In this document: positions 1 to 64,000 of the stretch, piece by piece | How positions within the stretch are numbered: position 1 is the first letter of the stretch | Layout: every line of letters begins with the position of its first letter | Origin: Bacillus sp. SJS | GTDB taxonomy: Bacteria; Bacillota; Bacilli; Bacillales; Bacillaceae | Direction: 5' to 3' | Length of the DNA: 64,000 bases | Assembly: GCF_000732485.2 (NCBI RefSeq) | Contig: NZ_JAQV02000019.1 | Coordinates: forward strand, 62,001 to 126,000 | Program-made: the position numbers and the translations under genes | Notes under the pieces: model-generated | Database searches by the model: none | Seen by the model: the letters and a program-made list of their open reading frames with translations, nothing else | What the model was told of the DNA's origin: nothing

Positions 1-65
1 GTCACCGTGACCGAGAATCGTCACTGCGGGTTTATTGGATAGTGAAATAACCAGAAAAAAGGAAG

Positions 66-112
66 GCGCAAAAGGAAACAAGGTTGTTTCTTTTGGTGCG
101 ATCCTTTTTTCG
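66..112 (+). terminator. Rho-independent terminator near window start
   Basis: An imperfect stem (GCGCAAAAGGAAACAA at 66-81 against TTGTTTCTTTTGGTGCG at 84-100) is followed by a T-rich tail. Bases 1-50 are open in two frames and could be the 3' end of an upstream gene served by this terminator, but too little is present to identify it. I see nothing else in 113-397. Confidence 0.6.
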
Positions 113-397
113 TGTCGGCACTTTTAAACAGATGATGGACCCCGAATTTATCAAATGGGGACTGTATATTCAGTCGAATTTGCAGGAATTATGGCTCTAA
201 TCCCTTATCTTTAGTCTAGGTTTAAAACGTCAATAAGAAAACCGCGGCACAAGTCGTTTTCCGCTATGACATGCAGCATTCAAGCCAAGGTTCGCAGCTT
301 GATCCGAACTCCAACTACATATGAAGAGCACAGTTTCAACTCAATGATGATGGCAGAGTACACCAAGGCTTTGAAGTGTGGGTGCCGGAGCTTTAGT

Positions 398-562
398 TCA
401 GTACAATTTGTGGGGACTGGCACGGTGCCAGTCCCGTTTTGTCTGCGGCTCAAGTGCCTTCATGATCCAGGCGTTAAGAATGAGGAATAAGAGGGTGACC
501 GTCATGAGGGTGATGAACTTGATTTTAATCGCCTTTAAATAAAGCTTTCTAAATAAATACAA
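398..562 (-). CDS. Small single-pass membrane peptide (54 aa), TTG start
   Basis: The frame opens with TTG seven bases after a TAGGAGA ribosome site. The peptide has a basic N-terminus (about residues 1-15), one hydrophobic segment (about 16-38) and a polar tail. The last 12 or so codons run through the palindromic repeat at 413-435, so the repeat now supplies the C-terminus. I do not recognise a family and infer no function. It could also be a chance frame; the ribosome site and the well-formed membrane segment are the only support. Confidence 0.4.
   Translation of the reverse strand: MYLFRKLYLKAIKIKFITLMTVTLLFLILNAWIMKALEPQTKRDWHRASPHKLY
413..435. repeat. Palindromic intergenic repeat, copy C (partial)
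   Basis: Perfect inverted repeat with arms GGGACTGGCAC and GTGCCAGTCCC around one G. The preceding bases (about 382-412, GTGCCGGAGCTTTAGTT...) match the same context in the longer copies near 7.4 and 8.9 kb, so this is a partial member of that family. Confidence 0.8.
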
Positions 563-816
563 GAGCCATTCTCCTATCTATCTTATATCTGGTGATACTG
601 GGTTAGTTCCTTCTATTATAAAGGATCATCAAGAAAAAAATGGTAAAATATTTCAAGGGAATATATCTATTTAATCGGTGGAGGAAAAAATCAAATAGTA
701 TACAAAAGAAAGGCTTCAAACATAAAAAGCAGAGGCATTTTTAGTTGGGATAATCATACTTTTCTATTAATATTTGATTTTTGGTTATTGTAGTTAAAAA
801 AATTGGGAGGTGCTTA

Positions 817-957
817 ATGAAAAAGGATCAAGAAAAAAGTAAGATCAGTTCTGATGATGGCTGGAATAGAACAGTATATGGAAGTCCGACCATTGGGGGC
901 GTGATTGTTATCATCATCGTCATCAGCTATTTTCTGTACCAATGGATTGCAAACTAA
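817..957 (+). CDS. Small single-pass membrane protein (46 aa)
   Basis: An ATG follows a TTGGGAGG ribosome site with six bases between. The peptide has a charged, lysine-rich N-terminal half (residues 1-20) and one transmembrane helix (about 28-44, rich in Ile/Val) near the C-terminus. The length and layout are typical of the many uncharacterised small membrane proteins of Bacilli. An inverted repeat (GATGCTG at 960-966, CAGCATC at 981-987) follows the stop but lacks a T-run, so it is at best a weak transcript end. Family not recognised. Confidence 0.55.
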   Translation: MKKDQEKSKISSDDGWNRTVYGSPTIGGVIVIIIVISYFLYQWIAN

Positions 958-1093
958 GGGATGCTGAAAATGGAAAATTACAGCATCACTTTACGGTTTA
1001 TTCATCTCGATGTATATGAAATTTTAGGGAGAGGTATCCGGCCACTTCCACTTTTAGTATGATTATTACCTAAGATTAGGAGGGAGTATGGAT

Positions 1094-1888
1094 ATGACAA
1101 GCTATGATAAGGATCTGTTTAAAGGCACCGCCGGCTTTTACTCTCAATACCGACCCATCTATCCTTCTTCCTTAATCAGACTGCTGATAGACCGGTTTGA
1201 ATTAGATGGGAAGGGAAAGATGCTTGATCTAGGCTGCGGAACCGGGCAGCTCACTCTCAGGCTTTCCGACTGGTTTGAGAAACTTATCGGAGTAGATCCT
1301 GAAGAGGAAATGCTTGTCGAAGCAGAACGGAACCGCATTGCAGCTAGGGTGGATCATTGTGAATGGTTAGCTGGAAAAGCGGAGCATTACTTAAATGGCA
1401 TAAATAATGAAGCATTCCGTCTGGTTATGATGGCGAAATCGTTTCATTGGATGGATCAGGAAGCCATCCTCGAAGGTCTTTACACGCTTATCGATGGCGG
1501 TGGAGGAATTGCAATCATAGATGCTTATAATCCAAATCAGAAGTCTGAACCGTGGCAACTGGAACTGAATCGAGTCGTTCGGAATTGGTACGGAGAAGAG
1601 CGGAAGGCGGGGAGCACAACGTATTCGCACCCTGCTATGAGCTATGAAGAAAGAGTCTCCCGTTCCAGATTCAAGGCAGAAGTCGTGAAACTTCCTGCCT
1701 ATCAGTATGTTTGGTCAGCTGATTCAATAATTGGAAATGTGTATTCAACGTCCTATGGGTCAAGGCGGTGGATAGGGGAACAGCGGGAAGCGTATGAAAC
1801 CGAATTGAGAGAAGCGCTTCTAAACATTCATCCAAACGATTCATTTGTAGAGGAAATTCAGCTGACGGTTGTTTTAGGTCTGAAATGA
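1094..1888 (+). CDS. Class I SAM-dependent methyltransferase
   Basis: About 264 residues with a Rossmann-type methyltransferase N-terminal half. Motif I reads LDLGCGTGQLT near residue 44, followed by the acidic end of beta-2 (GVDPEEEM) and a post-II FHWMD segment, the layout of UbiE/Methyltransf_11-type enzymes that methylate small molecules. The substrate cannot be read from sequence. Two ATGs compete (1088 and 1094); AGGAGGG ends three bases before the first and nine before the second, so I prefer 1094. It stands alone and converges on the STAS gene. Confidence 0.8.
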   Translation: MTSYDKDLFKGTAGFYSQYRPIYPSSLIRLLIDRFELDGKGKMLDLGCGTGQLTLRLSDWFEKLIGVDPEEEMLVEAERNRIAARVDHCEWLAGKAEHYLNGINNEAFRLVMMAKSFHWMDQEAILEGLYTLIDGGGGIAIIDAYNPNQKSEPWQLELNRVVRNWYGEERKAGSTTYSHPAMSYEERVSRSRFKAEVVKLPAYQYVWSADSIIGNVYSTSYGSRRWIGEQREAYETELREALLNIHPNDSFVEEIQLTVVLGLK

Positions 1889-1909
1889 AAAAAACGCCCT
1901 CATGGACGT
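1888..1909 (-). terminator. Terminator of the GAF-STAS gene
   Basis: On the minus strand ACGTCC and GGGCGT form a short stem followed by seven T. It overlaps the 3' end of the GAF-STAS gene and abuts the methyltransferase stop codon. Confidence 0.6.
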
Positions 1910-2757
1910 TCTTCCGTTCCAGCTATATCTTTCTCCACTAACGCAAACCCAATATGCGATAACGCCGCTGCCAGAGATTTCTTCACTAAAATCCCGTCTA
2001 AAATCAGATTGCTTTGAACCATTTGCTGTGCATGTTCAGGGAGGATGCCAGTTAGGATTGGGGTTACTCCGATTAACTCCAGCATGTTGACTAGCTGGAG
2101 CAGGTGATGGATGACCTCTTTGTTAATTCGGCTGATTCCTGATAGATCCAGTATGAGATATTGAAGGCAGCGGTCTGAGCTTTGCTTAAGGGTTGACTTG
2201 ATGATGATTTCAGCCCTTTTTTGACTGATGTCTCCAATTACAGGGAGAACGGCTATGTCATCTGTGAGCGGCACCATCGGAGCGGATAATTCCTCTACCT
2301 CACGATTGACTCGATCAAGATCAAGGACATAGCTTAAGAGGGAGGCCATGGTAGTAAACAGCTCAACGTGCTCTTCTTCAAATTCTACCTTTTTATTGTC
2401 CAGACCGCAGATGGTTCCGTAGTTTTCCCCAGTGCTGAAATTGATTGGGATGCCAATGAAGCTTCCACCTGACAAATTCTTGGTAACGGTCATATCCTTC
2501 GTCCAATCATTACCGTTCAAATCCTCAATCATCAGAACGCGATTCCCATAATCCACACTTAGCTTGCAAAATGTATCTTGAAAGGGCAGGGTATCCCCGC
2601 TATTCAGCAAGGCATAATCCCGGTTAACCACTTTTTCGATTTTATTGGATTTTTGATCATTTTTAGCAATGAAAAGAGTGTTAATCGGAACAATCGTGCT
2701 CATAAAACTTAAAATCTTTTCTGCTGCCTCGTCGAAATTCTTAATGGAATGAATCAT
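1900..2757 (-). CDS. GAF-STAS domain protein (RsbR-like stressosome/sigma-B signalling)
   Basis: About 285 residues. The N-terminal half (about 15-150) has the pattern of a GAF sensor domain, and the C-terminal part (about 165-275) is a STAS domain with the LILDLSGISRINKEV strand-helix turn where RsbR/RsbS proteins carry phosphorylatable Ser/Thr. The family senses stress through the N-terminal domain and works with an RsbT-type kinase. I choose the ATG at 2757 because a GGGGGAGGA ribosome site lies just upstream; an earlier in-frame ATG would translate that site. No rsb neighbours are present, so the partner is elsewhere. Confidence 0.78.
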   Translation of the reverse strand: MIHSIKNFDEAAEKILSFMSTIVPINTLFIAKNDQKSNKIEKVVNRDYALLNSGDTLPFQDTFCKLSVDYGNRVLMIEDLNGNDWTKDMTVTKNLSGGSFIGIPINFSTGENYGTICGLDNKKVEFEEEHVELFTTMASLLSYVLDLDRVNREVEELSAPMVPLTDDIAVLPVIGDISQKRAEIIIKSTLKQSSDRCLQYLILDLSGISRINKEVIHHLLQLVNMLELIGVTPILTGILPEHAQQMVQSNLILDGILVKKSLAAALSHIGFALVEKDIAGTEERP

Positions 2758-3084
2758 GCAATTCCTCCCCCTTCTGCCCACGATTTATGTAATTGTTTCT
2801 CAATCTATATACTGTCGTTTATTTTCTTCTGGTTTATATGCGACATATTATACCAAAGATTTATTTCAAATGGCCTAAAATGTCATTTACCCTATTTCCT
2901 AGAAGGTTAAACAAATACATTAATAGATCAAAATACCCCTCAACTTGCCTTTTTCTTCTATTTTAAAAGAAAATACATATTTTAGGACACAAATACCTAA
3001 TCCTCCTGTAAAATGTAGAAGGAGTTTGTCGATTCGTTCTGCCATTGGGTATGTTATACCATTTCTATTTCCAGGAGGATTTCC
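2758..3084. other. Divergent intergenic region
   Basis: About 330 AT-rich bases between divergently transcribed genes. It must hold both promoters, but I see no strong sigma-A pair or operator. The only clear element is the CCAGGAGGA ribosome site of the carboxypeptidase gene at its right edge. Confidence 0.4.
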
Positions 3085-4176
3085 ATGTTTAACAGAAAGC
3101 TAGTTTTCTATTTTCTTCTTTTCTTTTTTATCGCAGGTCAGGTTACCCCAGTTCATGCAGCAGCGGCAGTTCCAAAAATCTATAGCCAGTACGCTGTAGT
3201 CATGGACGCAAATTCAGGGGAACTCATTTATACGAAGAATCAGGACAAAAGATGGTATCCGGCAAGCATGACAAAGGTGCTGACCGCGATGATCTTAATG
3301 GATAAAGTATCCTCTGGTGCGATGATGACGGCAAGCAAGAACGCGGTGAAGAAGGACGCAAGCAACTCTTATTTCCGCTTAAAGGCCGGCGAAAAAATGA
3401 GCCGGGAGGATGCGCTCAATGCCCTGCTGATCCTGAGCTGCAACGATGTCGCGGCGATGATTGCCGAGCATATAGCGAGAAGCGAATCCAATTTCAGTGC
3501 ATTAATGAATAAGAAGGCAAAGGAAATCGGAGCGAAAAACAGCCATTTCGTCACCCCGAACGGACTTCACAGCAGCAAACACTATACCACCACTCAGGAT
3601 ATGGCGCTGATTACAAGGGAAGCATACCTGAAATATCCGGAAGTACTTAAAGCGATGGGAACAAAATCTGCGGTCGTCCGTACCTCGAAGAGAACCGTAA
3701 AATTGACAAGCAAGGCCACCTTCCATGGCATGCCATATGTCATCGGGGGTAAAACAGGCTACACAAATGCAGCCCGCAATTCCCTCGTTGAGATCGTAAA
3801 GAAAGGCAACACCACCCTGATCGGCGTCGTCATGAAATCGACTAAATCCTATGCGGTAAAGGATATCGCCGCCATGACGAACTACTCCTTCTCCATGATG
3901 GAGACAATTCAGCCAGTCGCGGCCGGACAAACAGCGGCAACCATTAATGTCCGTAACACCCAAGTGCCGTTAGTTGTTCAAAACGGCATATCCTTTTCCA
4001 CCAAAAAGGATTCAAGTCTGCCGATTACCATAAAAAATAGTTTCCCGAGAACGCCGATTACATCGATTGCCATTGGACAGCCATTCGGTGAGGTGACGGT
4101 TTGGAAGAATGGGAGAATGGTGGGGAGTTCGCCGCTGATTTCGACTGTGGAAGTGAATGAGCCGGCAGCCAGGTAA
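3085..4176 (+). CDS. Secreted D-alanyl-D-alanine carboxypeptidase (S11, DacF/PBP5-like)
   Basis: 363 residues. The N-terminus is a signal peptide (hydrophobic 6-20, cleavage near VHA-A at 25). All three serine-peptidase motifs of the S11 family are present: SMTK at 61-64 (nucleophile S61), SCN at 118-120 and KTG at 223-225. These enzymes remove the terminal D-Ala of peptidoglycan stem peptides outside the membrane. The C-terminal 100 residues form the beta-rich PBP5_C-type domain, but I see no obvious C-terminal amphipathic anchor. The ATG has a strong GGAGGA site. A lipoprotein gene follows after 26 bases and may be co-transcribed. Confidence 0.88.
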   Translation: MFNRKLVFYFLLFFFIAGQVTPVHAAAAVPKIYSQYAVVMDANSGELIYTKNQDKRWYPASMTKVLTAMILMDKVSSGAMMTASKNAVKKDASNSYFRLKAGEKMSREDALNALLILSCNDVAAMIAEHIARSESNFSALMNKKAKEIGAKNSHFVTPNGLHSSKHYTTTQDMALITREAYLKYPEVLKAMGTKSAVVRTSKRTVKLTSKATFHGMPYVIGGKTGYTNAARNSLVEIVKKGNTTLIGVVMKSTKSYAVKDIAAMTNYSFSMMETIQPVAAGQTAATINVRNTQVPLVVQNGISFSTKKDSSLPITIKNSFPRTPITSIAIGQPFGEVTVWKNGRMVGSSPLISTVEVNEPAAR

Positions 4177-4202
4177 AGAATGGAGAAAAATAGAGGTGCA
4201 GC

Positions 4203-5012
4203 ATGAACAGAATGAAGCCGATTTATGCAGGACTCCTGATTGCACTCCTAACTGTTGTTATGAGCGGGTGCATGAATGAGGGAGATTTAAAAAGACCTCT
4301 CGATCAGTATTTGAAAGAGTCCTATGGAATAAAAAGCGAAGACTATCATTTTCTAACATGGGACAACAACTGGTTTGAAGGGATCGAACACCAAACAGCG
4401 ATTGAGATTGAAAAGCCTTACGTGACCACGGTTTATATCAGTATGGAGCGTGATACATATAAGGTTGAATCAGAGCGCGTATATCCTGAACTGGTAAAGG
4501 GAGCTTTTATCAATCAGCATCCAGAGGTACTCACCCTGTCAGAGAAAATGATTGATCAATATGGTTTTCTAAAAAAATCACCTACTGGGTACCATGAAAT
4601 GAAGGATAACTTTTATTACTATCTAAACGTAAATGTAGGGGAAAATATAAAAAACAAGCTTGCCGAAGATTTCAAGAAGACCCAGAAAATCCAGACGGAA
4701 CAACTATTGCCTGCATATATGAAAAGCAGTGAAAATACCGATGAAGAGCCAGACAGCATACGAGTAAACTTCGCATTCTACTATAATACTCAAAACCGGA
4801 GTGATGCCATTCCCAGTGCGGAGAATCTTGTGAAAGATTATGAGAAAGGCGGAGTCCTTCCTCAAGGACTTTACAGCATTGGCGTGAAGACGATTAACTC
4901 GAGCGATGGCGGGTATTCCGTTGGAGTCGACAGCAGAAACAGCACGGTAATGTTCAGAGTAGATTCGAATGGAGCATTTCAAGATGTCCGGGTATTGCTG
5001 CCTGAAATTTAA
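4203..5012 (+). CDS. Lipoprotein of unknown function
   Basis: 269 residues with a classic lipoprotein signal peptide: basic MNRMK, hydrophobic core, and lipobox VMSGC with the lipidated cysteine at residue 23. The mature part is polar, with many Asp/Glu and Tyr, and no motif I recognise. Alternating amphipathic strands suggest a globular extracytoplasmic domain. It lies 26 bases after the carboxypeptidase gene on the same strand, so a shared transcript and envelope-related role are plausible, though function is not inferable. Confidence 0.7.
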   Translation: MNRMKPIYAGLLIALLTVVMSGCMNEGDLKRPLDQYLKESYGIKSEDYHFLTWDNNWFEGIEHQTAIEIEKPYVTTVYISMERDTYKVESERVYPELVKGAFINQHPEVLTLSEKMIDQYGFLKKSPTGYHEMKDNFYYYLNVNVGENIKNKLAEDFKKTQKIQTEQLLPAYMKSSENTDEEPDSIRVNFAFYYNTQNRSDAIPSAENLVKDYEKGGVLPQGLYSIGVKTINSSDGGYSVGVDSRNSTVMFRVDSNGAFQDVRVLLPEI

Positions 5013-5019
5013 AGCTGCC

Positions 5020-5050
5020 AGCCATAATGAAGGTTTCATTGTGGCTTTGT
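5020..5050 (+). terminator. Terminator after lipoprotein gene
   Basis: AGCCATAATGA and TCATTGTGGCT form an 11-bp stem with one mismatch around a five-base loop, followed by TTGTTG. It separates the carboxypeptidase/lipoprotein unit from the peptidase gene. Confidence 0.6.
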
Positions 5051-5144
5051 TGCGGATAAAAACCCTAACCGTTGCACCAATGGAAGCGATTGGATACGAT
5101 AAAATCTGAAGATTAGGAAAAATAATATCAGGGAGGAAACAGGA

Positions 5145-7241
5145 TTGAAATCAAATAAGTATATGAAACTAGTTCTTGCCGCAGTCATTGCCCTGCCTTT
5201 TGCCGGCCAGACAGCACATGCGGAAGAAAAGAATGCTGCACAAGAACAGGCGGAAAAAACCGCCATGAATGCCTTCATGAATAAGGTGGATCAAGAGTAT
5301 GTCTTCAGCAAAGCGTATGAGCTCAGCAAATACAAATGGAGAACCGCAGGCAGCCAGGCAGAGCATCAGGCCTCTTTATATGTAGAAAAAGAAATGCGAA
5401 AGCTTGGTTTGCAGGATGTAAAGAAAGAGAGTTTCGAAGTGGACAGCTGGGAGTTCAAGGGGGGGAATCTCACATTTAAGGATTATCCGCGCATTTCCAT
5501 GCCGGTAGCCTCCTATGCAACGAAAGGCACGCCGAAGTCCGGATTAAAGGCGGACCTCATTTACGTTGGCAAAGGAACACAGGATGATTACAAGAACATT
5601 GATGCCAAAGGGAAAATCGTTCTTTTAGATATTGATTTAAAGAATGACTGGTGGATCAACTATCCAGCCCTTCAGGCGGAGCTTCAGGGAGCGGCAGGTG
5701 TCATCGCGATCGTCCGGGATACATATGGAACGATTAGCAGGGACACGCTGAATACCTTTGATTTCACAGGACCCGTCACGATTCCGACCGTCAACATTTC
5801 GGTGAAGGATGGAAGCAAGCTGAAGAATCTTTTAAAAAAGAAAAAGTCCCTTTCTGTCAATTTAAAAACTGACAATAAGGTTACCCCAAAAGGGACAAGC
5901 TACAACGTGGTTGGAAAAATTCCCGGAAAAACGAATACGGGAGGCATCATCGTTGGCGGGCATCTCGACGGATACTTCGAAGGCTTCAATGATAACGCAG
6001 CCTCGATCGGCTTAATGCTTGGCGTGGCGAAAGCGATGAAGGATTCAAACTACAAGCCTGAACATCCCATTTATTTTGTTGGACATGCCGCCGAGGAATA
6101 TGGTGCCATCAACTCCTACTTCGACTGGCAGATCGGCAGCTGGAACATGATCAACAAGCTCCATCCGGAATGGCGCGGCAATTCCCGTCTTTTCGTAAAC
6201 ACGGAGTTTGCGGCCATTAAATTAAAGGACGCGGATGAAGTCAATACAAACGATGAACTGATGGGCTTTGTGCAGGATTATATCGACAGTAAGGCACCTG
6301 CCGTGAATACAGCGACCTATCCGAATGGCTACAAAGTAACGGGGAACAACAGTACAGGCTCGGATGATTACAGCTATTCCATTGCCGGCGTCCCGACCGT
6401 GGCAAACGACCGCTCCGGCTCGGACTTCTTCACAACCCTTTACCACACCCAATATGACACGGCGAGATACGGGAACAAAGAAGTCCTTGCTGATCATGTC
6501 AAACTTTACGGTTCCCTGATGATTCACGCCGATCAGATTGCCATCATGCCTTTCGACTTCGGGAAGAAGCTGGAGGGATTCCAGCAAACCATCGATGATG
6601 ACATCCTGAAAAGTGCGGATATTGATCCAGCCACGCTCAGAACGGAAACCGGGGAAGCGAAAAAACTTGCGGATTCACTATATAAAAAAATGCTCGATAT
6701 CAACGAAAAGCAAAGAGAAGCTGCTACTTCACCGCAGCAAAAAGCAGCCCTGGCAAAAGCAGAAAAAGAACTGCTCCAAGTATTCCAGCTGACACAGGGC
6801 GAGCTGATGAAACTGAACTGGTCGATTGTTCCAACCTTTGCTCATAAAGAGCATCAGAAAACAATCAGCCTGCTTGACCAAAGCATCGCTGCCCTCCAGC
6901 AGGGGAAAGGACAGGAAGCACTCGACGAGTATTTGCTTTCTATTGAGGATGAATGGTACAGCTACCACTTTGATAAAAAAGTGATTGACCAAGTCACCGA
7001 CTCAGCCCTCCATCAGCCGGATGACCGCTTGTTCTGGGGAACGGGGAAATACGTGAAAAATGTAGATCTTTATAATGTGATTTCTTCTGTAAAAGAGAAC
7101 ACAACTGGTGATTACACTAAAGAGATTGCTGAATTAAAGAAGGTAAAAGCGGAGCAGGAAGCAGAATTAAGCAAGGTGGTTAAAGAAGAGACGGAACTGA
7201 TGAAGAAGATTCGGATGAAGCTGGGAAATGTGAAATTGTAA
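5145..7241 (+). CDS. Secreted M28-family zinc aminopeptidase
   Basis: 698 residues with a signal peptide (hydrophobic 9-24, AHA-E cleavage). A PA-like insert (about 110-250) precedes the M28 catalytic domain: GGHLDGYFEGFNDN with zinc ligands H273 and D283, the AEEYG pair E317/E318, and later DDYSYS and LYHTQYD segments carrying further ligand candidates. The C-terminal 200 residues are helical and charged, possibly coiled coil. The family removes N-terminal residues from peptides outside the cell. The start is TTG at 5145, eight bases after GGGAGG; a later ATG at 5163 would shorten the signal peptide. Single-gene unit between terminators. Confidence 0.85.
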   Translation: MKSNKYMKLVLAAVIALPFAGQTAHAEEKNAAQEQAEKTAMNAFMNKVDQEYVFSKAYELSKYKWRTAGSQAEHQASLYVEKEMRKLGLQDVKKESFEVDSWEFKGGNLTFKDYPRISMPVASYATKGTPKSGLKADLIYVGKGTQDDYKNIDAKGKIVLLDIDLKNDWWINYPALQAELQGAAGVIAIVRDTYGTISRDTLNTFDFTGPVTIPTVNISVKDGSKLKNLLKKKKSLSVNLKTDNKVTPKGTSYNVVGKIPGKTNTGGIIVGGHLDGYFEGFNDNAASIGLMLGVAKAMKDSNYKPEHPIYFVGHAAEEYGAINSYFDWQIGSWNMINKLHPEWRGNSRLFVNTEFAAIKLKDADEVNTNDELMGFVQDYIDSKAPAVNTATYPNGYKVTGNNSTGSDDYSYSIAGVPTVANDRSGSDFFTTLYHTQYDTARYGNKEVLADHVKLYGSLMIHADQIAIMPFDFGKKLEGFQQTIDDDILKSADIDPATLRTETGEAKKLADSLYKKMLDINEKQREAATSPQQKAALAKAEKELLQVFQLTQGELMKLNWSIVPTFAHKEHQKTISLLDQSIAALQQGKGQEALDEYLLSIEDEWYSYHFDKKVIDQVTDSALHQPDDRLFWGTGKYVKNVDLYNVISSVKENTTGDYTKEIAELKKVKAEQEAELSKVVKEETELMKKIRMKLGNVKL

Positions 7242-7255
7242 CGGTTTTTTTTTGC

Positions 7256-7287
7256 AGGAACTCGTGGTTTAGCGGGTTCCTTTTTTT
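7256..7287 (+). terminator. Terminator of M28 peptidase gene
   Basis: AGGAACTCG and CGGGTTCCT form a nine-base stem (one wobble) followed by seven T. Confidence 0.8.
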
Positions 7288-7326
7288 GTAGATAGCGGTT
7301 TCTATTGTGGCGCCTGACCCGCTGTG

Positions 7327-7563
7327 CTTCACCGCAACGGGGGACAGAGGATATAGTTCATAATCCCTTCTGCCCCAACGGTTAGCGGAGGAGGTGCCGG
7401 AGCTTTCGTACGGTAAAATCATCGGGGACTGGCACGGTGCCAGTCCCGCGATCCTTCACCGCAAAAGGGGACAGAGACCACCTGCCATGAGCCTTTCTGC
7501 CCCAACGGTTAGCGGAGAAGGTGCCAGAGCTTTAGTTCTGTGAAATTTGTGGGGACTGACCCC
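7327..7563. repeat. Composite intergenic repeat, copy A
   Basis: About 235 bp made of two related units, each starting TTCACCGCAA followed by GGGGACAGAG, then TGCCCCAACGGTTAGCGGAG, a GTGCC(G/A)GAGCTTT block and GGGGACTG. The first unit ends in the perfect palindrome at 7425-7447 (arms GGGACTGGCAC/GTGCCAGTCCC). Copy B (8857-9094) is nearly identical. Reading frames across it are not credible genes. It fills the gap between the peptidase terminator and the AraC gene. Confidence 0.85.
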
Positions 7564-7628
7564 TTCATTCCTTACCAAGCTAAAAATGTTCCAAAGATTC
7601 TTACGTCCTGCATATGGTTTGGTATGTT

Positions 7629-8519
7629 TTAAAGTTTGGTTGGCGCAATTTCATCTCTCGCTTTCACAGGAAACCAGATTTCACTCCTGAATACGGGCGA
7701 GCTTGTGTCCTTGCTTTCGTTCCATAGAATTTCCGGGCCCTCCGTCTGCTCGTATCCGGAGGAGGGGAACCACTCGGAATAGACTCGGCCCCATACGTTT
7801 TGGAGGGTGTCCGGGAAGGGGCCGATCGCTTCGAAAACCGCCCATAGGGATGGTTTAACTTCGAGCGAGGCGAAGTGTGCAGGACCATCCTTCACAGTTG
7901 CAACCCCAATATAGTGGTCCAGCGCTCCTTTTTCCTCGAGCCTGCCTTCTGAAAAATTCGCCGAAGCACTGATAAGGCCTGGTGGTTCGACATCGGATAG
8001 GGCTTTAAGTTCTTGAATCAGCTGTGGATTTAAACTGTTCCACATAGCTGCAATCTCCGGGTTCACCCCTTCAAAAACAATCTGTACCCTTTTCTTGATC
8101 CCGACTATACGAAATGCATCTTTCTCAACGATCCGGTAATTCATCGGCTTACCTCCCTGAATGGATAATTGGAAGGACACGGGCGGATAGGCTTTAAGGG
8201 AATGACCGCTCGTCTTTGCTTCGGATGGCGTGATTCCATGCAGCTGCTGAAAGGCCCGAGCGAACGCGTCAGGAGATTGGTAGCCGTACTTAAGCGCTGT
8301 ATCAATCACCTTAACATCCCCCTTTTTCAATTCAAAGCCTGCCAGCGTCAGCCGTCTTCTCCGAATATATTCAAGCAGCGTCATTCCCGCCAGATAGCTA
8401 AACATCTTTTTGAAATGGAACTCCGAGCAGCGGGCGATCCGGGCTGCCTCTCTCATATCCAGCTCCTCTCCAAGATGCTCTTCAATATATCGAAGCGCTT
8501 CATTCATTTCCTTCAGCAT
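7629..8519 (-). CDS. AraC-family regulator with GyrI-like effector domain
   Basis: About 296 residues. The N-terminal 100 residues form a double helix-turn-helix AraC DNA-binding domain ([18 protein letters not shown], then [21 protein letters not shown]). The rest is a GyrI-like small-molecule binding domain ending in the typical [11 protein letters not shown] and EIWFPV strands. This order (HTH first) is the Rob/BmrR-like architecture that senses hydrophobic compounds; the ligand is unknown. I use the ATG at 8519; GTG codons at 8528 and 8540 are in frame and an AGGTGG site could serve 8528. The gene is bracketed by repeat copies A and B. Confidence 0.85.
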
Positions 8520-8664
8520 TTCCGCCACCGTCCTTTCCACCTGATTTTATCCAAACCGTCATCTGCTTTCCCGACCATTCTGTACTTATTTTTGTCGGAT
8601 TGGAAGTATGGTTGAAAATTTTTCCTGATTTTTCTGTTCAAATTGGAAGAAGGGAGGGATTGGA

Positions 8665-8850
8665 GTGACTCATAATTAGAAAAAACCTTAATTACGCTTG
8701 GTTTTATTGGAGCAGGAATCGGCGCTTATTTTAGATTAGTCACTTTTTGTGAAAGGCTGGTTTAACTTATCCTGGCTAGGCTTCCTTTAAGATGACACAT
8801 AGTTTTTCGGCACCATTGGTCCTTTTGTTATGCTGATTATGGTGCCAGAC
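8665..8850 (+). pseudogene. Decayed small membrane-protein gene
   Basis: A good ribosome site (GAAGGGAGG) precedes GTG at 8665, but the frame hits TAG after three codons. A shifted frame gives KTLITLGFIGAGIGAYFR, and a further frame gives FFGTIGPFVMLIMVPD, both typical hydrophobic membrane segments, with stops between. I read this as a frameshifted remnant of a one- or two-helix membrane protein. The family is not recognised. Confidence 0.4.
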
Positions 8851-8856
8851 CTGCGA

Positions 8857-9094
8857 TCCTTCACCGCAACGGGGGACAGAGGATGTGGTCTATAATCCCT
8901 TTTGCCCCAACGGTTTGTGGAGGAGGAGCCGGAGCTTTCGTCTAGTAAAATCTTCGGGGACTGGCACGGTGCCAGTCCCGCGATCCTTCACCGCAAAAGG
9001 GGACAGAGACCATCTGCCATGAGCCTTTCTGCCCCAACGGTTAGCGGAGAAGGTGCCAGAGCTTTCGTACGGTAAAATTTGTGGGGACTGACCC
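8857..9094. repeat. Composite intergenic repeat, copy B
   Basis: Second near-identical copy of the two-unit repeat described at 7327-7563, in the same orientation, with its palindrome at 8957-8979. Differences are scattered substitutions and short changes (for example GTTTGTGGAGGAG for GTTAGCGGAGGAG). Confidence 0.85.
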
Positions 9095-9169
9095 GCTGGC
9101 CCCCGCCGCCCGCACTTCTTTCCACCCAAAATATTAAAAAAGTCCAGACAATATTAAAAGAATGCTAGT

Positions 9170-9183
9170 TGTTAACGCTTTCA
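9170..9183 (+). promoter_or_regulatory. Candidate cre (CcpA) site upstream of sugar ABC operon
   Basis: TGTTAACGCTTTCA fits the Bacillus catabolite-responsive element consensus TGWAARCGYTWNCW with one mismatch. It lies 64 bases upstream of the substrate-binding protein start, where CcpA would repress this sugar uptake operon in glucose. Inferred from the motif alone. Confidence 0.5.
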
Positions 9184-9246
9184 AACCGGGACCTTCAGCA
9201 TATAATTGAGCTGTAATCATACAAAATCAGTTCAGGGGGTTTACAA

Positions 9247-10368
9247 ATGAACAAATTTTTTAAAGCGTTTTCATCGCTGATGGTTCTTATGCTGTTTGTC
9301 GGGATGCTTGCAGCGTGCAACAGTAAAAGCACTGGCGGTGGCGGCGGTGGCAAGGGAGTCGACGTAGGAATCGTATTGCCTACAAAAGATGAGCCAAGAT
9401 GGGTACAGGATGAGCAAAGATTTAAGGAAGCGTTAAAAGATTCAAAATATACAACAGAAATTCTTTTCAGCCAAGGTTCTTCCGCTAAGGAAAAAGAAAA
9501 CGTTGAAACATTGCTGAACAAAGGAATCAAAGTTCTAATCATCAGCCCGCAGGATGGCGACGCGGCTGCTGCTGCTGTAGAAGCGGCTAAGAAAGATGAT
9601 GTAACAGTTATCTCCTACGATCGTCTGATCACAAACACGGATGCAGTAGACTACTACGTAACATTCGACAGCCTGGCTGTTGGTGCAGCTCAGGGACAAT
9701 ACTTAATCGACCATGCAAAAGGCAAAGGAACTCCATTGTACCTGTATGCCGGAGCAGCGTCTGACAACAATGCGTTCCTATTCTTCCAAGGTGCCTGGAG
9801 CGTTCTTCAGCCGAAAATCGCTGACGGAACATTCAAGGTGGCAAACTCAAGCGAAGCAGAAGCCCTGAAGGATACAGCTGAGCTTTCCCGTGACCAATTG
9901 AGCAAAATTCTTGGCCAGGTAACAACGAACTGGGATCCAAGCGAAGCGAAAAACAAAGCGCAAACTCACTTGACTGCAGCTAAAGCTGACATGAAGGGCG
10001 ACGTTGCGGTACTTGCTCCAAACGACGGAACAGCTCGTTCCATCGCAGATGTATTCGGTTCTGACGGAGACGTGAAAAGCTTTGTAATCACGGGTCAGGA
10101 TGCAGAGAAAGCTTCCATCCAATACGTAATTGACGGCAAGCAATCCATGACCGTATTCAAGGATGTTCGTACACTCGTGAAAGATGCGATGGGTATGGCA
10201 GTTGAAATCCTTGACGGCAAAAAACCTGAAACAACAGGTGACTACGATAACGGCAAGAAAAAAGTAAACGCTAAGCAAACCGACGTCATTGTCGTAGATA
10301 AAGAAAACGTGAAAAAGGAATTGATTGATTCCAAGTACTACGAAGAGAAAGAATTCTCAGGTCTGTAA
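9247..10368 (+). CDS. chvE: Sugar ABC transporter substrate-binding lipoprotein (ChvE/XylF-like)
   Basis: 373 residues. Lipoprotein signal with lipobox LAAC (C24), then a glycine-rich linker and a periplasmic-binding-protein type 1 fold (DVGIVLPTKDEPRW, VLIISPQDGDAAAAAVEAA, VISYDRLI, ITGQDAEKASIQYVIDGKQSMTVFKDVR). This matches the multiple-monosaccharide binding protein group (ChvE) that captures xylose, arabinose, galactose or glucose for the MmsAB importer. It heads the operon; a hairpin follows the stop and the ATPase gene starts 84 bases on. The exact sugar is not readable. Confidence 0.85.
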   Translation: MNKFFKAFSSLMVLMLFVGMLAACNSKSTGGGGGGKGVDVGIVLPTKDEPRWVQDEQRFKEALKDSKYTTEILFSQGSSAKEKENVETLLNKGIKVLIISPQDGDAAAAAVEAAKKDDVTVISYDRLITNTDAVDYYVTFDSLAVGAAQGQYLIDHAKGKGTPLYLYAGAASDNNAFLFFQGAWSVLQPKIADGTFKVANSSEAEALKDTAELSRDQLSKILGQVTTNWDPSEAKNKAQTHLTAAKADMKGDVAVLAPNDGTARSIADVFGSDGDVKSFVITGQDAEKASIQYVIDGKQSMTVFKDVRTLVKDAMGMAVEILDGKKPETTGDYDNGKKKVNAKQTDVIVVDKENVKKELIDSKYYEEKEFSGL

Positions 10369-10384
10369 AAACTTAAACACCAGG

Positions 10385-10418
10385 CGGAATAGTGGTAGAG
10401 CTTTCTATCACTATTTCG
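10385..10418 (+). other. Intercistronic hairpin after binding-protein gene
   Basis: CGGAATAGTG and CACTATTTCG pair over ten bases with one wobble. There is no T-run, so it is more likely to protect the 3' end of the abundant binding-protein message than to end transcription; such hairpins are common after the first gene of ABC operons. Confidence 0.55.
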
Positions 10419-10452
10419 TGATTGTATCAGCTGTTTTGTTAAGGGGGATCAC

Positions 10453-11976
10453 ATGATGAGTGAACACATTCTGGAGATGAGACAGATCTCCAAGCATTTT
10501 ACAGGCGTCAAAGCACTCGACAATGTCAACTTCAAGGTGAGGAAAGGCGAGATTCACTTCCTCGTCGGTGAAAACGGTGCGGGGAAATCCACGCTGATGA
10601 AGGTGCTCAGCGGTGTGTATCCATATGGAACATATGATGGAGACATCGTCTATGAAGACAGTGTGCAGCAGTTTAATAAAATCAATGACAGTGTGAACGC
10701 AGGCATCGCCATCATCTATCAGGAGCTTGCGCTGTTTCCGGATCTCACAGTCTATGAAAATATCTTTGCCGGGAACGAAGTTAAAAAGGGTGGAGTCATC
10801 GACTGGAACGAGACAATCGTCGAAGCGAAGAAAATGCTTGCGAAGGTCAAGCTTGATGTAACACCTGATACCTTAATCAAGGATCTTGGCGTAGGAAAGC
10901 GGCAGCTTGTGGAAATTGCGAAGGCACTGAGCAAGGATGTCAAATTGCTCATTCTCGATGAACCGACCGCGGCACTGAATGAAGACGATAGTGAAAACCT
11001 TCTCGAGCTTCTGTGTGAACTGAAAAAGCAGGGCATTACATGTATCATGATTTCGCACAAGTTAAAAGAAGTGATTTCCATTGCCGACCAGGCTACGGTT
11101 CTCCGTGACGGCCAAACGATTTGTACATTGGACGGCCCTTCAGGACAGATTACCGAAGCCGCGATTATCAAAAACATGGTCGGCCGGGCCATTGATGATA
11201 TTTATCCGAAGCGTCCAAAGAAAGCACCGGGTGAAACGATCCTCGAATTATCGAATTGGTCCGCCTATGATCCGAAATTGGGCCGAAAGGTAATCAAGGA
11301 TGTGGACCTGCATGTAAAGAAAGGCGAAATCGTCGGGCTTGCAGGATTGATGGGATCAGGGAGGACCGAGCTTGCCCTCAGTATTTTCGGGAATGCCAAG
11401 TCCTATAAATTAGAAGGAAACTTGAAGCTCAACGGAAAGGCTGCGAACCTGAAGCATACGAGTGACGCCATTCGCGAAGGGATCGCCTATGTAACCGAGG
11501 ACCGGAAAGGGGACGGCCTGTTCCTGATCCAGGATATCAAGAACAACATCACTGCCGCCAACCTGAAAGGCATCTCCTCAAAAGGGGTGCTGAACAACAA
11601 CGAAGAGATCAAGATCGCCGATCATTATAAAAAATCCCTTCATATTAAAACGTCTTCACTCGAGCAATTGGCCGGCAACCTGAGCGGGGGGAACCAGCAG
11701 AAGGTGTCTCTCGGCAAATGGCTGTTTGTCGGACCGAAGCTGCTCATTCTCGACGAACCGACGCGTGGAATCGATGTCGGAGCGAAGTTTGAAATTTATT
11801 CGGTCATGAACGAACTCATTAATGAAGGCATGAGCATCATCATGATCTCATCCGAGCTCGGTGAAGTGCTTGGGATGAGCGACCGGGTGTATGTTATGGC
11901 TCAAGGCGCCATCAAAGGCGAGCTCGCCATCGAAGAAGCCGATCAAGAAAAAATTATGCAGCTTGCGACGCAATAG
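10453..11976 (+). CDS. mmsA: Multiple-monosaccharide ABC transporter, duplicated ATPase subunit
   Basis: 507 residues with two fused ABC domains, as in all sugar importers of the MglA/XylG class. Domain 1 has Walker A GENGAGKST at 39-47 and Walker B LLILDEPTAAL. Domain 2 has the usual degenerate Walker A (GLMGSGRTE), the signature LSGGNQQK and LLILDEPTRGIDVG. It powers sugar uptake with the permease that starts 13 bases downstream. GGGGGATCACATG serves the start; a second ATG three bases later is equally possible. Confidence 0.9.
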   Translation: MMSEHILEMRQISKHFTGVKALDNVNFKVRKGEIHFLVGENGAGKSTLMKVLSGVYPYGTYDGDIVYEDSVQQFNKINDSVNAGIAIIYQELALFPDLTVYENIFAGNEVKKGGVIDWNETIVEAKKMLAKVKLDVTPDTLIKDLGVGKRQLVEIAKALSKDVKLLILDEPTAALNEDDSENLLELLCELKKQGITCIMISHKLKEVISIADQATVLRDGQTICTLDGPSGQITEAAIIKNMVGRAIDDIYPKRPKKAPGETILELSNWSAYDPKLGRKVIKDVDLHVKKGEIVGLAGLMGSGRTELALSIFGNAKSYKLEGNLKLNGKAANLKHTSDAIREGIAYVTEDRKGDGLFLIQDIKNNITAANLKGISSKGVLNNNEEIKIADHYKKSLHIKTSSLEQLAGNLSGGNQQKVSLGKWLFVGPKLLILDEPTRGIDVGAKFEIYSVMNELINEGMSIIMISSELGEVLGMSDRVYVMAQGAIKGELAIEEADQEKIMQLATQ

Positions 11977-11989
11977 GAGGTACTATTCA

Positions 11990-13162
11990 ATGAACTTTTT
12001 CCGTGAAGCCAGAACGCTAATCAGTGAAAACATTCGTGACTACGGCATGTACATCGCCTTATTCGCTATTATTCTAACATTCTCCGTCATGACGGATGGA
12101 CTCTTCATGTCCTCCCGGAATATCAGTAATCTGATTGACTCCGCCGGTTATATCGCGGTGCTTGCGGTCGGAATGACCCTCGTCATCGTCATTCGCCACA
12201 TCGACTTATCGGTCGGTTTCGTCGCAGGTTTCCTCGGCGCCATCGTCGCGATCATGCTGACAAAGGCAGGAATGCCGATGCTGATCGTCATTCCGCTTAT
12301 CCTGATCCTAGGGATCGTTGTCGGACTATTTAACGGTCTGCTCGTTGCCCAAATTGGAATCCCGTCATTCGTCGCAACGCTTGCCGGAATGCTGATCTTC
12401 AGGGGAGCGCTCCTTCAGGTAACGGAGAAAACCGGTACGATCATCATTCAGGATGATGCATTCAATGCCATCGGGAACGGATACATCCCATCCCTGCTGG
12501 AAGTAGGCGGACTGCATGTGCTTTCCCTGTTAGTAGGTCTTCTCGGCATTCTGTACTTGATTTACAGCGAAATCAAAACACGCCGGAACAAAGTGAAATA
12601 CGGATTCGAAGTGACGTCATTCGGAATCTTTATCCTGAAACTCGTCTTCATTTCCGCCATTGTTGCCTATATTACCTGGATCCTTGCAGGCTACAACGGT
12701 TTCTCATGGACAGTCATTATCATGCTGCTCGTTGTGATTGTGTATCACTTCCTGACAACGAAAACCGTACTTGGCCGCCACATCTATGCGGTCGGAAGCA
12801 ACCCGGAAGCGGCGCATTTGAGCGGGATGAACGTCAAGAAAATCACATATATCGTTTTCGGTTCCATGGGAATGCTCGCTGCCCTGTCCGGAATCCTGTT
12901 CACCTCCCGTCTTCAATCCGCGACAACGACAGCCGGAACGCTGTTTGAGCTTGATGCCATCGCGGCAGCCTATGTCGGCGGTGTCTCCTCTGCAGGGGGA
13001 GTCGGAAAAGTAACGGGTGCGATCATCGGGGCAATCGTTATGGCTTCCCTCACAAGCGGGATGAACCTGCTTGGTGTCGGAATCTCCTACCAGTACATGA
13101 TCCGCGGCGGCGTACTCGCTGGAGCGGTAATCTTCGATGTCATGACAAGGAAAAAACGCTAA
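11990..13162 (+). CDS. mmsB: Multiple-monosaccharide ABC transporter permease
   Basis: 390 residues with about nine or ten hydrophobic helices and the BPD_transp_2 signature (GMTLVIVIRHIDLSVG; LGRHIYAVGSNPEAAHLSGMN, the ATPase-coupling loop). It resembles the long permeases of the ChvE-MmsAB type, with an extra helical insert near 190-260. The start is ATG 11990 after TAGGAGG that overlaps the mmsA stop; a longer upstream frame only reads mmsA in another phase. Last gene of the operon before a strong terminator. Confidence 0.9.
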   Translation: MNFFREARTLISENIRDYGMYIALFAIILTFSVMTDGLFMSSRNISNLIDSAGYIAVLAVGMTLVIVIRHIDLSVGFVAGFLGAIVAIMLTKAGMPMLIVIPLILILGIVVGLFNGLLVAQIGIPSFVATLAGMLIFRGALLQVTEKTGTIIIQDDAFNAIGNGYIPSLLEVGGLHVLSLLVGLLGILYLIYSEIKTRRNKVKYGFEVTSFGIFILKLVFISAIVAYITWILAGYNGFSWTVIIMLLVVIVYHFLTTKTVLGRHIYAVGSNPEAAHLSGMNVKKITYIVFGSMGMLAALSGILFTSRLQSATTTAGTLFELDAIAAAYVGGVSSAGGVGKVTGAIIGAIVMASLTSGMNLLGVGISYQYMIRGGVLAGAVIFDVMTRKKR

Positions 13163-13172
13163 GAAACCGCAG

Positions 13173-13203
13173 GAGGGACTGAAAATAGTCCCTCTTTTTT
13201 TCT
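13173..13203 (+). terminator. Terminator of sugar ABC operon
   Basis: GAGGGACT and AGTCCCTC form a perfect eight-base stem followed by seven T. Confidence 0.85.
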
Positions 13204-13250
13204 TGTTTTTGTAGATGGCTGGATGTGGGTTGGTATATGATTAGGAAGAA

Positions 13251-13325
13251 GGGAACGCTTTCATTCAAGGGGATACAGGACTTAAGACGGAAAAATCGAA
13301 TCGATTATTTAGATAACGCTTACAT
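13251..13325 (+). promoter_or_regulatory. Two AACGCTT motifs upstream of response regulator
   Basis: GGGAACGCTTTCAT (13251-13264) and GATAACGCTTACAT (13312-13325) share the AACGCTT(T/A)CA core with the candidate cre site at 9170. They match the cre consensus less well and might instead be binding sites shared by the regulator and the ABC operon. Confidence 0.35.
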
Positions 13326-13356
13326 ATAGAAAATAAACAGCAGGGAGTGGATGGGG

Positions 13357-14892
13357 ATGATCAGGCTCCTGATTACGGATGATGAACAGATTGAGCGCGA
13401 TGGGATGCAGCTCATCTTAACAAAGAACTTTCCGGAGCTCATCATCGAGCAGGCAAGAAACGGGAACATGGCCGCTCAGATGGCGAAAGAGTTTAAGCCG
13501 GATCTGATTCTAATGGATATCAAAATGCCGGGGATGAACGGGCTGGAGGCTGTAGAACAAATTGCAGCGGACGATCCAGGCATCAAATTCATCATGGTTA
13601 CCGCCTACGATACGTTTGACTTCATGCGTCAGGCCATTAAATTCGGGGTAAAGGACTACCTGCTGAAGCCAAGCAAGGCGGCCGACATCGTCATGACGAT
13701 CGGCAAAGTCCTGAAGGAAATCGAAGAAGAAAAAAAGTCGCTTGAAAGCAGCCGGCAGGAGATGCAAAGCACCCGGTCACTCGTTGAAACGGATGCCGTC
13801 ACCCAGCTGCTGTTCCACCACGTCCATGATGTACGCGTGGACCAATTGATTGAAATCCTCGACATCCAGTCGGCAGACGAGATGTTCGCGATGATCGTCC
13901 TGCTTCCAGATGGAGAGGACCATTTCTATCCCCTCGTCAAAGAAAAAGTCAGGCAGACCGGAAGCGGCTGGGTCGGGGCATTAAATGGCAACCAGCTCCC
14001 GGTGATCCTCTTCAGGAAACCGGGCCAATCGTTCCGCGCGCAGGCCTCAACCCTCGCCCGGGACATTCTCTCCATCGCGAAATCAGGAGCGCAGGACCAC
14101 TGGTTCGTCGGAATCGGAAACGTATATGGGTCCCTTGACCAAATCAGGCAGTCCTATAAGGAAGCACTCATGGCGGCCATGGATACGGCGGTCCCGTCCA
14201 AATTCCGGTTCTATTCCGATGTACCGGTCACAGGGGACTTAAGCGAAGAACCATTCGCCGACCAGCAGGAAAAAGAACTGTCCGACCAGGTGCGCCGCGG
14301 AGAGTGGCAGCAGGTACGGACAAGGCTGATGAATCTCATCCAGCACTACGAAAACAAAGGAACCGACCTGCTCCAAAGCCAGCAGCGCATGCTCGAAGTA
14401 CTCTGGATCGGATCCCGTGTCATGAGGGAAATGGGCATCGAAACCATCACCCCCCTCTATTCCTACCAAACGTACCAGTACCGCCAGCTGCGCTCCGAAA
14501 CCGACGCCCTGCTCGACAGGATGAAGCAAACCTATGCCAGCCACAACAAACGAACCGAAGCCGACACCATCCACCAAATCAAACAATACATCATCGACCA
14601 CTCAAACGAAGACATGTCCCTGGACACCCTGGCCACCAAAGTGGGCCTTAGCCCGATTTACATCAGTAAAATGTTCAAAGAAAAACTCGGCATCAACTAC
14701 ATCGACCTGTTAACTGAATGCCGGATTGAAAAGGCGAAGAAGCTGCTGGGGAATCCGGAGAAGAGCATTAAAGAAATTACGTATGAGGTCGGGTATCATG
14801 ATCCGAATTATTTTAGTAAGGTTTTTAAAAAGGTTTGCAGGGTGTCGCCGAAGGAGTATCGGAAGGAAATAATTGGGAAAGCGAATTGGTGA
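13357..14892 (+). CDS. YesN-type response regulator (receiver + AraC HTH)
   Basis: About 511 residues. The receiver domain (1-125) is intact: LLITDDEQ acidic pair, phospho-acceptor Asp in LILMDIKMPG, and KDYLLKP lysine. A long middle region follows, and the C-terminal 100 residues carry an AraC-type double HTH (LATKVGLSPIYISKMFKEKLG; EVGYHDPNYFSKVFKKVCRVSPKEYR). Such regulators normally pair with a YesM-like sensor kinase to induce a neighbouring sugar transporter; no kinase gene is here. ATG 13357 sits nine bases from GGGAG; 13351 is the alternative. The AT-rich island begins immediately after its stop. Confidence 0.87.
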   Translation: MIRLLITDDEQIERDGMQLILTKNFPELIIEQARNGNMAAQMAKEFKPDLILMDIKMPGMNGLEAVEQIAADDPGIKFIMVTAYDTFDFMRQAIKFGVKDYLLKPSKAADIVMTIGKVLKEIEEEKKSLESSRQEMQSTRSLVETDAVTQLLFHHVHDVRVDQLIEILDIQSADEMFAMIVLLPDGEDHFYPLVKEKVRQTGSGWVGALNGNQLPVILFRKPGQSFRAQASTLARDILSIAKSGAQDHWFVGIGNVYGSLDQIRQSYKEALMAAMDTAVPSKFRFYSDVPVTGDLSEEPFADQQEKELSDQVRRGEWQQVRTRLMNLIQHYENKGTDLLQSQQRMLEVLWIGSRVMREMGIETITPLYSYQTYQYRQLRSETDALLDRMKQTYASHNKRTEADTIHQIKQYIIDHSNEDMSLDTLATKVGLSPIYISKMFKEKLGINYIDLLTECRIEKAKKLLGNPEKSIKEITYEVGYHDPNYFSKVFKKVCRVSPKEYRKEIIGKANW

Positions 14893-14954
14893 GCAAGAAT
14901 AATGATATAGATACTTTTATTTCCAAATTCCATAATGGCTAGGTGAATAACTAT

Positions 14955-15230
14955 ATGAATAAAATCAAATGGGTTAATGAAATTCAAATTTCATTAGAAT
15001 TATTAGGTGGAAAAGGTAAATTGTCAGAAATATATAATGAAATTGAAACTAGAAGTAAAATTGACTTAAGTGCGTATGTTGATTGGAGATCACAGATTAG
15101 GAAAAATATATACTTACACTCTAGTGATTGTGATATATATATGGGAATACCAGGAGATAAAAAAGATATTTTCTTCTCAGTAGAAGGAAAAGGAAGAGGG
15201 ATATGGGGGATAAGGAATTTTAACAAATAA
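14955..15230 (+). CDS. Small winged-helix-like protein
   Basis: 91 residues. The pattern ISLELLGGKGKLSEIYNEIE, WRSQIRKNI, SSDCDIY and GKGRGIWGIR is the one I associate with the winged-helix domain often fused to HNH or Mrr-type nucleases in defence loci; here it stands alone with no nuclease part. It may be a DNA-binding regulator of the island or a truncated fusion. I prefer ATG 14955 (GGTGA nine bases upstream) over GTG 14943. It is followed after 28 bases by another small gene. Confidence 0.6.
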   Translation: MNKIKWVNEIQISLELLGGKGKLSEIYNEIETRSKIDLSAYVDWRSQIRKNIYLHSSDCDIYMGIPGDKKDIFFSVEGKGRGIWGIRNFNK

Positions 15231-15258
15231 TTTTTTTGAAATGCGAGAAGGAATAAAT

Positions 15259-15504
15259 ATGGCTAAAGCAATAACGAGTAAATTTGCAAAATGGCCTGAG
15301 CAAATAACAGATCACATAGTTAAGCACCAAAACGAGATTGGAGACGATTATCCGTTAGAAAAGGTAATTTATATTTGTGAAGATAATATTCCATTGTATG
15401 ATGATGGTGATAAAACCATAAATGCGTGGAATGAAATTAGTGTTCCGATATTGATAATGAGTACAGTCACGTTTAGAAATAAATATAAAAGATATTTGAA
15501 ATGA
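15259..15504 (+). CDS. Small hypothetical island protein (81 aa)
   Basis: 81 residues, no signal peptide or membrane segment, acidic centre (CEDNIPLYDDGDKT). The ATG at 15259 follows GAGAAGGA; an in-frame ATG at 15241 overlaps the ribosome site. I do not recognise the family. It appears co-transcribed with the winged-helix gene and ends at a terminator, so the pair is a unit separate from dptF. Confidence 0.5.
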   Translation: MAKAITSKFAKWPEQITDHIVKHQNEIGDDYPLEKVIYICEDNIPLYDDGDKTINAWNEISVPILIMSTVTFRNKYKRYLK

Positions 15505-15512
15505 GGAAACAT

Positions 15513-15552
15513 ATTCTGAATATCCATTAAATGTGGTTATTCAGGATTTTTC
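15513..15552 (+). terminator. Terminator of small two-gene unit
   Basis: ATTCTGAATA and TATTCAGGAT form a ten-base stem (one G-T wobble) followed by TTTTTCCCCC. Confidence 0.65.
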
Positions 15553-15646
15553 CCCCTAACAAAGGGTAATAATTTTATTTACTGATATACATTTAATGGA
15601 TTATAATTAAAATAGGAATTTAATCTTACATAGAAGGTGAATAGTT

Positions 15647-15832
15647 ATTAAAACAATAGAATTGGTTCTTATACCCCGTGCTAAAAGTTTTATTAAAGTG
15701 GAGTTATTTACGTTTAATGCTACTTTTTATGAGGCGTTTGGTTCATTTAAGCAAGAGAAAGTATATAAGCGAGCCGATAATAAAATAGATGCTATTAATG
15801 GTGTGATTAAAAAGCTTACTAATAATGTTTAA
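15647..15832 (+). pseudogene. Short reading frame lacking a standard start codon
   Basis: An AGAAGGTGA ribosome site sits seven bases before ATT AAA ACA, after which 61 codons stay open and read like a real protein (IELVLIPRAKSFIKVELF...). Either ATT is used as a rare start or an ATG has mutated. The sequence downstream to 15966 contains further open stretches in other frames, suggesting the remnant of a longer gene. Family not recognised. Confidence 0.35.
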
Positions 15833-16064
15833 GTTGGAGATTCTAAATTATTAAGCCAAGGACCAACAATTCTAATGTGTGTTCCTCATTGTTATTCCTC
15901 TTTATTTACATTCCTCAAAACAGACGATTCATTTCATGCTGAAATTCAGACAATTAAAGGATATTAATTAGATTTGAAGTTTCGTGCTTTTTCGACAAAA
16001 TACATAAATGCTTGCTGTTACTATGAAACCAACTAATAGGATATTTATACCGTATTTTAAATCT

Positions 16065-16079
16065 ATTATTATTATTATT
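16065..16079. repeat. ATT trinucleotide microsatellite in the dptF leader
   Basis: Five tandem ATT units end 21 bases before the dptF start, just ahead of its AAAAGGTGA/AGAGAGA ribosome site. The remaining 15833-16064 stretch is AT-rich; it must hold the operon promoter but no clear -35/-10 pair stands out. Confidence 0.6.
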
Positions 16080-16100
16080 TTGAAAAGGTGAAGAGAGATA

Positions 16101-17855
16101 ATGAACAATTTTGTTGCTTACTTGAATACTTTAAACAATGCTAATAGCTCCAATGAGAATGCTTTAGCAGAAGCTCAGATAACTAATAATTATTATAAAA
16201 AGTTCCACGTAGAAAGAAATTTGGGGTTTTATCTTGCAGAAAAGCTAAAGGAGAAACCTACATGCGTGATACTCACTGGACATGCTGGGGATGGTAAAAC
16301 TAGTTTAGTGTACCAAATTCTTAAATCACTAAAAATGATTGAAGAGGGCAGCAGTTTAAAAAAACATGAACAAAAATATTCTATCGAGTTAGAACGTGAC
16401 CTTTTATATATAAAAGATATGAGCGAGTTAATGGAGGAAAAACAATTAGAGTTATTAAGAAAGGCTATAAAGGGAAAAAAGGACGGGGTTTCTTCAATAG
16501 TGGTCTCCAATACTGGTCCTTTAATAAATACTTTCCGCCAATTAATTAAGATTGGACATATAAAAAATGTTTCTGAAGATATTGCGGAAATGAAGTTGCT
16601 AGAAGTAATGGATAAAAATAGTGGAGTAGAGATTACAGTTGGAGACAGTGAAATATTATTAATAAACATGGCTCGTATAGACAACGTAGTATTGGTACCC
16701 AAATTGATAGATCGTATAAGTTCTGATGAATTATGGGAAGGTTGTACAAACTGTCAAAAAGTAGATGCTTGTCCAATTTATAATAACTATAAATCAATTA
16801 AAGATAATAAAACAAATGTTAATTCTTTTGTCACAAGCTATTATCGTTGGTTATTTGAATTAGATAGAAGATTGACTGTTAGGCAAATACTTGCACAGTT
16901 ATCCTATTCGATGACTGGAAATTTGACGTGTAATGACGTTTCTGAATCATCAAGTTCAGAAATGAAATTTAGATACCACTTTAGTAATTTATTTTTTGGT
17001 TATAAAGGATTAGAGGTAAACGAGGAAGCTAGGCAAATTCGAGCGATAGAAGAATTGCAGGAACTCAACTTAGACAGTAAAGAGACAAAATATGATTATG
17101 ATTTTTTTGTTAAAAATGATTTCACTCATTTAACAGATTCAACAAAAGAAGTTGCTTTTGAAATATGGGATAAAAGAAGTCAAAAATATAGACTAAAACC
17201 AGTAGATTTTATGCAAACTGATGAACCTTATCAGTTAAGAAAGGCTATTCGTAGAATGAACTTTCTTTTCGGTAGATTCAATGAAGAAACTACAAATTAT
17301 TTACTCGACCAATTATTTTCACCTGTTTTTAGTAATTATATAAGCTATAGAAGCAAAAAAGTGACAGTAAAAGAAAAAAGAAATGTTAAAGCAACAATAT
17401 ATAAAGCTTTAAATTTTATTCTAGTAGGAACTCACCTTGAAAAAGATATGGGAAAAATATATCTTCCTTTACAAAGGCATGGCACAGGTAATCAAAATGT
17501 ACAATTATTGCTAGGGGAACTTAATGATAATGACATTAATGTAGATCAAGAGTATCTGGGATCAATATATGATGATGATGAGAGTCATTATGAAATAAAC
17601 CTTATATTTTCAAGTGGGAAAAAGTTTAAAATTCCTTTAATGTTATTTGATTACTTTAATCGAATTTCTTTGGGGGCAGTAACCACTAGCATAAACCCCT
17701 CCTTAAGTCATGGAATTGATACTATGAAATCTCAGCTGTTTAACGATTATAAGTATCGTGATGAGAATGAAATAATTAGATTACTCATTCATACTCTGAA
17801 TGGACCAAAATTAATTAAGCTGCAAATAGATCAACTGGAATTATTTGTAGATTAA
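16101..17855 (+). CDS. dptF: DNA phosphorothioation-dependent restriction protein DptF (DndF)
   Basis: 584 residues, normal length for DptF. A P-loop ATPase: Walker A GHAGDGKTS at 60-68, the HAGDGKT variant I associate with this family. A cysteine knuckle (C215, C218, C224 in CTNCQKVDACPI) follows, as in DptF homologues. In Dnd systems DptF works with DptG and DptH to restrict DNA that lacks phosphorothioate marks. It opens the eight-gene island cluster; dptG starts 11 bases downstream. Assignment rests on motif, size and gene order. Confidence 0.83.
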   Translation: MNNFVAYLNTLNNANSSNENALAEAQITNNYYKKFHVERNLGFYLAEKLKEKPTCVILTGHAGDGKTSLVYQILKSLKMIEEGSSLKKHEQKYSIELERDLLYIKDMSELMEEKQLELLRKAIKGKKDGVSSIVVSNTGPLINTFRQLIKIGHIKNVSEDIAEMKLLEVMDKNSGVEITVGDSEILLINMARIDNVVLVPKLIDRISSDELWEGCTNCQKVDACPIYNNYKSIKDNKTNVNSFVTSYYRWLFELDRRLTVRQILAQLSYSMTGNLTCNDVSESSSSEMKFRYHFSNLFFGYKGLEVNEEARQIRAIEELQELNLDSKETKYDYDFFVKNDFTHLTDSTKEVAFEIWDKRSQKYRLKPVDFMQTDEPYQLRKAIRRMNFLFGRFNEETTNYLLDQLFSPVFSNYISYRSKKVTVKEKRNVKATIYKALNFILVGTHLEKDMGKIYLPLQRHGTGNQNVQLLLGELNDNDINVDQEYLGSIYDDDESHYEINLIFSSGKKFKIPLMLFDYFNRISLGAVTTSINPSLSHGIDTMKSQLFNDYKYRDENEIIRLLIHTLNGPKLIKLQIDQLELFVD

Positions 17856-17866
17856 GGAGTGTATAA

Positions 17867-19414
17867 ATGTCAGTAAAACTAAACAATACTACTTTGTTTC
17901 CTAACGCAAATTTTGACATCTATAAACAAAATATCCAAATACAAACGTATGGACAAAGATTATTCAGAGATCAGACCCTATATGAATACTTATTAGAATT
18001 TTTAGTGATTTTTTCTTCGCCTAAAAAGGTTTCTAAAGAAGAAATGTCTGAGGGGAGATATAAGTTTGAAACCATAACAGAGGAGCATAACGATAACTTA
18101 GTTTACTATCCATCTCCTAAAATGGCTTTAAAACGATTCATCTTTTTAAATAGAAGTGAAATTGATAAACGATTTAATGTAGATATAGATGCATTAGAAG
18201 AACACAGAGAACTATTAAAAGATAAGATTTCTACTGAAGATCCAAATATTAACAAAGAATTTATACTTAATGTATTACAAGACTTATTATATGGGTTTAA
18301 TGCCATAATAGGTAAACGCTCATGGTTTGCTCAATCATTACTACCTATGGCCCCAGAATTAATTTTTTGCGAGGCAATCGGAAGCAAAACTGAAAGAGAA
18401 AGAATAAATTCAACATCAAATATTAAAGAAGTTGATGGGAAATTTGATTTTAATTATCGGGCATTTATGGCAAGAGGTGGAGAAGTATACTATCTACACG
18501 TTCTTCAAGGTATACAAGAATTGCCGGAGATAAAAGAAAAATTAGAATCAAGAATAAAAAGTTTGATTACAAGTGTTCCTCAACTCAGCAAAATATCAAA
18601 ATTTTTACAAAATAACTGGGAATTAGATAAATTTAAAGATCTAAAAGAGATCGAAGAAGATCCTATTGAAAAATTAGATTATATTAAAAAGAAAATGGAG
18701 TGGATACCAGACAATTATAGAAAAAGAGGAGCAAATACAGTAGAAGAATTGCTAAACCTTTTGTCATCTTCAGTTAACACAACTGAGAAAATAGAATTAT
18801 TCACTTCACTGATTGCTTTACAAGTTATTAGAATGATGTGTTTACAAGCTCAAATTACCTTATATGGAATAGATAACGGTGAATGGTTGATTGATGTAAT
18901 AAATGATCCTAGCCATCAGATACGCAAAATGGCTGTAACTTCTTATGAAAGACTAGAAGAAAACGTATTCAGAGCAGTGCATCATGCTGATCTAGAAGGA
19001 TATATGGATAAAGGTGAACATAATAGAACTAAAGAGGCTATTTATGAAGAGGCTTCTAAAGATTCAAACAGACTTATAAGAAAACTTGGGAAGCAAATTG
19101 GACTTATTATACCACCAAAAGGTGGAAATATGAGGTTGAGTATTAATGAGAGCTTAATTAAGGTATTAGTATTAGCAATTGTACCCCCAGGGAAAAGAAT
19201 GTTATATACAACATTTTTAAATAAATGTTATGAGCATTTTAAAATAATTATTGGTTCTACAGAAGCTAAGAAGCATTGGTTGGAAAATAATGAATTAGAC
19301 GTAACTATTTTTAATGCAAATTCAGAAAAGTTTCAGATAATGTTAAAAGATTGTGGGTTTTTAAGGGATCTATCAGATTCTACATCCATCGTTGAAAACC
19401 CATTTCAGGAGTGA
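17867..19414 (+). CDS. dptG: DNA phosphorothioation-dependent restriction protein DptG (DndG)
   Basis: 515 residues, soluble, largely helical, rich in Lys/Glu; no nucleotide-binding or nuclease motif visible. I call it DptG from its place between a recognisable DptF and DptH and its fitting size; DptG proteins are poorly conserved and have no known catalytic motif. AAGGAG lies seven bases before the ATG. The stop codon overlaps the ribosome site of dptH, so the two are tightly coupled. Confidence 0.68.
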   Translation: MSVKLNNTTLFPNANFDIYKQNIQIQTYGQRLFRDQTLYEYLLEFLVIFSSPKKVSKEEMSEGRYKFETITEEHNDNLVYYPSPKMALKRFIFLNRSEIDKRFNVDIDALEEHRELLKDKISTEDPNINKEFILNVLQDLLYGFNAIIGKRSWFAQSLLPMAPELIFCEAIGSKTERERINSTSNIKEVDGKFDFNYRAFMARGGEVYYLHVLQGIQELPEIKEKLESRIKSLITSVPQLSKISKFLQNNWELDKFKDLKEIEEDPIEKLDYIKKKMEWIPDNYRKRGANTVEELLNLLSSSVNTTEKIELFTSLIALQVIRMMCLQAQITLYGIDNGEWLIDVINDPSHQIRKMAVTSYERLEENVFRAVHHADLEGYMDKGEHNRTKEAIYEEASKDSNRLIRKLGKQIGLIIPPKGGNMRLSINESLIKVLVLAIVPPGKRMLYTTFLNKCYEHFKIIIGSTEAKKHWLENNELDVTIFNANSEKFQIMLKDCGFLRDLSDSTSIVENPFQE

Positions 19415-19421
19415 AAATTAA

Positions 19422-22400
19422 TTGATACATTATATAGATGAAATTATAACCATATTAGAAGAGAAGATTGATTTTAACAATAATAATAATTCCTATTTAT
19501 TTCGTCTGGATAATTTTTTGCATCCAAAAATTTACTTAGAAGTAAGCAGTTACTTCAAAAAAAAGTCATCTGAGCAGGGAGTAAGATTCAAAGCAAAGCT
19601 AGCAAAAGAGCAATGGAAAAACTTCAAGGATCAAGAAGAATATATAGTGTATCTTGATAAGCTTGAACAAGAAGATTTTGTTGAACAAGAAGCACAAATG
19701 ACAACCTGGAGAAACTCAATTGCTGACCAAAAAGGAATTTTATTTCTTATGGGAACTGAAAATGTTCAAGATAAAGGAGGTTTAGCTGATTTTTATAAAG
19801 TTTCACCAGAAATAATTGAAAGAAAAATAGGGAAAAAATATGCAAATTGGTTCGAAAAAATGATAGAGCTGGATGATCAGTATGAAGTGAATGCCGTTAA
19901 TCACTTCTTTGATCATTTATTTCGGGTTATACCAAAAGACTTATACAAATTGAGTAGTGTAATAGACCGTTTAGAAACTAAAAATTTATTTGGAATTAAT
20001 GAGGTATTAGGGGAGATTGGATATAATTTTGTTGAAGATTGGGGATTACCTACATTCTATGAACTAGATAATAAAACAATTACCCAATTATCAAAAAAGG
20101 GAAAGTTTGATTTATTGGAAAAGTCATATAAGTTCAAGAGTAGAGCAGAATTTAAAGACGGACTAACTAAAGCTAAATTCTCTAAACTTGAAAAAAGAAT
20201 TAAAGAATTTAAAGGTAACGAGAAATTTGAAGAGTTTGGAAAGCAAATTGAAGATGTGAATAAAATGTTCGGATCATTTGATAATTTCGAGAATGCATTA
20301 ACTGATTATTTTAAGGGGATAAATCTCGATACCTTAAGACCAATGTTATTTCAGTTAGATTTTAATTTAATCAATGCTATTGTAAACTTTAAAATTGCTA
20401 AAACCGGTTCTTCAAAAAAAGATACAATAACTAAAATATATGGATCTCCTATTGAAGCGTTTTCAAAGATGATATTTAGCAGCTTAATGACACTAGAAAA
20501 TTTAGGCGAGCAAGAAAAGAAACCGTTATTAACGATCACATTAAACGAAGCTGTACTTTCAAATTATTTAGAGGACAATATCTACGATTTATACAATGCC
20601 TGGTCAAAAATATGTTTTGCAACCGGCGGACTACTTGAATATTTGCAAGAGGAATTAGAAGAGTATATTACTGTTCGATACAAAAGTAATGAAGATCCTT
20701 TTCAGATTTCATATTCTGATAACCTCTCTATAAAACCAACAAAAGGAACTCAAACACTTTCATATATTCATATTTCTGTGCAAATCCAAGATTCTGATAG
20801 ACAAATGGAATATAAGTGGGTATTTAATCCAAATGATCACTGGTTAAATACATTTGATATAAATTTGCTTGATCAATTGTTAGACCAATGTGAAACATCG
20901 ACTGGATTTCTTCCTATATTTAGTAACGTTTCTTTAGGTAATTTATTAAGTAGCGTTGATTCAGAAATCTTCTTTCATCAATTAAGTGGTTCTAGACAGG
21001 ATTTTTGTAATGTATTTGAGCTGTTTCCAATGGAATTACAAGAAGGAAGCATAACGACTAGGCTATATCAACTTAGTAGCCCATTCAAAGAATTTATTAA
21101 AGATTTAAAGAAATATGGTTTTTATAACACTGTAAATGCGAGAAAATCAAGATCTGCTCTTCTTTTTATAGAAAAGTACACAAATGTACTAGAATCTTTA
21201 GTTGAAAACTATTCAAGTATTGATACTGTTGAGAGAAAATACATTTATTTAGTGACGAATCTATTCTTAATGGTTCAATCTAAAGATGTTGCAAAAGAGG
21301 AGTATTTAAAAGGTGCCATAGTACCACCAATACATCCTGCTATGTTAGAGAAAATGATTGAACAACAAGCATTTTATCGCCAAGGTCTAAATACTCTTCT
21401 AATTGAGTTAGTTAATGGTAATCCAAATTGTCAATTCGAAAAAATGATCGACAATATAGCAAGACAATCTACCATAATTACAGGTTTAGATACAATTGTT
21501 TCTGAAAGCTCTACTAATCGTCTAACGAAAGAAGTATTTGGATATTATGGTTTGCATGGCGAAGTGTTAGAAGAGGAATCATTAGAATCAATGGCGCTGC
21601 TGGACAATGATTTAATATTTGATGAAGACTTTAATACTAAAGAAATGCTGACTAATTCATTTATGTCTCGTTTAATAGAACAAAAACTAATGGAATATGT
21701 TCAAACTTTTCCAGCTCAATCTGATTCAATAAAAATAGGGTTTGTTAATTTTGATCATCTTCAACCAGTGGTTGCTGGGGTGCATGGGTTTATAGAAAAA
21801 TTAAAAGATTTGTCACATCCTACTATTATCAAATTACAAATCATTTCTCCTAGTCATCTTCAAGAAGGAAGAACCTATGTTAATTTTTGGCTAGATAACT
21901 TTTTTGAAGAAGAAGATAACGTTAGTATTGAAACATATTATAGAAGCATAAATTTACGAACTGGAAATAGCTCTATTCTAAAAGAAGTAATTTTAGAACA
22001 TGATCTGATTTTTACCAATAATGTTATGAGTACAGGGAGAATTTCTAATCGACATACTGGTGAAGCAAACATAACTCCTTCAGATACTCGGTTTCCTATG
22101 GTATTTCATCCAATGCCAATTTATGGAGCTGAAAGCGGTAGAGCAGTTTCTATAAGCCAAAGACAATTTCAAGCAGCGTTTATACACTCTCAGTTATCCC
22201 ATAGAATAGAAAATCCTGATAGCAAAGATGGCATATATAGAGTAGAAAAAGAACTTTTTATGTCTGATCAAATGAAAACTGTGCTTGACATATTACATGA
22301 TAAAGCTAGATGGGTAGTATCTCTTGATACTGGACTGGATAGGAAATTTTTTGGTCAGGATAAAGTCATCAGCTTCTCAACTGGAGAAGGTCCATACGGT

Positions 22401-24635
22401 GAATTAAATATGACTATTTCAGCGTCCAGTAAGGTGCGAGAAGATGTAATTAATAAGCTTACTAAAAGACTTAAAAATATTTTTCCTTCTTGGGATAAGG
22501 AAAAATTATTTGCTTGTGCTCAGTTCTGTATTGATCAATCAAAAAATTTAGACGGTATAAAAATACTAAAATCTTTAAACCCCTATGATTATGAAGTACA
22601 CAGCTTTTTATCGTATATTTTGTCAGCCAAAAGTCTCAATATAAACACTCAAGAACCGAATTTGCTATTAAAGGCATATATTCCCTTAGATTCTTATATG
22701 CATTGGTTCGTGGATACGCCAAATAGACCGGATTACCTACTCATTGAAATCAATAAAGAAGGAATAAATTCTGAAATTATTGACATAAATGCTACTGTTA
22801 TTGAATGTAAGATGGGAAAAGAAAATAATCAGCAGATAGAAAAAGGGATGAAGCAGCTAAGTAATTGCGTTTCTTACCTTGCTGATATTTTTTATGGGTC
22901 ATCGAGAGTTTTTAATAGACGATATTGGTTTGCACAACTATATCGGGCTTTAGTTTTTTCTCCTAACTTCGTATCTGCTAAAGAAGAGGACCAAATTTCT
23001 TTCAACAAAAATTTGCTAAAAATTTTAGATGGTAAATTTAAAATCAATTGGTCTGCGAAATTACTAACATATTGGCTTGATTACAATGAAGAAAAAATCT
23101 CTGAAAAGGAAATTCAGCTTGAAGGATCAAGTGTTCCTTGTATACACGAAGCATTTGGACAAATTTATATTCAAAAAAATTTACTTCCTAATGAAATGTT
23201 AGAAAACATAACATTTGAAGCAGTGGGAAAAAATCTACGTGTTTTTGCTAATAATAAACAGGATTTTGAATTATTAATCAATGAGTTTGAAACCGAAGTA
23301 GTCGATTCAGAAGAGGTAACATTAGTTGAAGTGGATAAACAAGAAGCAAATAGCCCATTAGAAAAACATGAGAAATCTGGAGCGGAAGTAGATAATTCTC
23401 AGGAGTCAACTTTTAACGGGAATAGAAATATGATTAGTCAAGTCAAACATTCTAATGATTTAGAAAAAGAAGAGAGAAATAAATTCAATAATCCAACGCC
23501 TCTGGAGAAAGTTAGAATTTTATTAGGGAAAGATACTATAACTCAAAAGGATATTTACTGGGAATATGGACACCCGCAACTAGAAAATAGACACATACTT
23601 ATATCAGGTAAATCAGGAGTAGGGAAAACCTATTTTATACAGTGCCTTCTATATGAATTAGCTAGGAATGGAATTTCGAGTATTGTGTTTGATTATACGG
23701 ATGGCTTTAAAAAATCAAAATTAGAACCAGAATTTAAGGAAGCTCTCTCTGATGACATAGAACAATTTTTGGTTTTTAGAGACAAATTCCCTGTAAATCC
23801 ATTCAAAAGAAACCTTAAAGAATTAGATGAAGATGAATTTTTACCTGAAAGTGATGAAGATGTGGCTGAGAGAATTAAAAGTGTCTTCTCAGCGGTATAC
23901 AAAGACATTGGATCACAGCAAGCAAATGCTCTGTATCAAGCTACAAAGGAAGGTTTGAAAAAATACGGAGATGCAATGGATTTAAATTTACTGGGAGTAG
24001 AGTTAGAAGCTTTAGGTACATCCTATGCTCTAACTACCCTTTCAAAAATTCAATCCATAATTGATAGAAATCCATTTAATACGACATCCTCTTACAATTG
24101 GGATGAGCATCTTGAGAAAAAAGGTAAAGTTTTCATTGTACAACTTACTGGATTCAATAGAGATGTGCAGCTGGTTATTACTGAGTTTATCTTATGGGAT
24201 CTATGGAACTATTTATTAACTCATGGAGATAAAGTAAAACCATTTCCAGCAATAATTGATGAAGCACAAAATTTAGATCATAGTGAAAAATCTCCAAGCG
24301 CAAAAATTTTAACAGAAGGAAGGAAATTTGGTTGGTCTGGATGGTATGCCACCCAGTTTATGCAGGGGCAATTAGGTAAAGATGAAATCCAACGATTGCA
24401 AAATTCAAGTCAAAAAATATATTTTTCTCCTCCGGAAGAAGAGATCACCAATATCGCATCTTACTTAGATACTGATTCACACAAACGTAAAGAATGGGCC
24501 AAAAGATTATCTGGTTTAAGAAAAGGCCAATGTGTTGTTTGGGGACCTATTTTAAATACTGAAGGCAATCTAGAAAGGAAAGGACCTAGAATTGTTGATG
24601 TATCACCATTTTCTAGAAGGGTTAAAGAAGAATGA
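19422..24635 (+). CDS. dptH: DNA phosphorothioation-dependent restriction protein DptH (DndH)
   Basis: 1737 residues, matching the unusual length of DptH. The N-terminal 1200 residues are helical with no recognised motif; an acidic, low-complexity linker (about 1285-1360) precedes a C-terminal HerA/FtsK-like motor with Walker A GKSGVGKT at 1396-1403 and Walker B IIDEAQ at 1612-1616. DptH is thought to drive translocation or cleavage of unmodified DNA with DptF and DptG. The start is TTG, served by the GGAG that overlaps the dptG stop. Its stop overlaps the next start by four bases (ATGA), joining the restriction genes to the following module. Confidence 0.85.
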   Translation: MIHYIDEIITILEEKIDFNNNNNSYLFRLDNFLHPKIYLEVSSYFKKKSSEQGVRFKAKLAKEQWKNFKDQEEYIVYLDKLEQEDFVEQEAQMTTWRNSIADQKGILFLMGTENVQDKGGLADFYKVSPEIIERKIGKKYANWFEKMIELDDQYEVNAVNHFFDHLFRVIPKDLYKLSSVIDRLETKNLFGINEVLGEIGYNFVEDWGLPTFYELDNKTITQLSKKGKFDLLEKSYKFKSRAEFKDGLTKAKFSKLEKRIKEFKGNEKFEEFGKQIEDVNKMFGSFDNFENALTDYFKGINLDTLRPMLFQLDFNLINAIVNFKIAKTGSSKKDTITKIYGSPIEAFSKMIFSSLMTLENLGEQEKKPLLTITLNEAVLSNYLEDNIYDLYNAWSKICFATGGLLEYLQEELEEYITVRYKSNEDPFQISYSDNLSIKPTKGTQTLSYIHISVQIQDSDRQMEYKWVFNPNDHWLNTFDINLLDQLLDQCETSTGFLPIFSNVSLGNLLSSVDSEIFFHQLSGSRQDFCNVFELFPMELQEGSITTRLYQLSSPFKEFIKDLKKYGFYNTVNARKSRSALLFIEKYTNVLESLVENYSSIDTVERKYIYLVTNLFLMVQSKDVAKEEYLKGAIVPPIHPAMLEKMIEQQAFYRQGLNTLLIELVNGNPNCQFEKMIDNIARQSTIITGLDTIVSESSTNRLTKEVFGYYGLHGEVLEEESLESMALLDNDLIFDEDFNTKEMLTNSFMSRLIEQKLMEYVQTFPAQSDSIKIGFVNFDHLQPVVAGVHGFIEKLKDLSHPTIIKLQIISPSHLQEGRTYVNFWLDNFFEEEDNVSIETYYRSINLRTGNSSILKEVILEHDLIFTNNVMSTGRISNRHTGEANITPSDTRFPMVFHPMPIYGAESGRAVSISQRQFQAAFIHSQLSHRIENPDSKDGIYRVEKELFMSDQMKTVLDILHDKARWVVSLDTGLDRKFFGQDKVISFSTGEGPYGELNMTISASSKVREDVINKLTKRLKNIFPSWDKEKLFACAQFCIDQSKNLDGIKILKSLNPYDYEVHSFLSYILSAKSLNINTQEPNLLLKAYIPLDSYMHWFVDTPNRPDYLLIEINKEGINSEIIDINATVIECKMGKENNQQIEKGMKQLSNCVSYLADIFYGSSRVFNRRYWFAQLYRALVFSPNFVSAKEEDQISFNKNLLKILDGKFKINWSAKLLTYWLDYNEEKISEKEIQLEGSSVPCIHEAFGQIYIQKNLLPNEMLENITFEAVGKNLRVFANNKQDFELLINEFETEVVDSEEVTLVEVDKQEANSPLEKHEKSGAEVDNSQESTFNGNRNMISQVKHSNDLEKEERNKFNNPTPLEKVRILLGKDTITQKDIYWEYGHPQLENRHILISGKSGVGKTYFIQCLLYELARNGISSIVFDYTDGFKKSKLEPEFKEALSDDIEQFLVFRDKFPVNPFKRNLKELDEDEFLPESDEDVAERIKSVFSAVYKDIGSQQANALYQATKEGLKKYGDAMDLNLLGVELEALGTSYALTTLSKIQSIIDRNPFNTTSSYNWDEHLEKKGKVFIVQLTGFNRDVQLVITEFILWDLWNYLLTHGDKVKPFPAIIDEAQNLDHSEKSPSAKILTEGRKFGWSGWYATQFMQGQLGKDEIQRLQNSSQKIYFSPPEEEITNIASYLDTDSHKRKEWAKRLSGLRKGQCVVWGPILNTEGNLERKGPRIVDVSPFSRRVKEE

Positions 24636-25453
24636 TTCGCAGCTTGAATTTTCATCAGTCATTTGCTCCAGAAAGAGATGCTCTAGCACAATTATTAAGT
24701 CTATCACAAGAAAATTGTCCCCCTTTAACTAAAGAAGAAATTAGTAAAATTACTACTATATCTACTGGAGAAAGTTCAGGAAAAGTAGTACCTAATCTTT
24801 TATATGCAGAAATGATGGGAATTTTAGATGTAAAAGTTTGTGAAGGGCGCTATCAATTATATCCAAATCCTTTAGGAACTGTAATTAAAAATGAGGATCC
24901 ATTTTTAATAGAATCTATTACAAAATGGATTTGTCACTACAACTTAGCATTTAAAAATTCGAAAACGGTTCTTTGGAGCTATATTTTTAATGAAGTAATT
25001 AAGCAACTAGGAACGTCCTTTTCAAAAGAGTCTTTACAAAAAGTTGTAAACAAGAACTTTGAAGCGCAAGTCAACCTTACCCCTTTTCGTTCATGTTACC
25101 TTAACAACGATAGAAGTTTTACAGCTCTTGAATTACTAAAAGAAGAGGATAATAACTATCGAATGATTCCACACAATGTTGAACCTTCTTATATGTATTT
25201 ATATGCCTATCAATTACTTAATAGTTGGGAAATATTCTTGGAGGACAGGACAGAGATAACATTTAATGAGATTAAAGAAAAATTATATTTTGGAGATCCT
25301 TATGTGTGGGGAGACAGAGAAATTCACCATGTACTCGAATTACTTCATGATGAAAAAATAATAATATTAAATAGACAATTAAACCCTTTGACTATTGTTA
25401 GGCATGAAAATTCTAAGGATATATTAAATAAATTATACTCGCTATTAATATGA
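24632..25453 (+). CDS. DUF4007-like protein A
   Basis: 273 residues. It begins FHQSFAPERDALAQLL and has the block DPFLIESITKWICHYNLAF...TVLWSYIFNEVI, the arrangement of DUF4007 (a DPxLxExxTxWxxHxxLA segment, then a Trp-rich helix). The middle lacks the LGxGKNMVxSxRYW motif kept in paralogue B, so this is a divergent copy. Function unknown; DUF4007 genes are, as I recall, often beside PAPS-reductase and Dnd-type genes. Start overlaps the dptH stop (ATGA), implying translational coupling; the first giant ATPase follows after 15 bases. Confidence 0.6.
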   Translation: MIRSLNFHQSFAPERDALAQLLSLSQENCPPLTKEEISKITTISTGESSGKVVPNLLYAEMMGILDVKVCEGRYQLYPNPLGTVIKNEDPFLIESITKWICHYNLAFKNSKTVLWSYIFNEVIKQLGTSFSKESLQKVVNKNFEAQVNLTPFRSCYLNNDRSFTALELLKEEDNNYRMIPHNVEPSYMYLYAYQLLNSWEIFLEDRTEITFNEIKEKLYFGDPYVWGDREIHHVLELLHDEKIIILNRQLNPLTIVRHENSKDILNKLYSLLI

Positions 25454-25468
25454 TGGGAGAATGTAAGT

Positions 25469-28400
25469 ATGGAAGGGCTAAAGATAAAAGATGTGCTTCG
25501 TTTTAAAAAGGAACTTTATTTTAATGGCGCGGTTCAGGTTGATTGGTTTTACCACCAAGAAAAGCAATTAGAAGTTGCAAAAAGTTTTGTATTTCATGGT
25601 CCAGAATATTTTGGAGTCAGTGAAGCTGATATTACCTTTAAAAGTCATAAGCTAGTTGATACTGCTACTTTTACTAGAATTATCGGCAATAAGTTATATG
25701 GAGAAACTAATGGGTCAAATTTCACCATGACAATCGCTCCATATGGTACAGGAAAATCACACTTGGCTGTTACGATAGCTTCACTATTCGGAACCCATGA
25801 AGCAGTTTCTAATAATATAATTTCTAACTTAAAAAAAGTGGATAAAAATATTAGTACTGAAATTGAAAATCTTCACACAAAACCTAATCTTGTTCTTGTA
25901 CTTAATGGAATGAAAGATTTTAATTTAAACTATGAGATATTAAATGCTACTCAGAAAGTTTTAACCATGCATAATATAGATGGGGCGTTCCTTCAAACAT
26001 TAACAAAATCTTATGAAATAGCTAAAAATTTTCTAATTAATACTTTTTCAACGTTTAGAGACTTATACGAAAGTGCCAGAAGGGAATTACTTCCAAATGT
26101 AGTAACTTCTACTTTAGAAAATTATCTTTATGTTAACATTTTGCAAGATACTAATGTCTTTGAAGTAATTAATAAGGTTTACCATACAGTCAATGGTACG
26201 TATATTCGTTGGGATGAAGGGGTATCTGCGGGTGACGTACTATTAAAGATTTCACAAAATTTGTGCGGAGATAGAGGGCCATTTAATAAGATACTAGTAC
26301 TCTTTGATGAATTTGGAAGATATATTGAGTTCGCTTCTTCATATCCCACTAGAGCAGGAGATTCAGCGCTCCAACAGATATATGAGGCAGTACAAGATAG
26401 TGACGATAAAATTCTTTTTGTAGGTTTTATACAATCAGATTTAAAAAGTTATCTAACAAGAGTAGATCGTTCCTCTAATATCAATAGGTATGTAGGACGG
26501 TATGAAGCGAGTGAAAAAATACACTTGTCGTCCAATTTAGAAACAATATTTGCTAATTTAATTGAAAGAACAAATCAAATTGCGTTTAAAGAGCTAATTC
26601 AAGAAAAATTAAATAAAGAGGAAGAAACGAAAAATTGGAGAAGATTCCATACCGATCTTTTATCTTGGTTACCTTCGGCAGAAAATTCAAGTGTGTGGAA
26701 TGACTATAACCACTTTCAAAAGGTTATCCTAGAGGGAATTTATCCTCTACATCCAATGACTACATGGATGCTATCTAATCTCTCAAGTTGGTTGCAGCAA
26801 CGCTCTTCCTTAACATTTCTTGAAAAGCAAATTGAAAACTTTAATGAAGTAAAGCTACATGATTTCGGCACCTTACCTTTTATACCTGCTACATCAATAA
26901 TCCAGTCTGACTTTTTTAAAGAGTTACTTGCAGCCGAACAGGATGAAAGGAAGCAAAGTGAATATTGTATACTATATAATCAAATTCTCACTAAATTTGG
27001 TGACAAGTTTGATGAAAGACTTAAAAAAATATTAGCTGCAAATTTAATTTTAAGAATTGGTCGTTTTAAAACAAAATCTATTGAAGAGGTCAAGTCTGCA
27101 ATAGTGTATGCTTCAAATTTAACTCTAAAAGAAGTAGAGACTGGGTTATCAACTTTAGTAGATGATTTTGGAGTACTAAGCTTTGATGATGTTGCTAATG
27201 TCTTCGATTTTGTTGCAGATGCTACAGGAATAAATGATTTTAAAAGAATGATACAGAAAAAAAGGATCAAAATTAATAAAAGTTTAAATTTGAATTTAGT
27301 TTTCGAGAGTACTATTAAAGAATTACTTATGTTGGAAAATGTTGAAACTTCATTTGCACAACGTAATTATGTTGTATCAAGCGAATGGAAATATACACAA
27401 CATCTAGTTCATTTAGAAGAGGTTAATAATAAATACTTATTAGATTTGAAAAATGAGTGGGAGTTAAGTACAAAACCAGACATTCCTAAGGGGAAAGTGA
27501 TATGGGTTTATATACCTAATAATGTAGATGACTTAAAGGTCAGATCATTAGAAACGTTATTAGGAAAGCTAAAATATGACGATATCCCAATATCTCTATT
27601 CCTTTTAGATGATAAGGAAGCATTATTTTACAATTCAATTTTAGATTATCAAGTTTCAAAGCATTTTAGTGAGGAAGAAAAGGTAAAATTCGGCCGCTTT
27701 ATCCCGGAATATATCTCTAAAAGTGAAATGTTGGTAAAAGACAGATTCAATAATTTAGCAACTCAACGAATGGTTATTCGAAGCAGTGGTATTGAAAAGG
27801 TGAAGGAGCGTCTAAACAAATATACTGAAGCACAATTTGAGAGATTATATCCTGATCTTATTCCTTTTCCTTATACCGGGTTTTCCAGTAAGACATTGGG
27901 TAGGTCTAAACAAGGAGTCTCACGAATTTCAAGACTAATGCTATCTGGTATGAATTATCAAATCATCCATTCTGAAACTACAGAAATGAAAAATAGAATT
28001 GAGGAAGTTCTTTTTGATGGAAAGTTTGGTTCGTGGGGAGTAATAAATAATAACTATGGTTTTGTCTCTCCAACTAATATAAAAGTCAGAAAAATTTTTA
28101 ATGAACTTGATAAAAAATTAGAAAAAACTAAGACCTTGAACATAAGTTGGATTTTTGAAGAATATCAAAAACCACCATATGGAATTAATGACTATTCATT
28201 AGCATTATTAATCGCATCATATTTAGCACAAAGAAAAATTGAGACTCGAGTAAATTTTCAAGGTAATCGATTACGACTAGAAGAATGGGGAAAGCAAGTC
28301 TATCTTGACAAGGAAATTAGATTACAGAATCTCCTAGATAGTTCTATTGAAAAAGTAGATATAGATGAACTATCTACCCGATATCTATCCCTTTCAATTA

Positions 28401-29743
28401 AAGTTGAAAGAAACAATGATGTAGATTATTGTCCAAGTCTTTATAAAGAATTAGAGCAGCTGAAAATAGAAGAAGATATACCTGAAAACTTACAAGATAA
28501 AGTTGCCCACATGGAAATGGTGCTACAGTTAGGACTCGGACTTCATGAAAAAACTACAAAAAGTATAGGTGCACTTAAAGCAACTTTTGAAAAGGGTATT
28601 CGAGATAAGGACTTTAAAAAAATATTTGAGGTCATAGAAAAAAGTGAAGTACTTAATGGATCCATAGAAGACTCATCAAGGTATTTTTACAACGAAAAAC
28701 ACATAGAATTATCTGAAAGTTTAATGGAAAAATCTCATGAATTTATCAATTTAGAATTTAATAATTGGCTTTTAAGATTAAAATGCCAAAGTATCGGGCA
28801 AGTTACTCTTTTTGAAAAATGGGTTAAAGATATTATTACCTATTTAATAAAATACGACTATAAAGAAGAAGCAAGAAAAACTCGTTCAAAATTAGAAAAG
28901 ATTTTAGATGATCTTACAGTTGTTCATAAGCTTCAAAATATAAATGGTACAGTTTTAGAATATTTGAGAAAAAGTAATCCAACAGAAAACATGGGATATG
29001 ATGTACTTTTAATTTTAAAAAGGGAAGGCCAGGATTTAGTTGATTTTATATTAAGCCATAATGTTGATAGAAATTATTTAGAAAGTTACTTAGAAAAATT
29101 AGATCCTAGAGTGAAATTATTAGAAGAAAAAATTGAAAAATTAACAGAAGAGATTACCAGTGTATATGATGCATTTTTTGATTTAAACGACATAGATGCT
29201 TGTGAACTTGTCTTAGTAAAAGCAAAAGCTCTTTTATCAAGAACACTAAAAGAAGAAGATAGGAAAAGCATTGAGCAAAGTGCAAATGAGCTTCAAAATT
29301 TCTTAAATGATACAGGGATCGTAGAAAAAATTAAAGAAGATCGTAAGGCACTTAATATAGAACTTCTGCTACTAGAAGAAAAATGGTATGAGATAGAATC
29401 CGATATAGATTTTATTCAGCTTATTGATTCTTATAAACGAAAAGTATTAAATCATATCAATAGTTTAGAAGAAAAATGGATAAAAAGATACTTAACAAAT
29501 CAGCAAAGTTTAATTAATTGGACCGTAACAGAATGTACTACATGGTTAAATGATACAAGTATATTGCCGCATTACTTAACTTTAGAAACATCTATTGAGC
29601 TTAATAATGTGAATAAAATGGTTATGAGAAGATTAAGCGAACTCTCTATCGAAGGGGTCCTTAGTTTATTCAATAATTTAACTGAAGAGCAAAAAAAAGT
29701 ATGCTATGATAAATTAGTATCTCAAATGAAAGTCCTAAGCTAA
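25469..29743 (+). CDS. Giant P-loop ATPase A of the island
   Basis: 1424 residues. Walker A PYGTGKS (G93-S97) and Walker B LFDEFGR (D280, E281) define an AAA-type ATPase domain in the first 450 residues. EGIYPLHP...LSNLSSWL...TFLE follows at about 425-460. The rest is long and helical with coiled-coil-like heptads (about 1190-1330). The same DEFGR and YPLHP motifs occur in ATPase B. BrxC/PglY proteins of BREX systems are similar in size and style, but I cannot align them here. Likely role, by inference: DNA-dependent motor or scaffold for the modification/restriction complex. Confidence 0.72.
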   Translation: MEGLKIKDVLRFKKELYFNGAVQVDWFYHQEKQLEVAKSFVFHGPEYFGVSEADITFKSHKLVDTATFTRIIGNKLYGETNGSNFTMTIAPYGTGKSHLAVTIASLFGTHEAVSNNIISNLKKVDKNISTEIENLHTKPNLVLVLNGMKDFNLNYEILNATQKVLTMHNIDGAFLQTLTKSYEIAKNFLINTFSTFRDLYESARRELLPNVVTSTLENYLYVNILQDTNVFEVINKVYHTVNGTYIRWDEGVSAGDVLLKISQNLCGDRGPFNKILVLFDEFGRYIEFASSYPTRAGDSALQQIYEAVQDSDDKILFVGFIQSDLKSYLTRVDRSSNINRYVGRYEASEKIHLSSNLETIFANLIERTNQIAFKELIQEKLNKEEETKNWRRFHTDLLSWLPSAENSSVWNDYNHFQKVILEGIYPLHPMTTWMLSNLSSWLQQRSSLTFLEKQIENFNEVKLHDFGTLPFIPATSIIQSDFFKELLAAEQDERKQSEYCILYNQILTKFGDKFDERLKKILAANLILRIGRFKTKSIEEVKSAIVYASNLTLKEVETGLSTLVDDFGVLSFDDVANVFDFVADATGINDFKRMIQKKRIKINKSLNLNLVFESTIKELLMLENVETSFAQRNYVVSSEWKYTQHLVHLEEVNNKYLLDLKNEWELSTKPDIPKGKVIWVYIPNNVDDLKVRSLETLLGKLKYDDIPISLFLLDDKEALFYNSILDYQVSKHFSEEEKVKFGRFIPEYISKSEMLVKDRFNNLATQRMVIRSSGIEKVKERLNKYTEAQFERLYPDLIPFPYTGFSSKTLGRSKQGVSRISRLMLSGMNYQIIHSETTEMKNRIEEVLFDGKFGSWGVINNNYGFVSPTNIKVRKIFNELDKKLEKTKTLNISWIFEEYQKPPYGINDYSLALLIASYLAQRKIETRVNFQGNRLRLEEWGKQVYLDKEIRLQNLLDSSIEKVDIDELSTRYLSLSIKVERNNDVDYCPSLYKELEQLKIEEDIPENLQDKVAHMEMVLQLGLGLHEKTTKSIGALKATFEKGIRDKDFKKIFEVIEKSEVLNGSIEDSSRYFYNEKHIELSESLMEKSHEFINLEFNNWLLRLKCQSIGQVTLFEKWVKDIITYLIKYDYKEEARKTRSKLEKILDDLTVVHKLQNINGTVLEYLRKSNPTENMGYDVLLILKREGQDLVDFILSHNVDRNYLESYLEKLDPRVKLLEEKIEKLTEEITSVYDAFFDLNDIDACELVLVKAKALLSRTLKEEDRKSIEQSANELQNFLNDTGIVEKIKEDRKALNIELLLLEEKWYEIESDIDFIQLIDSYKRKVLNHINSLEEKWIKRYLTNQQSLINWTVTECTTWLNDTSILPHYLTLETSIELNNVNKMVMRRLSELSIEGVLSLFNNLTEEQKKVCYDKLVSQMKVLS

Positions 29744-29765
29744 ATCAGTGATATAAGTGATTGAG

Positions 29766-29786
29766 CATCTAGATAATATCTAGATG
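29766..29786. promoter_or_regulatory. Perfect palindrome between ATPase A and DUF4007-B
   Basis: Arms CATCTAGAT and ATCTAGATG flank AAT, followed by TCTTCTTTTG. This is the only gap of over 20 bases inside the eight-gene cluster (107 bases). It could be a weak AT-rich terminator, an RNA processing site or an operator for an internal promoter. Confidence 0.55.
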
Positions 29787-29850
29787 TCTTCTTTTGTATT
29801 ACACCCTCACTGGAATACGAGCTCCAGGAGGAAATGAAAGGAAGTTTTTT

Positions 29851-30729
29851 ATGGGTTATGGTCAACATCAAAGTTTTTATTTAAGAGATAGATGGCTAAA
29901 TAAAGCTATTAATCATCTTAGACAAGATAATAGATTCTTTTATGATAAAGAAGCCTTTGAGAAAATGGGACTTGGAAAAAATATGGTTCAATCTCTTAGG
30001 TATTGGGTTGTAGCAACGGGTGTTGTAGAAGAAGTGTTCAATGAGGAGCGTAAAAAAGTTCATTTAATTACTAAGATTGGTGAATTAGTTTATAAGTATG
30101 ATAAATTTGTGAAATTTCAGGATACTGCCTCAATTCTACACTACCACTTGTGTAGACAAAAAGAGCCTAGTACTGCTTGGTACTGGTTTTTTAATGTTTT
30201 AAATGAAACGGTGATTACTAAAGAAAATTTATCTATGAAGTTTACTACCTGGGTTAGAGATTGTGAAATTAAATCCTTTTCAAATAACTCTCTAAAAAAA
30301 GACATAGATTGTCTTGTAAAGCTTTATACTGCTGGTCAAAGTAATATTGATCCAGAAGAAGTGATTCAAAGTCCTTTAAGCAAACTGACAATTATAGAAG
30401 ACAAAAAAGGAATAATATACAAACGAAATTTGTCAATTTCAAAAATAGGTCTAACAGCGTTAATGTATGTACTTTTAGAATACAAATCATTAAATAACAT
30501 TGAAACAGTATCAGTAGATGAATTAGTTACAGAATACGGACTATGGGGAAGAATTTATAACATGAATAGATCTACAGTGGTAACTGCCCTTAATCAATTA
30601 ACATTGCACCCTATATATCCAATACATTTTACTCGAACTAACAATTTAGACTTAATTAGAATTCCCAACATAGAACCTCTGGAGTTTTTGAAAACAGAAT
30701 ATATTCGAAAGGTTGAAGTTTTAACATGA
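29851..30729 (+). CDS. DUF4007 protein B
   Basis: 292 residues from ATG 29851, which has AAAGGAAG six bases upstream; a TTG at 29794 is in frame but reads through the leader and is less likely. This is a canonical DUF4007 protein: GQHQSFYLRDRWL at the N-terminus, LGKNMVQSLRYWVVATGVV, then DTASILHYHLC and STAWYWFFNVLNE. The N-terminal part looks winged-helix-like, suggesting DNA binding. Function is not established. Its stop overlaps the start of ATPase B (ATGA), so the two are probably made in fixed ratio and act together. Confidence 0.82.
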   Translation: MGYGQHQSFYLRDRWLNKAINHLRQDNRFFYDKEAFEKMGLGKNMVQSLRYWVVATGVVEEVFNEERKKVHLITKIGELVYKYDKFVKFQDTASILHYHLCRQKEPSTAWYWFFNVLNETVITKENLSMKFTTWVRDCEIKSFSNNSLKKDIDCLVKLYTAGQSNIDPEEVIQSPLSKLTIIEDKKGIIYKRNLSISKIGLTALMYVLLEYKSLNNIETVSVDELVTEYGLWGRIYNMNRSTVVTALNQLTLHPIYPIHFTRTNNLDLIRIPNIEPLEFLKTEYIRKVEVLT

Positions 30730-33700
30730 AAACTGCAGCCGCTACTTTTAAGACAAGCGTAAACATAAAATTCGATTTAGGAAAAAAAGAGTTTGTTGAT
30801 CGCTACCTTCCAACTCCATCTCATGCAGAATCTCTACTTGGTTTATTAAGGGGATTTAATGATCCTTTAAATAATAAGCGATCACATATAATTGTAGGGC
30901 CATATGGTACAGGTAAATCTCTAGTTGCTACCATTATAGGAAATATCGCTTCTAAACGAATAGACAATAGCACTTATAAGAGTTTACTGGGTAAATTCAA
31001 TAAAGTTCATGGTGATATATATCAAGAGTTACAAAAAACTAAAGATATTGAAAAAAAATATCTAACAGTTGTCCTCAACGGTAATGAAGGTCGGTTCCGT
31101 GAGGCTATACTAACGGCTATTATAAAAACAATCAACGAAAATAATATTAATATTGTTTTACCAGGTCAATATGGAAAAATAATTGATACTATTAATCTAT
31201 GGGAAAATCATTATCCAAAAACTTACAAAGAATTCAAAAAGAAACTAAAGGATTCTAATAAAGATTTAAATATATGGCGTATAGCTATTATGAACCAGGA
31301 TAAATATGAAGTGGATTGGTTCTTATCAATCTATCCAGATTTAACATCCGGCGCAAGTTTCACCATAGATTTTAATGAAAGTTTTATAAATCAAATAATT
31401 TCAGTGTTAGATGAATTAAACAATCAAAATCTAGGTTTATTTATAGCATATGATGAGTTTGGTCGTTTACTCCAAACATTAGAGTCACGTGATATTCATG
31501 ACACAATGCAAGATCTACAGGATTTGGCTGAGCTTGCAGACCATTACAATGATAATCTTCATATTCTGCTAATAACTCATAGAAACTTACGACAATATTT
31601 TAATTTCTTGAATGAAGAGTATAAAAATGAGTTCCAAAGAATTGAAAAACGATTTAAGGTTTACAATGTAGAAAGTGACAAATCTACTTTCGTTAGGTTA
31701 GCTGATAATATAATTCAAAATTTAAAAACAAACAGCGCCCCTGATAATGCATATAAGTATGAAATTAATCAATATTTAAGGAAGTACCCATTGTTTCCAG
31801 AACTTAACCAGCAAGAAATTGAAAGGATAATAGTTGAAGGAATATATCCCTTACATCCAGTAGCATTATATCTTCTTCCTTACCTTTCGAGCAATCATGG
31901 ACAAAACGAGAGAACTTTATTTACATTTCTGGAAAGTAATGAAACTGGTGGTTTGTTAAACCACTTATATAAAACAAAACAGTATTATCTAGCTGCTAAC
32001 TTATTTACGTACTTTTTTCCAAACTTACATGATGTAGATACAAATAAAGATGAACTTAAAGATTTAAGAGTTTATAAATCTTTGATTTCTAAAACGCCTG
32101 AAATATTAACCGATAATAATGCTTTATCCCTTGTTAAAGTTATTACACTATGGCAATTAGCGGGCCTTCAATCAAGTAATAGATTAGATACTGATTTTCT
32201 TTGTTTTGCGTTAGACATGAGTTTGGAAAGTATCACTAAACTGTTAACAAAATTATCTTTGTTAAAAATTATCCGGTTTAATCGTGTGTTAGGTTATTGG
32301 GAGTTATTGGAAGGTAGCTCCTTCCATATCGATCAATTGATTAATGATCATGAACCACAGTTGTCGATAACAAAACAAAAACAAATGTCAGTATTAGAAA
32401 ATTGTTTGCCGAAACATTTTTTCTTCGCCAATGAATATAACGATAGAAAGAGCATTACACGCTATGCAAATGTTAAATTTATAGCTAGCTCAGAAATAAT
32501 AAATGATAATTCAGCCACTTTTATTGATGAAGACTTCACGAGTGATGCAACAGTTTTTTATGTCTTACTGGAGTCCTCAAATGAATTTAGTCCTGTTCTT
32601 GAAAAATTAAAGCAAGTGCAAGTGGAACCACTGTTGTTCTGTATTTCTCGCTTACCCTATACAGCAATAGAAGACCAACTTAGAGAGTATTTTATTATAA
32701 AGACACTGCTAAATAATGATGAAATTCTTAGTGAGGATAAAAACCTAAGACAAGAATTATTATTGAAAAAAGAAGACCTGAATTTTGTAATAGAAGATTT
32801 TCTATCTAAATATGTATCATATGATAGTGACACAATTTGGATGCATAAAGGTGAAATAATTGATGTTACGAGTGAAATTCTTTTAGAGAATAAATTAAGT
32901 GATATAATGTTCCATCTTTTCCCCCATACACCAGAGGTTAGAAATGATTCTTTTAATCGTAAAAGGTTGAATAATGTTCAGAAAAAAGCGGGCCAGATAG
33001 TTCTGGATCATTTAATAAACGACTATAATAAACGAAATTTGGGTATTGAAGGCCACGGACCAGATTATCTTATTTATGCAACTGTCCTTAAAAATAATAA
33101 TCTCGATATTACCAATCTCAATGAAATTAAATCTAATGAATATAGCATACTGAGAACTGCATTGGTTAATCATCTAGAGCATAATACTAAAGGTACTCTC
33201 CAAGATTTTGTTAATATTATGGTGAAACCTCCATTTGGTATCAGGGAGCCGCTAATACCTATATATTTAGTATCTTTGCTAAGAGATAAATGGGACCATT
33301 TTATGTTTTATCGTAATGATTTATTTGTATCGGGGATAAATGGAGAAAAGCTATTTATGATGTTTTATGAGGCTAGAGAATATAAATATATTTATTATAA
33401 TTTCAATAATGAATTTCAAAAGTTTTTTCAAATGTTAGAAAAAGAATTTGGTTCTTATGAGAATGAACTTATAAGAAACAAACCTATTGTAATCAGATTA
33501 AATAATGCTCTTCTGAGTTGGTTAAGAGGATTACCTAGGATTACACAAACTACCGTTTTTATAAATAAAGAGCTAATTACATTAAAAGATACAATTCGGC
33601 GTAGTGAGATAAATCCACAAGAGAGCCTTACAAAATTGTTTGAATTGTATAAAGATGATGCCTTTCAAAATCTATTGGAAAAAAAATCAGAATTGGAAAA

Positions 33701-34175
33701 TCATTTTTATGCTTACAAGGATGAACTCAAAAATCAGATTCTATCCATAACTAAACAGGAAGATTTTAATAGACTTGTTATGTGGGCCGAAGTACAACCT
33801 CCTAAAGTTAAAAAGCAAAATAGTTTAGTTAAAAGTATCCTGCACTGTTTAAGTGAGGACACTTGGCTATGTGATTTTGCTTTCAATTACGTAGGTGTTG
33901 AAATAGAAGATTGGTCAGACAAAACAAAAGAGGTCTTTGAAAATCAGATTGCTTCTGATTTTAAGGCTACATTAGAACAAGATCGAGAACAGGAAAATCA
34001 CCATCAGATTACTTATAATGGAAAAGTTAAAACTGTAAATAAAACTAATCTTTCAAAAAAATCTGAAACTATATATATGAATGTTGAGAGAATGATAAGA
34101 AACGCCGGCCGTAACGTCACAAAAGATGAAATAGAGTGTCTGGTATTAAAGTTAGTTGATGAATTTATAGAGTAG
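30726..34175 (+). CDS. Giant P-loop ATPase B of the island
   Basis: 1149 residues. Walker A VGPYGTGKS (G61-S65) and Walker B AYDEFGR (D243, E244), then IVEGIYPLHPVALYLLPYLS...ERTLFTFLE, which lines up closely with ATPase A. It is therefore a shorter paralogue of the 1424-residue protein, lacking about 275 residues, mostly in the C-terminal helical part. Translationally coupled to DUF4007-B by a four-base overlap and followed after 14 bases by the PAPS-reductase-like gene. Inferred role as for ATPase A; function unproven. Confidence 0.72.
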   Translation: MKTAAATFKTSVNIKFDLGKKEFVDRYLPTPSHAESLLGLLRGFNDPLNNKRSHIIVGPYGTGKSLVATIIGNIASKRIDNSTYKSLLGKFNKVHGDIYQELQKTKDIEKKYLTVVLNGNEGRFREAILTAIIKTINENNINIVLPGQYGKIIDTINLWENHYPKTYKEFKKKLKDSNKDLNIWRIAIMNQDKYEVDWFLSIYPDLTSGASFTIDFNESFINQIISVLDELNNQNLGLFIAYDEFGRLLQTLESRDIHDTMQDLQDLAELADHYNDNLHILLITHRNLRQYFNFLNEEYKNEFQRIEKRFKVYNVESDKSTFVRLADNIIQNLKTNSAPDNAYKYEINQYLRKYPLFPELNQQEIERIIVEGIYPLHPVALYLLPYLSSNHGQNERTLFTFLESNETGGLLNHLYKTKQYYLAANLFTYFFPNLHDVDTNKDELKDLRVYKSLISKTPEILTDNNALSLVKVITLWQLAGLQSSNRLDTDFLCFALDMSLESITKLLTKLSLLKIIRFNRVLGYWELLEGSSFHIDQLINDHEPQLSITKQKQMSVLENCLPKHFFFANEYNDRKSITRYANVKFIASSEIINDNSATFIDEDFTSDATVFYVLLESSNEFSPVLEKLKQVQVEPLLFCISRLPYTAIEDQLREYFIIKTLLNNDEILSEDKNLRQELLLKKEDLNFVIEDFLSKYVSYDSDTIWMHKGEIIDVTSEILLENKLSDIMFHLFPHTPEVRNDSFNRKRLNNVQKKAGQIVLDHLINDYNKRNLGIEGHGPDYLIYATVLKNNNLDITNLNEIKSNEYSILRTALVNHLEHNTKGTLQDFVNIMVKPPFGIREPLIPIYLVSLLRDKWDHFMFYRNDLFVSGINGEKLFMMFYEAREYKYIYYNFNNEFQKFFQMLEKEFGSYENELIRNKPIVIRLNNALLSWLRGLPRITQTTVFINKELITLKDTIRRSEINPQESLTKLFELYKDDAFQNLLEKKSELENHFYAYKDELKNQILSITKQEDFNRLVMWAEVQPPKVKKQNSLVKSILHCLSEDTWLCDFAFNYVGVEIEDWSDKTKEVFENQIASDFKATLEQDREQENHHQITYNGKVKTVNKTNLSKKSETIYMNVERMIRNAGRNVTKDEIECLVLKLVDEFIE

Positions 34176-34189
34176 GAGTTGAACATATA

Positions 34190-35023
34190 ATGGAAAGAAA
34201 ACCTGTCCATGTAGCAATGTTCAGTGGTGGCGCTTCTAGTGCATATATAGCTTATAATATGGTCCAAGCATACGGTAAAGAAAACAGTATTCTATTCTTT
34301 ACAAATACTTTATGGGAAGATGATGATAACTATAGATTTATGGATGAGGTCGCTGATTATATCGGCCTTGAAATTACCGAACGCGTCGATGGAAGAACAC
34401 CCGAAGAAGTTTTTTATGATTATCGTTTTTTGGGGAATTCTAGATTAGCAAAGTGTTCAGAAGAGTTGAAGGTTTATCAAACAATTGTTTTTCTCGAAGA
34501 ACTGAGGGATGTTCATAATCTCGAACCAATTCTTTACTTTGGAATTGGGCCTCACGAATCTCATCGAGCAGTTAATCTTAAAGAGTTTTATGAACATCGA
34601 CCAGTGGAACCTATACAAACACGATTCCCAATGATTGATACTTTTAAAGCAGATATAGATGTAAAATCAATTATCGAGAATGAATGGGGAATAAAGCTAC
34701 CTAGAATGTATACTATTGCAGAAAAAATGAAACCAGAGCTTGGGATAAAAGGTTTTTCACATGCCAATTGCGGAGGAAGGTGCGTAAGAGGTGGTTTTCA
34801 GCATTATGCTTTACTTTATGCAGTCTGGCCAGATAAATATGCAGAACAAGAGGAAATGGAAGAAAACTTTAGAAAGCATTTTGAAAAGAATGTGTCAATT
34901 TTGAAAAAAGATAGCAAACCTTATACTTTAAGGGAATACCGTGAGCGTATGGAATTAGAGGGCTATGATCAATTTCTACAAAAAAGTGATGATACTGTTC
35001 CATGTGTTTGTTCATTTTCATAA
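34190..35023 (+). CDS. PAPS reductase/DndC-like PP-loop protein
   Basis: 277 residues. The PP-loop FSGGASSAY (residues 11-19) is that of the PAPS-reductase/ATP-pyrophosphatase fold, which adenylates a substrate before sulfur transfer. Cysteines at 89 (RLAKCSEELK), 194 and 198 (HANCGGRC) could ligate an iron-sulfur cluster, and a C-terminal PCVC pair sits at 272/274. DndC and SspD, which activate DNA for phosphorothioation, belong to this superfamily; this protein is far shorter than the roughly 500-residue DndC. Last gene of the cluster, before a terminator. Confidence 0.83.
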   Translation: MERKPVHVAMFSGGASSAYIAYNMVQAYGKENSILFFTNTLWEDDDNYRFMDEVADYIGLEITERVDGRTPEEVFYDYRFLGNSRLAKCSEELKVYQTIVFLEELRDVHNLEPILYFGIGPHESHRAVNLKEFYEHRPVEPIQTRFPMIDTFKADIDVKSIIENEWGIKLPRMYTIAEKMKPELGIKGFSHANCGGRCVRGGFQHYALLYAVWPDKYAEQEEMEENFRKHFEKNVSILKKDSKPYTLREYRERMELEGYDQFLQKSDDTVPCVCSFS

Positions 35024-35037
35024 ACGTATTTAAATTT

Positions 35038-35068
35038 GACGGGGCTATATATGCTACGTCTTTTTTTT
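35038..35068 (+). terminator. Terminator of the island operon
   Basis: GACGGGGC and GCTACGTC pair over eight bases (one mismatch, one wobble) around TATATAT, followed by eight T. It closes the transcription unit after the PP-loop gene. Confidence 0.75.
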
Positions 35069-35127
35069 GAATCATGCAGCTGATTTTGGTAATAATATGG
35101 GACAAGCGTTGATTGAGGTGATCAATA

Positions 35128-35532
35128 TTGTTAATCATAAAAAGTGGCTGCAATTTAGTTAAGGGGCAAAAAATAAAAGTTTACAGAAATTTGCATTTAA
35201 ATGTTTTTTCAATTCAAGATGCTTCCACAAGAAAAGTGATAGGTTATGGACAAGGAATTTTATTAAAAAGCGTAAAGATGATTGTAGGTAAGGCTGGCAG
35301 AAATAAGGTAAAGAATACTAATAATAGAAACGTACACGCTTATATTGTAGGTACTTTCGAAGGCTTGATGAAACAGAACGAAGAGTATTATGAGGAAGTC
35401 ACTTATAATCCCTATTTTCTCGAAAATTTTGTTATAAAGAAAACAGGAGAACCCATATACTACTCTATTGAGTGTTTGTGTATTAACAATAAATGTTTTA
35501 TCAGATCTTTGAATAGTAAGTTGAAAAAATGA
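35128..35532 (+). CDS. Small conserved hypothetical protein (134 aa)
   Basis: 134 residues from TTG, preceded by GAGGTGATC. The pattern IKVYRNLHLNVFSIQD...VIGYGQGILLKSVKMIVG.AGRNKV...NVHAYIVGTFE resembles short single-domain beta-rich proteins I have seen annotated only as hypothetical, often in mobile or phage-related regions. Function unknown. It lies beyond the operon terminator but has the same AT-rich composition, so it still belongs to the island. Confidence 0.55.
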   Translation: MLIIKSGCNLVKGQKIKVYRNLHLNVFSIQDASTRKVIGYGQGILLKSVKMIVGKAGRNKVKNTNNRNVHAYIVGTFEGLMKQNEEYYEEVTYNPYFLENFVIKKTGEPIYYSIECLCINNKCFIRSLNSKLKK

Positions 35533-35598
35533 TTAAATAATTAGTGCCTAATATAATTCCATATCACAATCGAAAAAATTTAAAATATTTTATAATCC

Positions 35599-35896
35599 TT
35601 ACATTTTATTTGTTAATTCCAACCGAAAAAATCTCTCCTCAAACCCGTCGCGCTTTTCCGCTTTTTCCTGGAGGATCTTTTTGACTTCGGCAAGACTCGA
35701 GGCGTGCACCTCCGCAAAGGGCTTAAAGATTTTCATTAGGTCTGCAAGTTCTTCGATCGCCTCTGCGTTTGTTTCGGCTGCCATGTAATTCATTGATGTA
35801 TTCCTCGTTTTCCATTATCCGGGTTTCAAAAGACTTGCCGGTTGCTTGGATGATTTGGGGGATGTTGTCGCGAACGAGTTTGTTGTATACAGGCAT
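35599..35896 (-). pseudogene. Frameshifted MazG-like/phosphoribosyl-ATP pyrophosphohydrolase-like gene
   Basis: From ATG 35896 (GGAGGA upstream) the frame gives MPVYNKLVRDNIPQIIQ...RIMENEEYINEL, the typical start of this small MazG-like nucleotide-hydrolase family. It then leaves frame, while another frame continues NAEAIEELADLMKIFKPFAEVH...KAEKRDGFEERFFRLEL to 35599, the typical C-terminal half. About ten residues (the KKLxEEVxEY helix with metal-binding Glu) are missing at the junction, so a small deletion has broken the gene. A sequencing error would not explain the missing residues. Confidence 0.75.
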
Positions 35897-36092
35897 AGAG
35901 TGATTCCTCCGTTTTGGTTGTTCCTTTTATTTTACCATTATCATGTCCCGTCATTGCAACGTACTCTTTTTCTTATAGCTGTGTTGAAGCGCAGTGTTTA
36001 TTTTGATGCGAACGGCTGATGCGGAAATTTAAATCATTTTTGGTGGTGGCGGCGAGGTGGAATAAGCTCCCTAAAAATAGACTGACCGAATG

Positions 36093-36145
36093 AAAAAAAG
36101 ACAGTATAAGCACTCCGTTTTTCGGTTTGCTGGACTGTCTTTTTT
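36093..36145. terminator. Bidirectional terminator
   Basis: AAAAAAGACAGT and ACTGTCTTTTTT are perfectly complementary over 12 bases with a 28-base interval. It lies downstream of the minus-strand alpha/beta hydrolase gene. Confidence 0.65.
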
Positions 36146-36182
36146 CTATGCATGGACCATTCTCTTTGTACTCAACCCGTTA

Positions 36183-37040
36183 TTATTTTACTTTTTTTAG
36201 AAATTTGTGAATTAGCTCACTGATCTCTGTAGCATGTGTTTCAAGTGCAAAATGTCCAGTATCAAGTAAATGAACTTCTGCAGTGGGGATGTCGCGCTTA
36301 TAAGCCTCGGCTCCAGCAGGAAGAAAGGCAGGATCATTTTTACCCCATACGGCTAAAAGTTTAGGTTGGAACTTACGAAAATAAGCCTGAAAGTCAGGAT
36401 AACGTTCAACATTTGAGCTATAGTCAAGAATTAAGTCCAGTTGGATTTCTTCGGCTTCTGGGCGAGACATGTAAGCTATGTCCAAGGAATACCCGTCTGG
36501 TGAAACAAGACTGGCTTCAGTTCCATGTAGATACTGAAAATTTTTAATGGTTTCGGGGGTCAAAGAATCTCGGCAGGCTTCACGGTTTTCAGGTGTTGGA
36601 GAGTACCAGTAATTCTCCCATGTTCCCCATGCGTCACTAAATCCCTCCATATAAGCGTTGCCATTCTGACTGATAATTGCTTGAACTCTTTCCGGGTGAG
36701 CTGCTGCCAAACGATAGCCAACAGGTGCACCGTAATCAAACACATAAAGGATATAATGCTTTAGAGCTAATGCTTCAGTAAAACCTTCAATTACTTTGAA
36801 CAGATTTTCAAATGTGAAGTTAAATTGACTGCGCTGTGGAGTTATTGTTTGGCCGAACCCGGGAAGATCAGGGGCAATGACACGATATTGTTCTGCCAGC
36901 TTAGGAATAAGGTCCCGAAACATATGACTTGAAGATGGGAATCCGTGTAATAATAAAATTACTTGACCGTTCTTAGGTCCAGCTTCACGATAAAAAACTT
37001 CAACATCCCCGACTTTTTGTTTATGATAACTGATTTTCAA
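36183..37040 (-). CDS. Alpha/beta hydrolase (epoxide hydrolase/haloalkane dehalogenase-like)
   Basis: 285 residues. The oxyanion segment HGFPSSS, a nucleophile elbow with aspartate (VFDYGAPVG, D102), an acid in WGKNDPAF (D236) and the catalytic histidine GHFALE (H263) place it among Asp-nucleophile hydrolases that open epoxides or remove halides. Substrate unknown. AAAGGAGAT precedes the ATG. It is divergent from the CGNR-type regulator gene, with an inverted repeat between them, so that regulator probably controls it. Confidence 0.85.
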   Translation of the reverse strand: MKISYHKQKVGDVEVFYREAGPKNGQVILLLHGFPSSSHMFRDLIPKLAEQYRVIAPDLPGFGQTITPQRSQFNFTFENLFKVIEGFTEALALKHYILYVFDYGAPVGYRLAAAHPERVQAIISQNGNAYMEGFSDAWGTWENYWYSPTPENREACRDSLTPETIKNFQYLHGTEASLVSPDGYSLDIAYMSRPEAEEIQLDLILDYSSNVERYPDFQAYFRKFQPKLLAVWGKNDPAFLPAGAEAYKRDIPTAEVHLLDTGHFALETHATEISELIHKFLKKVK

Positions 37041-37092
37041 TTTTTACATCTCCTTTAAAATTTTTATTATAACTCCAGAAAAACGATTTATT

Positions 37093-37123
37093 ATAACCTC
37101 TAAAAATAAAATTTAGCGGTTAT
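37093..37123. promoter_or_regulatory. Candidate operator between hydrolase and CGNR regulator
   Basis: ATAACCTCTAAA and TTTAGCGGTTAT form a 12-base inverted repeat with one mismatch. A third AGGTTAT half-site (about 37173-37179) overlaps the likely -10 region of the CGNR gene. The arrangement suits autoregulation and control of the divergent hydrolase. Confidence 0.45.
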
Positions 37124-37201
37124 GCAACTCTATATTACTACTCGCTTTATAACTTGTAAACGTATTTTTTAAAGGTTATAATTGAATGGAGGTGAAACAT
37201 A

Positions 37202-37789
37202 TTGAACAAATCACTATTTTTATTAGGTGGAGCAGGGTGGATAAACTTGGTAAATACGGAATATATATCCGAAAACCAAACCATTGATATCCTGATCGAG
37301 CCATCCAAAACTCTTCAGTGGCTTGAAGATAATAAATTATTTCGGAAGTCAGATTTTCAGGCATTAAAAAATGTAGAAATCCATAATTCTCTAACAGAGG
37401 AACTCAAATCACTACGTGACCTGAGCAAAATGATTTTAGGTGATTTAGAAAAACAAGGAAAACTTTCTTTAAATCTCACGGAGCAATTAAAAAGGCTTAC
37501 CAAACAAATTAAGGTAAGCCTATCTATCGATTCAGAGTTTGACAAATTGACATTGGTCTTTGAAGGATTAACGACCATAGAACACGTGCAATATACTATC
37601 ATCCAATCAATTATTCAAACGCTAAATTCAACCCCTGCACATCGAGTTAGGAAATGCGAACACCAGGAATGTCAACTCTATTTTGTCGATACTTCAAAAT
37701 CAGGAAAAAGGCGTTGGTGTAGCATGGAATTATGCGGTAATCGCCAAAAAGCAGCCGATTTTTATGCAAGGAAAAAGAAAAGGGAATAA
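37202..37789 (+). CDS. CGNR zinc-finger protein (ABATE-type), putative regulator
   Basis: 195 residues. The C-terminal zinc finger CEHQECQLYFVDTSKSG...WCSMELCGNRQK carries the CGNR signature with four cysteines; the N-terminal 140 residues form the helical ABATE domain, thought to bind a small ligand. Such proteins are presumed transcription regulators of stress or catabolic genes. TTG start, seven bases after GGAGGTGA. Divergent from the alpha/beta hydrolase gene. Confidence 0.85.
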   Translation: MNKSLFLLGGAGWINLVNTEYISENQTIDILIEPSKTLQWLEDNKLFRKSDFQALKNVEIHNSLTEELKSLRDLSKMILGDLEKQGKLSLNLTEQLKRLTKQIKVSLSIDSEFDKLTLVFEGLTTIEHVQYTIIQSIIQTLNSTPAHRVRKCEHQECQLYFVDTSKSGKRRWCSMELCGNRQKAADFYARKKKRE

Positions 37790-37896
37790 GTACTTTAAAA
37801 AGACTTCTGCAAAGCAAATTCTTTGGTTTAACTATGAATCTACTATTATTTTGTCCTTTTTGGTAAAATAATCAAAAAGGGCAGGAGCTGATCACA

Positions 37897-38376
37897 ATGG
37901 AACACTTCCTATTCAAGCAGCTGGCGTTTGTGAGAAACCAAACATTGATGCAGCTGGAAGGCGTGACAGAGGATATGGCTGATCGTATTCCGGATGGGTT
38001 CAGGAACTCGATCCGCTGGAATGCGGGACATGTGTATGTTGTATTGGAGCGGTTTGCTTTTTCATACATAGGTCTTCCGCAAGTATTGCCTAATGGGTTT
38101 AAAGAGCAGTTTGAGTACGGATCCACCCCGTTAAACGGGCATTCTTTTCCGGTCCCGGTGCTTGATGAGCTAAAGGTTCTCATGGAAATGCAGCAATCCC
38201 GGATTCGGGAATCGCTGTCTGGCCGCCTGGAGGAAAAGGTTTCTGCTCCGTATACGACTTCTGCCGGAATGACGCTTGAGACGGTCGAACAATTCCTCAC
38301 CTTCAGCTTGTATCATGAGGGAATGCACTTTAATACGATTAAACTTTATAAGATGATGCTCTCCCGTCAGCAGTGA
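37897..38376 (+). CDS. DinB-family protein
   Basis: 159 residues, four-helix-bundle DinB/YfiT type. The expected metal-binding histidines are visible: NAGH near residue 48 and LYHEGMHF near 138-142. The family includes bacillithiol transferases and other thiol-dependent enzymes as well as proteins of unknown role. GGGCAGGAGC lies upstream of the ATG. An inverted repeat (CCTTTTTG/CAAAAAGG) surrounds the ribosome-site region. A terminator follows the stop. Confidence 0.8.
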   Translation: MEHFLFKQLAFVRNQTLMQLEGVTEDMADRIPDGFRNSIRWNAGHVYVVLERFAFSYIGLPQVLPNGFKEQFEYGSTPLNGHSFPVPVLDELKVLMEMQQSRIRESLSGRLEEKVSAPYTTSAGMTLETVEQFLTFSLYHEGMHFNTIKLYKMMLSRQQ

Positions 38377-38377
38377 A

Positions 38378-38404
38378 AAGCCACTTTTTCGAGTGGTTTT
38401 TTTT
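38378..38404 (+). terminator. Terminator of DinB gene
   Basis: AAGCCACT and AGTGGTTT form a stem followed by a T-run. Confidence 0.75.
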
Positions 38405-38572
38405 GTGGGGTTTGTTTTAAAAGAAACGGACCTCGACTTGTTGAGATCTTGAAACAGATCAATATATTTTAGACTTGCTTGTTTTTCCTCCTAGTATTGT
38501 GTTGTATAATAATGTAAAAAAATATTCCTGCTAATTTTTAATTTTAAAAATAGATATTAGATTTAAGTCACT

Positions 38573-39565
38573 ATGTTATTAAGGGGGATGGATGTTATTT
38601 ACCAGAATGTTTTTCATTACTACAGGGGGCAAACTAAAAACAAAGATGAAGGAACGAAAATCTTACAAATAGAAAACAATGTAACAAAGGCCATGTTAAA
38701 CGTGTTGCAGCATTCGAATCCAAGTTTAACTATCAACTTTGCTAAGTGGTTAGGCTTTAATGCGGTTAAAATGAGAAATTTTGAATATCGATATCAAGTA
38801 AAAGGATGCTTAACAAACAAGACCCCCTATGCTGCAATAATTGGTATAGCAGAAAGCAAAGTGATTAAAAAGGGGAAAATAACCTCCTCTAATATTCCGG
38901 ATGCAGCAATACTCTCAGAAGAAATTTCCTTACTGATTGAAAATAAGATTGGATACAATTCTTTTTTACTGAAAGAACAATTAGATGGACACAAGAAAAA
39001 TTTCGCTCCTCAACAATATGTAAATAATGAACCCATCCTTCTGAGTTGGAAAGAAGTAAGAAATTTTTTTAAGGCCAATCAAACAGTTTACAAAGAAAAT
39101 GGAGATGCTTTAACTGTGTTCCTGCTGACCCAATTTGAAGAATTCTGCATAATTAACGGAATTGGTGACAGACAACGGTCTAAAGATTACTTTTTTCTTC
39201 ATTTTGAAAAAGAAAAGGCTAGAAAATTAGCTGAAGAAGTTGATTTATATATTGTGAATAATCCTAATTTTAATAGTGAGGATGCTGGAACGAAGGATGG
39301 GATAGGATATAAAAAAGTGGGATCAACTAAATTTGCAACTTTAACTACTGCTAGACAAAGATGTTTAATCCTACATATTGGAGCACCTAATCAAAGACTT
39401 GGACTTAAAATTCAAGAGAAAATAGATGAAATGTTAAAAAGAGGTTTCGATCGTAAGGCCTATGAGATTGATAAATATCCTCATGAAGCTTACATACGAC
39501 TGGAGTGGGTTACAGACATTAATCAAATCTATCCTTTTATTGATTATGCCTACAAGCATAGATAA
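38573..39565 (+). CDS. Putative PD-(D/E)XK nuclease with DUF5655-like C-terminus
   Basis: 330 residues, markedly more AT-rich than its neighbours. NIPDAAILSEEISLLIENKIG...LLKEQLDGHKK (about 107-142) has the Asp, Glu-x-Lys and following QLxxH arrangement of PD-(D/E)XK nucleases. The last 80 residues (VGSTKFATLTTARQRCLILHIG...YIRLEWVTDINQIYPFIDYAYKH) resemble the DUF5655 domain found at the end of several nuclease-like proteins. I infer a solitary defence or DNA-processing gene gained by transfer. The start is uncertain: AAGGGGG sits directly before the in-frame ATG 38588. A TATAAT at 38506 could be the promoter -10. Confidence 0.55.
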   Translation: MLLRGMDVIYQNVFHYYRGQTKNKDEGTKILQIENNVTKAMLNVLQHSNPSLTINFAKWLGFNAVKMRNFEYRYQVKGCLTNKTPYAAIIGIAESKVIKKGKITSSNIPDAAILSEEISLLIENKIGYNSFLLKEQLDGHKKNFAPQQYVNNEPILLSWKEVRNFFKANQTVYKENGDALTVFLLTQFEEFCIINGIGDRQRSKDYFFLHFEKEKARKLAEEVDLYIVNNPNFNSEDAGTKDGIGYKKVGSTKFATLTTARQRCLILHIGAPNQRLGLKIQEKIDEMLKRGFDRKAYEIDKYPHEAYIRLEWVTDINQIYPFIDYAYKHR

Positions 39566-39702
39566 TAACTAAAAGCTAGATTTATAATTAAGTGGTAGAT
39601 AATTATGCACAAGTGTATAAGAAACTAAAACTTCCGCCAATCCCCCCGACAACAAGCCCTGTCCCTTCCACCATCCATTCATAAGCTAACCATAGCAATA
39701 GA

Positions 39703-41229
39703 ATGATGGGGCCGGTTCGGTCACATGGGAAAGGGAGAATGCATTTGTTTACAGGCGGGTTTCGGAAGATTACTCCGATCAATGGGTTTTCGCCGGAGGT
39801 TTCGGATGCGAGGCAGAATGATTATGCCTGGGCGGTGGATGAGCTGGGCGAGTATTTGTATGTAGGGACGGGACGGAATATCCCGAATTTGGCGTTTGAG
39901 GGTCTGGGGCTGCCGATTCCGAAGGCGTTTTTGCCGAATGATGATTACCGGGCGGAGATCTGGCGGATTCGGAAGGATGGGACGTCGGATTGGGAGTTTG
40001 ATTTTAAAACGGCAGAGACGTCGTTTGGGTTCCGGTTCATGATTCAGTATCCGAGGGGAGCAGCGGATGCGAAGCTTTATACGGCGGCGACTTCGCCTGA
40101 TGGAAGCCTTGCTGTCATTTATAAAAGGACGAAAGAGACGTCGTGGGTGGCGTTCGCAGGTTTGGAAGGCGGGACGTCCCGGTCGATGGAGGAGCATTTG
40201 GGCCGTCTTTATGTGGCGACGGTTCCGCTTACGTCTACTGATGAGATTCCGAGGCTGTTTCTTTTGAATGAGAGTGAATCGGGGTTTGACCGGATTTCCC
40301 TGCCGCCGGAAATTACCGGTGAAATCACGAGTATGATCAGCTTCAACGGCCGTCTTTATCTCGGATTGTCCAAGCAGGGCGGCTTTGATGTGTGGAGGAC
40401 GGTTGGTTCCGATCCGTCTTCCGGCTGGCAGCTTGTCGTTGATCAGGGAGCCGGTGATGCAATCAACGTCGTTGCCTTTGATATGACGATTTACGATGAG
40501 GCCATCTATCTTGGCACAGGCATGATTCCGTTCCTCCCGCTTCTCAATGGTTCAACGGTCATCACGAAGGGCTTTGACATCATACGGATCGAACCGGATG
40601 ACAGCTGGAGAGTGATTGTCGGAGGCATTGCGAAGGAAGCGACTGATCCTGTCACCGGCAGGCGGAACCTAGCCCTTTATCCTTCCGGCTTCGGCAATCC
40701 TTTCAACGCCTACTGCTGGCAGATCCAGAGCTATGACGGGATGATTTATGCCGGCTCCTTTGACTGGACGGTGGTTATTCCTCCTGCGATTCAGTCTTTG
40801 CTTGAAGCGCTATTCGGCGGACAGGAAACCCCGCTGCTTCTCGAGCCTGGAATGATGGAAGACATGGTCCTCTCCTTCCTCAAGGCGAAAGAACTGATTT
40901 CAAATCCATTCTTCGGATTTGACCTTTGGAAATCGAACAATGCCAAGGTCTGGACACCGATTACATTCAACGGCCTCGGCAATCCGAAGAACTACGGAGT
41001 GCGCAATCTTTTTCCTTCCGTGGATGGAAGCCTGTATCTTGGAACGGCTAATCCGTTTCAGGGCTGCGAGGTTTGGATCAAAGAGGAAGAGGACGGGCTG
41101 GAGCCGGAAGTTGAGGCAGAACCGGAAGTGCAGAGGGAACCCGATCTTCGGAAGGTTATGAATGGGTTTGTTAGGAGCCTGAGTAACCTGGAGAATCATT
41201 TTCAAAGGAAAACGAAAAGGAAGTACTGA
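39703..41229 (+). CDS. Conserved hypothetical protein, probable beta-propeller
   Basis: 508 residues with repeated short strands of the form GxLYxGT/GRLYVAT (EYLYVGTGRN, GRLYVATVP, GRLYLGLSKQ, EAIYLGTGM, GMIYAGSFD, GSLYLGTANP) spaced about 60-80 residues apart. This looks like a six- or seven-bladed propeller. No signal peptide is seen. The C-terminus is acidic (EPEVEAEPEVQREPD) then basic. The family has no function I know. Codon use is more GC-rich than that of the preceding gene. ATG 39739 is an alternative start. Confidence 0.65.
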   Translation: MMGPVRSHGKGRMHLFTGGFRKITPINGFSPEVSDARQNDYAWAVDELGEYLYVGTGRNIPNLAFEGLGLPIPKAFLPNDDYRAEIWRIRKDGTSDWEFDFKTAETSFGFRFMIQYPRGAADAKLYTAATSPDGSLAVIYKRTKETSWVAFAGLEGGTSRSMEEHLGRLYVATVPLTSTDEIPRLFLLNESESGFDRISLPPEITGEITSMISFNGRLYLGLSKQGGFDVWRTVGSDPSSGWQLVVDQGAGDAINVVAFDMTIYDEAIYLGTGMIPFLPLLNGSTVITKGFDIIRIEPDDSWRVIVGGIAKEATDPVTGRRNLALYPSGFGNPFNAYCWQIQSYDGMIYAGSFDWTVVIPPAIQSLLEALFGGQETPLLLEPGMMEDMVLSFLKAKELISNPFFGFDLWKSNNAKVWTPITFNGLGNPKNYGVRNLFPSVDGSLYLGTANPFQGCEVWIKEEEDGLEPEVEAEPEVQREPDLRKVMNGFVRSLSNLENHFQRKTKRKY

Positions 41230-41245
41230 AATAATAAAGCATCAG

Positions 41246-41273
41246 CTGCGAGTATTTACTCGCAGTTTTTTTT
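41246..41273 (+). terminator. Terminator of propeller gene
   Basis: CTGCGAGT and ACTCGCAG form a perfect eight-base stem around ATTT, followed by eight T. Confidence 0.85.
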
Positions 41274-41297
41274 GATTCCAGAAGCTGTTGAATAAAG

Positions 41298-41329
41298 AAA
41301 AAGGACAGGCCAGAGGGTCTGTCCTTTTT
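41298..41329. terminator. Second, bidirectional-looking terminator ahead of GNAT gene
   Basis: AAAAAGGACAG and CTGTCCTTTTT pair perfectly. A TATAAT at 41331-41336 follows at once, so the GNAT gene probably starts from its own promoter immediately beyond this hairpin. Confidence 0.7.
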
Positions 41330-41359
41330 GTATAATAAGGTAAAAAGGGGGAAATACAT

Positions 41360-41842
41360 ATGCATCTCAACATTCGGCCTTCACAAAAGAAAGACATGCA
41401 GCAGCTGATGGAGCTGGATCGGCTGATCTGGAACAGCACGAATACGCCCGCTTTGCTGCAGTGGGATTCCGTAGAGGATTACGAAAAATCGTACCCGGAG
41501 GGAGAGCAAACGGTAGCGGCAGAAGGAGACCGGATCGCTGGATACATAAGCTTTAAGCATCCTTTCGATGTGCCTTCCAACCGGCACGTGTTCGATATGG
41601 CGATCGGGATTCATCCGGATTATCAAGGCCAAAAAGTGGGCAGCCGGCTCTTGGAATACTTGAAGCAGACCGCCCGAGAGCAGGGGGTACGGAAAATTTC
41701 GCTCAGAGTTCTCTCTACAAACGAAAAGGCAATCGCTTTCTACAAAGCCATCGGATTTAAAGAAGAAGGGCGGCTCCACGAGGAGTTTTTTCTGGATGGG
41801 AAGTATGTGGATGATTTGCTGCTGTATAAGATGGTGGATTGA
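41360..41842 (+). CDS. GNAT-family N-acetyltransferase
   Basis: 160 residues with the GNAT fold: strand 4 AIGIHPDYQGQKVGSRLLEYL contains the acetyl-CoA pyrophosphate-binding Q/R-x-x-G-x-G/A pattern (QGQKVG), followed by ISLRVLSTNEKAIAFYKAIGFKEEG, the usual C-terminal signature. It transfers acetyl groups from acetyl-CoA to an amine on an unknown substrate. GGGGG lies ahead of the ATG. Stand-alone gene. Confidence 0.87.
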   Translation: MHLNIRPSQKKDMQQLMELDRLIWNSTNTPALLQWDSVEDYEKSYPEGEQTVAAEGDRIAGYISFKHPFDVPSNRHVFDMAIGIHPDYQGQKVGSRLLEYLKQTAREQGVRKISLRVLSTNEKAIAFYKAIGFKEEGRLHEEFFLDGKYVDDLLLYKMVD

Positions 41843-41990
41843 TTTGGGAGGAGAACAGAGAGTTTATAAGTTTAACCGGACGGCCTGTTCAACGGAATTT
41901 CCAGTTTTAAGAGGTGTAAAATGAAAATCGAATTTCTCTAATTGATTCAGCATCCTCTTAACCTCTGTATATTTCCTCTCTAAATATACA

Positions 41991-42037
41991 AAAAAAAATG
42001 CCGGCAACTTCCTTGTAAAAAGGATTTGTCGCCAGTC
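41991..42037 (-). repeat. Degenerate hairpin related to the tnpB left-end hairpin
   Basis: GGCAACTTCCTTGT and TGTCGCCAGT match the hairpin at 43398-43431 but are separated by a short insertion. Read on the minus strand it ends in nine T and could stop transcription of the broken hxlR gene. Possibly a remnant of a related element end. Confidence 0.45.
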
Positions 42038-42039
42038 TT

Positions 42040-42066
42040 AACCCACAAGACCTTTGTGGGTTTTTT
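42040..42066 (+). terminator. Terminator in the GNAT-hxlR gap
   Basis: AACCCACAA and TTGTGGGTT form a perfect nine-base stem followed by TTTT. It lies about 200 bases past the GNAT gene; the bases between hold no gene. Confidence 0.7.
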
Positions 42067-42132
42067 ACAATATTCTTCTTAAGTAGTTATATTATTTATT
42101 TTTAAGCTAAAATCTTATGATAAATTTCTTAT

Positions 42133-42474
42133 TCAGAAATCCTCGCTATGTTCAATCCCCCACGTGTGCATAAGTTCCAATATAGGCATTAAAGAGTTTC
42201 CATTTTCAGTTAAAGAATATTCCACTTTAGGTGGGACCGTATTGTACTGAGTCCGGTCGATTAGATCATCTTCTTCAAGCTGCTTGAGCTGCTCAGTCAT
42301 TACTTTATGGCTTACGCCAGGTAGCAGCTTGCGTATATCACTATATCTTAAAGTACCGTCTGTACCTAAATGCCACAGGATCACTGTTTACCATTTGTTT
42401 CCTATTTTGTTTAATGTATATTCAATCGAGCATTTTAATTTTCCGGTATGATCGACTTTAGTGTCCATTCGCAT
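42133..42474 (-). pseudogene. HxlR-family regulator gene with in-frame stop
   Basis: From ATG 42474 (AGAGAGGA five bases upstream) the frame reads 28 codons into the family signature (CSIEYTLNKIGNKW), then TAA at 42388-42390 where homologues have Lys, then continues in the same frame TVILWHLGTDGTLRYSDIRKLLPGVSHKVMTEQLKQLEEDDLI to 42133. A single AAA-to-TAA change explains it. GTG at 42384 could restart an 83-residue product lacking the first helix of the winged-helix domain. HxlR regulators usually control the neighbouring divergent gene, here a VOC protein. Confidence 0.82.
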
Positions 42475-42610
42475 TTCATTCCTCTCTTACTTTTAGGTTA
42501 GTTTCTCACAAAAAAGTGCGTTCTTCCGTTAATAAAAATCCTGAAATATACTAGTCATGTGTTCAATTGTACACACCAATAATATATAAAAAAGCGGAGG
42601 AATGAAACTT

Positions 42611-43105
42611 ATGTTCACATACCCTAAAACATTTTCTCATATTGGTCTCTCAGTACCTAATTTAGATAAAGCAATTAAATTTTATACAGATGTGTTTGGA
42701 TGGTACGTTATTATGGAGCCTTCAGATGTAGAAAATGATGATACACCGATCGGTCAAATGTGCCGGGATGTATTTGGAGACGATTGGGAAAAATTTAGAA
42801 TTGCTCACTTAGCTACCGGAGATAAAATTGGAGTAGAGATGTTTGAGTTCCCGGATAATGAAACACCTGAAAACAACTTTGAATATAAGAAAACGGGCAT
42901 TTTCCATTTCTGTATTCAAGATCCAGACATTGAGGGACTTGTAGGAAAAATTAAACAACATGGCGGTAAGCAGCGTATGCCTATTCGAGAATATTATCCA
43001 GGTGAAAAACCATATAAAATGGTTTACGTTGAAGATCCGTTCGGTAATATTTTTGAAATTTACACTCATAGCTATGAATTAACGTATTCTCAAGGAGCTT
43101 ATTGA
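42611..43105 (+). CDS. VOC-family (glyoxalase-like) protein
   Basis: About 164 residues with two beta-alpha-beta-beta-beta modules: FSHIGLSVPNLDKAIKFYTDVFGW at the start (metal ligand His in FSHIG) and GIFHFCIQDPD...VYVEDPFGNIFEIYTHSY later (His and Glu ligands). Typical of lactoylglutathione-lyase-like metalloenzymes; substrate unknown. GGAGG lies ten bases before ATG 42611; ATG 42602 is too close to that site. It is divergent from the broken hxlR gene and so perhaps its former target. Confidence 0.82.
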   Translation: MFTYPKTFSHIGLSVPNLDKAIKFYTDVFGWYVIMEPSDVENDDTPIGQMCRDVFGDDWEKFRIAHLATGDKIGVEMFEFPDNETPENNFEYKKTGIFHFCIQDPDIEGLVGKIKQHGGKQRMPIREYYPGEKPYKMVYVEDPFGNIFEIYTHSYELTYSQGAY

Positions 43106-43145
43106 TAGTTAATCTTTCTCCACTAGCTAAAGTAGTATAATTGAT

Positions 43146-43179
43146 AAGGCCTTTCCGGTGGGAAAGGCCTTTCATTTTG
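43146..43179 (+). terminator. Terminator of VOC gene
   Basis: AAGGCCTTTCC and GGAAAGGCCTT form a perfect 11-base stem followed by TCATTTT. Confidence 0.75.
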
Positions 43180-43397
43180 TGATTTTAAGAGTGTTTTGGT
43201 GGAGGATCTGCATGGACAATTTTGTAAGGCCTCTCATCGTTGTCCACTGTACTTCATGCTTTTCTTTGGCATCCGCGAATACGCGCCCTCACCCAATAGA
43301 TAAATAAAAGAAAAATCCAGTGTGCTCTCTATTTTTCATACTAAATGATCTTTCGATTGCGATTCATATGAGTATTTTTTGACAGCATCCTCTTCAC

Positions 43398-43431
43398 CAA
43401 AAAAACTGGCGGCAACTTCCTTGTCGCCAGT
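43398..43431 (-). terminator. Hairpin at element left end; minus-strand terminator
   Basis: ACTGGCGGCAA and TTGTCGCCAGT pair over 11 bases (one wobble). On the minus strand the stem is followed by seven T, a good terminator shape, although no minus-strand gene precedes it. It may be the structured left end of the tnpB element. Confidence 0.5.
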
Positions 43432-43590
43432 TTGAGAGCAGCCAGGCGGGTGCTCTATCATCTCAGCCCAGAGGACTCCTTCCTCAAAAATTCGAGTGAA
43501 TTTTAGGTGGGAGGTGAATGGGCGGTCTTACGACTAGTCTTTTTGGCCCCTTTTTGGTATGATAAAGAGAAGGAACGTACGTTTGGTGTG

Positions 43591-45048
43591 ATGAAGAGAA
43601 TGGCTGATATCAAAAGATATACTACGATGCAAATATGGGTAAAAAAAGGGTATCGGATGCATTCATATTTTAATGAGATGTGTACAAATTCAAAGAACCT
43701 GTACAACACCACGAACTTTTATATCCGTCAGGTTTACACCGGTTTGACCCAAACGAAGGCATTACAACCACTCCAAATAGAGGTATTAGAAGCTATCAAG
43801 AAGCACTTACCACATATGAATAAGACCCAACTTCTAGCTTATGAGAAAAAGAGAAGCAAAGAAGAAACAAAGCCGTTGGACCAGCAAAAAGATATAAAAT
43901 GTAATTTGTTTACTGAGCCATCGAACGAAAAACCGTATGTCAACTATCATTTCTTGGATGGTTTTTTTAAAGCTGCCGTTCAACCGGATTATCGTTCCCT
44001 CCCTACCCAATCCAGTCAAGGGGTGATGAAGACCGTTTTTCAAAACTGGAAGTCTTTTTATGCCAGTTTACGAGAATATAAGGCCCATCCTGGTAAATTT
44101 AAATCCAAACCAAAAATACCTGGATACAGCCGGGGGAAAGAGAAAGAAATTTCGTTTTCCAATCAGGATTGCGTCATCAAAGAGAACCGGTATGTCAAAT
44201 TCCCAAAAACGAAAGAGCGACTGAACATTGGGAAAATGGGTTTTTCCGAAGGGAAACTTAAACAAATACGGGTCATTCCCAAGCATGGTCACTATGTGGT
44301 GGAAATGGTTTTCGAAATTCCCTCACAAGTGAAAATGAGAGAATCGAAGAATCGAATCATGGGCATTGATTTAGGAATTGATAATCTAGCAACCATCGTC
44401 ACCACCACAGGTCGTAGACCTGTTTTAGTGAAGGGCAAAAACATCAAATCCGTCAATCAACGATTCAACCAACTAAAAGCCTATTATGTGGGTATTCTTC
44501 GTCAGGGTAAACATCCAAGAGAAGGTTCCTTCACTTCTCAACGTTTAGAAAAGATTCATCAAAAACGATTCAAGCAAATCAAAGATTTGTTTCATAAAGC
44601 GAGTCATCAAATGATAAAAATTGCTTTAGAAGAAGATGTGGATACCATTGTCATCGGTCAAAACAAAGACTGGAAACAAAACTTAGACTTAGGTAAGCGA
44701 AACAACCAGTCTTTCACCACAATTCCGCACTCTCTTTTAATAAAAATGATGACATACAAGGCGGAAAGGCATGGTATACACGTTCTTCTTACAGAAGAAT
44801 CCTATACATCAAAAGCCAGTTTCCTGGATAATGACCTTCTACCTGTATTTGGTCAGAACGATGTCAAACGCTCCTTCTCAGGGAAGCGTATGAAGCGTGG
44901 GCTTTACCGTTCGAAGAATGGGACACTCCTCAATGCAGATGTAAATGGGGCAGCCAACATCATAAGGAAAGTGTTTGCAAATTCCTTTATCGAGCCCTCC
45001 TCACCTGCCGCATCCTTCATGCAGCCACAAACATTTGTCTTAAAATAA
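43591..45048 (+). CDS. tnpB: RNA-guided nuclease TnpB (IS605 OrfB)
   Basis: About 485 residues. The RuvC-type centre appears intact: MGIDLGIDNLAT (first Asp), LLTEESYTSKASF (Glu) and NADVNGAANIIRK (last Asp). The zinc-ribbon cysteines of many TnpB proteins are absent; SKASFLDND...FSGKRMKRGLYRSKNG marks the Zn-less subgroup. The family cuts DNA guided by an RNA from the element's right end, which helps element retention. I prefer ATG 43591 because a TATGAT -10-like box (43558-43563) lies inside the longer frame that begins at 43507 after GGGAGGTGA; that longer start remains possible. Confidence 0.85.
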   Translation: MKRMADIKRYTTMQIWVKKGYRMHSYFNEMCTNSKNLYNTTNFYIRQVYTGLTQTKALQPLQIEVLEAIKKHLPHMNKTQLLAYEKKRSKEETKPLDQQKDIKCNLFTEPSNEKPYVNYHFLDGFFKAAVQPDYRSLPTQSSQGVMKTVFQNWKSFYASLREYKAHPGKFKSKPKIPGYSRGKEKEISFSNQDCVIKENRYVKFPKTKERLNIGKMGFSEGKLKQIRVIPKHGHYVVEMVFEIPSQVKMRESKNRIMGIDLGIDNLATIVTTTGRRPVLVKGKNIKSVNQRFNQLKAYYVGILRQGKHPREGSFTSQRLEKIHQKRFKQIKDLFHKASHQMIKIALEEDVDTIVIGQNKDWKQNLDLGKRNNQSFTTIPHSLLIKMMTYKAERHGIHVLLTEESYTSKASFLDNDLLPVFGQNDVKRSFSGKRMKRGLYRSKNGTLLNADVNGAANIIRKVFANSFIEPSSPAASFMQPQTFVLK

Positions 45049-45200
45049 AAGCAATCCCAAAGGTTCAACCGATGGGATAGAGGGGTTGGGTGTTTTCAGC
45101 ACACCAATGTGTCAACTCCACTGGTGGTTAATCGTCATTTTAAAGTCGATACCTCAGAAACCCCCACTTCAAATTTCGGTAGAAATTAAGTGGTGGGAGT
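45049..45200 (+). ncRNA. Candidate omegaRNA scaffold at tnpB 3' end
   Basis: About 150 non-coding bases after the tnpB stop contain nested short stems (ATCCC/GGGAT; CCAC/GTGG) and end in an extended hairpin at 45161-45197 (CCCCCACTT...AATTTC loop GAAATT...AAGTGG-T-GGG). In TnpB systems the guide scaffold spans the tnpB 3' end and stops at the element's right end, so the guide would begin near 45200 and read into the adjacent sigma gene end. Inferred from position and folding by eye. Confidence 0.5.
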
Positions 45201-45208
45201 ATTCATGA

Positions 45209-46081
45209 TCAAGTAATATGAGTGAGCTTCTCTGGGTTCAAGACGGAGTAAATCGTTTTGATTTTGTTCTCCTCGATGTGAAGGGAGAGGACCGCGTACG
45301 CGTGCTTCCCCGCGTATAGAATGAGTCCTGGATCTCCGTTTACGTAAGTGATGGTAAAGGTCATATCCTGAGGGAACTTTGACAATATCCCCATGTAAAA
45401 GCGGACGATGCGTTCCGCTCCAAGGATTGGGAAGATGGCTGCTTTCACTTTTCCTCCACCGTCCGTTAAGAGGGAAGCGTCTGCAGCCAGGAGGCTGAGA
45501 ATTTTGCTTGTATCTCCTGAAGCGAGGGCTCCAAAAAACTGTTCGGCGAGCCATTTCCCCTTTTGATTCATTTTGGGTTCTTCCTCCGGAGGGCTGATGC
45601 GCCTTTTTGCCCGTGAGAATATTTGCCTGCAATTGGTGCTGCTCTTGCCGACGATTTCTGCTATCTCCTCGTAGCTGTATTGCAGCACTTCTTTCAGGAT
45701 AAAGACCGCACGTTCCGTTTCGGATAATTGCTGAAGCAGCAGCAAATAGGCCATGGATACCGATTCTTTTAAGAAGACTTGGCCGGCCGGATCGCCGTTT
45801 GGATGGTTTTCGGTAATCAGCGGTTCAGGCAGCCACGTTCCTGTATACTGCTCCCGTTTTCTCGAAGCAGATTTTAGACGGTCGATACAGCGGTTTGTCA
45901 CCATTTTGCATAGATAGGCTTTCTTGTTTTGAATGTCTTCTGTCTCTGTTTCATTGAATGTGATGAACACATCCTGAAGGAGATCCTCCGTATCCTGTAC
46001 ACTGCCGAGCATTCGGTATGCCAAAGAGAAAAGCAGGGGGTGGTGAGCGGTGAAAAGCAATTCGGATTCATTCGGACTCAC
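45209..46081 (-). CDS. ECF41-type sigma factor with SnoaL-like regulatory domain
   Basis: 290 residues. Sigma region 2 (about 10-75, YRMLGSVQDTEDLLQDVFITF) and region 4 (about 105-160, LSETERAVFILKEVLQYSYEEIAEIVG) are followed by a C-terminal SnoaL/NTF2-like domain. Three hallmarks of ECF41 are present: WLPEPL in the linker, DGGGK in the extension and NPEKL near the end. This group has no anti-sigma factor; the fused domain sets activity. GTG start with AGGAGG upstream, one base after the stop of the FAD oxidoreductase gene, so the two form an operon. The tnpB element abuts its stop. Confidence 0.88.
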   Translation of the reverse strand: MSPNESELLFTAHHPLLFSLAYRMLGSVQDTEDLLQDVFITFNETETEDIQNKKAYLCKMVTNRCIDRLKSASRKREQYTGTWLPEPLITENHPNGDPAGQVFLKESVSMAYLLLLQQLSETERAVFILKEVLQYSYEEIAEIVGKSSTNCRQIFSRAKRRISPPEEEPKMNQKGKWLAEQFFGALASGDTSKILSLLAADASLLTDGGGKVKAAIFPILGAERIVRFYMGILSKFPQDMTFTITYVNGDPGLILYAGKHAYAVLSLHIEENKIKTIYSVLNPEKLTHIT

Positions 46082-46082
46082 A

Positions 46083-47369
46083 TTATGCCTCCTTTAACAT
46101 TCCAGGGTTTGCACACTTTTGAATCATCAAGGCTGACGCTCTTTTCGCGCTTGCGAATGCGGCATCTGCAAGTAATTCGCTGCGGCCGGCTCCATCTCCT
46201 GCAATGTAAAGTCCTGGGATATCCGGGACCGCTGGACCGAGGGAAAGATAGCCATTCAGTGCACAGGAACCGTTCGAGATCGTCATGTGAGGTAAGTACT
46301 GATAGCCTTCCAGTTCCTTTCTCCAGCATGGCTGCATCAATTCCAGGAAATTCTCGAGCTCTCTTTGATCAGCCTGGGCGTTTGAGGTTATGTCCGTCCC
46401 CAAGTACTTGATGAGGCTGATCACGGAGGAGCCATTATCGCTTAATTTTGCGGCCCTTGATTGATTGGTGAACAGGATCGGCTGGTCGATGCCGATGGCA
46501 AATTGCTCGTTCGGTTTTGGGAGCTGACGGAGTGAAACGTCGAGACAGGCCGCATAAATTGGTTTGACGCGCTGCCTCCATGTATCTAATGAGGTTCCAG
46601 CCGCTCCTTCTATCAGAGAGAAGGTTTGTTCAGGGCTTGCTGTTGAAAGAACCATTGGAACCTCGATTCTGTCCCCGTTTTTTAAAGTAATCACAAACCC
46701 TGATTCTTTCTTGATCGAAAAAGCGGATTGATGAACGATGTCTGCACCGAAATCTATGGCTCTTTGCTTTAAAAGATCGATCATGGATTGCCAGCCGCCG
46801 TTGATATAGAATACCCCATTCATCCCCCTCTGCACTTGATCGAGCACAATCGCCGCCTGCTGATTTTCGGGTTCGATGCAATACGTTGAGGTTCTGCATA
46901 GTGCGTAAAAAGCATGCCGGACCATGGGATCGTTCATTTCAGACTCAGCCCAATCCCGTAAGCTCTTCTCTCCGATTGATGCAGGCTGTAGATTCTTCAG
47001 CTTTCTCATTACCTTTCCGAGCTCGATCTTACCGGATAGCGATAAAAGTTTTGTGGATAGGAGGGAAGGGAGGCTCGCGGGAAGCGAGAAGAGCGACCCG
47101 TTCCAAATAGCTCTCCCCTTCGCATCAGGTACACCGCCCGACAGTTCAATCCCCAGTTCATCTAATACCGCTTCCGCTGCTCCGCCTTTATAGAGAGCAT
47201 GGCCTCCGATATTGAAATAGGCGCCATTCTTCTTGACGGTTTTTGCCCGACCCCCTAGTGTTTTTCCTTTTTCAATCACCACCGTTGATATCCCGGCCTT
47301 TGCCAAATAAACTGCCGCCGTCAATCCAGAAATTCCTCCGCCAATGATTGCTGCTTCATATTTTTTCAT
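46083..47369 (-). CDS. FAD-dependent oxidoreductase (phytoene desaturase/amine oxidase-like)
   Basis: 428 residues. The N-terminal Rossmann dinucleotide motif YEAAIIGGGISGLTAAVYLAKAG and a second GGRAKT segment, plus the C-terminal PGLYIAGDGAGRSELLADAA FAD-contact strand, mark a flavin monooxygenase/desaturase of the amine-oxidase superfamily. Substrate unknown. I start at ATG 47369, after AGAGGGA; the open frame extends 49 codons upstream through the promoter region and should not be counted. ECF41 sigma genes typically sit beside such oxidoreductases and control them; a matching ECF41 promoter lies upstream. Confidence 0.85.
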   Translation of the reverse strand: MKKYEAAIIGGGISGLTAAVYLAKAGISTVVIEKGKTLGGRAKTVKKNGAYFNIGGHALYKGGAAEAVLDELGIELSGGVPDAKGRAIWNGSLFSLPASLPSLLSTKLLSLSGKIELGKVMRKLKNLQPASIGEKSLRDWAESEMNDPMVRHAFYALCRTSTYCIEPENQQAAIVLDQVQRGMNGVFYINGGWQSMIDLLKQRAIDFGADIVHQSAFSIKKESGFVITLKNGDRIEVPMVLSTASPEQTFSLIEGAAGTSLDTWRQRVKPIYAACLDVSLRQLPKPNEQFAIGIDQPILFTNQSRAAKLSDNGSSVISLIKYLGTDITSNAQADQRELENFLELMQPCWRKELEGYQYLPHMTISNGSCALNGYLSLGPAVPDIPGLYIAGDGAGRSELLADAAFASAKRASALMIQKCANPGMLKEA

Positions 47370-47401
47370 CAGATATTCCCTCTTTCTGTTTTTAGTAACA
47401 A

Positions 47402-47428
47402 GACGAAGAGGGGAGGTGTTCTGTGACA
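47402..47428 (-). promoter_or_regulatory. ECF41-dependent promoter of the oxidoreductase-sigma operon
   Basis: On the minus strand TGTCACA (47428-47422) is followed after exactly 16 bases by CGTC (47405-47402), the -35/-10 pair described for ECF41 sigma factors. The oxidoreductase start lies 33 bases downstream. This predicts self-activation of the operon. Confidence 0.75.
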
Positions 47429-47547
47429 AATTAAGAAAAAAATGTATCCGGAAAGGGTAAACTACCTCAAGTAATATGAGTTGGTTCATTCGGAAATTTA
47501 TTATATAGTAAATCAATAAATTAACTCGGGATAGGGAGTGACACCAC

Positions 47548-48747
47548 TTGAAATTATCAACGAAAATCTTAGCAGGCCTTATTTTAGGTATTGTGGCAGG
47601 AGCTCTATTACAGGCAATCGCACCCGGTCAAGTGGGAACGATTGATCGTTATATTCTGTCACCTATTGGACAGGCTTTTATACGGATTATTCAATTTATC
47701 GTCGTACCCGTTGTTTTCACATCCTTAATCATCGGACTGACAAGCCTTCAGGGAACAGGAAAGATTGGTTCCTATATAATCAGGCTTTTGCCCTTATACA
47801 TCGTGACTAGCTCGGTAGCGCTTGCCGTGGGGATGATTACGGCAGCGATTTTGCAGCCGGGATCCGGTGTTTCCATTTCAAATATGGGAGAGGGATCGAA
47901 GACTCAAAAGGGACAATCCCTGGTAGAGTGGCTTGTCAGCATTGTCCCGACCAATCCGTTTGAAGCCTTGAGCACCGCTAATTTGCTGCAGGTCATCATA
48001 TCGGCCGTGCTGATCGGCGTGGCCATGAACCTGGTAAAAGATAAAGCGAAGCCGTTTCTTTCCTTGATTGAAAGCATCTATGCCATCGTGGACCGGATTC
48101 TGCAGCTGATCCTAAAAGCAGCGCCGATTGGGGTTTTTGCCTTAATGGCATCTGTCGTTGCTTCACAGGGCTTTGGAATTTTGAACAAGCTTCTGCTGTA
48201 TATTGCGGGACTGCTTCTGGCCATTGCAGTGATGACGGCCATCTATTATGTATTCCTGCTAATCGTTGGCGCTAAGCCAAATCATTTCTTTAAAAGTTTT
48301 TTCCCATCCTTTTCTCTCGCATTTGGAACAGCGAGCTCCAACGCGGCACTGCCCGTATCCATGGACAACGCAAAAAGCCGCTATGGGATGAATCATGGCG
48401 TGGCAAGCTTCGCGCTGCCATTTGGAACAGCCGTGAAACGGGATGGAGCGGCCATTCTCCAGGGGTTCAATGCCCTGTTTATCGCCCAGTTCTTCGATGT
48501 TCCCATTACGGCTTCATTAATTACGGCAGTATTTATCAGTGCCCTGCTTGTCTCCTTCAGTACGGCAGGAGTGCCAGGTGCCGGAATTATCATGATGACG
48601 ACCGTATTATCAGCGGCGGGACTGCCACTTGAAGGAATAGCGATTGTCGCAGGAGTCGACAGATTAACGGATGGATTCAGAACCGCTCTCAATGTCATCG
48701 GAAGCACCGCGAATGCTACGGTAATTAACCGGTGGGAGAAAGAATAG
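47548..48747 (+). CDS. Dicarboxylate/amino acid:cation symporter (DAACS family)
   Basis: 399 residues with eight or so membrane helices plus the re-entrant hairpins of the GltP/Glt-Ph family. Recognisable segments are FIRIIQFIVVPVVFTSLIIGL, the serine-rich AFGTASSNAALPVS hairpin, and GVPGAGIIMM...VDRLTDGFRTALNVIGS, which form the substrate and sodium/proton sites. It imports a dicarboxylate or amino acid (glutamate, aspartate or cystine are all possible). TTG start after GGGAGTGA. Divergent from the oxidoreductase-sigma operon. Confidence 0.87.
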   Translation: MKLSTKILAGLILGIVAGALLQAIAPGQVGTIDRYILSPIGQAFIRIIQFIVVPVVFTSLIIGLTSLQGTGKIGSYIIRLLPLYIVTSSVALAVGMITAAILQPGSGVSISNMGEGSKTQKGQSLVEWLVSIVPTNPFEALSTANLLQVIISAVLIGVAMNLVKDKAKPFLSLIESIYAIVDRILQLILKAAPIGVFALMASVVASQGFGILNKLLLYIAGLLLAIAVMTAIYYVFLLIVGAKPNHFFKSFFPSFSLAFGTASSNAALPVSMDNAKSRYGMNHGVASFALPFGTAVKRDGAAILQGFNALFIAQFFDVPITASLITAVFISALLVSFSTAGVPGAGIIMMTTVLSAAGLPLEGIAIVAGVDRLTDGFRTALNVIGSTANATVINRWEKE

Positions 48748-48757
48748 TTTGTTAACC

Positions 48758-48796
48758 AGAGGATTCCTTAGATATGAGGAATCCTCTATTTAATTT
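48758..48796 (+). terminator. Terminator of symporter gene
   Basis: AGAGGATTCC and GGAATCCTCT are perfectly complementary, followed by ATTTAATTT. Confidence 0.65.
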
Positions 48797-48822
48797 AAGC
48801 AACTTGGAAATAAACACCGTTC

Positions 48823-48869
48823 TTGACTTGCTGAGTATTACATGATAAATTTATCTCGAATCCAAGATA
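48823..48869 (+). promoter_or_regulatory. Promoter and MhqR-like operator of ring-cleaving dioxygenase
   Basis: TTGACT (48823) and TAAATT (48846) are spaced 17 bases apart. Directly downstream, TATCTCGAATCCAAGATA (48852-48869) is an imperfect inverted repeat close to the operator I recall for the MarR-type quinone sensor MhqR of Bacillus subtilis. A repressor there would block the start of transcription. Confidence 0.5.
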
Positions 48870-48891
48870 TTTTCATAAGGAGCTGTGGACC

Positions 48892-49869
48892 ATGAACCAC
48901 CTTAAAGGCATCCACCACGTAACCGCAATTACGAGCAGCGCTGAAAAGAACTATGAGTTTTTCACATATGTATTGGGAATGAGACTGATTAAGAAGACGG
49001 TGAATCAGGATGATATCCAGACGTATCATCTGTTTTTCGCGGATGATAAGGGAAGTGCGGGAACAGATATGACGTTCTTTGATTTTCCGGGCATCCAGAA
49101 GGGTGTGCACGGAACGAACGAGATATCCAAGACGTCGTTCCGCGTGCCGACCGATGCAGCGCTTGACTACTGGGTGAAGCGATTTGACCGTTTGGACGTC
49201 AAGCATGAGGGGATTACGGAGCAATTCGGGAAAAAGACGCTCTCATTTGCTGATTTTGATGATCAAAAGTATCAGCTCATTTCTGATGAGCGCAACGAAG
49301 GAATCGAATCCGGTACACCTTGGCAAAAAGGGCCGGTTCCACTGGAATATGCGATCACAGGGCTCGGACCGATTTTCGTCCGGATCGGGAATTTTGATTT
49401 CTTCAAGCAGATGCTTGAGAAAGTTCTTCTATTTAAAGAAACGGCACAGGAAGAATCGTTCCACTTGTTTGAAGTCGGAAAGGGCGGAAACGGAGCTCAG
49501 GTCATCGTTGAGGATAACCCGGATCTTCCGGAAGCGGTCCAAGGGTTTGGAACCGTTCACCATGCCGCGTTCCGCGTGGAAGACCGCACTGTCCTGGATG
49601 AATGGACAGACAGGCTCTCAAGCTTCCGTCTTCCAAACTCCGGTTATGTGAACCGCCACTTTTTTGAATCCCTGTATGCAAGAGTCGCTCCGCAAATCCT
49701 GTTTGAATTCGCGACAGACGGACCAGGCTTCATGGGGGACGAACCGTATGAAACGCTCGGTGAGAAATTGTCGCTCCCTCCATTCCTTGAGCCGAAGCGT
49801 GAGGAGATTGAAGGGTTGGTGCGGCCGATTGATACGGTGAGGAGCACGAGGGAGTTTGTGAAGGAATAG
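48892..49869 (+). CDS. Ring-cleaving dioxygenase (MhqO-like, VOC superfamily)
   Basis: 325 residues with paired glyoxalase-type modules: GIHHVTAITSSAEKNYEFFTYVLGMRL (metal His in HHVT), VHHAAFRVED (second His) and QILFEFATDGPGF (Glu ligand). This is the layout of MhqO/MhqA proteins, which give resistance to quinones and hydroquinones by ring opening. AAGGAGCTG precedes the ATG, and an MhqR-like operator lies in the promoter. The last third of this gene recurs in decayed form at 56508-56906. Confidence 0.87.
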   Translation: MNHLKGIHHVTAITSSAEKNYEFFTYVLGMRLIKKTVNQDDIQTYHLFFADDKGSAGTDMTFFDFPGIQKGVHGTNEISKTSFRVPTDAALDYWVKRFDRLDVKHEGITEQFGKKTLSFADFDDQKYQLISDERNEGIESGTPWQKGPVPLEYAITGLGPIFVRIGNFDFFKQMLEKVLLFKETAQEESFHLFEVGKGGNGAQVIVEDNPDLPEAVQGFGTVHHAAFRVEDRTVLDEWTDRLSSFRLPNSGYVNRHFFESLYARVAPQILFEFATDGPGFMGDEPYETLGEKLSLPPFLEPKREEIEGLVRPIDTVRSTREFVKE

Positions 49870-49882
49870 GTTTAATCTGATG

Positions 49883-49914
49883 AAAGGATGGTGCAATTAG
49901 CCATCTTTTTTTTT
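49883..49914 (+). terminator. Terminator of dioxygenase gene
   Basis: AAAGGATGG and CCATCTTTT form a short stem followed by nine T. The rest of 49915-50259 is a long AT-rich leader of the 5'-nucleotidase gene with no gene and no motif I can name. Confidence 0.65.
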
Positions 49915-50259
49915 GTTCCTTGGACAAAAGATTGATGACAGAAGAAGGATGATACAGTGATGTCGAATCCTGTCTGCTCCCCTCCGACAAAATAAATCGG
50001 TGAAACCTTTTTCGGAAAGTTTGATAAATATTATACAAAATCCGCAATTTTCACTTTATAAATCTAATTTTGATAGGTAAAATCTATGTTTATCTTTGGA
50101 AAATATTATATCAATTTACAAAAAACTTATATAAAATTTACAAACTGTGAGTAGAACGGCCTGAATTAAAAAAGTATATTTTAATCAGATTCAATGTCGA
50201 ATTATGAAGATTTTTGTATTAGGAGATTTTTGGATCAATTCATTTAAAGGGGCTAGACT

Positions 50260-52839
50260 ATGCGTAAGAGAAAGATCGTTCAACTTGCAGCTGCCGGTAC
50301 AATTGCTTTAAGCACTGTTGCTGCAGCAAATCCTGCTCAAGGAGCAGTCATCAGCAAGGCAGAGCAGGCAGTTAAAACGGCAGAAGCCAAGGTGAAAGCA
50401 CTTGCACCATTTTACTCGTCAAAAAAACTGGAGACTTCCCCAGGGTTTTTGAAAGCTTACAATGACGCAAAAAAATCCCTCGCCGCTGCGAAATCAGCAG
50501 TACAATCCATGCCGCGTTCCTCTTCTAAGACACAAATGCTCAACCGCATTCAGTATTCAGAGCAAACAAATACGAAAGCTGCCCATTATATCGATGCCGT
50601 AAAGCTTGGGAAGCAGCTGTCTGACATGCAATCGGATTACAGCAGGTATTTCAGTATGGAAGTAACAGTAGATTCCAGGATGTCTTTCAGCAAATTAAAT
50701 GAATTGACAAAAGCCTTTGAACGAAAGATTGGAAAAGTTAGCGGTACTGAAGTGCGTCATGCATTCAATGGCAAATATACGCTTCCTGCTAAAATTTCCA
50801 TTGAAATGACAGAATACGAAATGACTCAATATGACATTCAAAAAAAGCTTCAGTCTGCCATTGATGCAAAGAATGAAAAAGAAGCAGAGGCCTTGCTTGC
50901 TCTCCTTAAAAGAGTGGAAGAAAGAGGAGCAAAGCAGAAAGCAGATCTTGTAAAGCTATTCCCTGGCAATCAATTTCTTAAAGAAAGCATTCAAATAATA
51001 GAAAAAAACATGAAGGAAGCCCTTCAAGAAATAAAGGAAAAATTCGAGGACGCTTTGGAACAAATCAAACCAAAGCCTGAAACCCCAGAGAAACCGGGAA
51101 AAGCGATCACACTTTCTCTTATGCACTCGAATGACACCCATGCGAATGTGGAAAATGCTCCGAAAAGAGCTGCAGCGGTTAAAGAATTCAGAAATGAACA
51201 CCCGAACGCCCTTTTGCTTGATGCAGGAGATGTGTTCTCGGGTACTCTATATTTCAATGAATACTTGGGACAGGCTGACCTTGAGTTTATGAATCTGATG
51301 AAATACGATGCTATGACATTTGGTAACCATGAATTCGACCTTGGAACGGAACCTCTTGCCAAGTTCGTTGAAAAAGCTAGTTTTCCATTCGTCAGTGCGA
51401 ATGTGGACCTTTCAAAGGATGCTAATTTGAAAGGAATGTTCCATGATTCCGTTACAGCGGATGCAAAAAAGGGCCAGATTTACAACGGCATCATTAAAGA
51501 AATCGATGGAGAAAAAGTTGGGATCTTCGGTTTAACTACTGCTGAGACTGTAAGCATTTCCAGTCCTGGTAAAGATGTTGCATTTGAAAATTACATCAAC
51601 GAGGCGAAAACTCAAGTAGCTGAGTTGAAAAAACAGGGAGTCAACAAGATTATTGCCCTGACTCATATCGGCTTCCAGGATGGCGGCGGAGACAACGACG
51701 TTACCCTGGCAAAAGAAGTAGAAGGTATTGATATCATTGTCGGCGGCCATTCCCATAACAAGATTGATGCTCCATATGTGGATACGACAGGCGAAGAAAT
51801 GACTGTTATTACACAAGCAAATGAGTACAGCAAGTTTTTAGGTACTTTGAATGTAACCTTTGACGCAAAAGGAAAAATCGAGTCTCACAACGGCAAGCTT
51901 CTTGATCTGTTCGCATACGAAGATAAGAATGGTAATACGAAAGCAGATGCGGATGAGTATAAATACCAGGATGATGCGGAAACACTGCAAATTCTGAATG
52001 AGAAATACAAACCAAGCGTAGTTGAAAAGCAAAAAACAGGAGTTGGCCAAACGGATGTTAAGCTGATTGGTGGAAATCCGGCTGCAAGAACTGGTGAAAC
52101 GAACCTGGGTGACCTTATTACGGACGGAATGCTGAAAAAGGCTCAATCCGTAAACCCTGACACTTTGATTGCGCTTCAAAATGGTGGGGGTGTCCGCACT
52201 ACACTAGACGCCGGGGATATCACTTTGTCACAAGTCCTAACTGTCCTTCCGTTCGGAAATACCCTCGGTATCATGGAACTAAAAGGTTCAGAAATTAAAG
52301 CAGCACTTGAGCACAGTTTGAGCATTTACCCGACGGCGAACGGTGCTTTCCTTCAGGCTTCCGGAATCAAGTATGTCTTCAATGCTGCCCAGCCTGCAGG
52401 TTCAAGAATAACAACAATGGAAGTGAAACAGAAAGACGGCTCCTTTAACGCGATTGAAATGGACAAGAACTATTTTGTCGCAACAAACGTCTTTACAGCT
52501 AAAGGCGGAGACGGATATACAATGTTTGCAAAAGCCTATGAAGAAGGCCGTGTGAGCGAACCTGGATTCACAGATTGGGAGATTTTCTCTGATTACCTTA
52601 AAGCGAAACCGGTAATCACGGCCTATCCGGATGCCCGTATCATTCAATCTGTTATAGCTTCCGAGTTCAATGGAACAGAGGCAAAACCGCAAGTTTTTCC
52701 TGGAAACGTAATGGTGGAAGCGGCTGATCTGGCCGAGCTTAAGTATGCCAATATCTCAGGAAATCTGATCATCAAGGGCGGAACTGAAATCGCAGCGGAA
52801 TCTGTGAATGTAGCCGGCGAAACGATTTTTATTGACTAA
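50260..52839 (+). CDS. Secreted 5'-nucleotidase/metallophosphoesterase
   Basis: 859 residues. Signal peptide (AAANPAQG-A about residue 29), then about 250 helical, lysine-rich residues that may be a cell-wall-binding SbsC-like region. The catalytic metallophosphoesterase domain has HSNDTHAN (D292, H294), DAGDVFSG, GNHEFD (355-360) and GGHSHN (495-500). The 5'-nucleotidase C-terminal substrate domain follows (NGGGVRTTLDAGDITL...LPFGNTL). A short extra C-terminal beta region ends the protein. It releases phosphate from extracellular nucleotides. The nuclease gene follows after 27 bases, so both act on external nucleic acid, like a split YhcR of B. subtilis. Confidence 0.87.
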   Translation: MRKRKIVQLAAAGTIALSTVAAANPAQGAVISKAEQAVKTAEAKVKALAPFYSSKKLETSPGFLKAYNDAKKSLAAAKSAVQSMPRSSSKTQMLNRIQYSEQTNTKAAHYIDAVKLGKQLSDMQSDYSRYFSMEVTVDSRMSFSKLNELTKAFERKIGKVSGTEVRHAFNGKYTLPAKISIEMTEYEMTQYDIQKKLQSAIDAKNEKEAEALLALLKRVEERGAKQKADLVKLFPGNQFLKESIQIIEKNMKEALQEIKEKFEDALEQIKPKPETPEKPGKAITLSLMHSNDTHANVENAPKRAAAVKEFRNEHPNALLLDAGDVFSGTLYFNEYLGQADLEFMNLMKYDAMTFGNHEFDLGTEPLAKFVEKASFPFVSANVDLSKDANLKGMFHDSVTADAKKGQIYNGIIKEIDGEKVGIFGLTTAETVSISSPGKDVAFENYINEAKTQVAELKKQGVNKIIALTHIGFQDGGGDNDVTLAKEVEGIDIIVGGHSHNKIDAPYVDTTGEEMTVITQANEYSKFLGTLNVTFDAKGKIESHNGKLLDLFAYEDKNGNTKADADEYKYQDDAETLQILNEKYKPSVVEKQKTGVGQTDVKLIGGNPAARTGETNLGDLITDGMLKKAQSVNPDTLIALQNGGGVRTTLDAGDITLSQVLTVLPFGNTLGIMELKGSEIKAALEHSLSIYPTANGAFLQASGIKYVFNAAQPAGSRITTMEVKQKDGSFNAIEMDKNYFVATNVFTAKGGDGYTMFAKAYEEGRVSEPGFTDWEIFSDYLKAKPVITAYPDARIIQSVIASEFNGTEAKPQVFPGNVMVEAADLAELKYANISGNLIIKGGTEIAAESVNVAGETIFID

Positions 52840-52866
52840 TAATAGTTATTAACGGAGGATACCCAT

Positions 52867-55800
52867 TTGAAAAAGCAAACCTGGAAAATTCCTTTTCAAT
52901 TCGCAATGATCTTTGCCCTGGTGCTGTCTATGCTGGCACCAGCGGCACCTGTAGGAAAAGCTGCTGCTGCATTGACGGTTGCTGATGCAATTGCTTTGAA
53001 TAACCCGTCATCTGTGGCCGATGTTGAAGGTTACATTGTGGGTACTACAGCAAGCGGACCGGTGTATTCCCATGGACCAACCTTTACAGTTAACACAAAT
53101 ATAGCTATAGCAGATTCACCTACTGAAACAGATAAGGCGAAGATTATGCCGGTTCAATTGCCTACAGGAACAATTAGAGATACCGTTAACCTGGTGAATA
53201 ATTCAAGTAACTTAGGCAAGAAAATCCGTGTAACAGGAACTTTGAAGGCTTATTTTTCAGTGCCTGGTATGAACCCTGTTACAGCCCTTCAATTTGTTGC
53301 ACCAGCAAACCAAACATCACCAGTTACGGCAAGCCTCCCTTCAGGAGCTGTTCTAAACGGAACTGAAATCAGCCTGAATACAGGAGATGCAGGGGCTGCC
53401 ATCTATTACACAACAGATGGATCTGCACCGACAGCATCAAGCACACCATATACAGCTCCAATCAAAGTGGAATCGGATACTGCAATTAAAGCAATCGCCG
53501 TTGCTGAAGGAAAAGACGCCAGTGAGGCAGTTTCCTTCACATATACGGTTCCTGCTGTTCAAGATATTGCAGGAGCAAGAATTCTGGCGAAAGGCACACC
53601 TGCTTCCATTATCGGAACGGTTACAGCCATCTTTTCGGCAGGCGGTAAAAATAATGTGTACATTCAAGATGGTACAGCAGGAATTATTGTCCGAGGAACG
53701 GCTCTTGATACAAAAGTGAAAGCCGGTGACGAAATTAAAGCTGCCGGAACGATGAACGATTACAATGGCATGCCGCAGCTGGAAGTAGCGGGTACGTCAG
53801 CAATCGAAATGGTTAAAGTTAACGCCGGTGTACCGGATCCTCAAACGGTTGTTTCCACGGATCTGAAAGAGGAAACAGAGGGTGAACTTGTTACAATTAA
53901 ACATGTAACGGTTCATTCAAAAGATACAAATGGAAACTATTCAGCCATTGATGCAGCAGGCACAGCGAAGCTAAAGCCAATGGATGCCTTTCTACTGGAA
54001 ACGGGTAAGACGTACGATTCCATTACAGGTGTAGTGGATTACAATTTCGGCGAATACAAAATTGTGCCGAGAGATGCTTCAGATGTAATTGAAGATTCCT
54101 CCAAGGTTCAAGCCGTAACAGCTAATCCAGCTGCAGGCTATGTGAAAACAGGAACGGAAATCACTTTAAGCACGACAACGAAAGATGCTGAGATTCATTA
54201 CACGGAAGACGGAAGCGAGCCGACCGCTTCAAGCAAAAAATATACAGGTCCTCTGACCATTACGAAAGACAGCGTCATTAAAGCTGTGGCAATCAAAGCT
54301 GGAATGACAGACAGTGAAGCAGCAGCATTTGACTATGAAATCCTAGATGGCCCGATTCAAATTCATCATATCCAGGGAGCAAGCCACACTTCCCCACTTG
54401 ATGGCAAAAATGTCGTGGACGTTCAGGGTGTCGTAACACACGTTGTAGACAATAACAATTTCTTCATGCAGGATCCGAATCCTGATGCGGATGTAAAAAC
54501 ATCTGAAGGAATCCTTGTATACAAATCCAATCATGGAATGATTCAAGGTGATCTTGTAAAAGTAAGCGGTCAGGTTAAGGAATATCATTTAGAAGGCTAT
54601 GCTGAAAAAGCGGCAACGGATGCCCCTGTTACGGAAATCAGCGCTTCTGCTATGACAAAGGTTTCTGGAGGAGCAGAACTGCCTGCACCAGTTGTAATCG
54701 GGAAAGACCGCATTGCACCTGAACAGATTATTGATAACGATGGAATGAAAGAGTTTGATCCTGAGCAGGACGGATTGGACTTCTATGAGAGCCTTGAAGG
54801 AATGCGCGTTGGGGTTGAAGACGCGAAGCTTGTTGCTCCTCAAAGCTACGGCGAACTCGTTGTTGTACCTGGAACGGTTGCAACCAATACCGCTAACGGC
54901 GGACTGCGTGCAACGAAAGAAGACTCTAATCCGGAGCGTATTTTCATCGACATCAATGATGAAAAGTATGTAGCGAAATCAGGTGACTCTTTTAAAGGGT
55001 TAATCACAGGTGTCGTAAGCTACAGCTTCAGCAACTACAAAGTATTGACGAATAAAACAAGCCTTCCTAATTTAGTGGAAGGAACGACAAAAAGAGAAGT
55101 CGTTTCATTTGAGAAAATTGAAGACCAATTAACCGTTGCTTCCTATAACGTGGAGAACTTCTCTGCCAAGGATGCAGACGAAAAAGTAACGAAAGTGGCA
55201 AATGCCGTTGTTGAAAATCTAAAACAGCCGGATGTTATCGGATTGACGGAAATGCAGGATAATGACGGACCAGCTGACAGCGGCCAGACAGCTTCAAACG
55301 AAAGTGCCCAGAAGCTGATTGACAAAATCAAGGCGCTTGGCGGTCCGGAATATACGTACGTTGATATTGCACCTGAAAATAATAAAGACGGCGGTCAGCC
55401 TGGCGGAAATATCCGTGTAGCCTTCCTTTATAATAAAGACCGGGTATCCTTGGCAGCAGGAACAAAAGGAACATCCACGCAGGCTGTAGGATTCGAAAAT
55501 GGAAGCCTTACCGTAAACCCGGGCCGAATTGATCCGACAAATGAAGCTTTTACTAACAGCCGGAAGCCACTGGCAGCACAGTTTGAATTCCAAGGCAAAA
55601 AAGTGATTCTGGTAGCCAACCACTTTAACTCCAAAGGCGGAGACCAGCCGCTTTTCGGTAAAAATCAGCCACCTGTCCTTGGAAGTGAAGTACAGCGCCA
55701 CAAAATTGCAGGTATTCTTAATAGCTTTGTTAAAGATGTAAAAGCAAAGGATCCAAATGCGAACCTGATTCTGTTAGGAGATTTCAACGATTTCGAGTTT

Positions 55801-56418
55801 TCGAAAACTTTTGAAATTCTGAAGGGATCTGAAATGAGCAACATGGTAGAGAAGATTTCTGAAGAAAAGAGATTCTCCTATGTGTACCAAGGAAACTCGC
55901 AAGTACTGGATCACATCCTTGTTTCAAACAATATGGCAGACTCTACTAAAGCGGAAATCGTGCATATCAACTCTTCTTTCATGGAACAGCATGGAAGAGC
56001 AAGTGACCATGACCCTTTGATGATCCAGACACAATTAAAAGGGAAACCTATTTACTCAAAAATTTACAAGCTTAAAGGCTTTAAAACGAAAAAGCTTACA
56101 ATCGAGGCAGCTAATTCGTATGTAGAAATGGATGCATCATCTGTTATCGAAAATGGAATTGTGCTAAAGGCAAAAGCCGCTATTAAAGGAGAGGGCCTGA
56201 AGAATACAAAGGTTACTCTGCTGCCATCAGCTAATGAAACGGCATTTGACTTTATGGGCTCTGAGATAAAGGAAGCAGTTATCGGCAATCCAAATGTTTC
56301 AGCTGTATACGGTACCGAAAAAGTTACACAATGGACGGCAGCTGAAGGGATTGATCTTACTAAAGTTAAATTCTATCATTCAGATGGAACGATTCTTCCA
56401 GCACCTTCTGTGAAGTAA
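52867..56418 (+). CDS. Secreted endonuclease/exonuclease/phosphatase-family nuclease
   Basis: 1183 residues, TTG start after CGGAGGA. Signal peptide to about residue 33. Then OB-fold-like modules (LTVADAIALNNPSSVADVEGYIVG; GARILAKGTPASIIGTVTAIF) alternate with two chitobiase-type beta modules (YYTTDGSAPTASSTPYTAP and HYTEDGSEPTASSKKYTGP). The catalytic EEP domain (about 755-1055) shows SYNVENF, GLTEMQD, NHFNSKGGD, LLGDFNDFE and ASDHDPL. Family relatives are secreted DNases (ExeM, NucH type). A short beta tail ends it. Co-transcribed with the 5'-nucleotidase gene; it would produce nucleotides for that enzyme. Confidence 0.87.
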   Translation: MKKQTWKIPFQFAMIFALVLSMLAPAAPVGKAAAALTVADAIALNNPSSVADVEGYIVGTTASGPVYSHGPTFTVNTNIAIADSPTETDKAKIMPVQLPTGTIRDTVNLVNNSSNLGKKIRVTGTLKAYFSVPGMNPVTALQFVAPANQTSPVTASLPSGAVLNGTEISLNTGDAGAAIYYTTDGSAPTASSTPYTAPIKVESDTAIKAIAVAEGKDASEAVSFTYTVPAVQDIAGARILAKGTPASIIGTVTAIFSAGGKNNVYIQDGTAGIIVRGTALDTKVKAGDEIKAAGTMNDYNGMPQLEVAGTSAIEMVKVNAGVPDPQTVVSTDLKEETEGELVTIKHVTVHSKDTNGNYSAIDAAGTAKLKPMDAFLLETGKTYDSITGVVDYNFGEYKIVPRDASDVIEDSSKVQAVTANPAAGYVKTGTEITLSTTTKDAEIHYTEDGSEPTASSKKYTGPLTITKDSVIKAVAIKAGMTDSEAAAFDYEILDGPIQIHHIQGASHTSPLDGKNVVDVQGVVTHVVDNNNFFMQDPNPDADVKTSEGILVYKSNHGMIQGDLVKVSGQVKEYHLEGYAEKAATDAPVTEISASAMTKVSGGAELPAPVVIGKDRIAPEQIIDNDGMKEFDPEQDGLDFYESLEGMRVGVEDAKLVAPQSYGELVVVPGTVATNTANGGLRATKEDSNPERIFIDINDEKYVAKSGDSFKGLITGVVSYSFSNYKVLTNKTSLPNLVEGTTKREVVSFEKIEDQLTVASYNVENFSAKDADEKVTKVANAVVENLKQPDVIGLTEMQDNDGPADSGQTASNESAQKLIDKIKALGGPEYTYVDIAPENNKDGGQPGGNIRVAFLYNKDRVSLAAGTKGTSTQAVGFENGSLTVNPGRIDPTNEAFTNSRKPLAAQFEFQGKKVILVANHFNSKGGDQPLFGKNQPPVLGSEVQRHKIAGILNSFVKDVKAKDPNANLILLGDFNDFEFSKTFEILKGSEMSNMVEKISEEKRFSYVYQGNSQVLDHILVSNNMADSTKAEIVHINSSFMEQHGRASDHDPLMIQTQLKGKPIYSKIYKLKGFKTKKLTIEAANSYVEMDASSVIENGIVLKAKAAIKGEGLKNTKVTLLPSANETAFDFMGSEIKEAVIGNPNVSAVYGTEKVTQWTAAEGIDLTKVKFYHSDGTILPAPSVK

Positions 56419-56460
56419 CAAATGAAAAATAAATAAGCGGTGAGCTAATCAAGCCGCCAA

Positions 56461-56495
56461 AAAGCCGGCCCTGAACAATAAGGGCCGGCTTTTTA
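56461..56495 (+). terminator. Terminator of nucleotidase-nuclease operon
   Basis: AAAGCCGGCCCT and AGGGCCGGCTTT form a perfect 12-base stem followed by TTATT. Confidence 0.9.
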
Positions 56496-56507
56496 TTCGT
56501 TCAAAAC

Positions 56508-56906
56508 GTTTGAAGTTGGAAAGGGCGGTGACGGAGATCAGGTCATCGTTGAGGAAACCCGGACCTTCCGGAAGCGGTTCAAAGGTTTGACCGTTCACCT
56601 TGCTGCGTTCCGCGTGGAATACCGCACTGTCCTGGATGAATGGATAGACAGGCTTTCAAGCTTCCGCCTTCCAAACTCCGGTTATGTGAACCGCCATTTC
56701 TTTAAATCCCTGTATGCAAGAGTCGCTCCGCAAATCATGTTCGAATTTGCAACAGCCGGACCTGGTTTTATGGGGGACGATCGTATGAATCACTCGGCGA
56801 GAAGTTATCGCTCTCTCCATTCCTAGAGCAGAAGCGTAAGGAGACTGAAGGATTGGTAAGAGCGATTGATACGGTGAGGAGCACGAGGGAGTTTGTGAAG
56901 GAATAA
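56508..56906 (+). pseudogene. Decayed 3' copy of the ring-cleaving dioxygenase gene
   Basis: About 400 bases align with 49467-49869: FRVEYRTVLDEWIDRLSSFRLPN...VAPQIMFEFATAGPGFMGDD is nearly the intact protein. The 5' two thirds are missing, small deletions change the frame around 56560-56600 and again near 56785, and a stop ends the open part at 56826. The tail still ends in the same STREFVKE-type codons. It is a broken duplicate. A weak hairpin with T-rich tail follows near 56936-56977; the remaining bases up to 57043 hold nothing clear. Confidence 0.88.
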
Positions 56907-57043
56907 GGGGAAGAAATGTTGCTGGGAATGAACGCTGGAGATGATCTCTGGTTGGATAGGGGTCATCTATTTTTATTCCAAAGGCCACTGTGGTCATCAT
57001 ACTTGGATTGAGGGACACGACTTAAGCTCGGCTCCCGTAATAC

Positions 57044-57087
57044 AAAAATACGCTATAGGATAAATCTTGACCTATAGCGTATTTTTT
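57044..57087. terminator. Bidirectional terminator after response regulator
   Basis: AAATACGCTATAGG and CCTATAGCGTATTT pair perfectly over 14 bases, with A/T runs on both sides. It closes the minus-strand regulator gene. Confidence 0.85.
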
Positions 57088-57095
57088 GTATCGAT

Positions 57096-57737
57096 TCATA
57101 TATACCGCTTCTTAATCGCATACACCGCAAGCTGGGTTCTATGCTGCAAAGCGCTTTTTTTCAGGATTCCTGTGACGATGTTTTTTATTCGGCCTTCGCT
57201 TAAAAAAAGGATATTGGCGATTTCCTTATTGCTTTTGCCTTGCGCTATGTATTTGACTAGTTCAATTTCTCTTATCGTCAGGTTATCCGCTGGATGCGGT
57301 ACAGAACCGTCCCTCCACTCGTGTTCCATAAATATGTCCATCCCATCAAGTGCATTTGGATGAAAGATTTTCATATTATTTGCCGCACATTTGATAGCGA
57401 GGATAAGCTCGGAACCTTTTATATTTTTTAATAAGTAGCCGTCAGCACCGGATTTAAGGGCAAAGAAACCACTCTTTTTATCTGTTTGATTGGCTAGAAA
57501 GATAACTTTCATATGAGGGAATTGATGTTTAATCCGTTTTGCAGCCTCAAAGCCATCGCACTCAGGCATTTCTATATCTATTAATATGACATCAGGAGCA
57601 AGGGCGCTGCATAAATCTACAGCCTGCATTCCGTTTTCGGCGCTTCCGATGACATTCAGTTCACTGTCTTTTTCAATCAGATATACGATGCTTTCCCTTA
57701 AAAGCCCTGGTCCATTAACAATTAGTACATTTACCAT
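57096..57737 (-). CDS. LuxR/NarL-type response regulator with atypical receiver
   Basis: About 213 residues from ATG 57737 (GGAAG upstream). The C-terminal LuxR-type HTH is intact (LTIREIELVKYIAQGKSNKEIANILFLSEGRIKN). In the receiver the phospho-acceptor D54 (LIDIEMPE) and K104 (GYLLKN) are present, but the N-terminal acidic pair that binds magnesium is replaced by Asn8-Gly9 (VLIVNGPG). It may therefore work without phosphorylation or with altered control. No kinase gene is adjacent. It is divergent from the NUC1 nuclease gene and next to the nucleotidase operon, so it may regulate them. Confidence 0.83.
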   Translation of the reverse strand: MVNVLIVNGPGLLRESIVYLIEKDSELNVIGSAENGMQAVDLCSALAPDVILIDIEMPECDGFEAAKRIKHQFPHMKVIFLANQTDKKSGFFALKSGADGYLLKNIKGSELILAIKCAANNMKIFHPNALDGMDIFMEHEWRDGSVPHPADNLTIREIELVKYIAQGKSNKEIANILFLSEGRIKNIVTGILKKSALQHRTQLAVYAIKKRYI

Positions 57738-57969
57738 TCGCCCATGCACTTCCTTATAGAAAATCAACTATATCATAGCAATCTTGTTTTATTATTTAAC
57801 GTTATGAATGTTAATTTTTAGTTAAAAAAATTAGGAACTTCGGGTCAGGAAGCGTGCCAAAATCACAAAAAGGGAAAAAAAGGAGTGACCTCAGCGTGAC
57901 GTTCGCTATCTTCAATCGGGATGGGTTGAACCCTATACTATTCTTAGATTGAATAGGAGGTTATACATA

Positions 57970-59403
57970 GTGGCCAGAAAAATTAGTAACAAGAAGCTCT
58001 CATTATTATTTTTGAGTTTAGTGCTTTTCTTTTCTACGGGGAACTTTTTTAGTACACCTGCACATGCTGCAGGGGCATCTCATGTTGTCATTAGTGAGGT
58101 TTATGGCGGAGGCGGAAACAGCGGTGCTTTCTATAAAAATGATTATATTGAACTCTACAATCCTACAGATAGTGCTGTTAATTTGTCAGGCTGGTCTGTT
58201 CAATATGCTTCTGCAAGCGGTTCATTCACAAACATAACGAATTTAACTGGAAGCATTGGTGCTCATCAGTACTATTTAATTAAACAAGCTAGCGGCACCG
58301 GCGGAACAGCTAATCTGCCATCTCCTAATGCAACTGGCACCATTAACTTAAGTGCAAGCAGCGGAAAAGTTGCGCTCGCGAAAGTGACTTCTTCCGTATC
58401 TGGTTCCAGAGATTTGAATGTGATCGATTTTATTGGCTATGGTTCTGCCAATGATTACGAAGCAGCTTCTGCAGGGACGACTTCAGCGACTACAAGTGCT
58501 GAACGTAAAAACGATAACGGCGGAACAGCTAACGGACTGGGCAATGGCTGGGACACGAACAATAATTCTGCTGATATTACAGTTACAGCGAGCCTGGACC
58601 CTCAAAGCTCAACTTCATCAGGAACTGGATCCGAGCCAACAGTTACAGAAGATGATCATTTGGCCCTTGGAAATCCAAGCGGTGCAACAACAAGTACATC
58701 CAATTCCACAAACTATTTAATGACAAAGCCTCAATATGATCTTTCTTACAATGATTCAAAACGTACGCCAAACTGGGTGAGCTGGCATTTGGATGCGGAT
58801 GATAGCGGAAGCACTCCGCGTCAGGATGACTTCCGCGCGGATACGTCCCTTCCGACAGGCTGGTATGAAGTAACAGCAAGTGAATTCTCAGGATCAGGAT
58901 TTGACAGAGGCCATATGTGTCCTTCCGCTGACCGTACCTCTTCAATTGCTGATAATTCAGCAACATTCTTCATGACAAATATGATTCCTCAAGCACCGAA
59001 CAACAACCAGATTACATGGGCGGATCTAGAATCCTACAGCCGTGAACTTGCTGCTGCAGGCAACGAATTGTACATTATCTCTGGGGGCTATGGAATGGGA
59101 GGCACTGGTTCCAACGGATATAGAACGACAGTCGGAAATGGCGTTGTCGTACCTGCCCAAACATGGAAGGTCATCGTTGTCCTGCCTAAAGGCGACAATG
59201 ATGCGAGCCGTGTATCCACTGCAACAAGAGTGATCGCAGTTGTCGTACCGAACGACCAGACAGCTTCCAGCAAACCATGGTCTTCCTACCGGGTAAGTGT
59301 TGACAGTATTGAAACGATGACGGGCTTCAATTTCATGTCTTCAGTGCCAACAAGCGTCCAAGACGCGATTGAGGCAAAAGTGGATAATGGGCCTGCGAAT
59401 TAA
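57970..59403 (+). CDS. Secreted DNA/RNA non-specific endonuclease with lamin-tail domain
   Basis: About 477 residues. Signal peptide (PAHA-A near 29). Lamin-tail (LTD) domain about 33-150 (VVISEVYGGGGNSGAFYKNDYIELYNP), then a Ser/Thr linker and the NUC1 endonuclease domain with the beta-beta-alpha-metal motif DRGHMCPSADR (catalytic His315) and MIPQAPNNNQ (metal-binding Asn). It cuts external DNA and RNA without sequence preference. I start at GTG 57970, nine bases after GGAGG; an in-frame TTG at 57949 lies before that site. Confidence 0.88.
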   Translation: MARKISNKKLSLLFLSLVLFFSTGNFFSTPAHAAGASHVVISEVYGGGGNSGAFYKNDYIELYNPTDSAVNLSGWSVQYASASGSFTNITNLTGSIGAHQYYLIKQASGTGGTANLPSPNATGTINLSASSGKVALAKVTSSVSGSRDLNVIDFIGYGSANDYEAASAGTTSATTSAERKNDNGGTANGLGNGWDTNNNSADITVTASLDPQSSTSSGTGSEPTVTEDDHLALGNPSGATTSTSNSTNYLMTKPQYDLSYNDSKRTPNWVSWHLDADDSGSTPRQDDFRADTSLPTGWYEVTASEFSGSGFDRGHMCPSADRTSSIADNSATFFMTNMIPQAPNNNQITWADLESYSRELAAAGNELYIISGGYGMGGTGSNGYRTTVGNGVVVPAQTWKVIVVLPKGDNDASRVSTATRVIAVVVPNDQTASSKPWSSYRVSVDSIETMTGFNFMSSVPTSVQDAIEAKVDNGPAN

Positions 59404-59456
59404 TTTAGCATAAGAAACAAGAAAGTAAACGGCTTCCCTTTTCAAGGACACATAGG

Positions 59457-59492
59457 AAGGTGATCTCTGTGAGAAACAGGGGTCATCTTTTT
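59457..59492 (+). terminator. Terminator of NUC1 nuclease gene
   Basis: AAGGTGATC and GGTCATCTT pair with two wobbles and a following T-run. Confidence 0.6.
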
Positions 59493-59546
59493 TAGGTTTC
59501 TTTTTATTTTTTGGCTCTGTTAAAGTTTAATTTTGATATTAATTAT

Positions 59547-59584
59547 AAAAACGGAACCTCCAAAAATTAGAAAGTTCCGTTTTT
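59547..59584. terminator. Bidirectional terminator
   Basis: AAAAACGGAAC and GTTCCGTTTTT are perfectly complementary with A/T runs on both sides. Confidence 0.75.
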
Positions 59585-59595
59585 AATATTGGCTT

Positions 59596-59624
59596 GTATA
59601 ACTAATGCTACCCGTTAGTTATAC
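59596..59624. repeat. Perfect inverted repeat without T-run
   Basis: GTATAACTAA and TTAGTTATAC form ten-base arms around nine bases. Neither strand has a terminator tail. It lies downstream of the minus-strand membrane-protein gene. Confidence 0.6.
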
Positions 59625-59677
59625 ATATAGACCTACACAATATTAGCCTACTAAATAAATGATGTGACAATAAGCAA

Positions 59678-59965
59678 TTATTTCTTGCCTTTTAGTTCTA
59701 AAAGTATAGGTGCTATATTTAGTAAGATCGAAACAATTGTCAAAAACCATAATGCCCTTTCCATACCAGGTACTACATCCCCTAGAGCTGACCAATCTTC
59801 CATTTTTACCCACCGAGATACAAGACTATATTCTGAACAAAGTGTTAATGCTGTAAATGACAGACCTATCGCCATAGCAAGCTTATAATCCTTTCCTGCT
59901 TTATACATATATAGATTAATAAAAGTAGCCACTATTGCAATAACCCCAAACATAATAAATAACAT
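59678..59965 (-). CDS. Small membrane protein, three helices
   Basis: 95 residues with hydrophobic segments at about 1-19, 28-45 and 70-90 and a short acidic, Trp-containing loop between the second and third. ATGGAGG precedes the ATG. I recognise it only as a type of small membrane protein found in Bacillus genomes; no function is known to me. Single-gene unit whose 3' side faces the inverted repeat and a bidirectional terminator. Confidence 0.65.
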   Translation of the reverse strand: MLFIMFGVIAIVATFINLYMYKAGKDYKLAMAIGLSFTALTLCSEYSLVSRWVKMEDWSALGDVVPGMERALWFLTIVSILLNIAPILLELKGKK

Positions 59966-60141
59966 TACTAACCTCCATATACTTTTATTTATATCGTGGG
60001 AATAAATTAGTTCATTAGTTGAATGAAAAATATGTTTATATTGTGAGTTTAGGTAACCTTAGTGTATCATGCGTTTCCATATTTTGTGTTAAATTCCCTT
60101 TGGCCATAAAGTCAGTTATAGTAACAGTCTTTCTTTAGAGG

Positions 60142-60321
60142 TTTTGGAAAGAAATCAGTTCTCCTTATATTGAGACAGAGATAAAAAAAGCTCTCAAACG
60201 GAATGATAAAACCTGGCTTGAACATCTTGAATACGCTTGTGATGATTTAGGATTGGGTAAACGTAATTTTCAGGAGGCCGAATAATACCGGCAAATGAAA
60301 ATAATGGCAGAGGAATAATAG
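60142..60321 (+). pseudogene. 3' remnant of an unidentified gene
   Basis: An open stretch without a start codon (TAG lies two codons upstream) reads FWKEISSPYIETEIKKALK...WLEHLEYACDDLGLGKRNFQEAE and stops at 60285; the same frame continues YRQMKIMAEE after that stop. It reads like the C-terminal 60 residues of a soluble protein. The rest of 59966-60451 shows no other gene. Confidence 0.4.
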
Positions 60322-60451
60322 ACGAGAGGGTGACTCAATCAGTCATACTTTTTTTCATATACAAAGCTTACCCTGTTCACAGATTAGGATAGAAGCAGGT
60401 AAAACACCGCATACTACAGGAAATGGATAAAAAGGAAGGGATTGCTTCAAC

Positions 60452-61435
60452 ATGTCTAAAACCAGGAAAATGAGTTCGGCAGAGTTCGGGGCTATATGGA
60501 CAACGTATCATAAAAAGACGATGATTCTTAGAATACTGGAGGTCTTAATTGAGAAATCGGATGAGGCCGAAGCGAAGAATTTGATGTCTGATTTGCATAG
60601 GAAGCTGAATAAAAAGGTTCTTGAAATGAGGATTATGATTGAAAATGAAGGGGCTGCTGTACCTGCAGGTTTTACGAGTAAGGATATCCGCCTCGATTCA
60701 CCGAAATTATTCGATAATGGATTTGATATTATGTTTTGCCGGGTGCTGAAGCAAATCAGCATGGGTATGTATGTCCTTCATATGACCGTATCTTACCGTG
60801 AAGACGTAATTGACTACTATAAGCAGCTGACAGATTTAACACAAACGTATTATGATAAATTCACTCATTATCTGCTGAAAAAGGACCTGCTTCCTCATCC
60901 AAACTATGGAAGCATTCCGAAGTCAGGGGGATACATAACAGATAAATCCTACACCAAAGGCACGAATTTTTTTGGAGAAAAGAGGCTGATTAATGCGATT
61001 GAATTCGGGATGCTTTACCATTCAATCGAGACAAACGTTTTTGCAGTCCGGTTAATGAAAGCCTTTGCCCAGTGCAGTGAGGACAATGAAGTGAAAAAGT
61101 ATTTTATCAAGGGACATGATTTGGCAAAGGAAATATTAAAAGAAACGAACGAGATTCTTCTAACGGATGATATACAGCCTCCTGCTGCATCTGGAGGAAT
61201 CTTGACAGGCTCGACGGCAGCACCTTTTTCAGAATACCTGATGCTGTACTGTACCTACTTGTTAGGTGGATTCGGTCTTGGAGGCCAAGGCTTCAGCTCC
61301 GTCTTTATTCTGCGAAATGATTTGAGTGCAAAATCAGCCATATTTGCAAAAGATACGTACGAATTCACGATGGCAGGGGCCAAATTAATGATGGAAAAAG
61401 GATGGATGGAGGAACCGCCCGGGATGGACAGCTAA
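60452..61435 (+). CDS. DUF3231 family protein
   Basis: 327 residues made of two similar helical halves (about 1-165 and 175-327), each a ferritin-like four-helix layout typical of DUF3231 proteins of spore-forming Bacilli. The second half contains the segment GGFGLGGQGFSSVFILRNDL near the end. Function unknown; the family is linked by distribution to sporulating species. GGAAGGG lies about 11 bases before the ATG. Confidence 0.82.
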   Translation: MSKTRKMSSAEFGAIWTTYHKKTMILRILEVLIEKSDEAEAKNLMSDLHRKLNKKVLEMRIMIENEGAAVPAGFTSKDIRLDSPKLFDNGFDIMFCRVLKQISMGMYVLHMTVSYREDVIDYYKQLTDLTQTYYDKFTHYLLKKDLLPHPNYGSIPKSGGYITDKSYTKGTNFFGEKRLINAIEFGMLYHSIETNVFAVRLMKAFAQCSEDNEVKKYFIKGHDLAKEILKETNEILLTDDIQPPAASGGILTGSTAAPFSEYLMLYCTYLLGGFGLGGQGFSSVFILRNDLSAKSAIFAKDTYEFTMAGAKLMMEKGWMEEPPGMDS

Positions 61436-61494
61436 TCAGGGTGACTTCCTGCCTTTAAATGGCCATCGCTCACAAAATAGCAGGCCTGTTTAAG

Positions 61495-61588
61495 TAATTG
61501 CTGACATTCGCAGATTAATTGCTGACTTTTTGTAATAATTGCTGACGTTTCCCGAATAATTGCGGACTTTTTCCTGCTAATTGCTGAA
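61495..61588 (+). repeat. Five tandem TAATTGCTGAC repeats, 21-bp period
   Basis: Copies of TAATTGC(T/G)GA(C/A) begin at 61495, 61516, 61536, 61557 and 61578. The intervening ten or so bases differ. The period equals two turns of the DNA helix. It lies between the DUF3231 gene and the terminator at 61605. Confidence 0.8.
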
Positions 61589-61604
61589 ATACATATTTCC
61601 GGTT

Positions 61605-61643
61605 AAAAAGGGATCCCACGCTAAATGCATGGGATCCCTTTTT
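61605..61643. terminator. Bidirectional terminator
   Basis: AAAAAGGGATCCCA and TGGGATCCCTTTTT are perfectly complementary over 14 bases. Confidence 0.85.
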
Positions 61644-61725
61644 GTATCCAAAATCCCACCTAACAAATGTAAAAAAATGCTAAAATATTTAAAAGAGACA
61701 AATCTTTGAAAAAGAGGATATGGAA

Positions 61726-62190
61726 ATGGATTATCGAATCGAGCATCTTGATTTTGAATGGAAGCTGACGGGGAAAAAGGAGAAAGTAAAAACGAGCCGC
61801 GCATTTAAGACCATTTCTAAACTCTGGAGCCAGGCGAAGAAAGATGGATTTACCCAGCAATTAATCGATCTGTCATGGGAAGATCCAAAATGCAAGATTG
61901 AAGGCATATTAGGTGTGTGCGGCAAAGAAGCGGCTATTAAAGATGAAGAATTTGATTACTTCATGGGAGTGCGGTATGCAGGCGACTCTATTGAAGGTCT
62001 GGAAACCCTCACGATTCCACCGGCCACATGGGCGGTATTTCCGAATATCCCTGAAGCATGGAAGCGCCTCTATTCCGAGTGGGTCCCTACATCCGGCTAT
62101 GAGCTGGCGAATCTGCCGTGCATCGAGTGCTTTTACGGACCAGGCCGCAAGCCGAGGCATGAATTGTGGGTGCCGGTGATCGCGAAGTGA
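61726..62190 (+). CDS. GyrI-like/AraC effector-binding domain protein
   Basis: About 154 residues, a single GyrI-like domain: YRIEHLDFEWKLTGK, ATWAVFPNIPEAWKRLYSEWVPTSGYE and HELWVPV match the ligand-binding half of the AraC protein at 7.6-8.5 kb, but there is no DNA-binding domain. Stand-alone members bind small molecules or gyrase and may act as xenobiotic sensors or hydrolases. I prefer ATG 61726, eight bases after GAGG; 61720 is too close. Confidence 0.82.
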   Translation: MDYRIEHLDFEWKLTGKKEKVKTSRAFKTISKLWSQAKKDGFTQQLIDLSWEDPKCKIEGILGVCGKEAAIKDEEFDYFMGVRYAGDSIEGLETLTIPPATWAVFPNIPEAWKRLYSEWVPTSGYELANLPCIECFYGPGRKPRHELWVPVIAK

Positions 62191-62265
62191 AAAATTCCTG
62201 ACACGATTGAAATAACCGGCGCTAACCTGTTACATTAATGATAAGACAAACTGACGGGGTGCCCG

Positions 62266-63918
62266 ATGTATTTAACTGATTTAGAAGATTTTATCAATGA
62301 AACAATCCTGAAGCGGGGAAAAGATTATTATAAAAAAGGACAGATTTTGAAGCTTCGGGAAGCGGATGGTATACATAGGGCGGTTGTAGAGGGCAGCAGC
62401 TATCCTTATCGTGTTTCTGTGAAGATGGCCGGCGAGACGGTTCTTGAAACGTATTGCGATTGTCCGTTCGACGGGCTTTACTGCAAGCATGAAGCGGCTG
62501 TGCTTTTTGCTATGAGGGACGGCATGGTGGAACGGGAACCCGTGGAGAGCAAATCGAAAAAGAAAGAGACAGCGATTGAAGACCTGCTTCCTCAAATGAA
62601 AAAAGAGGACCTCGTCCGTGTATTGATTGACCTTTCTGAAACCTATCCTGAAATTGAGAAAAAGCTGCTGTTTGAATTTGCGCCAATTGAGGACGAGGTG
62701 GCAGCGAGCAAGAAAATGATCCGCGAGTACATACGCAAGGCTAAGAAGCAAGGATTCATTTCATATGGCCGAGTTGATCAAGCCCTCTATGGAGCAATGC
62801 TGACCATTGAAAAAGCCCGGACAAAAAGGGGTGCAGGTCAGCCTGAAAGTACGGTGCTGCTGAGTCTTGCGGTCATGTCAATCGTTATTGAGATGCTGCA
62901 GTACACAGATGACTCCAGCGGTTCTATCGGCTCTGTATTATTTACAGCCGTGAATCTCATCGATGAAGCCGTTGAAGAGGGCTTGGGGCAGTGGCCGGAA
63001 GCGAAACAAAAAGAACTTTTGAAAGCTATTTTAAAAGAGGCGATGCATGCAAGATACGATGATTGGAGCGATCAGCGGGTTGATCTTCTTCGGGCATGTG
63101 TCCAGTTCGCCGATGAACCGGAACTTCGAAAAGAACTGGAAAAGCCGCTTTTAAAACGCCTGAAAGAACTGGATGGCGACGATTATGGAGTTCGCTATGA
63201 GAAAGAGAGCATCATGGGCTTCTTGCTTGAACTTTACGAATCGGCAGACCCGGAAGAGGCCGCGGCATTTCTCGAGGCAAACCTCAGCTACCCGTCATTC
63301 AGGGAAATAGCGGTTAATCGCTGTTTGGAAAGCGGGGACTATCAGCAGGCGATTTCCCTCTGTGAAGAAGGAATTCATAAGGAACGGCATGGAAATACAG
63401 GCACCTGGAGAAAGCTTGAATATCAGGCCTATGAGCTGCTTGGCGATCGTGAAAAGCAAAAGGAACTGGCAAGAAAGCTAATCAGCGGTCAAGAAGGAAT
63501 CCATTACTATCTCAAGCTGAAAGAGCTGTATGATCCTGAAGAGTGGCCGGCTGTTCTGGAGGAGCTTTTAACTGAGCTCCACTCATCAAGTCCCTATTCC
63601 CCTTACCTGGAAATTATTAAAATCGAGAACCGCAAAGACAAAATACTGGAGTACTGCCGTGAATCCAGCAGTGAAATTTTAATGCTCCATCCATATATCC
63701 AGGAGGAGTACCCGCAAGATGTGAATGACATTTTTATGCGGTTCATCCGTAATGATTCATCCCGTGCCTCTAACCGCAGCCAGTACAAGAAAGTCTCCAA
63801 GCTTTTTGAGCCTTATAAAAAAGCATGCGGGGAAGAAAGCGCCCGTGAGCTCGCAGAAAATCTCAAGAAGGAATATCACTACCGTCCGGCGATGGTGGAG
63901 GAACTGGAGAACGTATAA
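62266..63918 (+). CDS. SWIM zinc-finger protein
   Basis: 550 residues. The SWIM motif YCDCPFDGLYCKH has C64, C66, C73 and H75 in the CxCx(n)CxH order. The remaining 450 residues are helical and repeat-like (TPR or ARM style), with many Glu/Lys. SWIM proteins bind DNA or partner proteins; in Bacilli, similar proteins precede SNF2-type helicases in some loci, but the window ends before the next gene. Function unknown. GGGGTG lies ahead of the ATG. Confidence 0.82.
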   Translation: MYLTDLEDFINETILKRGKDYYKKGQILKLREADGIHRAVVEGSSYPYRVSVKMAGETVLETYCDCPFDGLYCKHEAAVLFAMRDGMVEREPVESKSKKKETAIEDLLPQMKKEDLVRVLIDLSETYPEIEKKLLFEFAPIEDEVAASKKMIREYIRKAKKQGFISYGRVDQALYGAMLTIEKARTKRGAGQPESTVLLSLAVMSIVIEMLQYTDDSSGSIGSVLFTAVNLIDEAVEEGLGQWPEAKQKELLKAILKEAMHARYDDWSDQRVDLLRACVQFADEPELRKELEKPLLKRLKELDGDDYGVRYEKESIMGFLLELYESADPEEAAAFLEANLSYPSFREIAVNRCLESGDYQQAISLCEEGIHKERHGNTGTWRKLEYQAYELLGDREKQKELARKLISGQEGIHYYLKLKELYDPEEWPAVLEELLTELHSSSPYSPYLEIIKIENRKDKILEYCRESSSEILMLHPYIQEEYPQDVNDIFMRFIRNDSSRASNRSQYKKVSKLFEPYKKACGEESARELAENLKKEYHYRPAMVEELENV

Positions 63919-63923
63919 GGGAG

Positions 63924-63957
63924 AAGCAGATCATTTCTGGTCTGCTTTTATTTTTTC
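63924..63957 (+). terminator. Terminator of SWIM gene
   Basis: AAGCAGATCA and TGGTCTGCTT form a ten-base stem (one wobble) around TTTC, followed by TTATTTTTT. The last 43 bases hold no gene start I can call. Confidence 0.75.
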
Positions 63958-64000
63958 CAATTATTCTCTTTTGTGGTAATATTTACATAGATTAATAACG

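What the first reader, a model, noticed from the sequence alone, without database searches (positions are those of the whole stretch)
16101..35023. Hybrid DptFGH / DUF4007-ATPase / PAPS-reductase system: candidate new sulfur-based modification-restriction system
Seen: eight same-strand genes in an AT-rich island, ended by one strong terminator. The first three fit DptF, DptG and DptH by motif, size and order. They are joined by a start/stop overlap to two DUF4007-plus-giant-ATPase pairs and a PP-loop sulfur-transfer-type protein. Known: DptFGH restricts DNA lacking phosphorothioates made by DndBCDE. Inferred: the last five genes either make a phosphorothioate-like mark by a non-DndBCDE route or form a second restriction layer; together the cluster may be a self-sufficient anti-phage system. 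An alternative is a relative of the archaeal PbeABCD module, which I cannot align here.
Basis: partly seen in the sequence, partly recalled or inferred. Interest (0 to 1): 0.92.

Follow-up and report, generated by a model that had tools for sequence, protein, structure and literature searches.

The report
Sulfur-mark phage defence with duplicated module
These eight genes form a complete, widely shared bacterial anti-phage system that (by homology) marks its own DNA with sulfur and attacks unmarked DNA, and it carries an extra DNA-binding/ATPase gene pair that no description I could find includes.

Summary
The eight genes are real and form one apparent operon in a 20.7-kb island (14889-35621) that is absent from a same-species genome. 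Genes 6-8 are SspB, SspC and SspD, the known Ssp phosphorothioate writer. Genes 1-2 are SspF/SspG-like. Gene 3 has a PD-(D/E)XK nuclease motif and a DptH-type HerA motor. So most of the cluster belongs to a known kind, SspBCD-SspFGH. The genome has no DndC and no PglZ. What I did not find described is genes 4-5, here B' and C': an SspB-fold protein that has lost residues invariant in SspB, and a BrxC-like AAA+ ATPase. They are no accident of this genome: F-G-H-B'-C' recurs as a block in about ten phyla, usually with SspBCD. In an unbiased set of 398 Bacillota genomes, 8 of 8 strong G carriers also have B' and SspB. Canonical SspFGH loci lack the pair. B'C' evolves with G and H rather than with SspB and SspC, so I read it as part of the restriction side: an SspB-like site scanner plus an AAA+ organiser licensing the F-G-H nuclease/translocase on unmarked DNA. 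A related pair serves PglZ-BrxL in two plasmid loci. Verdict: a new, widespread variant of a known kind; mechanism inferred.

The parts
14889..35621 (.). AT-rich defence island (strain-variable insertion)
   Evidence: Flanks 12833-14888 and 35622-38404 lie side by side around other content in same-species L140; same-genus L141 and L142 share both breakpoints; G+C ~30%
16101..17855 (+). F: SspF-like P-loop NTPase, 584 aa, no N-terminal kinase/NERD extension
   Evidence: PADLOC SspF 7.8e-38 full length; Walker A GHAGDGKT; some relatives' F carries NERD + kinase domains
17867..19414 (+). G: SspG-like protein, 515 aa
   Evidence: PADLOC SspG 1.8e-35
19422..24635 (+). H: PD-(D/E)XK nuclease motif (PD...ECK) plus C-terminal DptH-type HerA/FtsK translocase, 1737 aa
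   Evidence: DUF87 1e-11; PADLOC DndH 319 bits vs SspH 68 bits; motif alignment
24632..25453 (+). B': diverged SspB-fold (DUF4007) protein, 273 aa
   Evidence: DUF4007 5e-11; AF2 pLDDT 95, SspB 6juf Z 21.0 over 265 residues; loss of SspB invariants
25469..29743 (+). C': BrxC-like Orc/Cdc6-type AAA+ ATPase, 1424 aa
   Evidence: PADLOC SspC only 68 bits, partial; AF2 model of residues 1-1150 matches BrxC 9zdx Z 17.4; Walker A/B conserved; one clade, SH-aLRT 100
29794..30729 (+). SspB (DUF4007) of the writer
   Evidence: DUF4007 4e-63 full length; PADLOC SspB 1.4e-53; PDB SspB 6juf 2.8e-12
30726..34175 (+). SspC (AAA+ ATPase) of the writer
   Evidence: PADLOC SspC 4e-103; Walker A GPYGTGKS
34190..35023 (+). 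SspD (PP-loop/PAPS-reductase-like sulfur transferase) of the writer
   Evidence: PADLOC SspD 5.1e-10, PF01507 1.8e-4, just below its cut-off, SGGASS PP-loop at residue 12; 464 bits to the D gene of an sspBCD locus in L032
35037..35067 (+). modest intrinsic terminator-like hairpin + T8

Best explanation
This is a self-contained, Ssp-family phosphorothioate modification-restriction system. SspB, SspC and SspD, with a housekeeping cysteine desulfurase standing in for SspA, put sulfur into one DNA strand at a short motif. F-G-H is the restriction engine: F an NTPase, G a DNA-binding subunit, H a PD-(D/E)XK nuclease fused to a HerA translocase. B'-C' belongs to that engine. B' is an SspB-fold DNA binder that has lost SspB's invariant residues, so it probably inspects sites of the SspB type without nicking or modifying them. 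C' is a BrxC-like AAA+ ATPase that binds or encircles DNA with B' and, as BrxC does for BrxB-PglZ, assembles or licenses the F-G-H nuclease/translocase on DNA lacking the mark. Shown here: gene identities, predicted folds, conservation, linkage and co-evolution. Inferred: the chemistry, the scanning role of B', the loader role of C', and mark-dependent inhibition.
For: Genes 6-8 are SspBCD. F/G/H carry NTPase, SspG and nuclease/HerA features. Relatives: 68 of 69 C' loci with enough upstream sequence have B'; where the flank is long enough, 42/46 have H, 36/42 G and 32/38 F, in Bacillota, Desulfobacterota, Pseudomonadota, Chloroflexota, Verrucomicrobiota, Bacteroidota, Cloacimonadota, Chlorobiota, Lentisphaerota, Kiritimatiellota and Sumerlaeota. 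34 of 36 such genomes have a full SspB, and 25 loci or genomes carry all of B, C, G, H, B' and C'. Unbiased: 8 of 8 strong G hits in 398 Bacillota genomes have B' and SspB. Partial Mantel r: C'~G given SspC 0.70 against C'~SspC given G 0.17; B'~G given SspB 0.82 against B'~SspB given G 0.33. B' has the SspB fold (Z 21) but lost R31, W34, K37, N63, M64, W71 and D170. C' has the BrxC fold (Z 17.4) with Walker A/B kept; published BrxC binds BrxB:PglZ in an ATP-dependent way (PMC13326643).
Against: No experiment was found for any locus with B'C'. Canonical SspFGH works without B'C' (PMC8092258), so the pair is not needed for restriction in general. The loss of SspB nickase activity in B' is inferred from lost invariants; I could not read the paper that maps the catalytic residues. 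SspD is a weak profile match. AF2 of C' is confident locally (pLDDT 86) but not in domain arrangement (pTM 0.47). Mantel tests do not fully remove shared ancestry.
Confidence: 0.68

Rival explanations
1. B'C' is a second target-selection pair of the writer: it shares SspD with SspBC and directs phosphorothioation to a second motif.
For: B' and C' are homologues of the two writer subunits that would choose the site; one SspD could serve two pairs.
Against: B'C' is joined to H, not to D, and its order relative to BCD varies; it co-evolves with G/H rather than with B/C; B' lost the residues invariant in SspB.
Confidence: 0.15
2. B'C' is a restraint (brake) that keeps the F-G-H nuclease off self DNA and releases it on infection, rather than a loader.
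For: Unrestrained SspFGH is toxic in PT-lacking cells (PMC8092258); BrxA binds BrxC and lowers its DNA binding (PMC13326643).
Against: Canonical SspFGH is restrained by the PT mark without any B'C'; no direct evidence either way.
Confidence: 0.12
3. It is simply the known SspBCD-SspFGH system with a decaying tandem duplicate of sspBC.
For: Six of eight genes match the known system.
Against: B'C' form one old clade kept across about ten phyla with intact ATPase motifs; canonical SspH has an FtsK-type motor, this H a DptH/HerA-type.
Confidence: 0.04

Closest known systems
SspABCD-SspFGH (Vibrio anguillarum FF-93; PMC8092258)
   Same: SspBCD writer plus F-G-H; the desulfurase may lie elsewhere in the genome
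   Different: Published system has no B'C'; three plasmid examples checked lack it; canonical H has an FtsK-type motor, here DptH-type HerA
DndABCDE-DndFGH (Dpt)
   Same: F-G-H layout; H's HerA motor is 51-56% identical to DptH-type proteins over ~380-440 residues
   Different: No DndC in the genome; F and G match SspF/SspG; extra B'C'
Type-4 BREX and related PT loci (PglZ-BrxL)
   Same: DUF4007 + BrxC-like ATPase + PAPS-reductase; Pseudanabaena and Thermomicrobium plasmid loci hold SspBCD plus a B'C'-like pair
   Different: The effector there is PglZ-BrxL; neither is in this cluster and no PglZ is in this genome
BREX core BrxA/BrxB/BrxC/PglZ
   Same: C' has the BrxC fold; DUF4007 has been likened to BrxA (PMC12839542)
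   Different: No methylase and no PglZ; the nuclease/translocase H takes the effector place (analogy, not shown homology)

Membership tests
SspBCD-SspFGH system | SspB, SspC, SspD writer genes together | tested here: met
   D is a weak profile hit
SspBCD-SspFGH system | three-gene F-G-H effector adjacent | tested here: met
   SspF 7.8e-38, SspG 1.8e-35, DndH/SspH
SspBCD-SspFGH system | FtsK/SpoIIIE-type SspH motor | tested here: not met
   H motor aligns with DptH (WE-YGH..L.NRH), not with SspH of L117/L118/L121
SspBCD-SspFGH system | single-strand phosphorothioate at 5'-CCA-3' | not testable with these tools
   needs LC-MS/MS
DndABCDE-DndFGH | DndC in the genome | tested here: not met
   TIGR03183 no match; PF01507 finds only CysH-like and TilS genes
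Type-4 BREX | PglZ (in all 457 taxa of PMC12839542) | tested here: not met
   PF08665 no match in the genome
Type-4 BREX | BrxL | tested here: inconclusive
   not among the eight genes by Pfam/PADLOC; not searched genome-wide
PbeABCD / CxC ABC-ATPase system | CxC ABC-ATPase, DndE cognate and HKD-helicase | tested here: not met
   none among the eight genes

The most novel reading that the evidence does not exclude
B'C' is a portable reader/coupler module, old and distinct from the SspBC writer, that connects a phosphorothioate mark to interchangeable effectors: F-G-H in this system, PglZ-BrxL in Pseudanabaena/Thermomicrobium-type loci. This would be a common logic joining Ssp, Dnd-type FGH and BREX.
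Probability: 0.4. Interest if true: 0.72.

Novelty: new variant of a known kind. Interest (0 to 1): 0.6.

Why it matters
It shows that a broad clade of F-G-H modules has an in-built phosphorothioate writer and two further subunits. The main published survey describes DndFGH as standalone and 'lacking an inbuilt modification module' (PMC10853773), and reports F proteins with NERD-kinase fusions of the sort I see in this clade. It also gives a concrete, testable link between Ssp, Dnd and BREX: the same SspB/BrxC-type pair serving different effectors. That bears on the open question of how these systems find unmarked DNA when only a small share of sites is marked.

Tried and rejected
PbeABCD: no CxC ABC-ATPase, DndE or HKD-helicase gene in the cluster. 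dndBCDE elsewhere in the genome: no DndC found. A PDB sequence search with the C' profile gave only chance-level hits; the structure model was needed. B' alone finds no SspB by sequence in the PDB; its alignment does (2e-3). The plain protein search for C' in 399 class-level genomes found no good relative; a profile was needed. In the G tree canonical SspG falls beside the Bacillota B'C' group with weak support (85) on long branches, so whether canonical SspFGH lost B'C' or never had it is open. The sister position of the PglZ-linked second ATPase (99) rests on long branches. Literature: searches for DUF4007, SspFGH/SspB/BrxC/PglZ/HerA and SspBCD subtypes found no description of the pair. Only open-access PMC papers are held, and the supplements of PMC10853773 and PMC8092258 could not be read, so prior mention there is not excluded.

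Full report
Observation. The eight-gene, single-strand cluster is real at the stated coordinates, with 4-nt overlaps between genes 3/4 and 6/7 and gaps of at most 50 nt elsewhere. It lies in a ~30% G+C island. Comparison with a same-species genome and two same-genus genomes places the island edges at 14888/14889 and 35621/35622; the relatives hold a different ~2.5-kb insert there (an ~805-aa gene), so this is a variable-insertion site. The closing terminator is present but modest.

Identity. Against PADLOC, gene 1 is SspF (7.8e-38), gene 2 SspG (1.8e-35), gene 6 SspB (1.4e-53), gene 7 SspC (4e-103), gene 8 SspD (5e-10). Gene 3 scores 319 bits as DndH and 68 as SspH. It has a PD...ECK nuclease motif and a DptH-type HerA Walker A region, whereas SspH of canonical systems has an FtsK-type motor. 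Genes 4 and 5 match SspB and SspC models only weakly and in part. The SspBCD-SspFGH pairing was published in 2021 (PMC8092258). The genome has no DndC and no PglZ, and several class-V aminotransferases that could supply SspA activity.

Genes 4-5 (B', C'). B' folds (AF2, pLDDT 95) as full-length SspB (6juf, Z 21.0, 265 residues) but has lost R31, W34, K37, G61, N63, M64, W71 and D170, which are invariant over 20 SspB, and has its own conserved motif. C' residues 1-1150 (pLDDT 86, pTM 0.47) match BrxC (9zdx, Z 17.4) and Orc/Cdc6 ATPases; Walker A and B are intact in all 18 aligned sequences. In a 59-sequence tree, C' is one clade (SH-aLRT 100) separate from SspC. Its nearest relatives are the second ATPases of two plasmid loci with PglZ and BrxL (99, long branches).

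Conservation. A genome scan with a C' profile and neighbour annotation gave 70 C' loci. B' is upstream in 68 of 69; where the flank is long enough, H in 42/46, G in 36/42 and F in 32/38, in about ten phyla. Exceptions are mainly Chromatiaceae, where BrxC/D-type ATPases and a helicase sit between H and B', and one Clostridium locus (L044). 34 of 36 of these genomes have a full SspB. Full loci run B-C-D-(desulfurase)-F-G-H-B'-C' in most lineages. The window and four other Bacillaceae/Anoxybacillaceae have F-G-H-B'-C'-B-C-D; in Domibacillus L040 the D gene is inverted. In an unbiased draw of 398 Bacillota genomes, the G profile has eight strong hits (window included), and all eight genomes carry B' and SspB; the two weak hits lack B'. 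Canonical SspFGH loci on Agrobacterium, Sphingobium and Pseudanabaena plasmids have no B'C'. DndC is over cut-off in 0 of 20 C' genomes.

Which side does B'C' serve? Over 24 complete loci, distances of C' follow G (partial r 0.70 given SspC) and not SspC (0.17 given G); B' follows G (0.82 given SspB) more than SspB (0.33 given G). B' starts within a few nt of H's end in most loci, while BCD lies on either side. In two related Pseudanabaena plasmids, nearly identical SspC sit beside different effectors: F-G-H with a DUF262 protein in one, B'C'-PglZ-BrxL in the other (SspC branch lengths 0.11 and 0.14). This points to B'C' as part of the effector side.

Mechanism (inferred). SspBCD writes a single-strand phosphorothioate. 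B' scans SspB-type sites without modifying them. C', like BrxC with BrxB:PglZ (PMC13326643), uses ATP to assemble or license F-G-H on unmarked DNA, where H cuts and translocates. In the canonical system SspFGH damages PT-free DNA and is toxic without the mark (PMC8092258). The two main rivals are that B'C' is a second-specificity writer pair, or a brake.

Novelty. The kind is known (Ssp phosphorothioate restriction-modification). The variant is defined by the B'C' pair and a DptH-type motor in H, and I found no description of it in the open-access literature. The main survey of F-G-H modules calls DndFGH standalone, lacking an inbuilt modification module, and reports F proteins with NERD-kinase fusions like those seen here (PMC10853773; compare), so some of its set may be this system; I could not check its supplement.

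Noticed in passing
L134:673-8050, L085:580-8847: In Chromatiaceae (Thiocapsa) three BrxC/BrxD-type ATPase genes and a DEAD helicase gene sit between H and B', as if another BREX-like module had been inserted into the cassette.
   Followed up: partly
L123:5768-10333, L125, L127, L129: F in many relatives is ~1500 aa, with NERD nuclease and kinase domains fused N-terminally (Pfam-checked in L123 only); the window's F lacks them.
   Followed up: partly
L015 and L119: Related Pseudanabaena plasmids carry near-identical SspC but different effectors (B'C'-PglZ-BrxL versus F-G-H plus DUF262), a natural effector swap.
   Followed up: partly
L027:8439-19998 (also L109, Frackibacter): Another locus with two DUF4007/ATPase pairs in tandem next to a PglZ-like gene; its second ATPase is on a very long branch.
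   Followed up: no
window 35128-35532: 134-aa ORF just after the cluster matches the mycobacteriophage L5 gp82 family (PF25735, 2.6e-27).
   Followed up: no
window 43507-45048: IS605 OrfB/TnpB-like gene (PF01385, PF07282) in the right flank.
   Followed up: no
L140:2055-4567, L141:1837-4342: At the same chromosomal site, relatives carry an ~805-aa gene whose N-terminus looks PLD-nuclease-like by eye: apparently a shared defence hot spot.
   Followed up: partly
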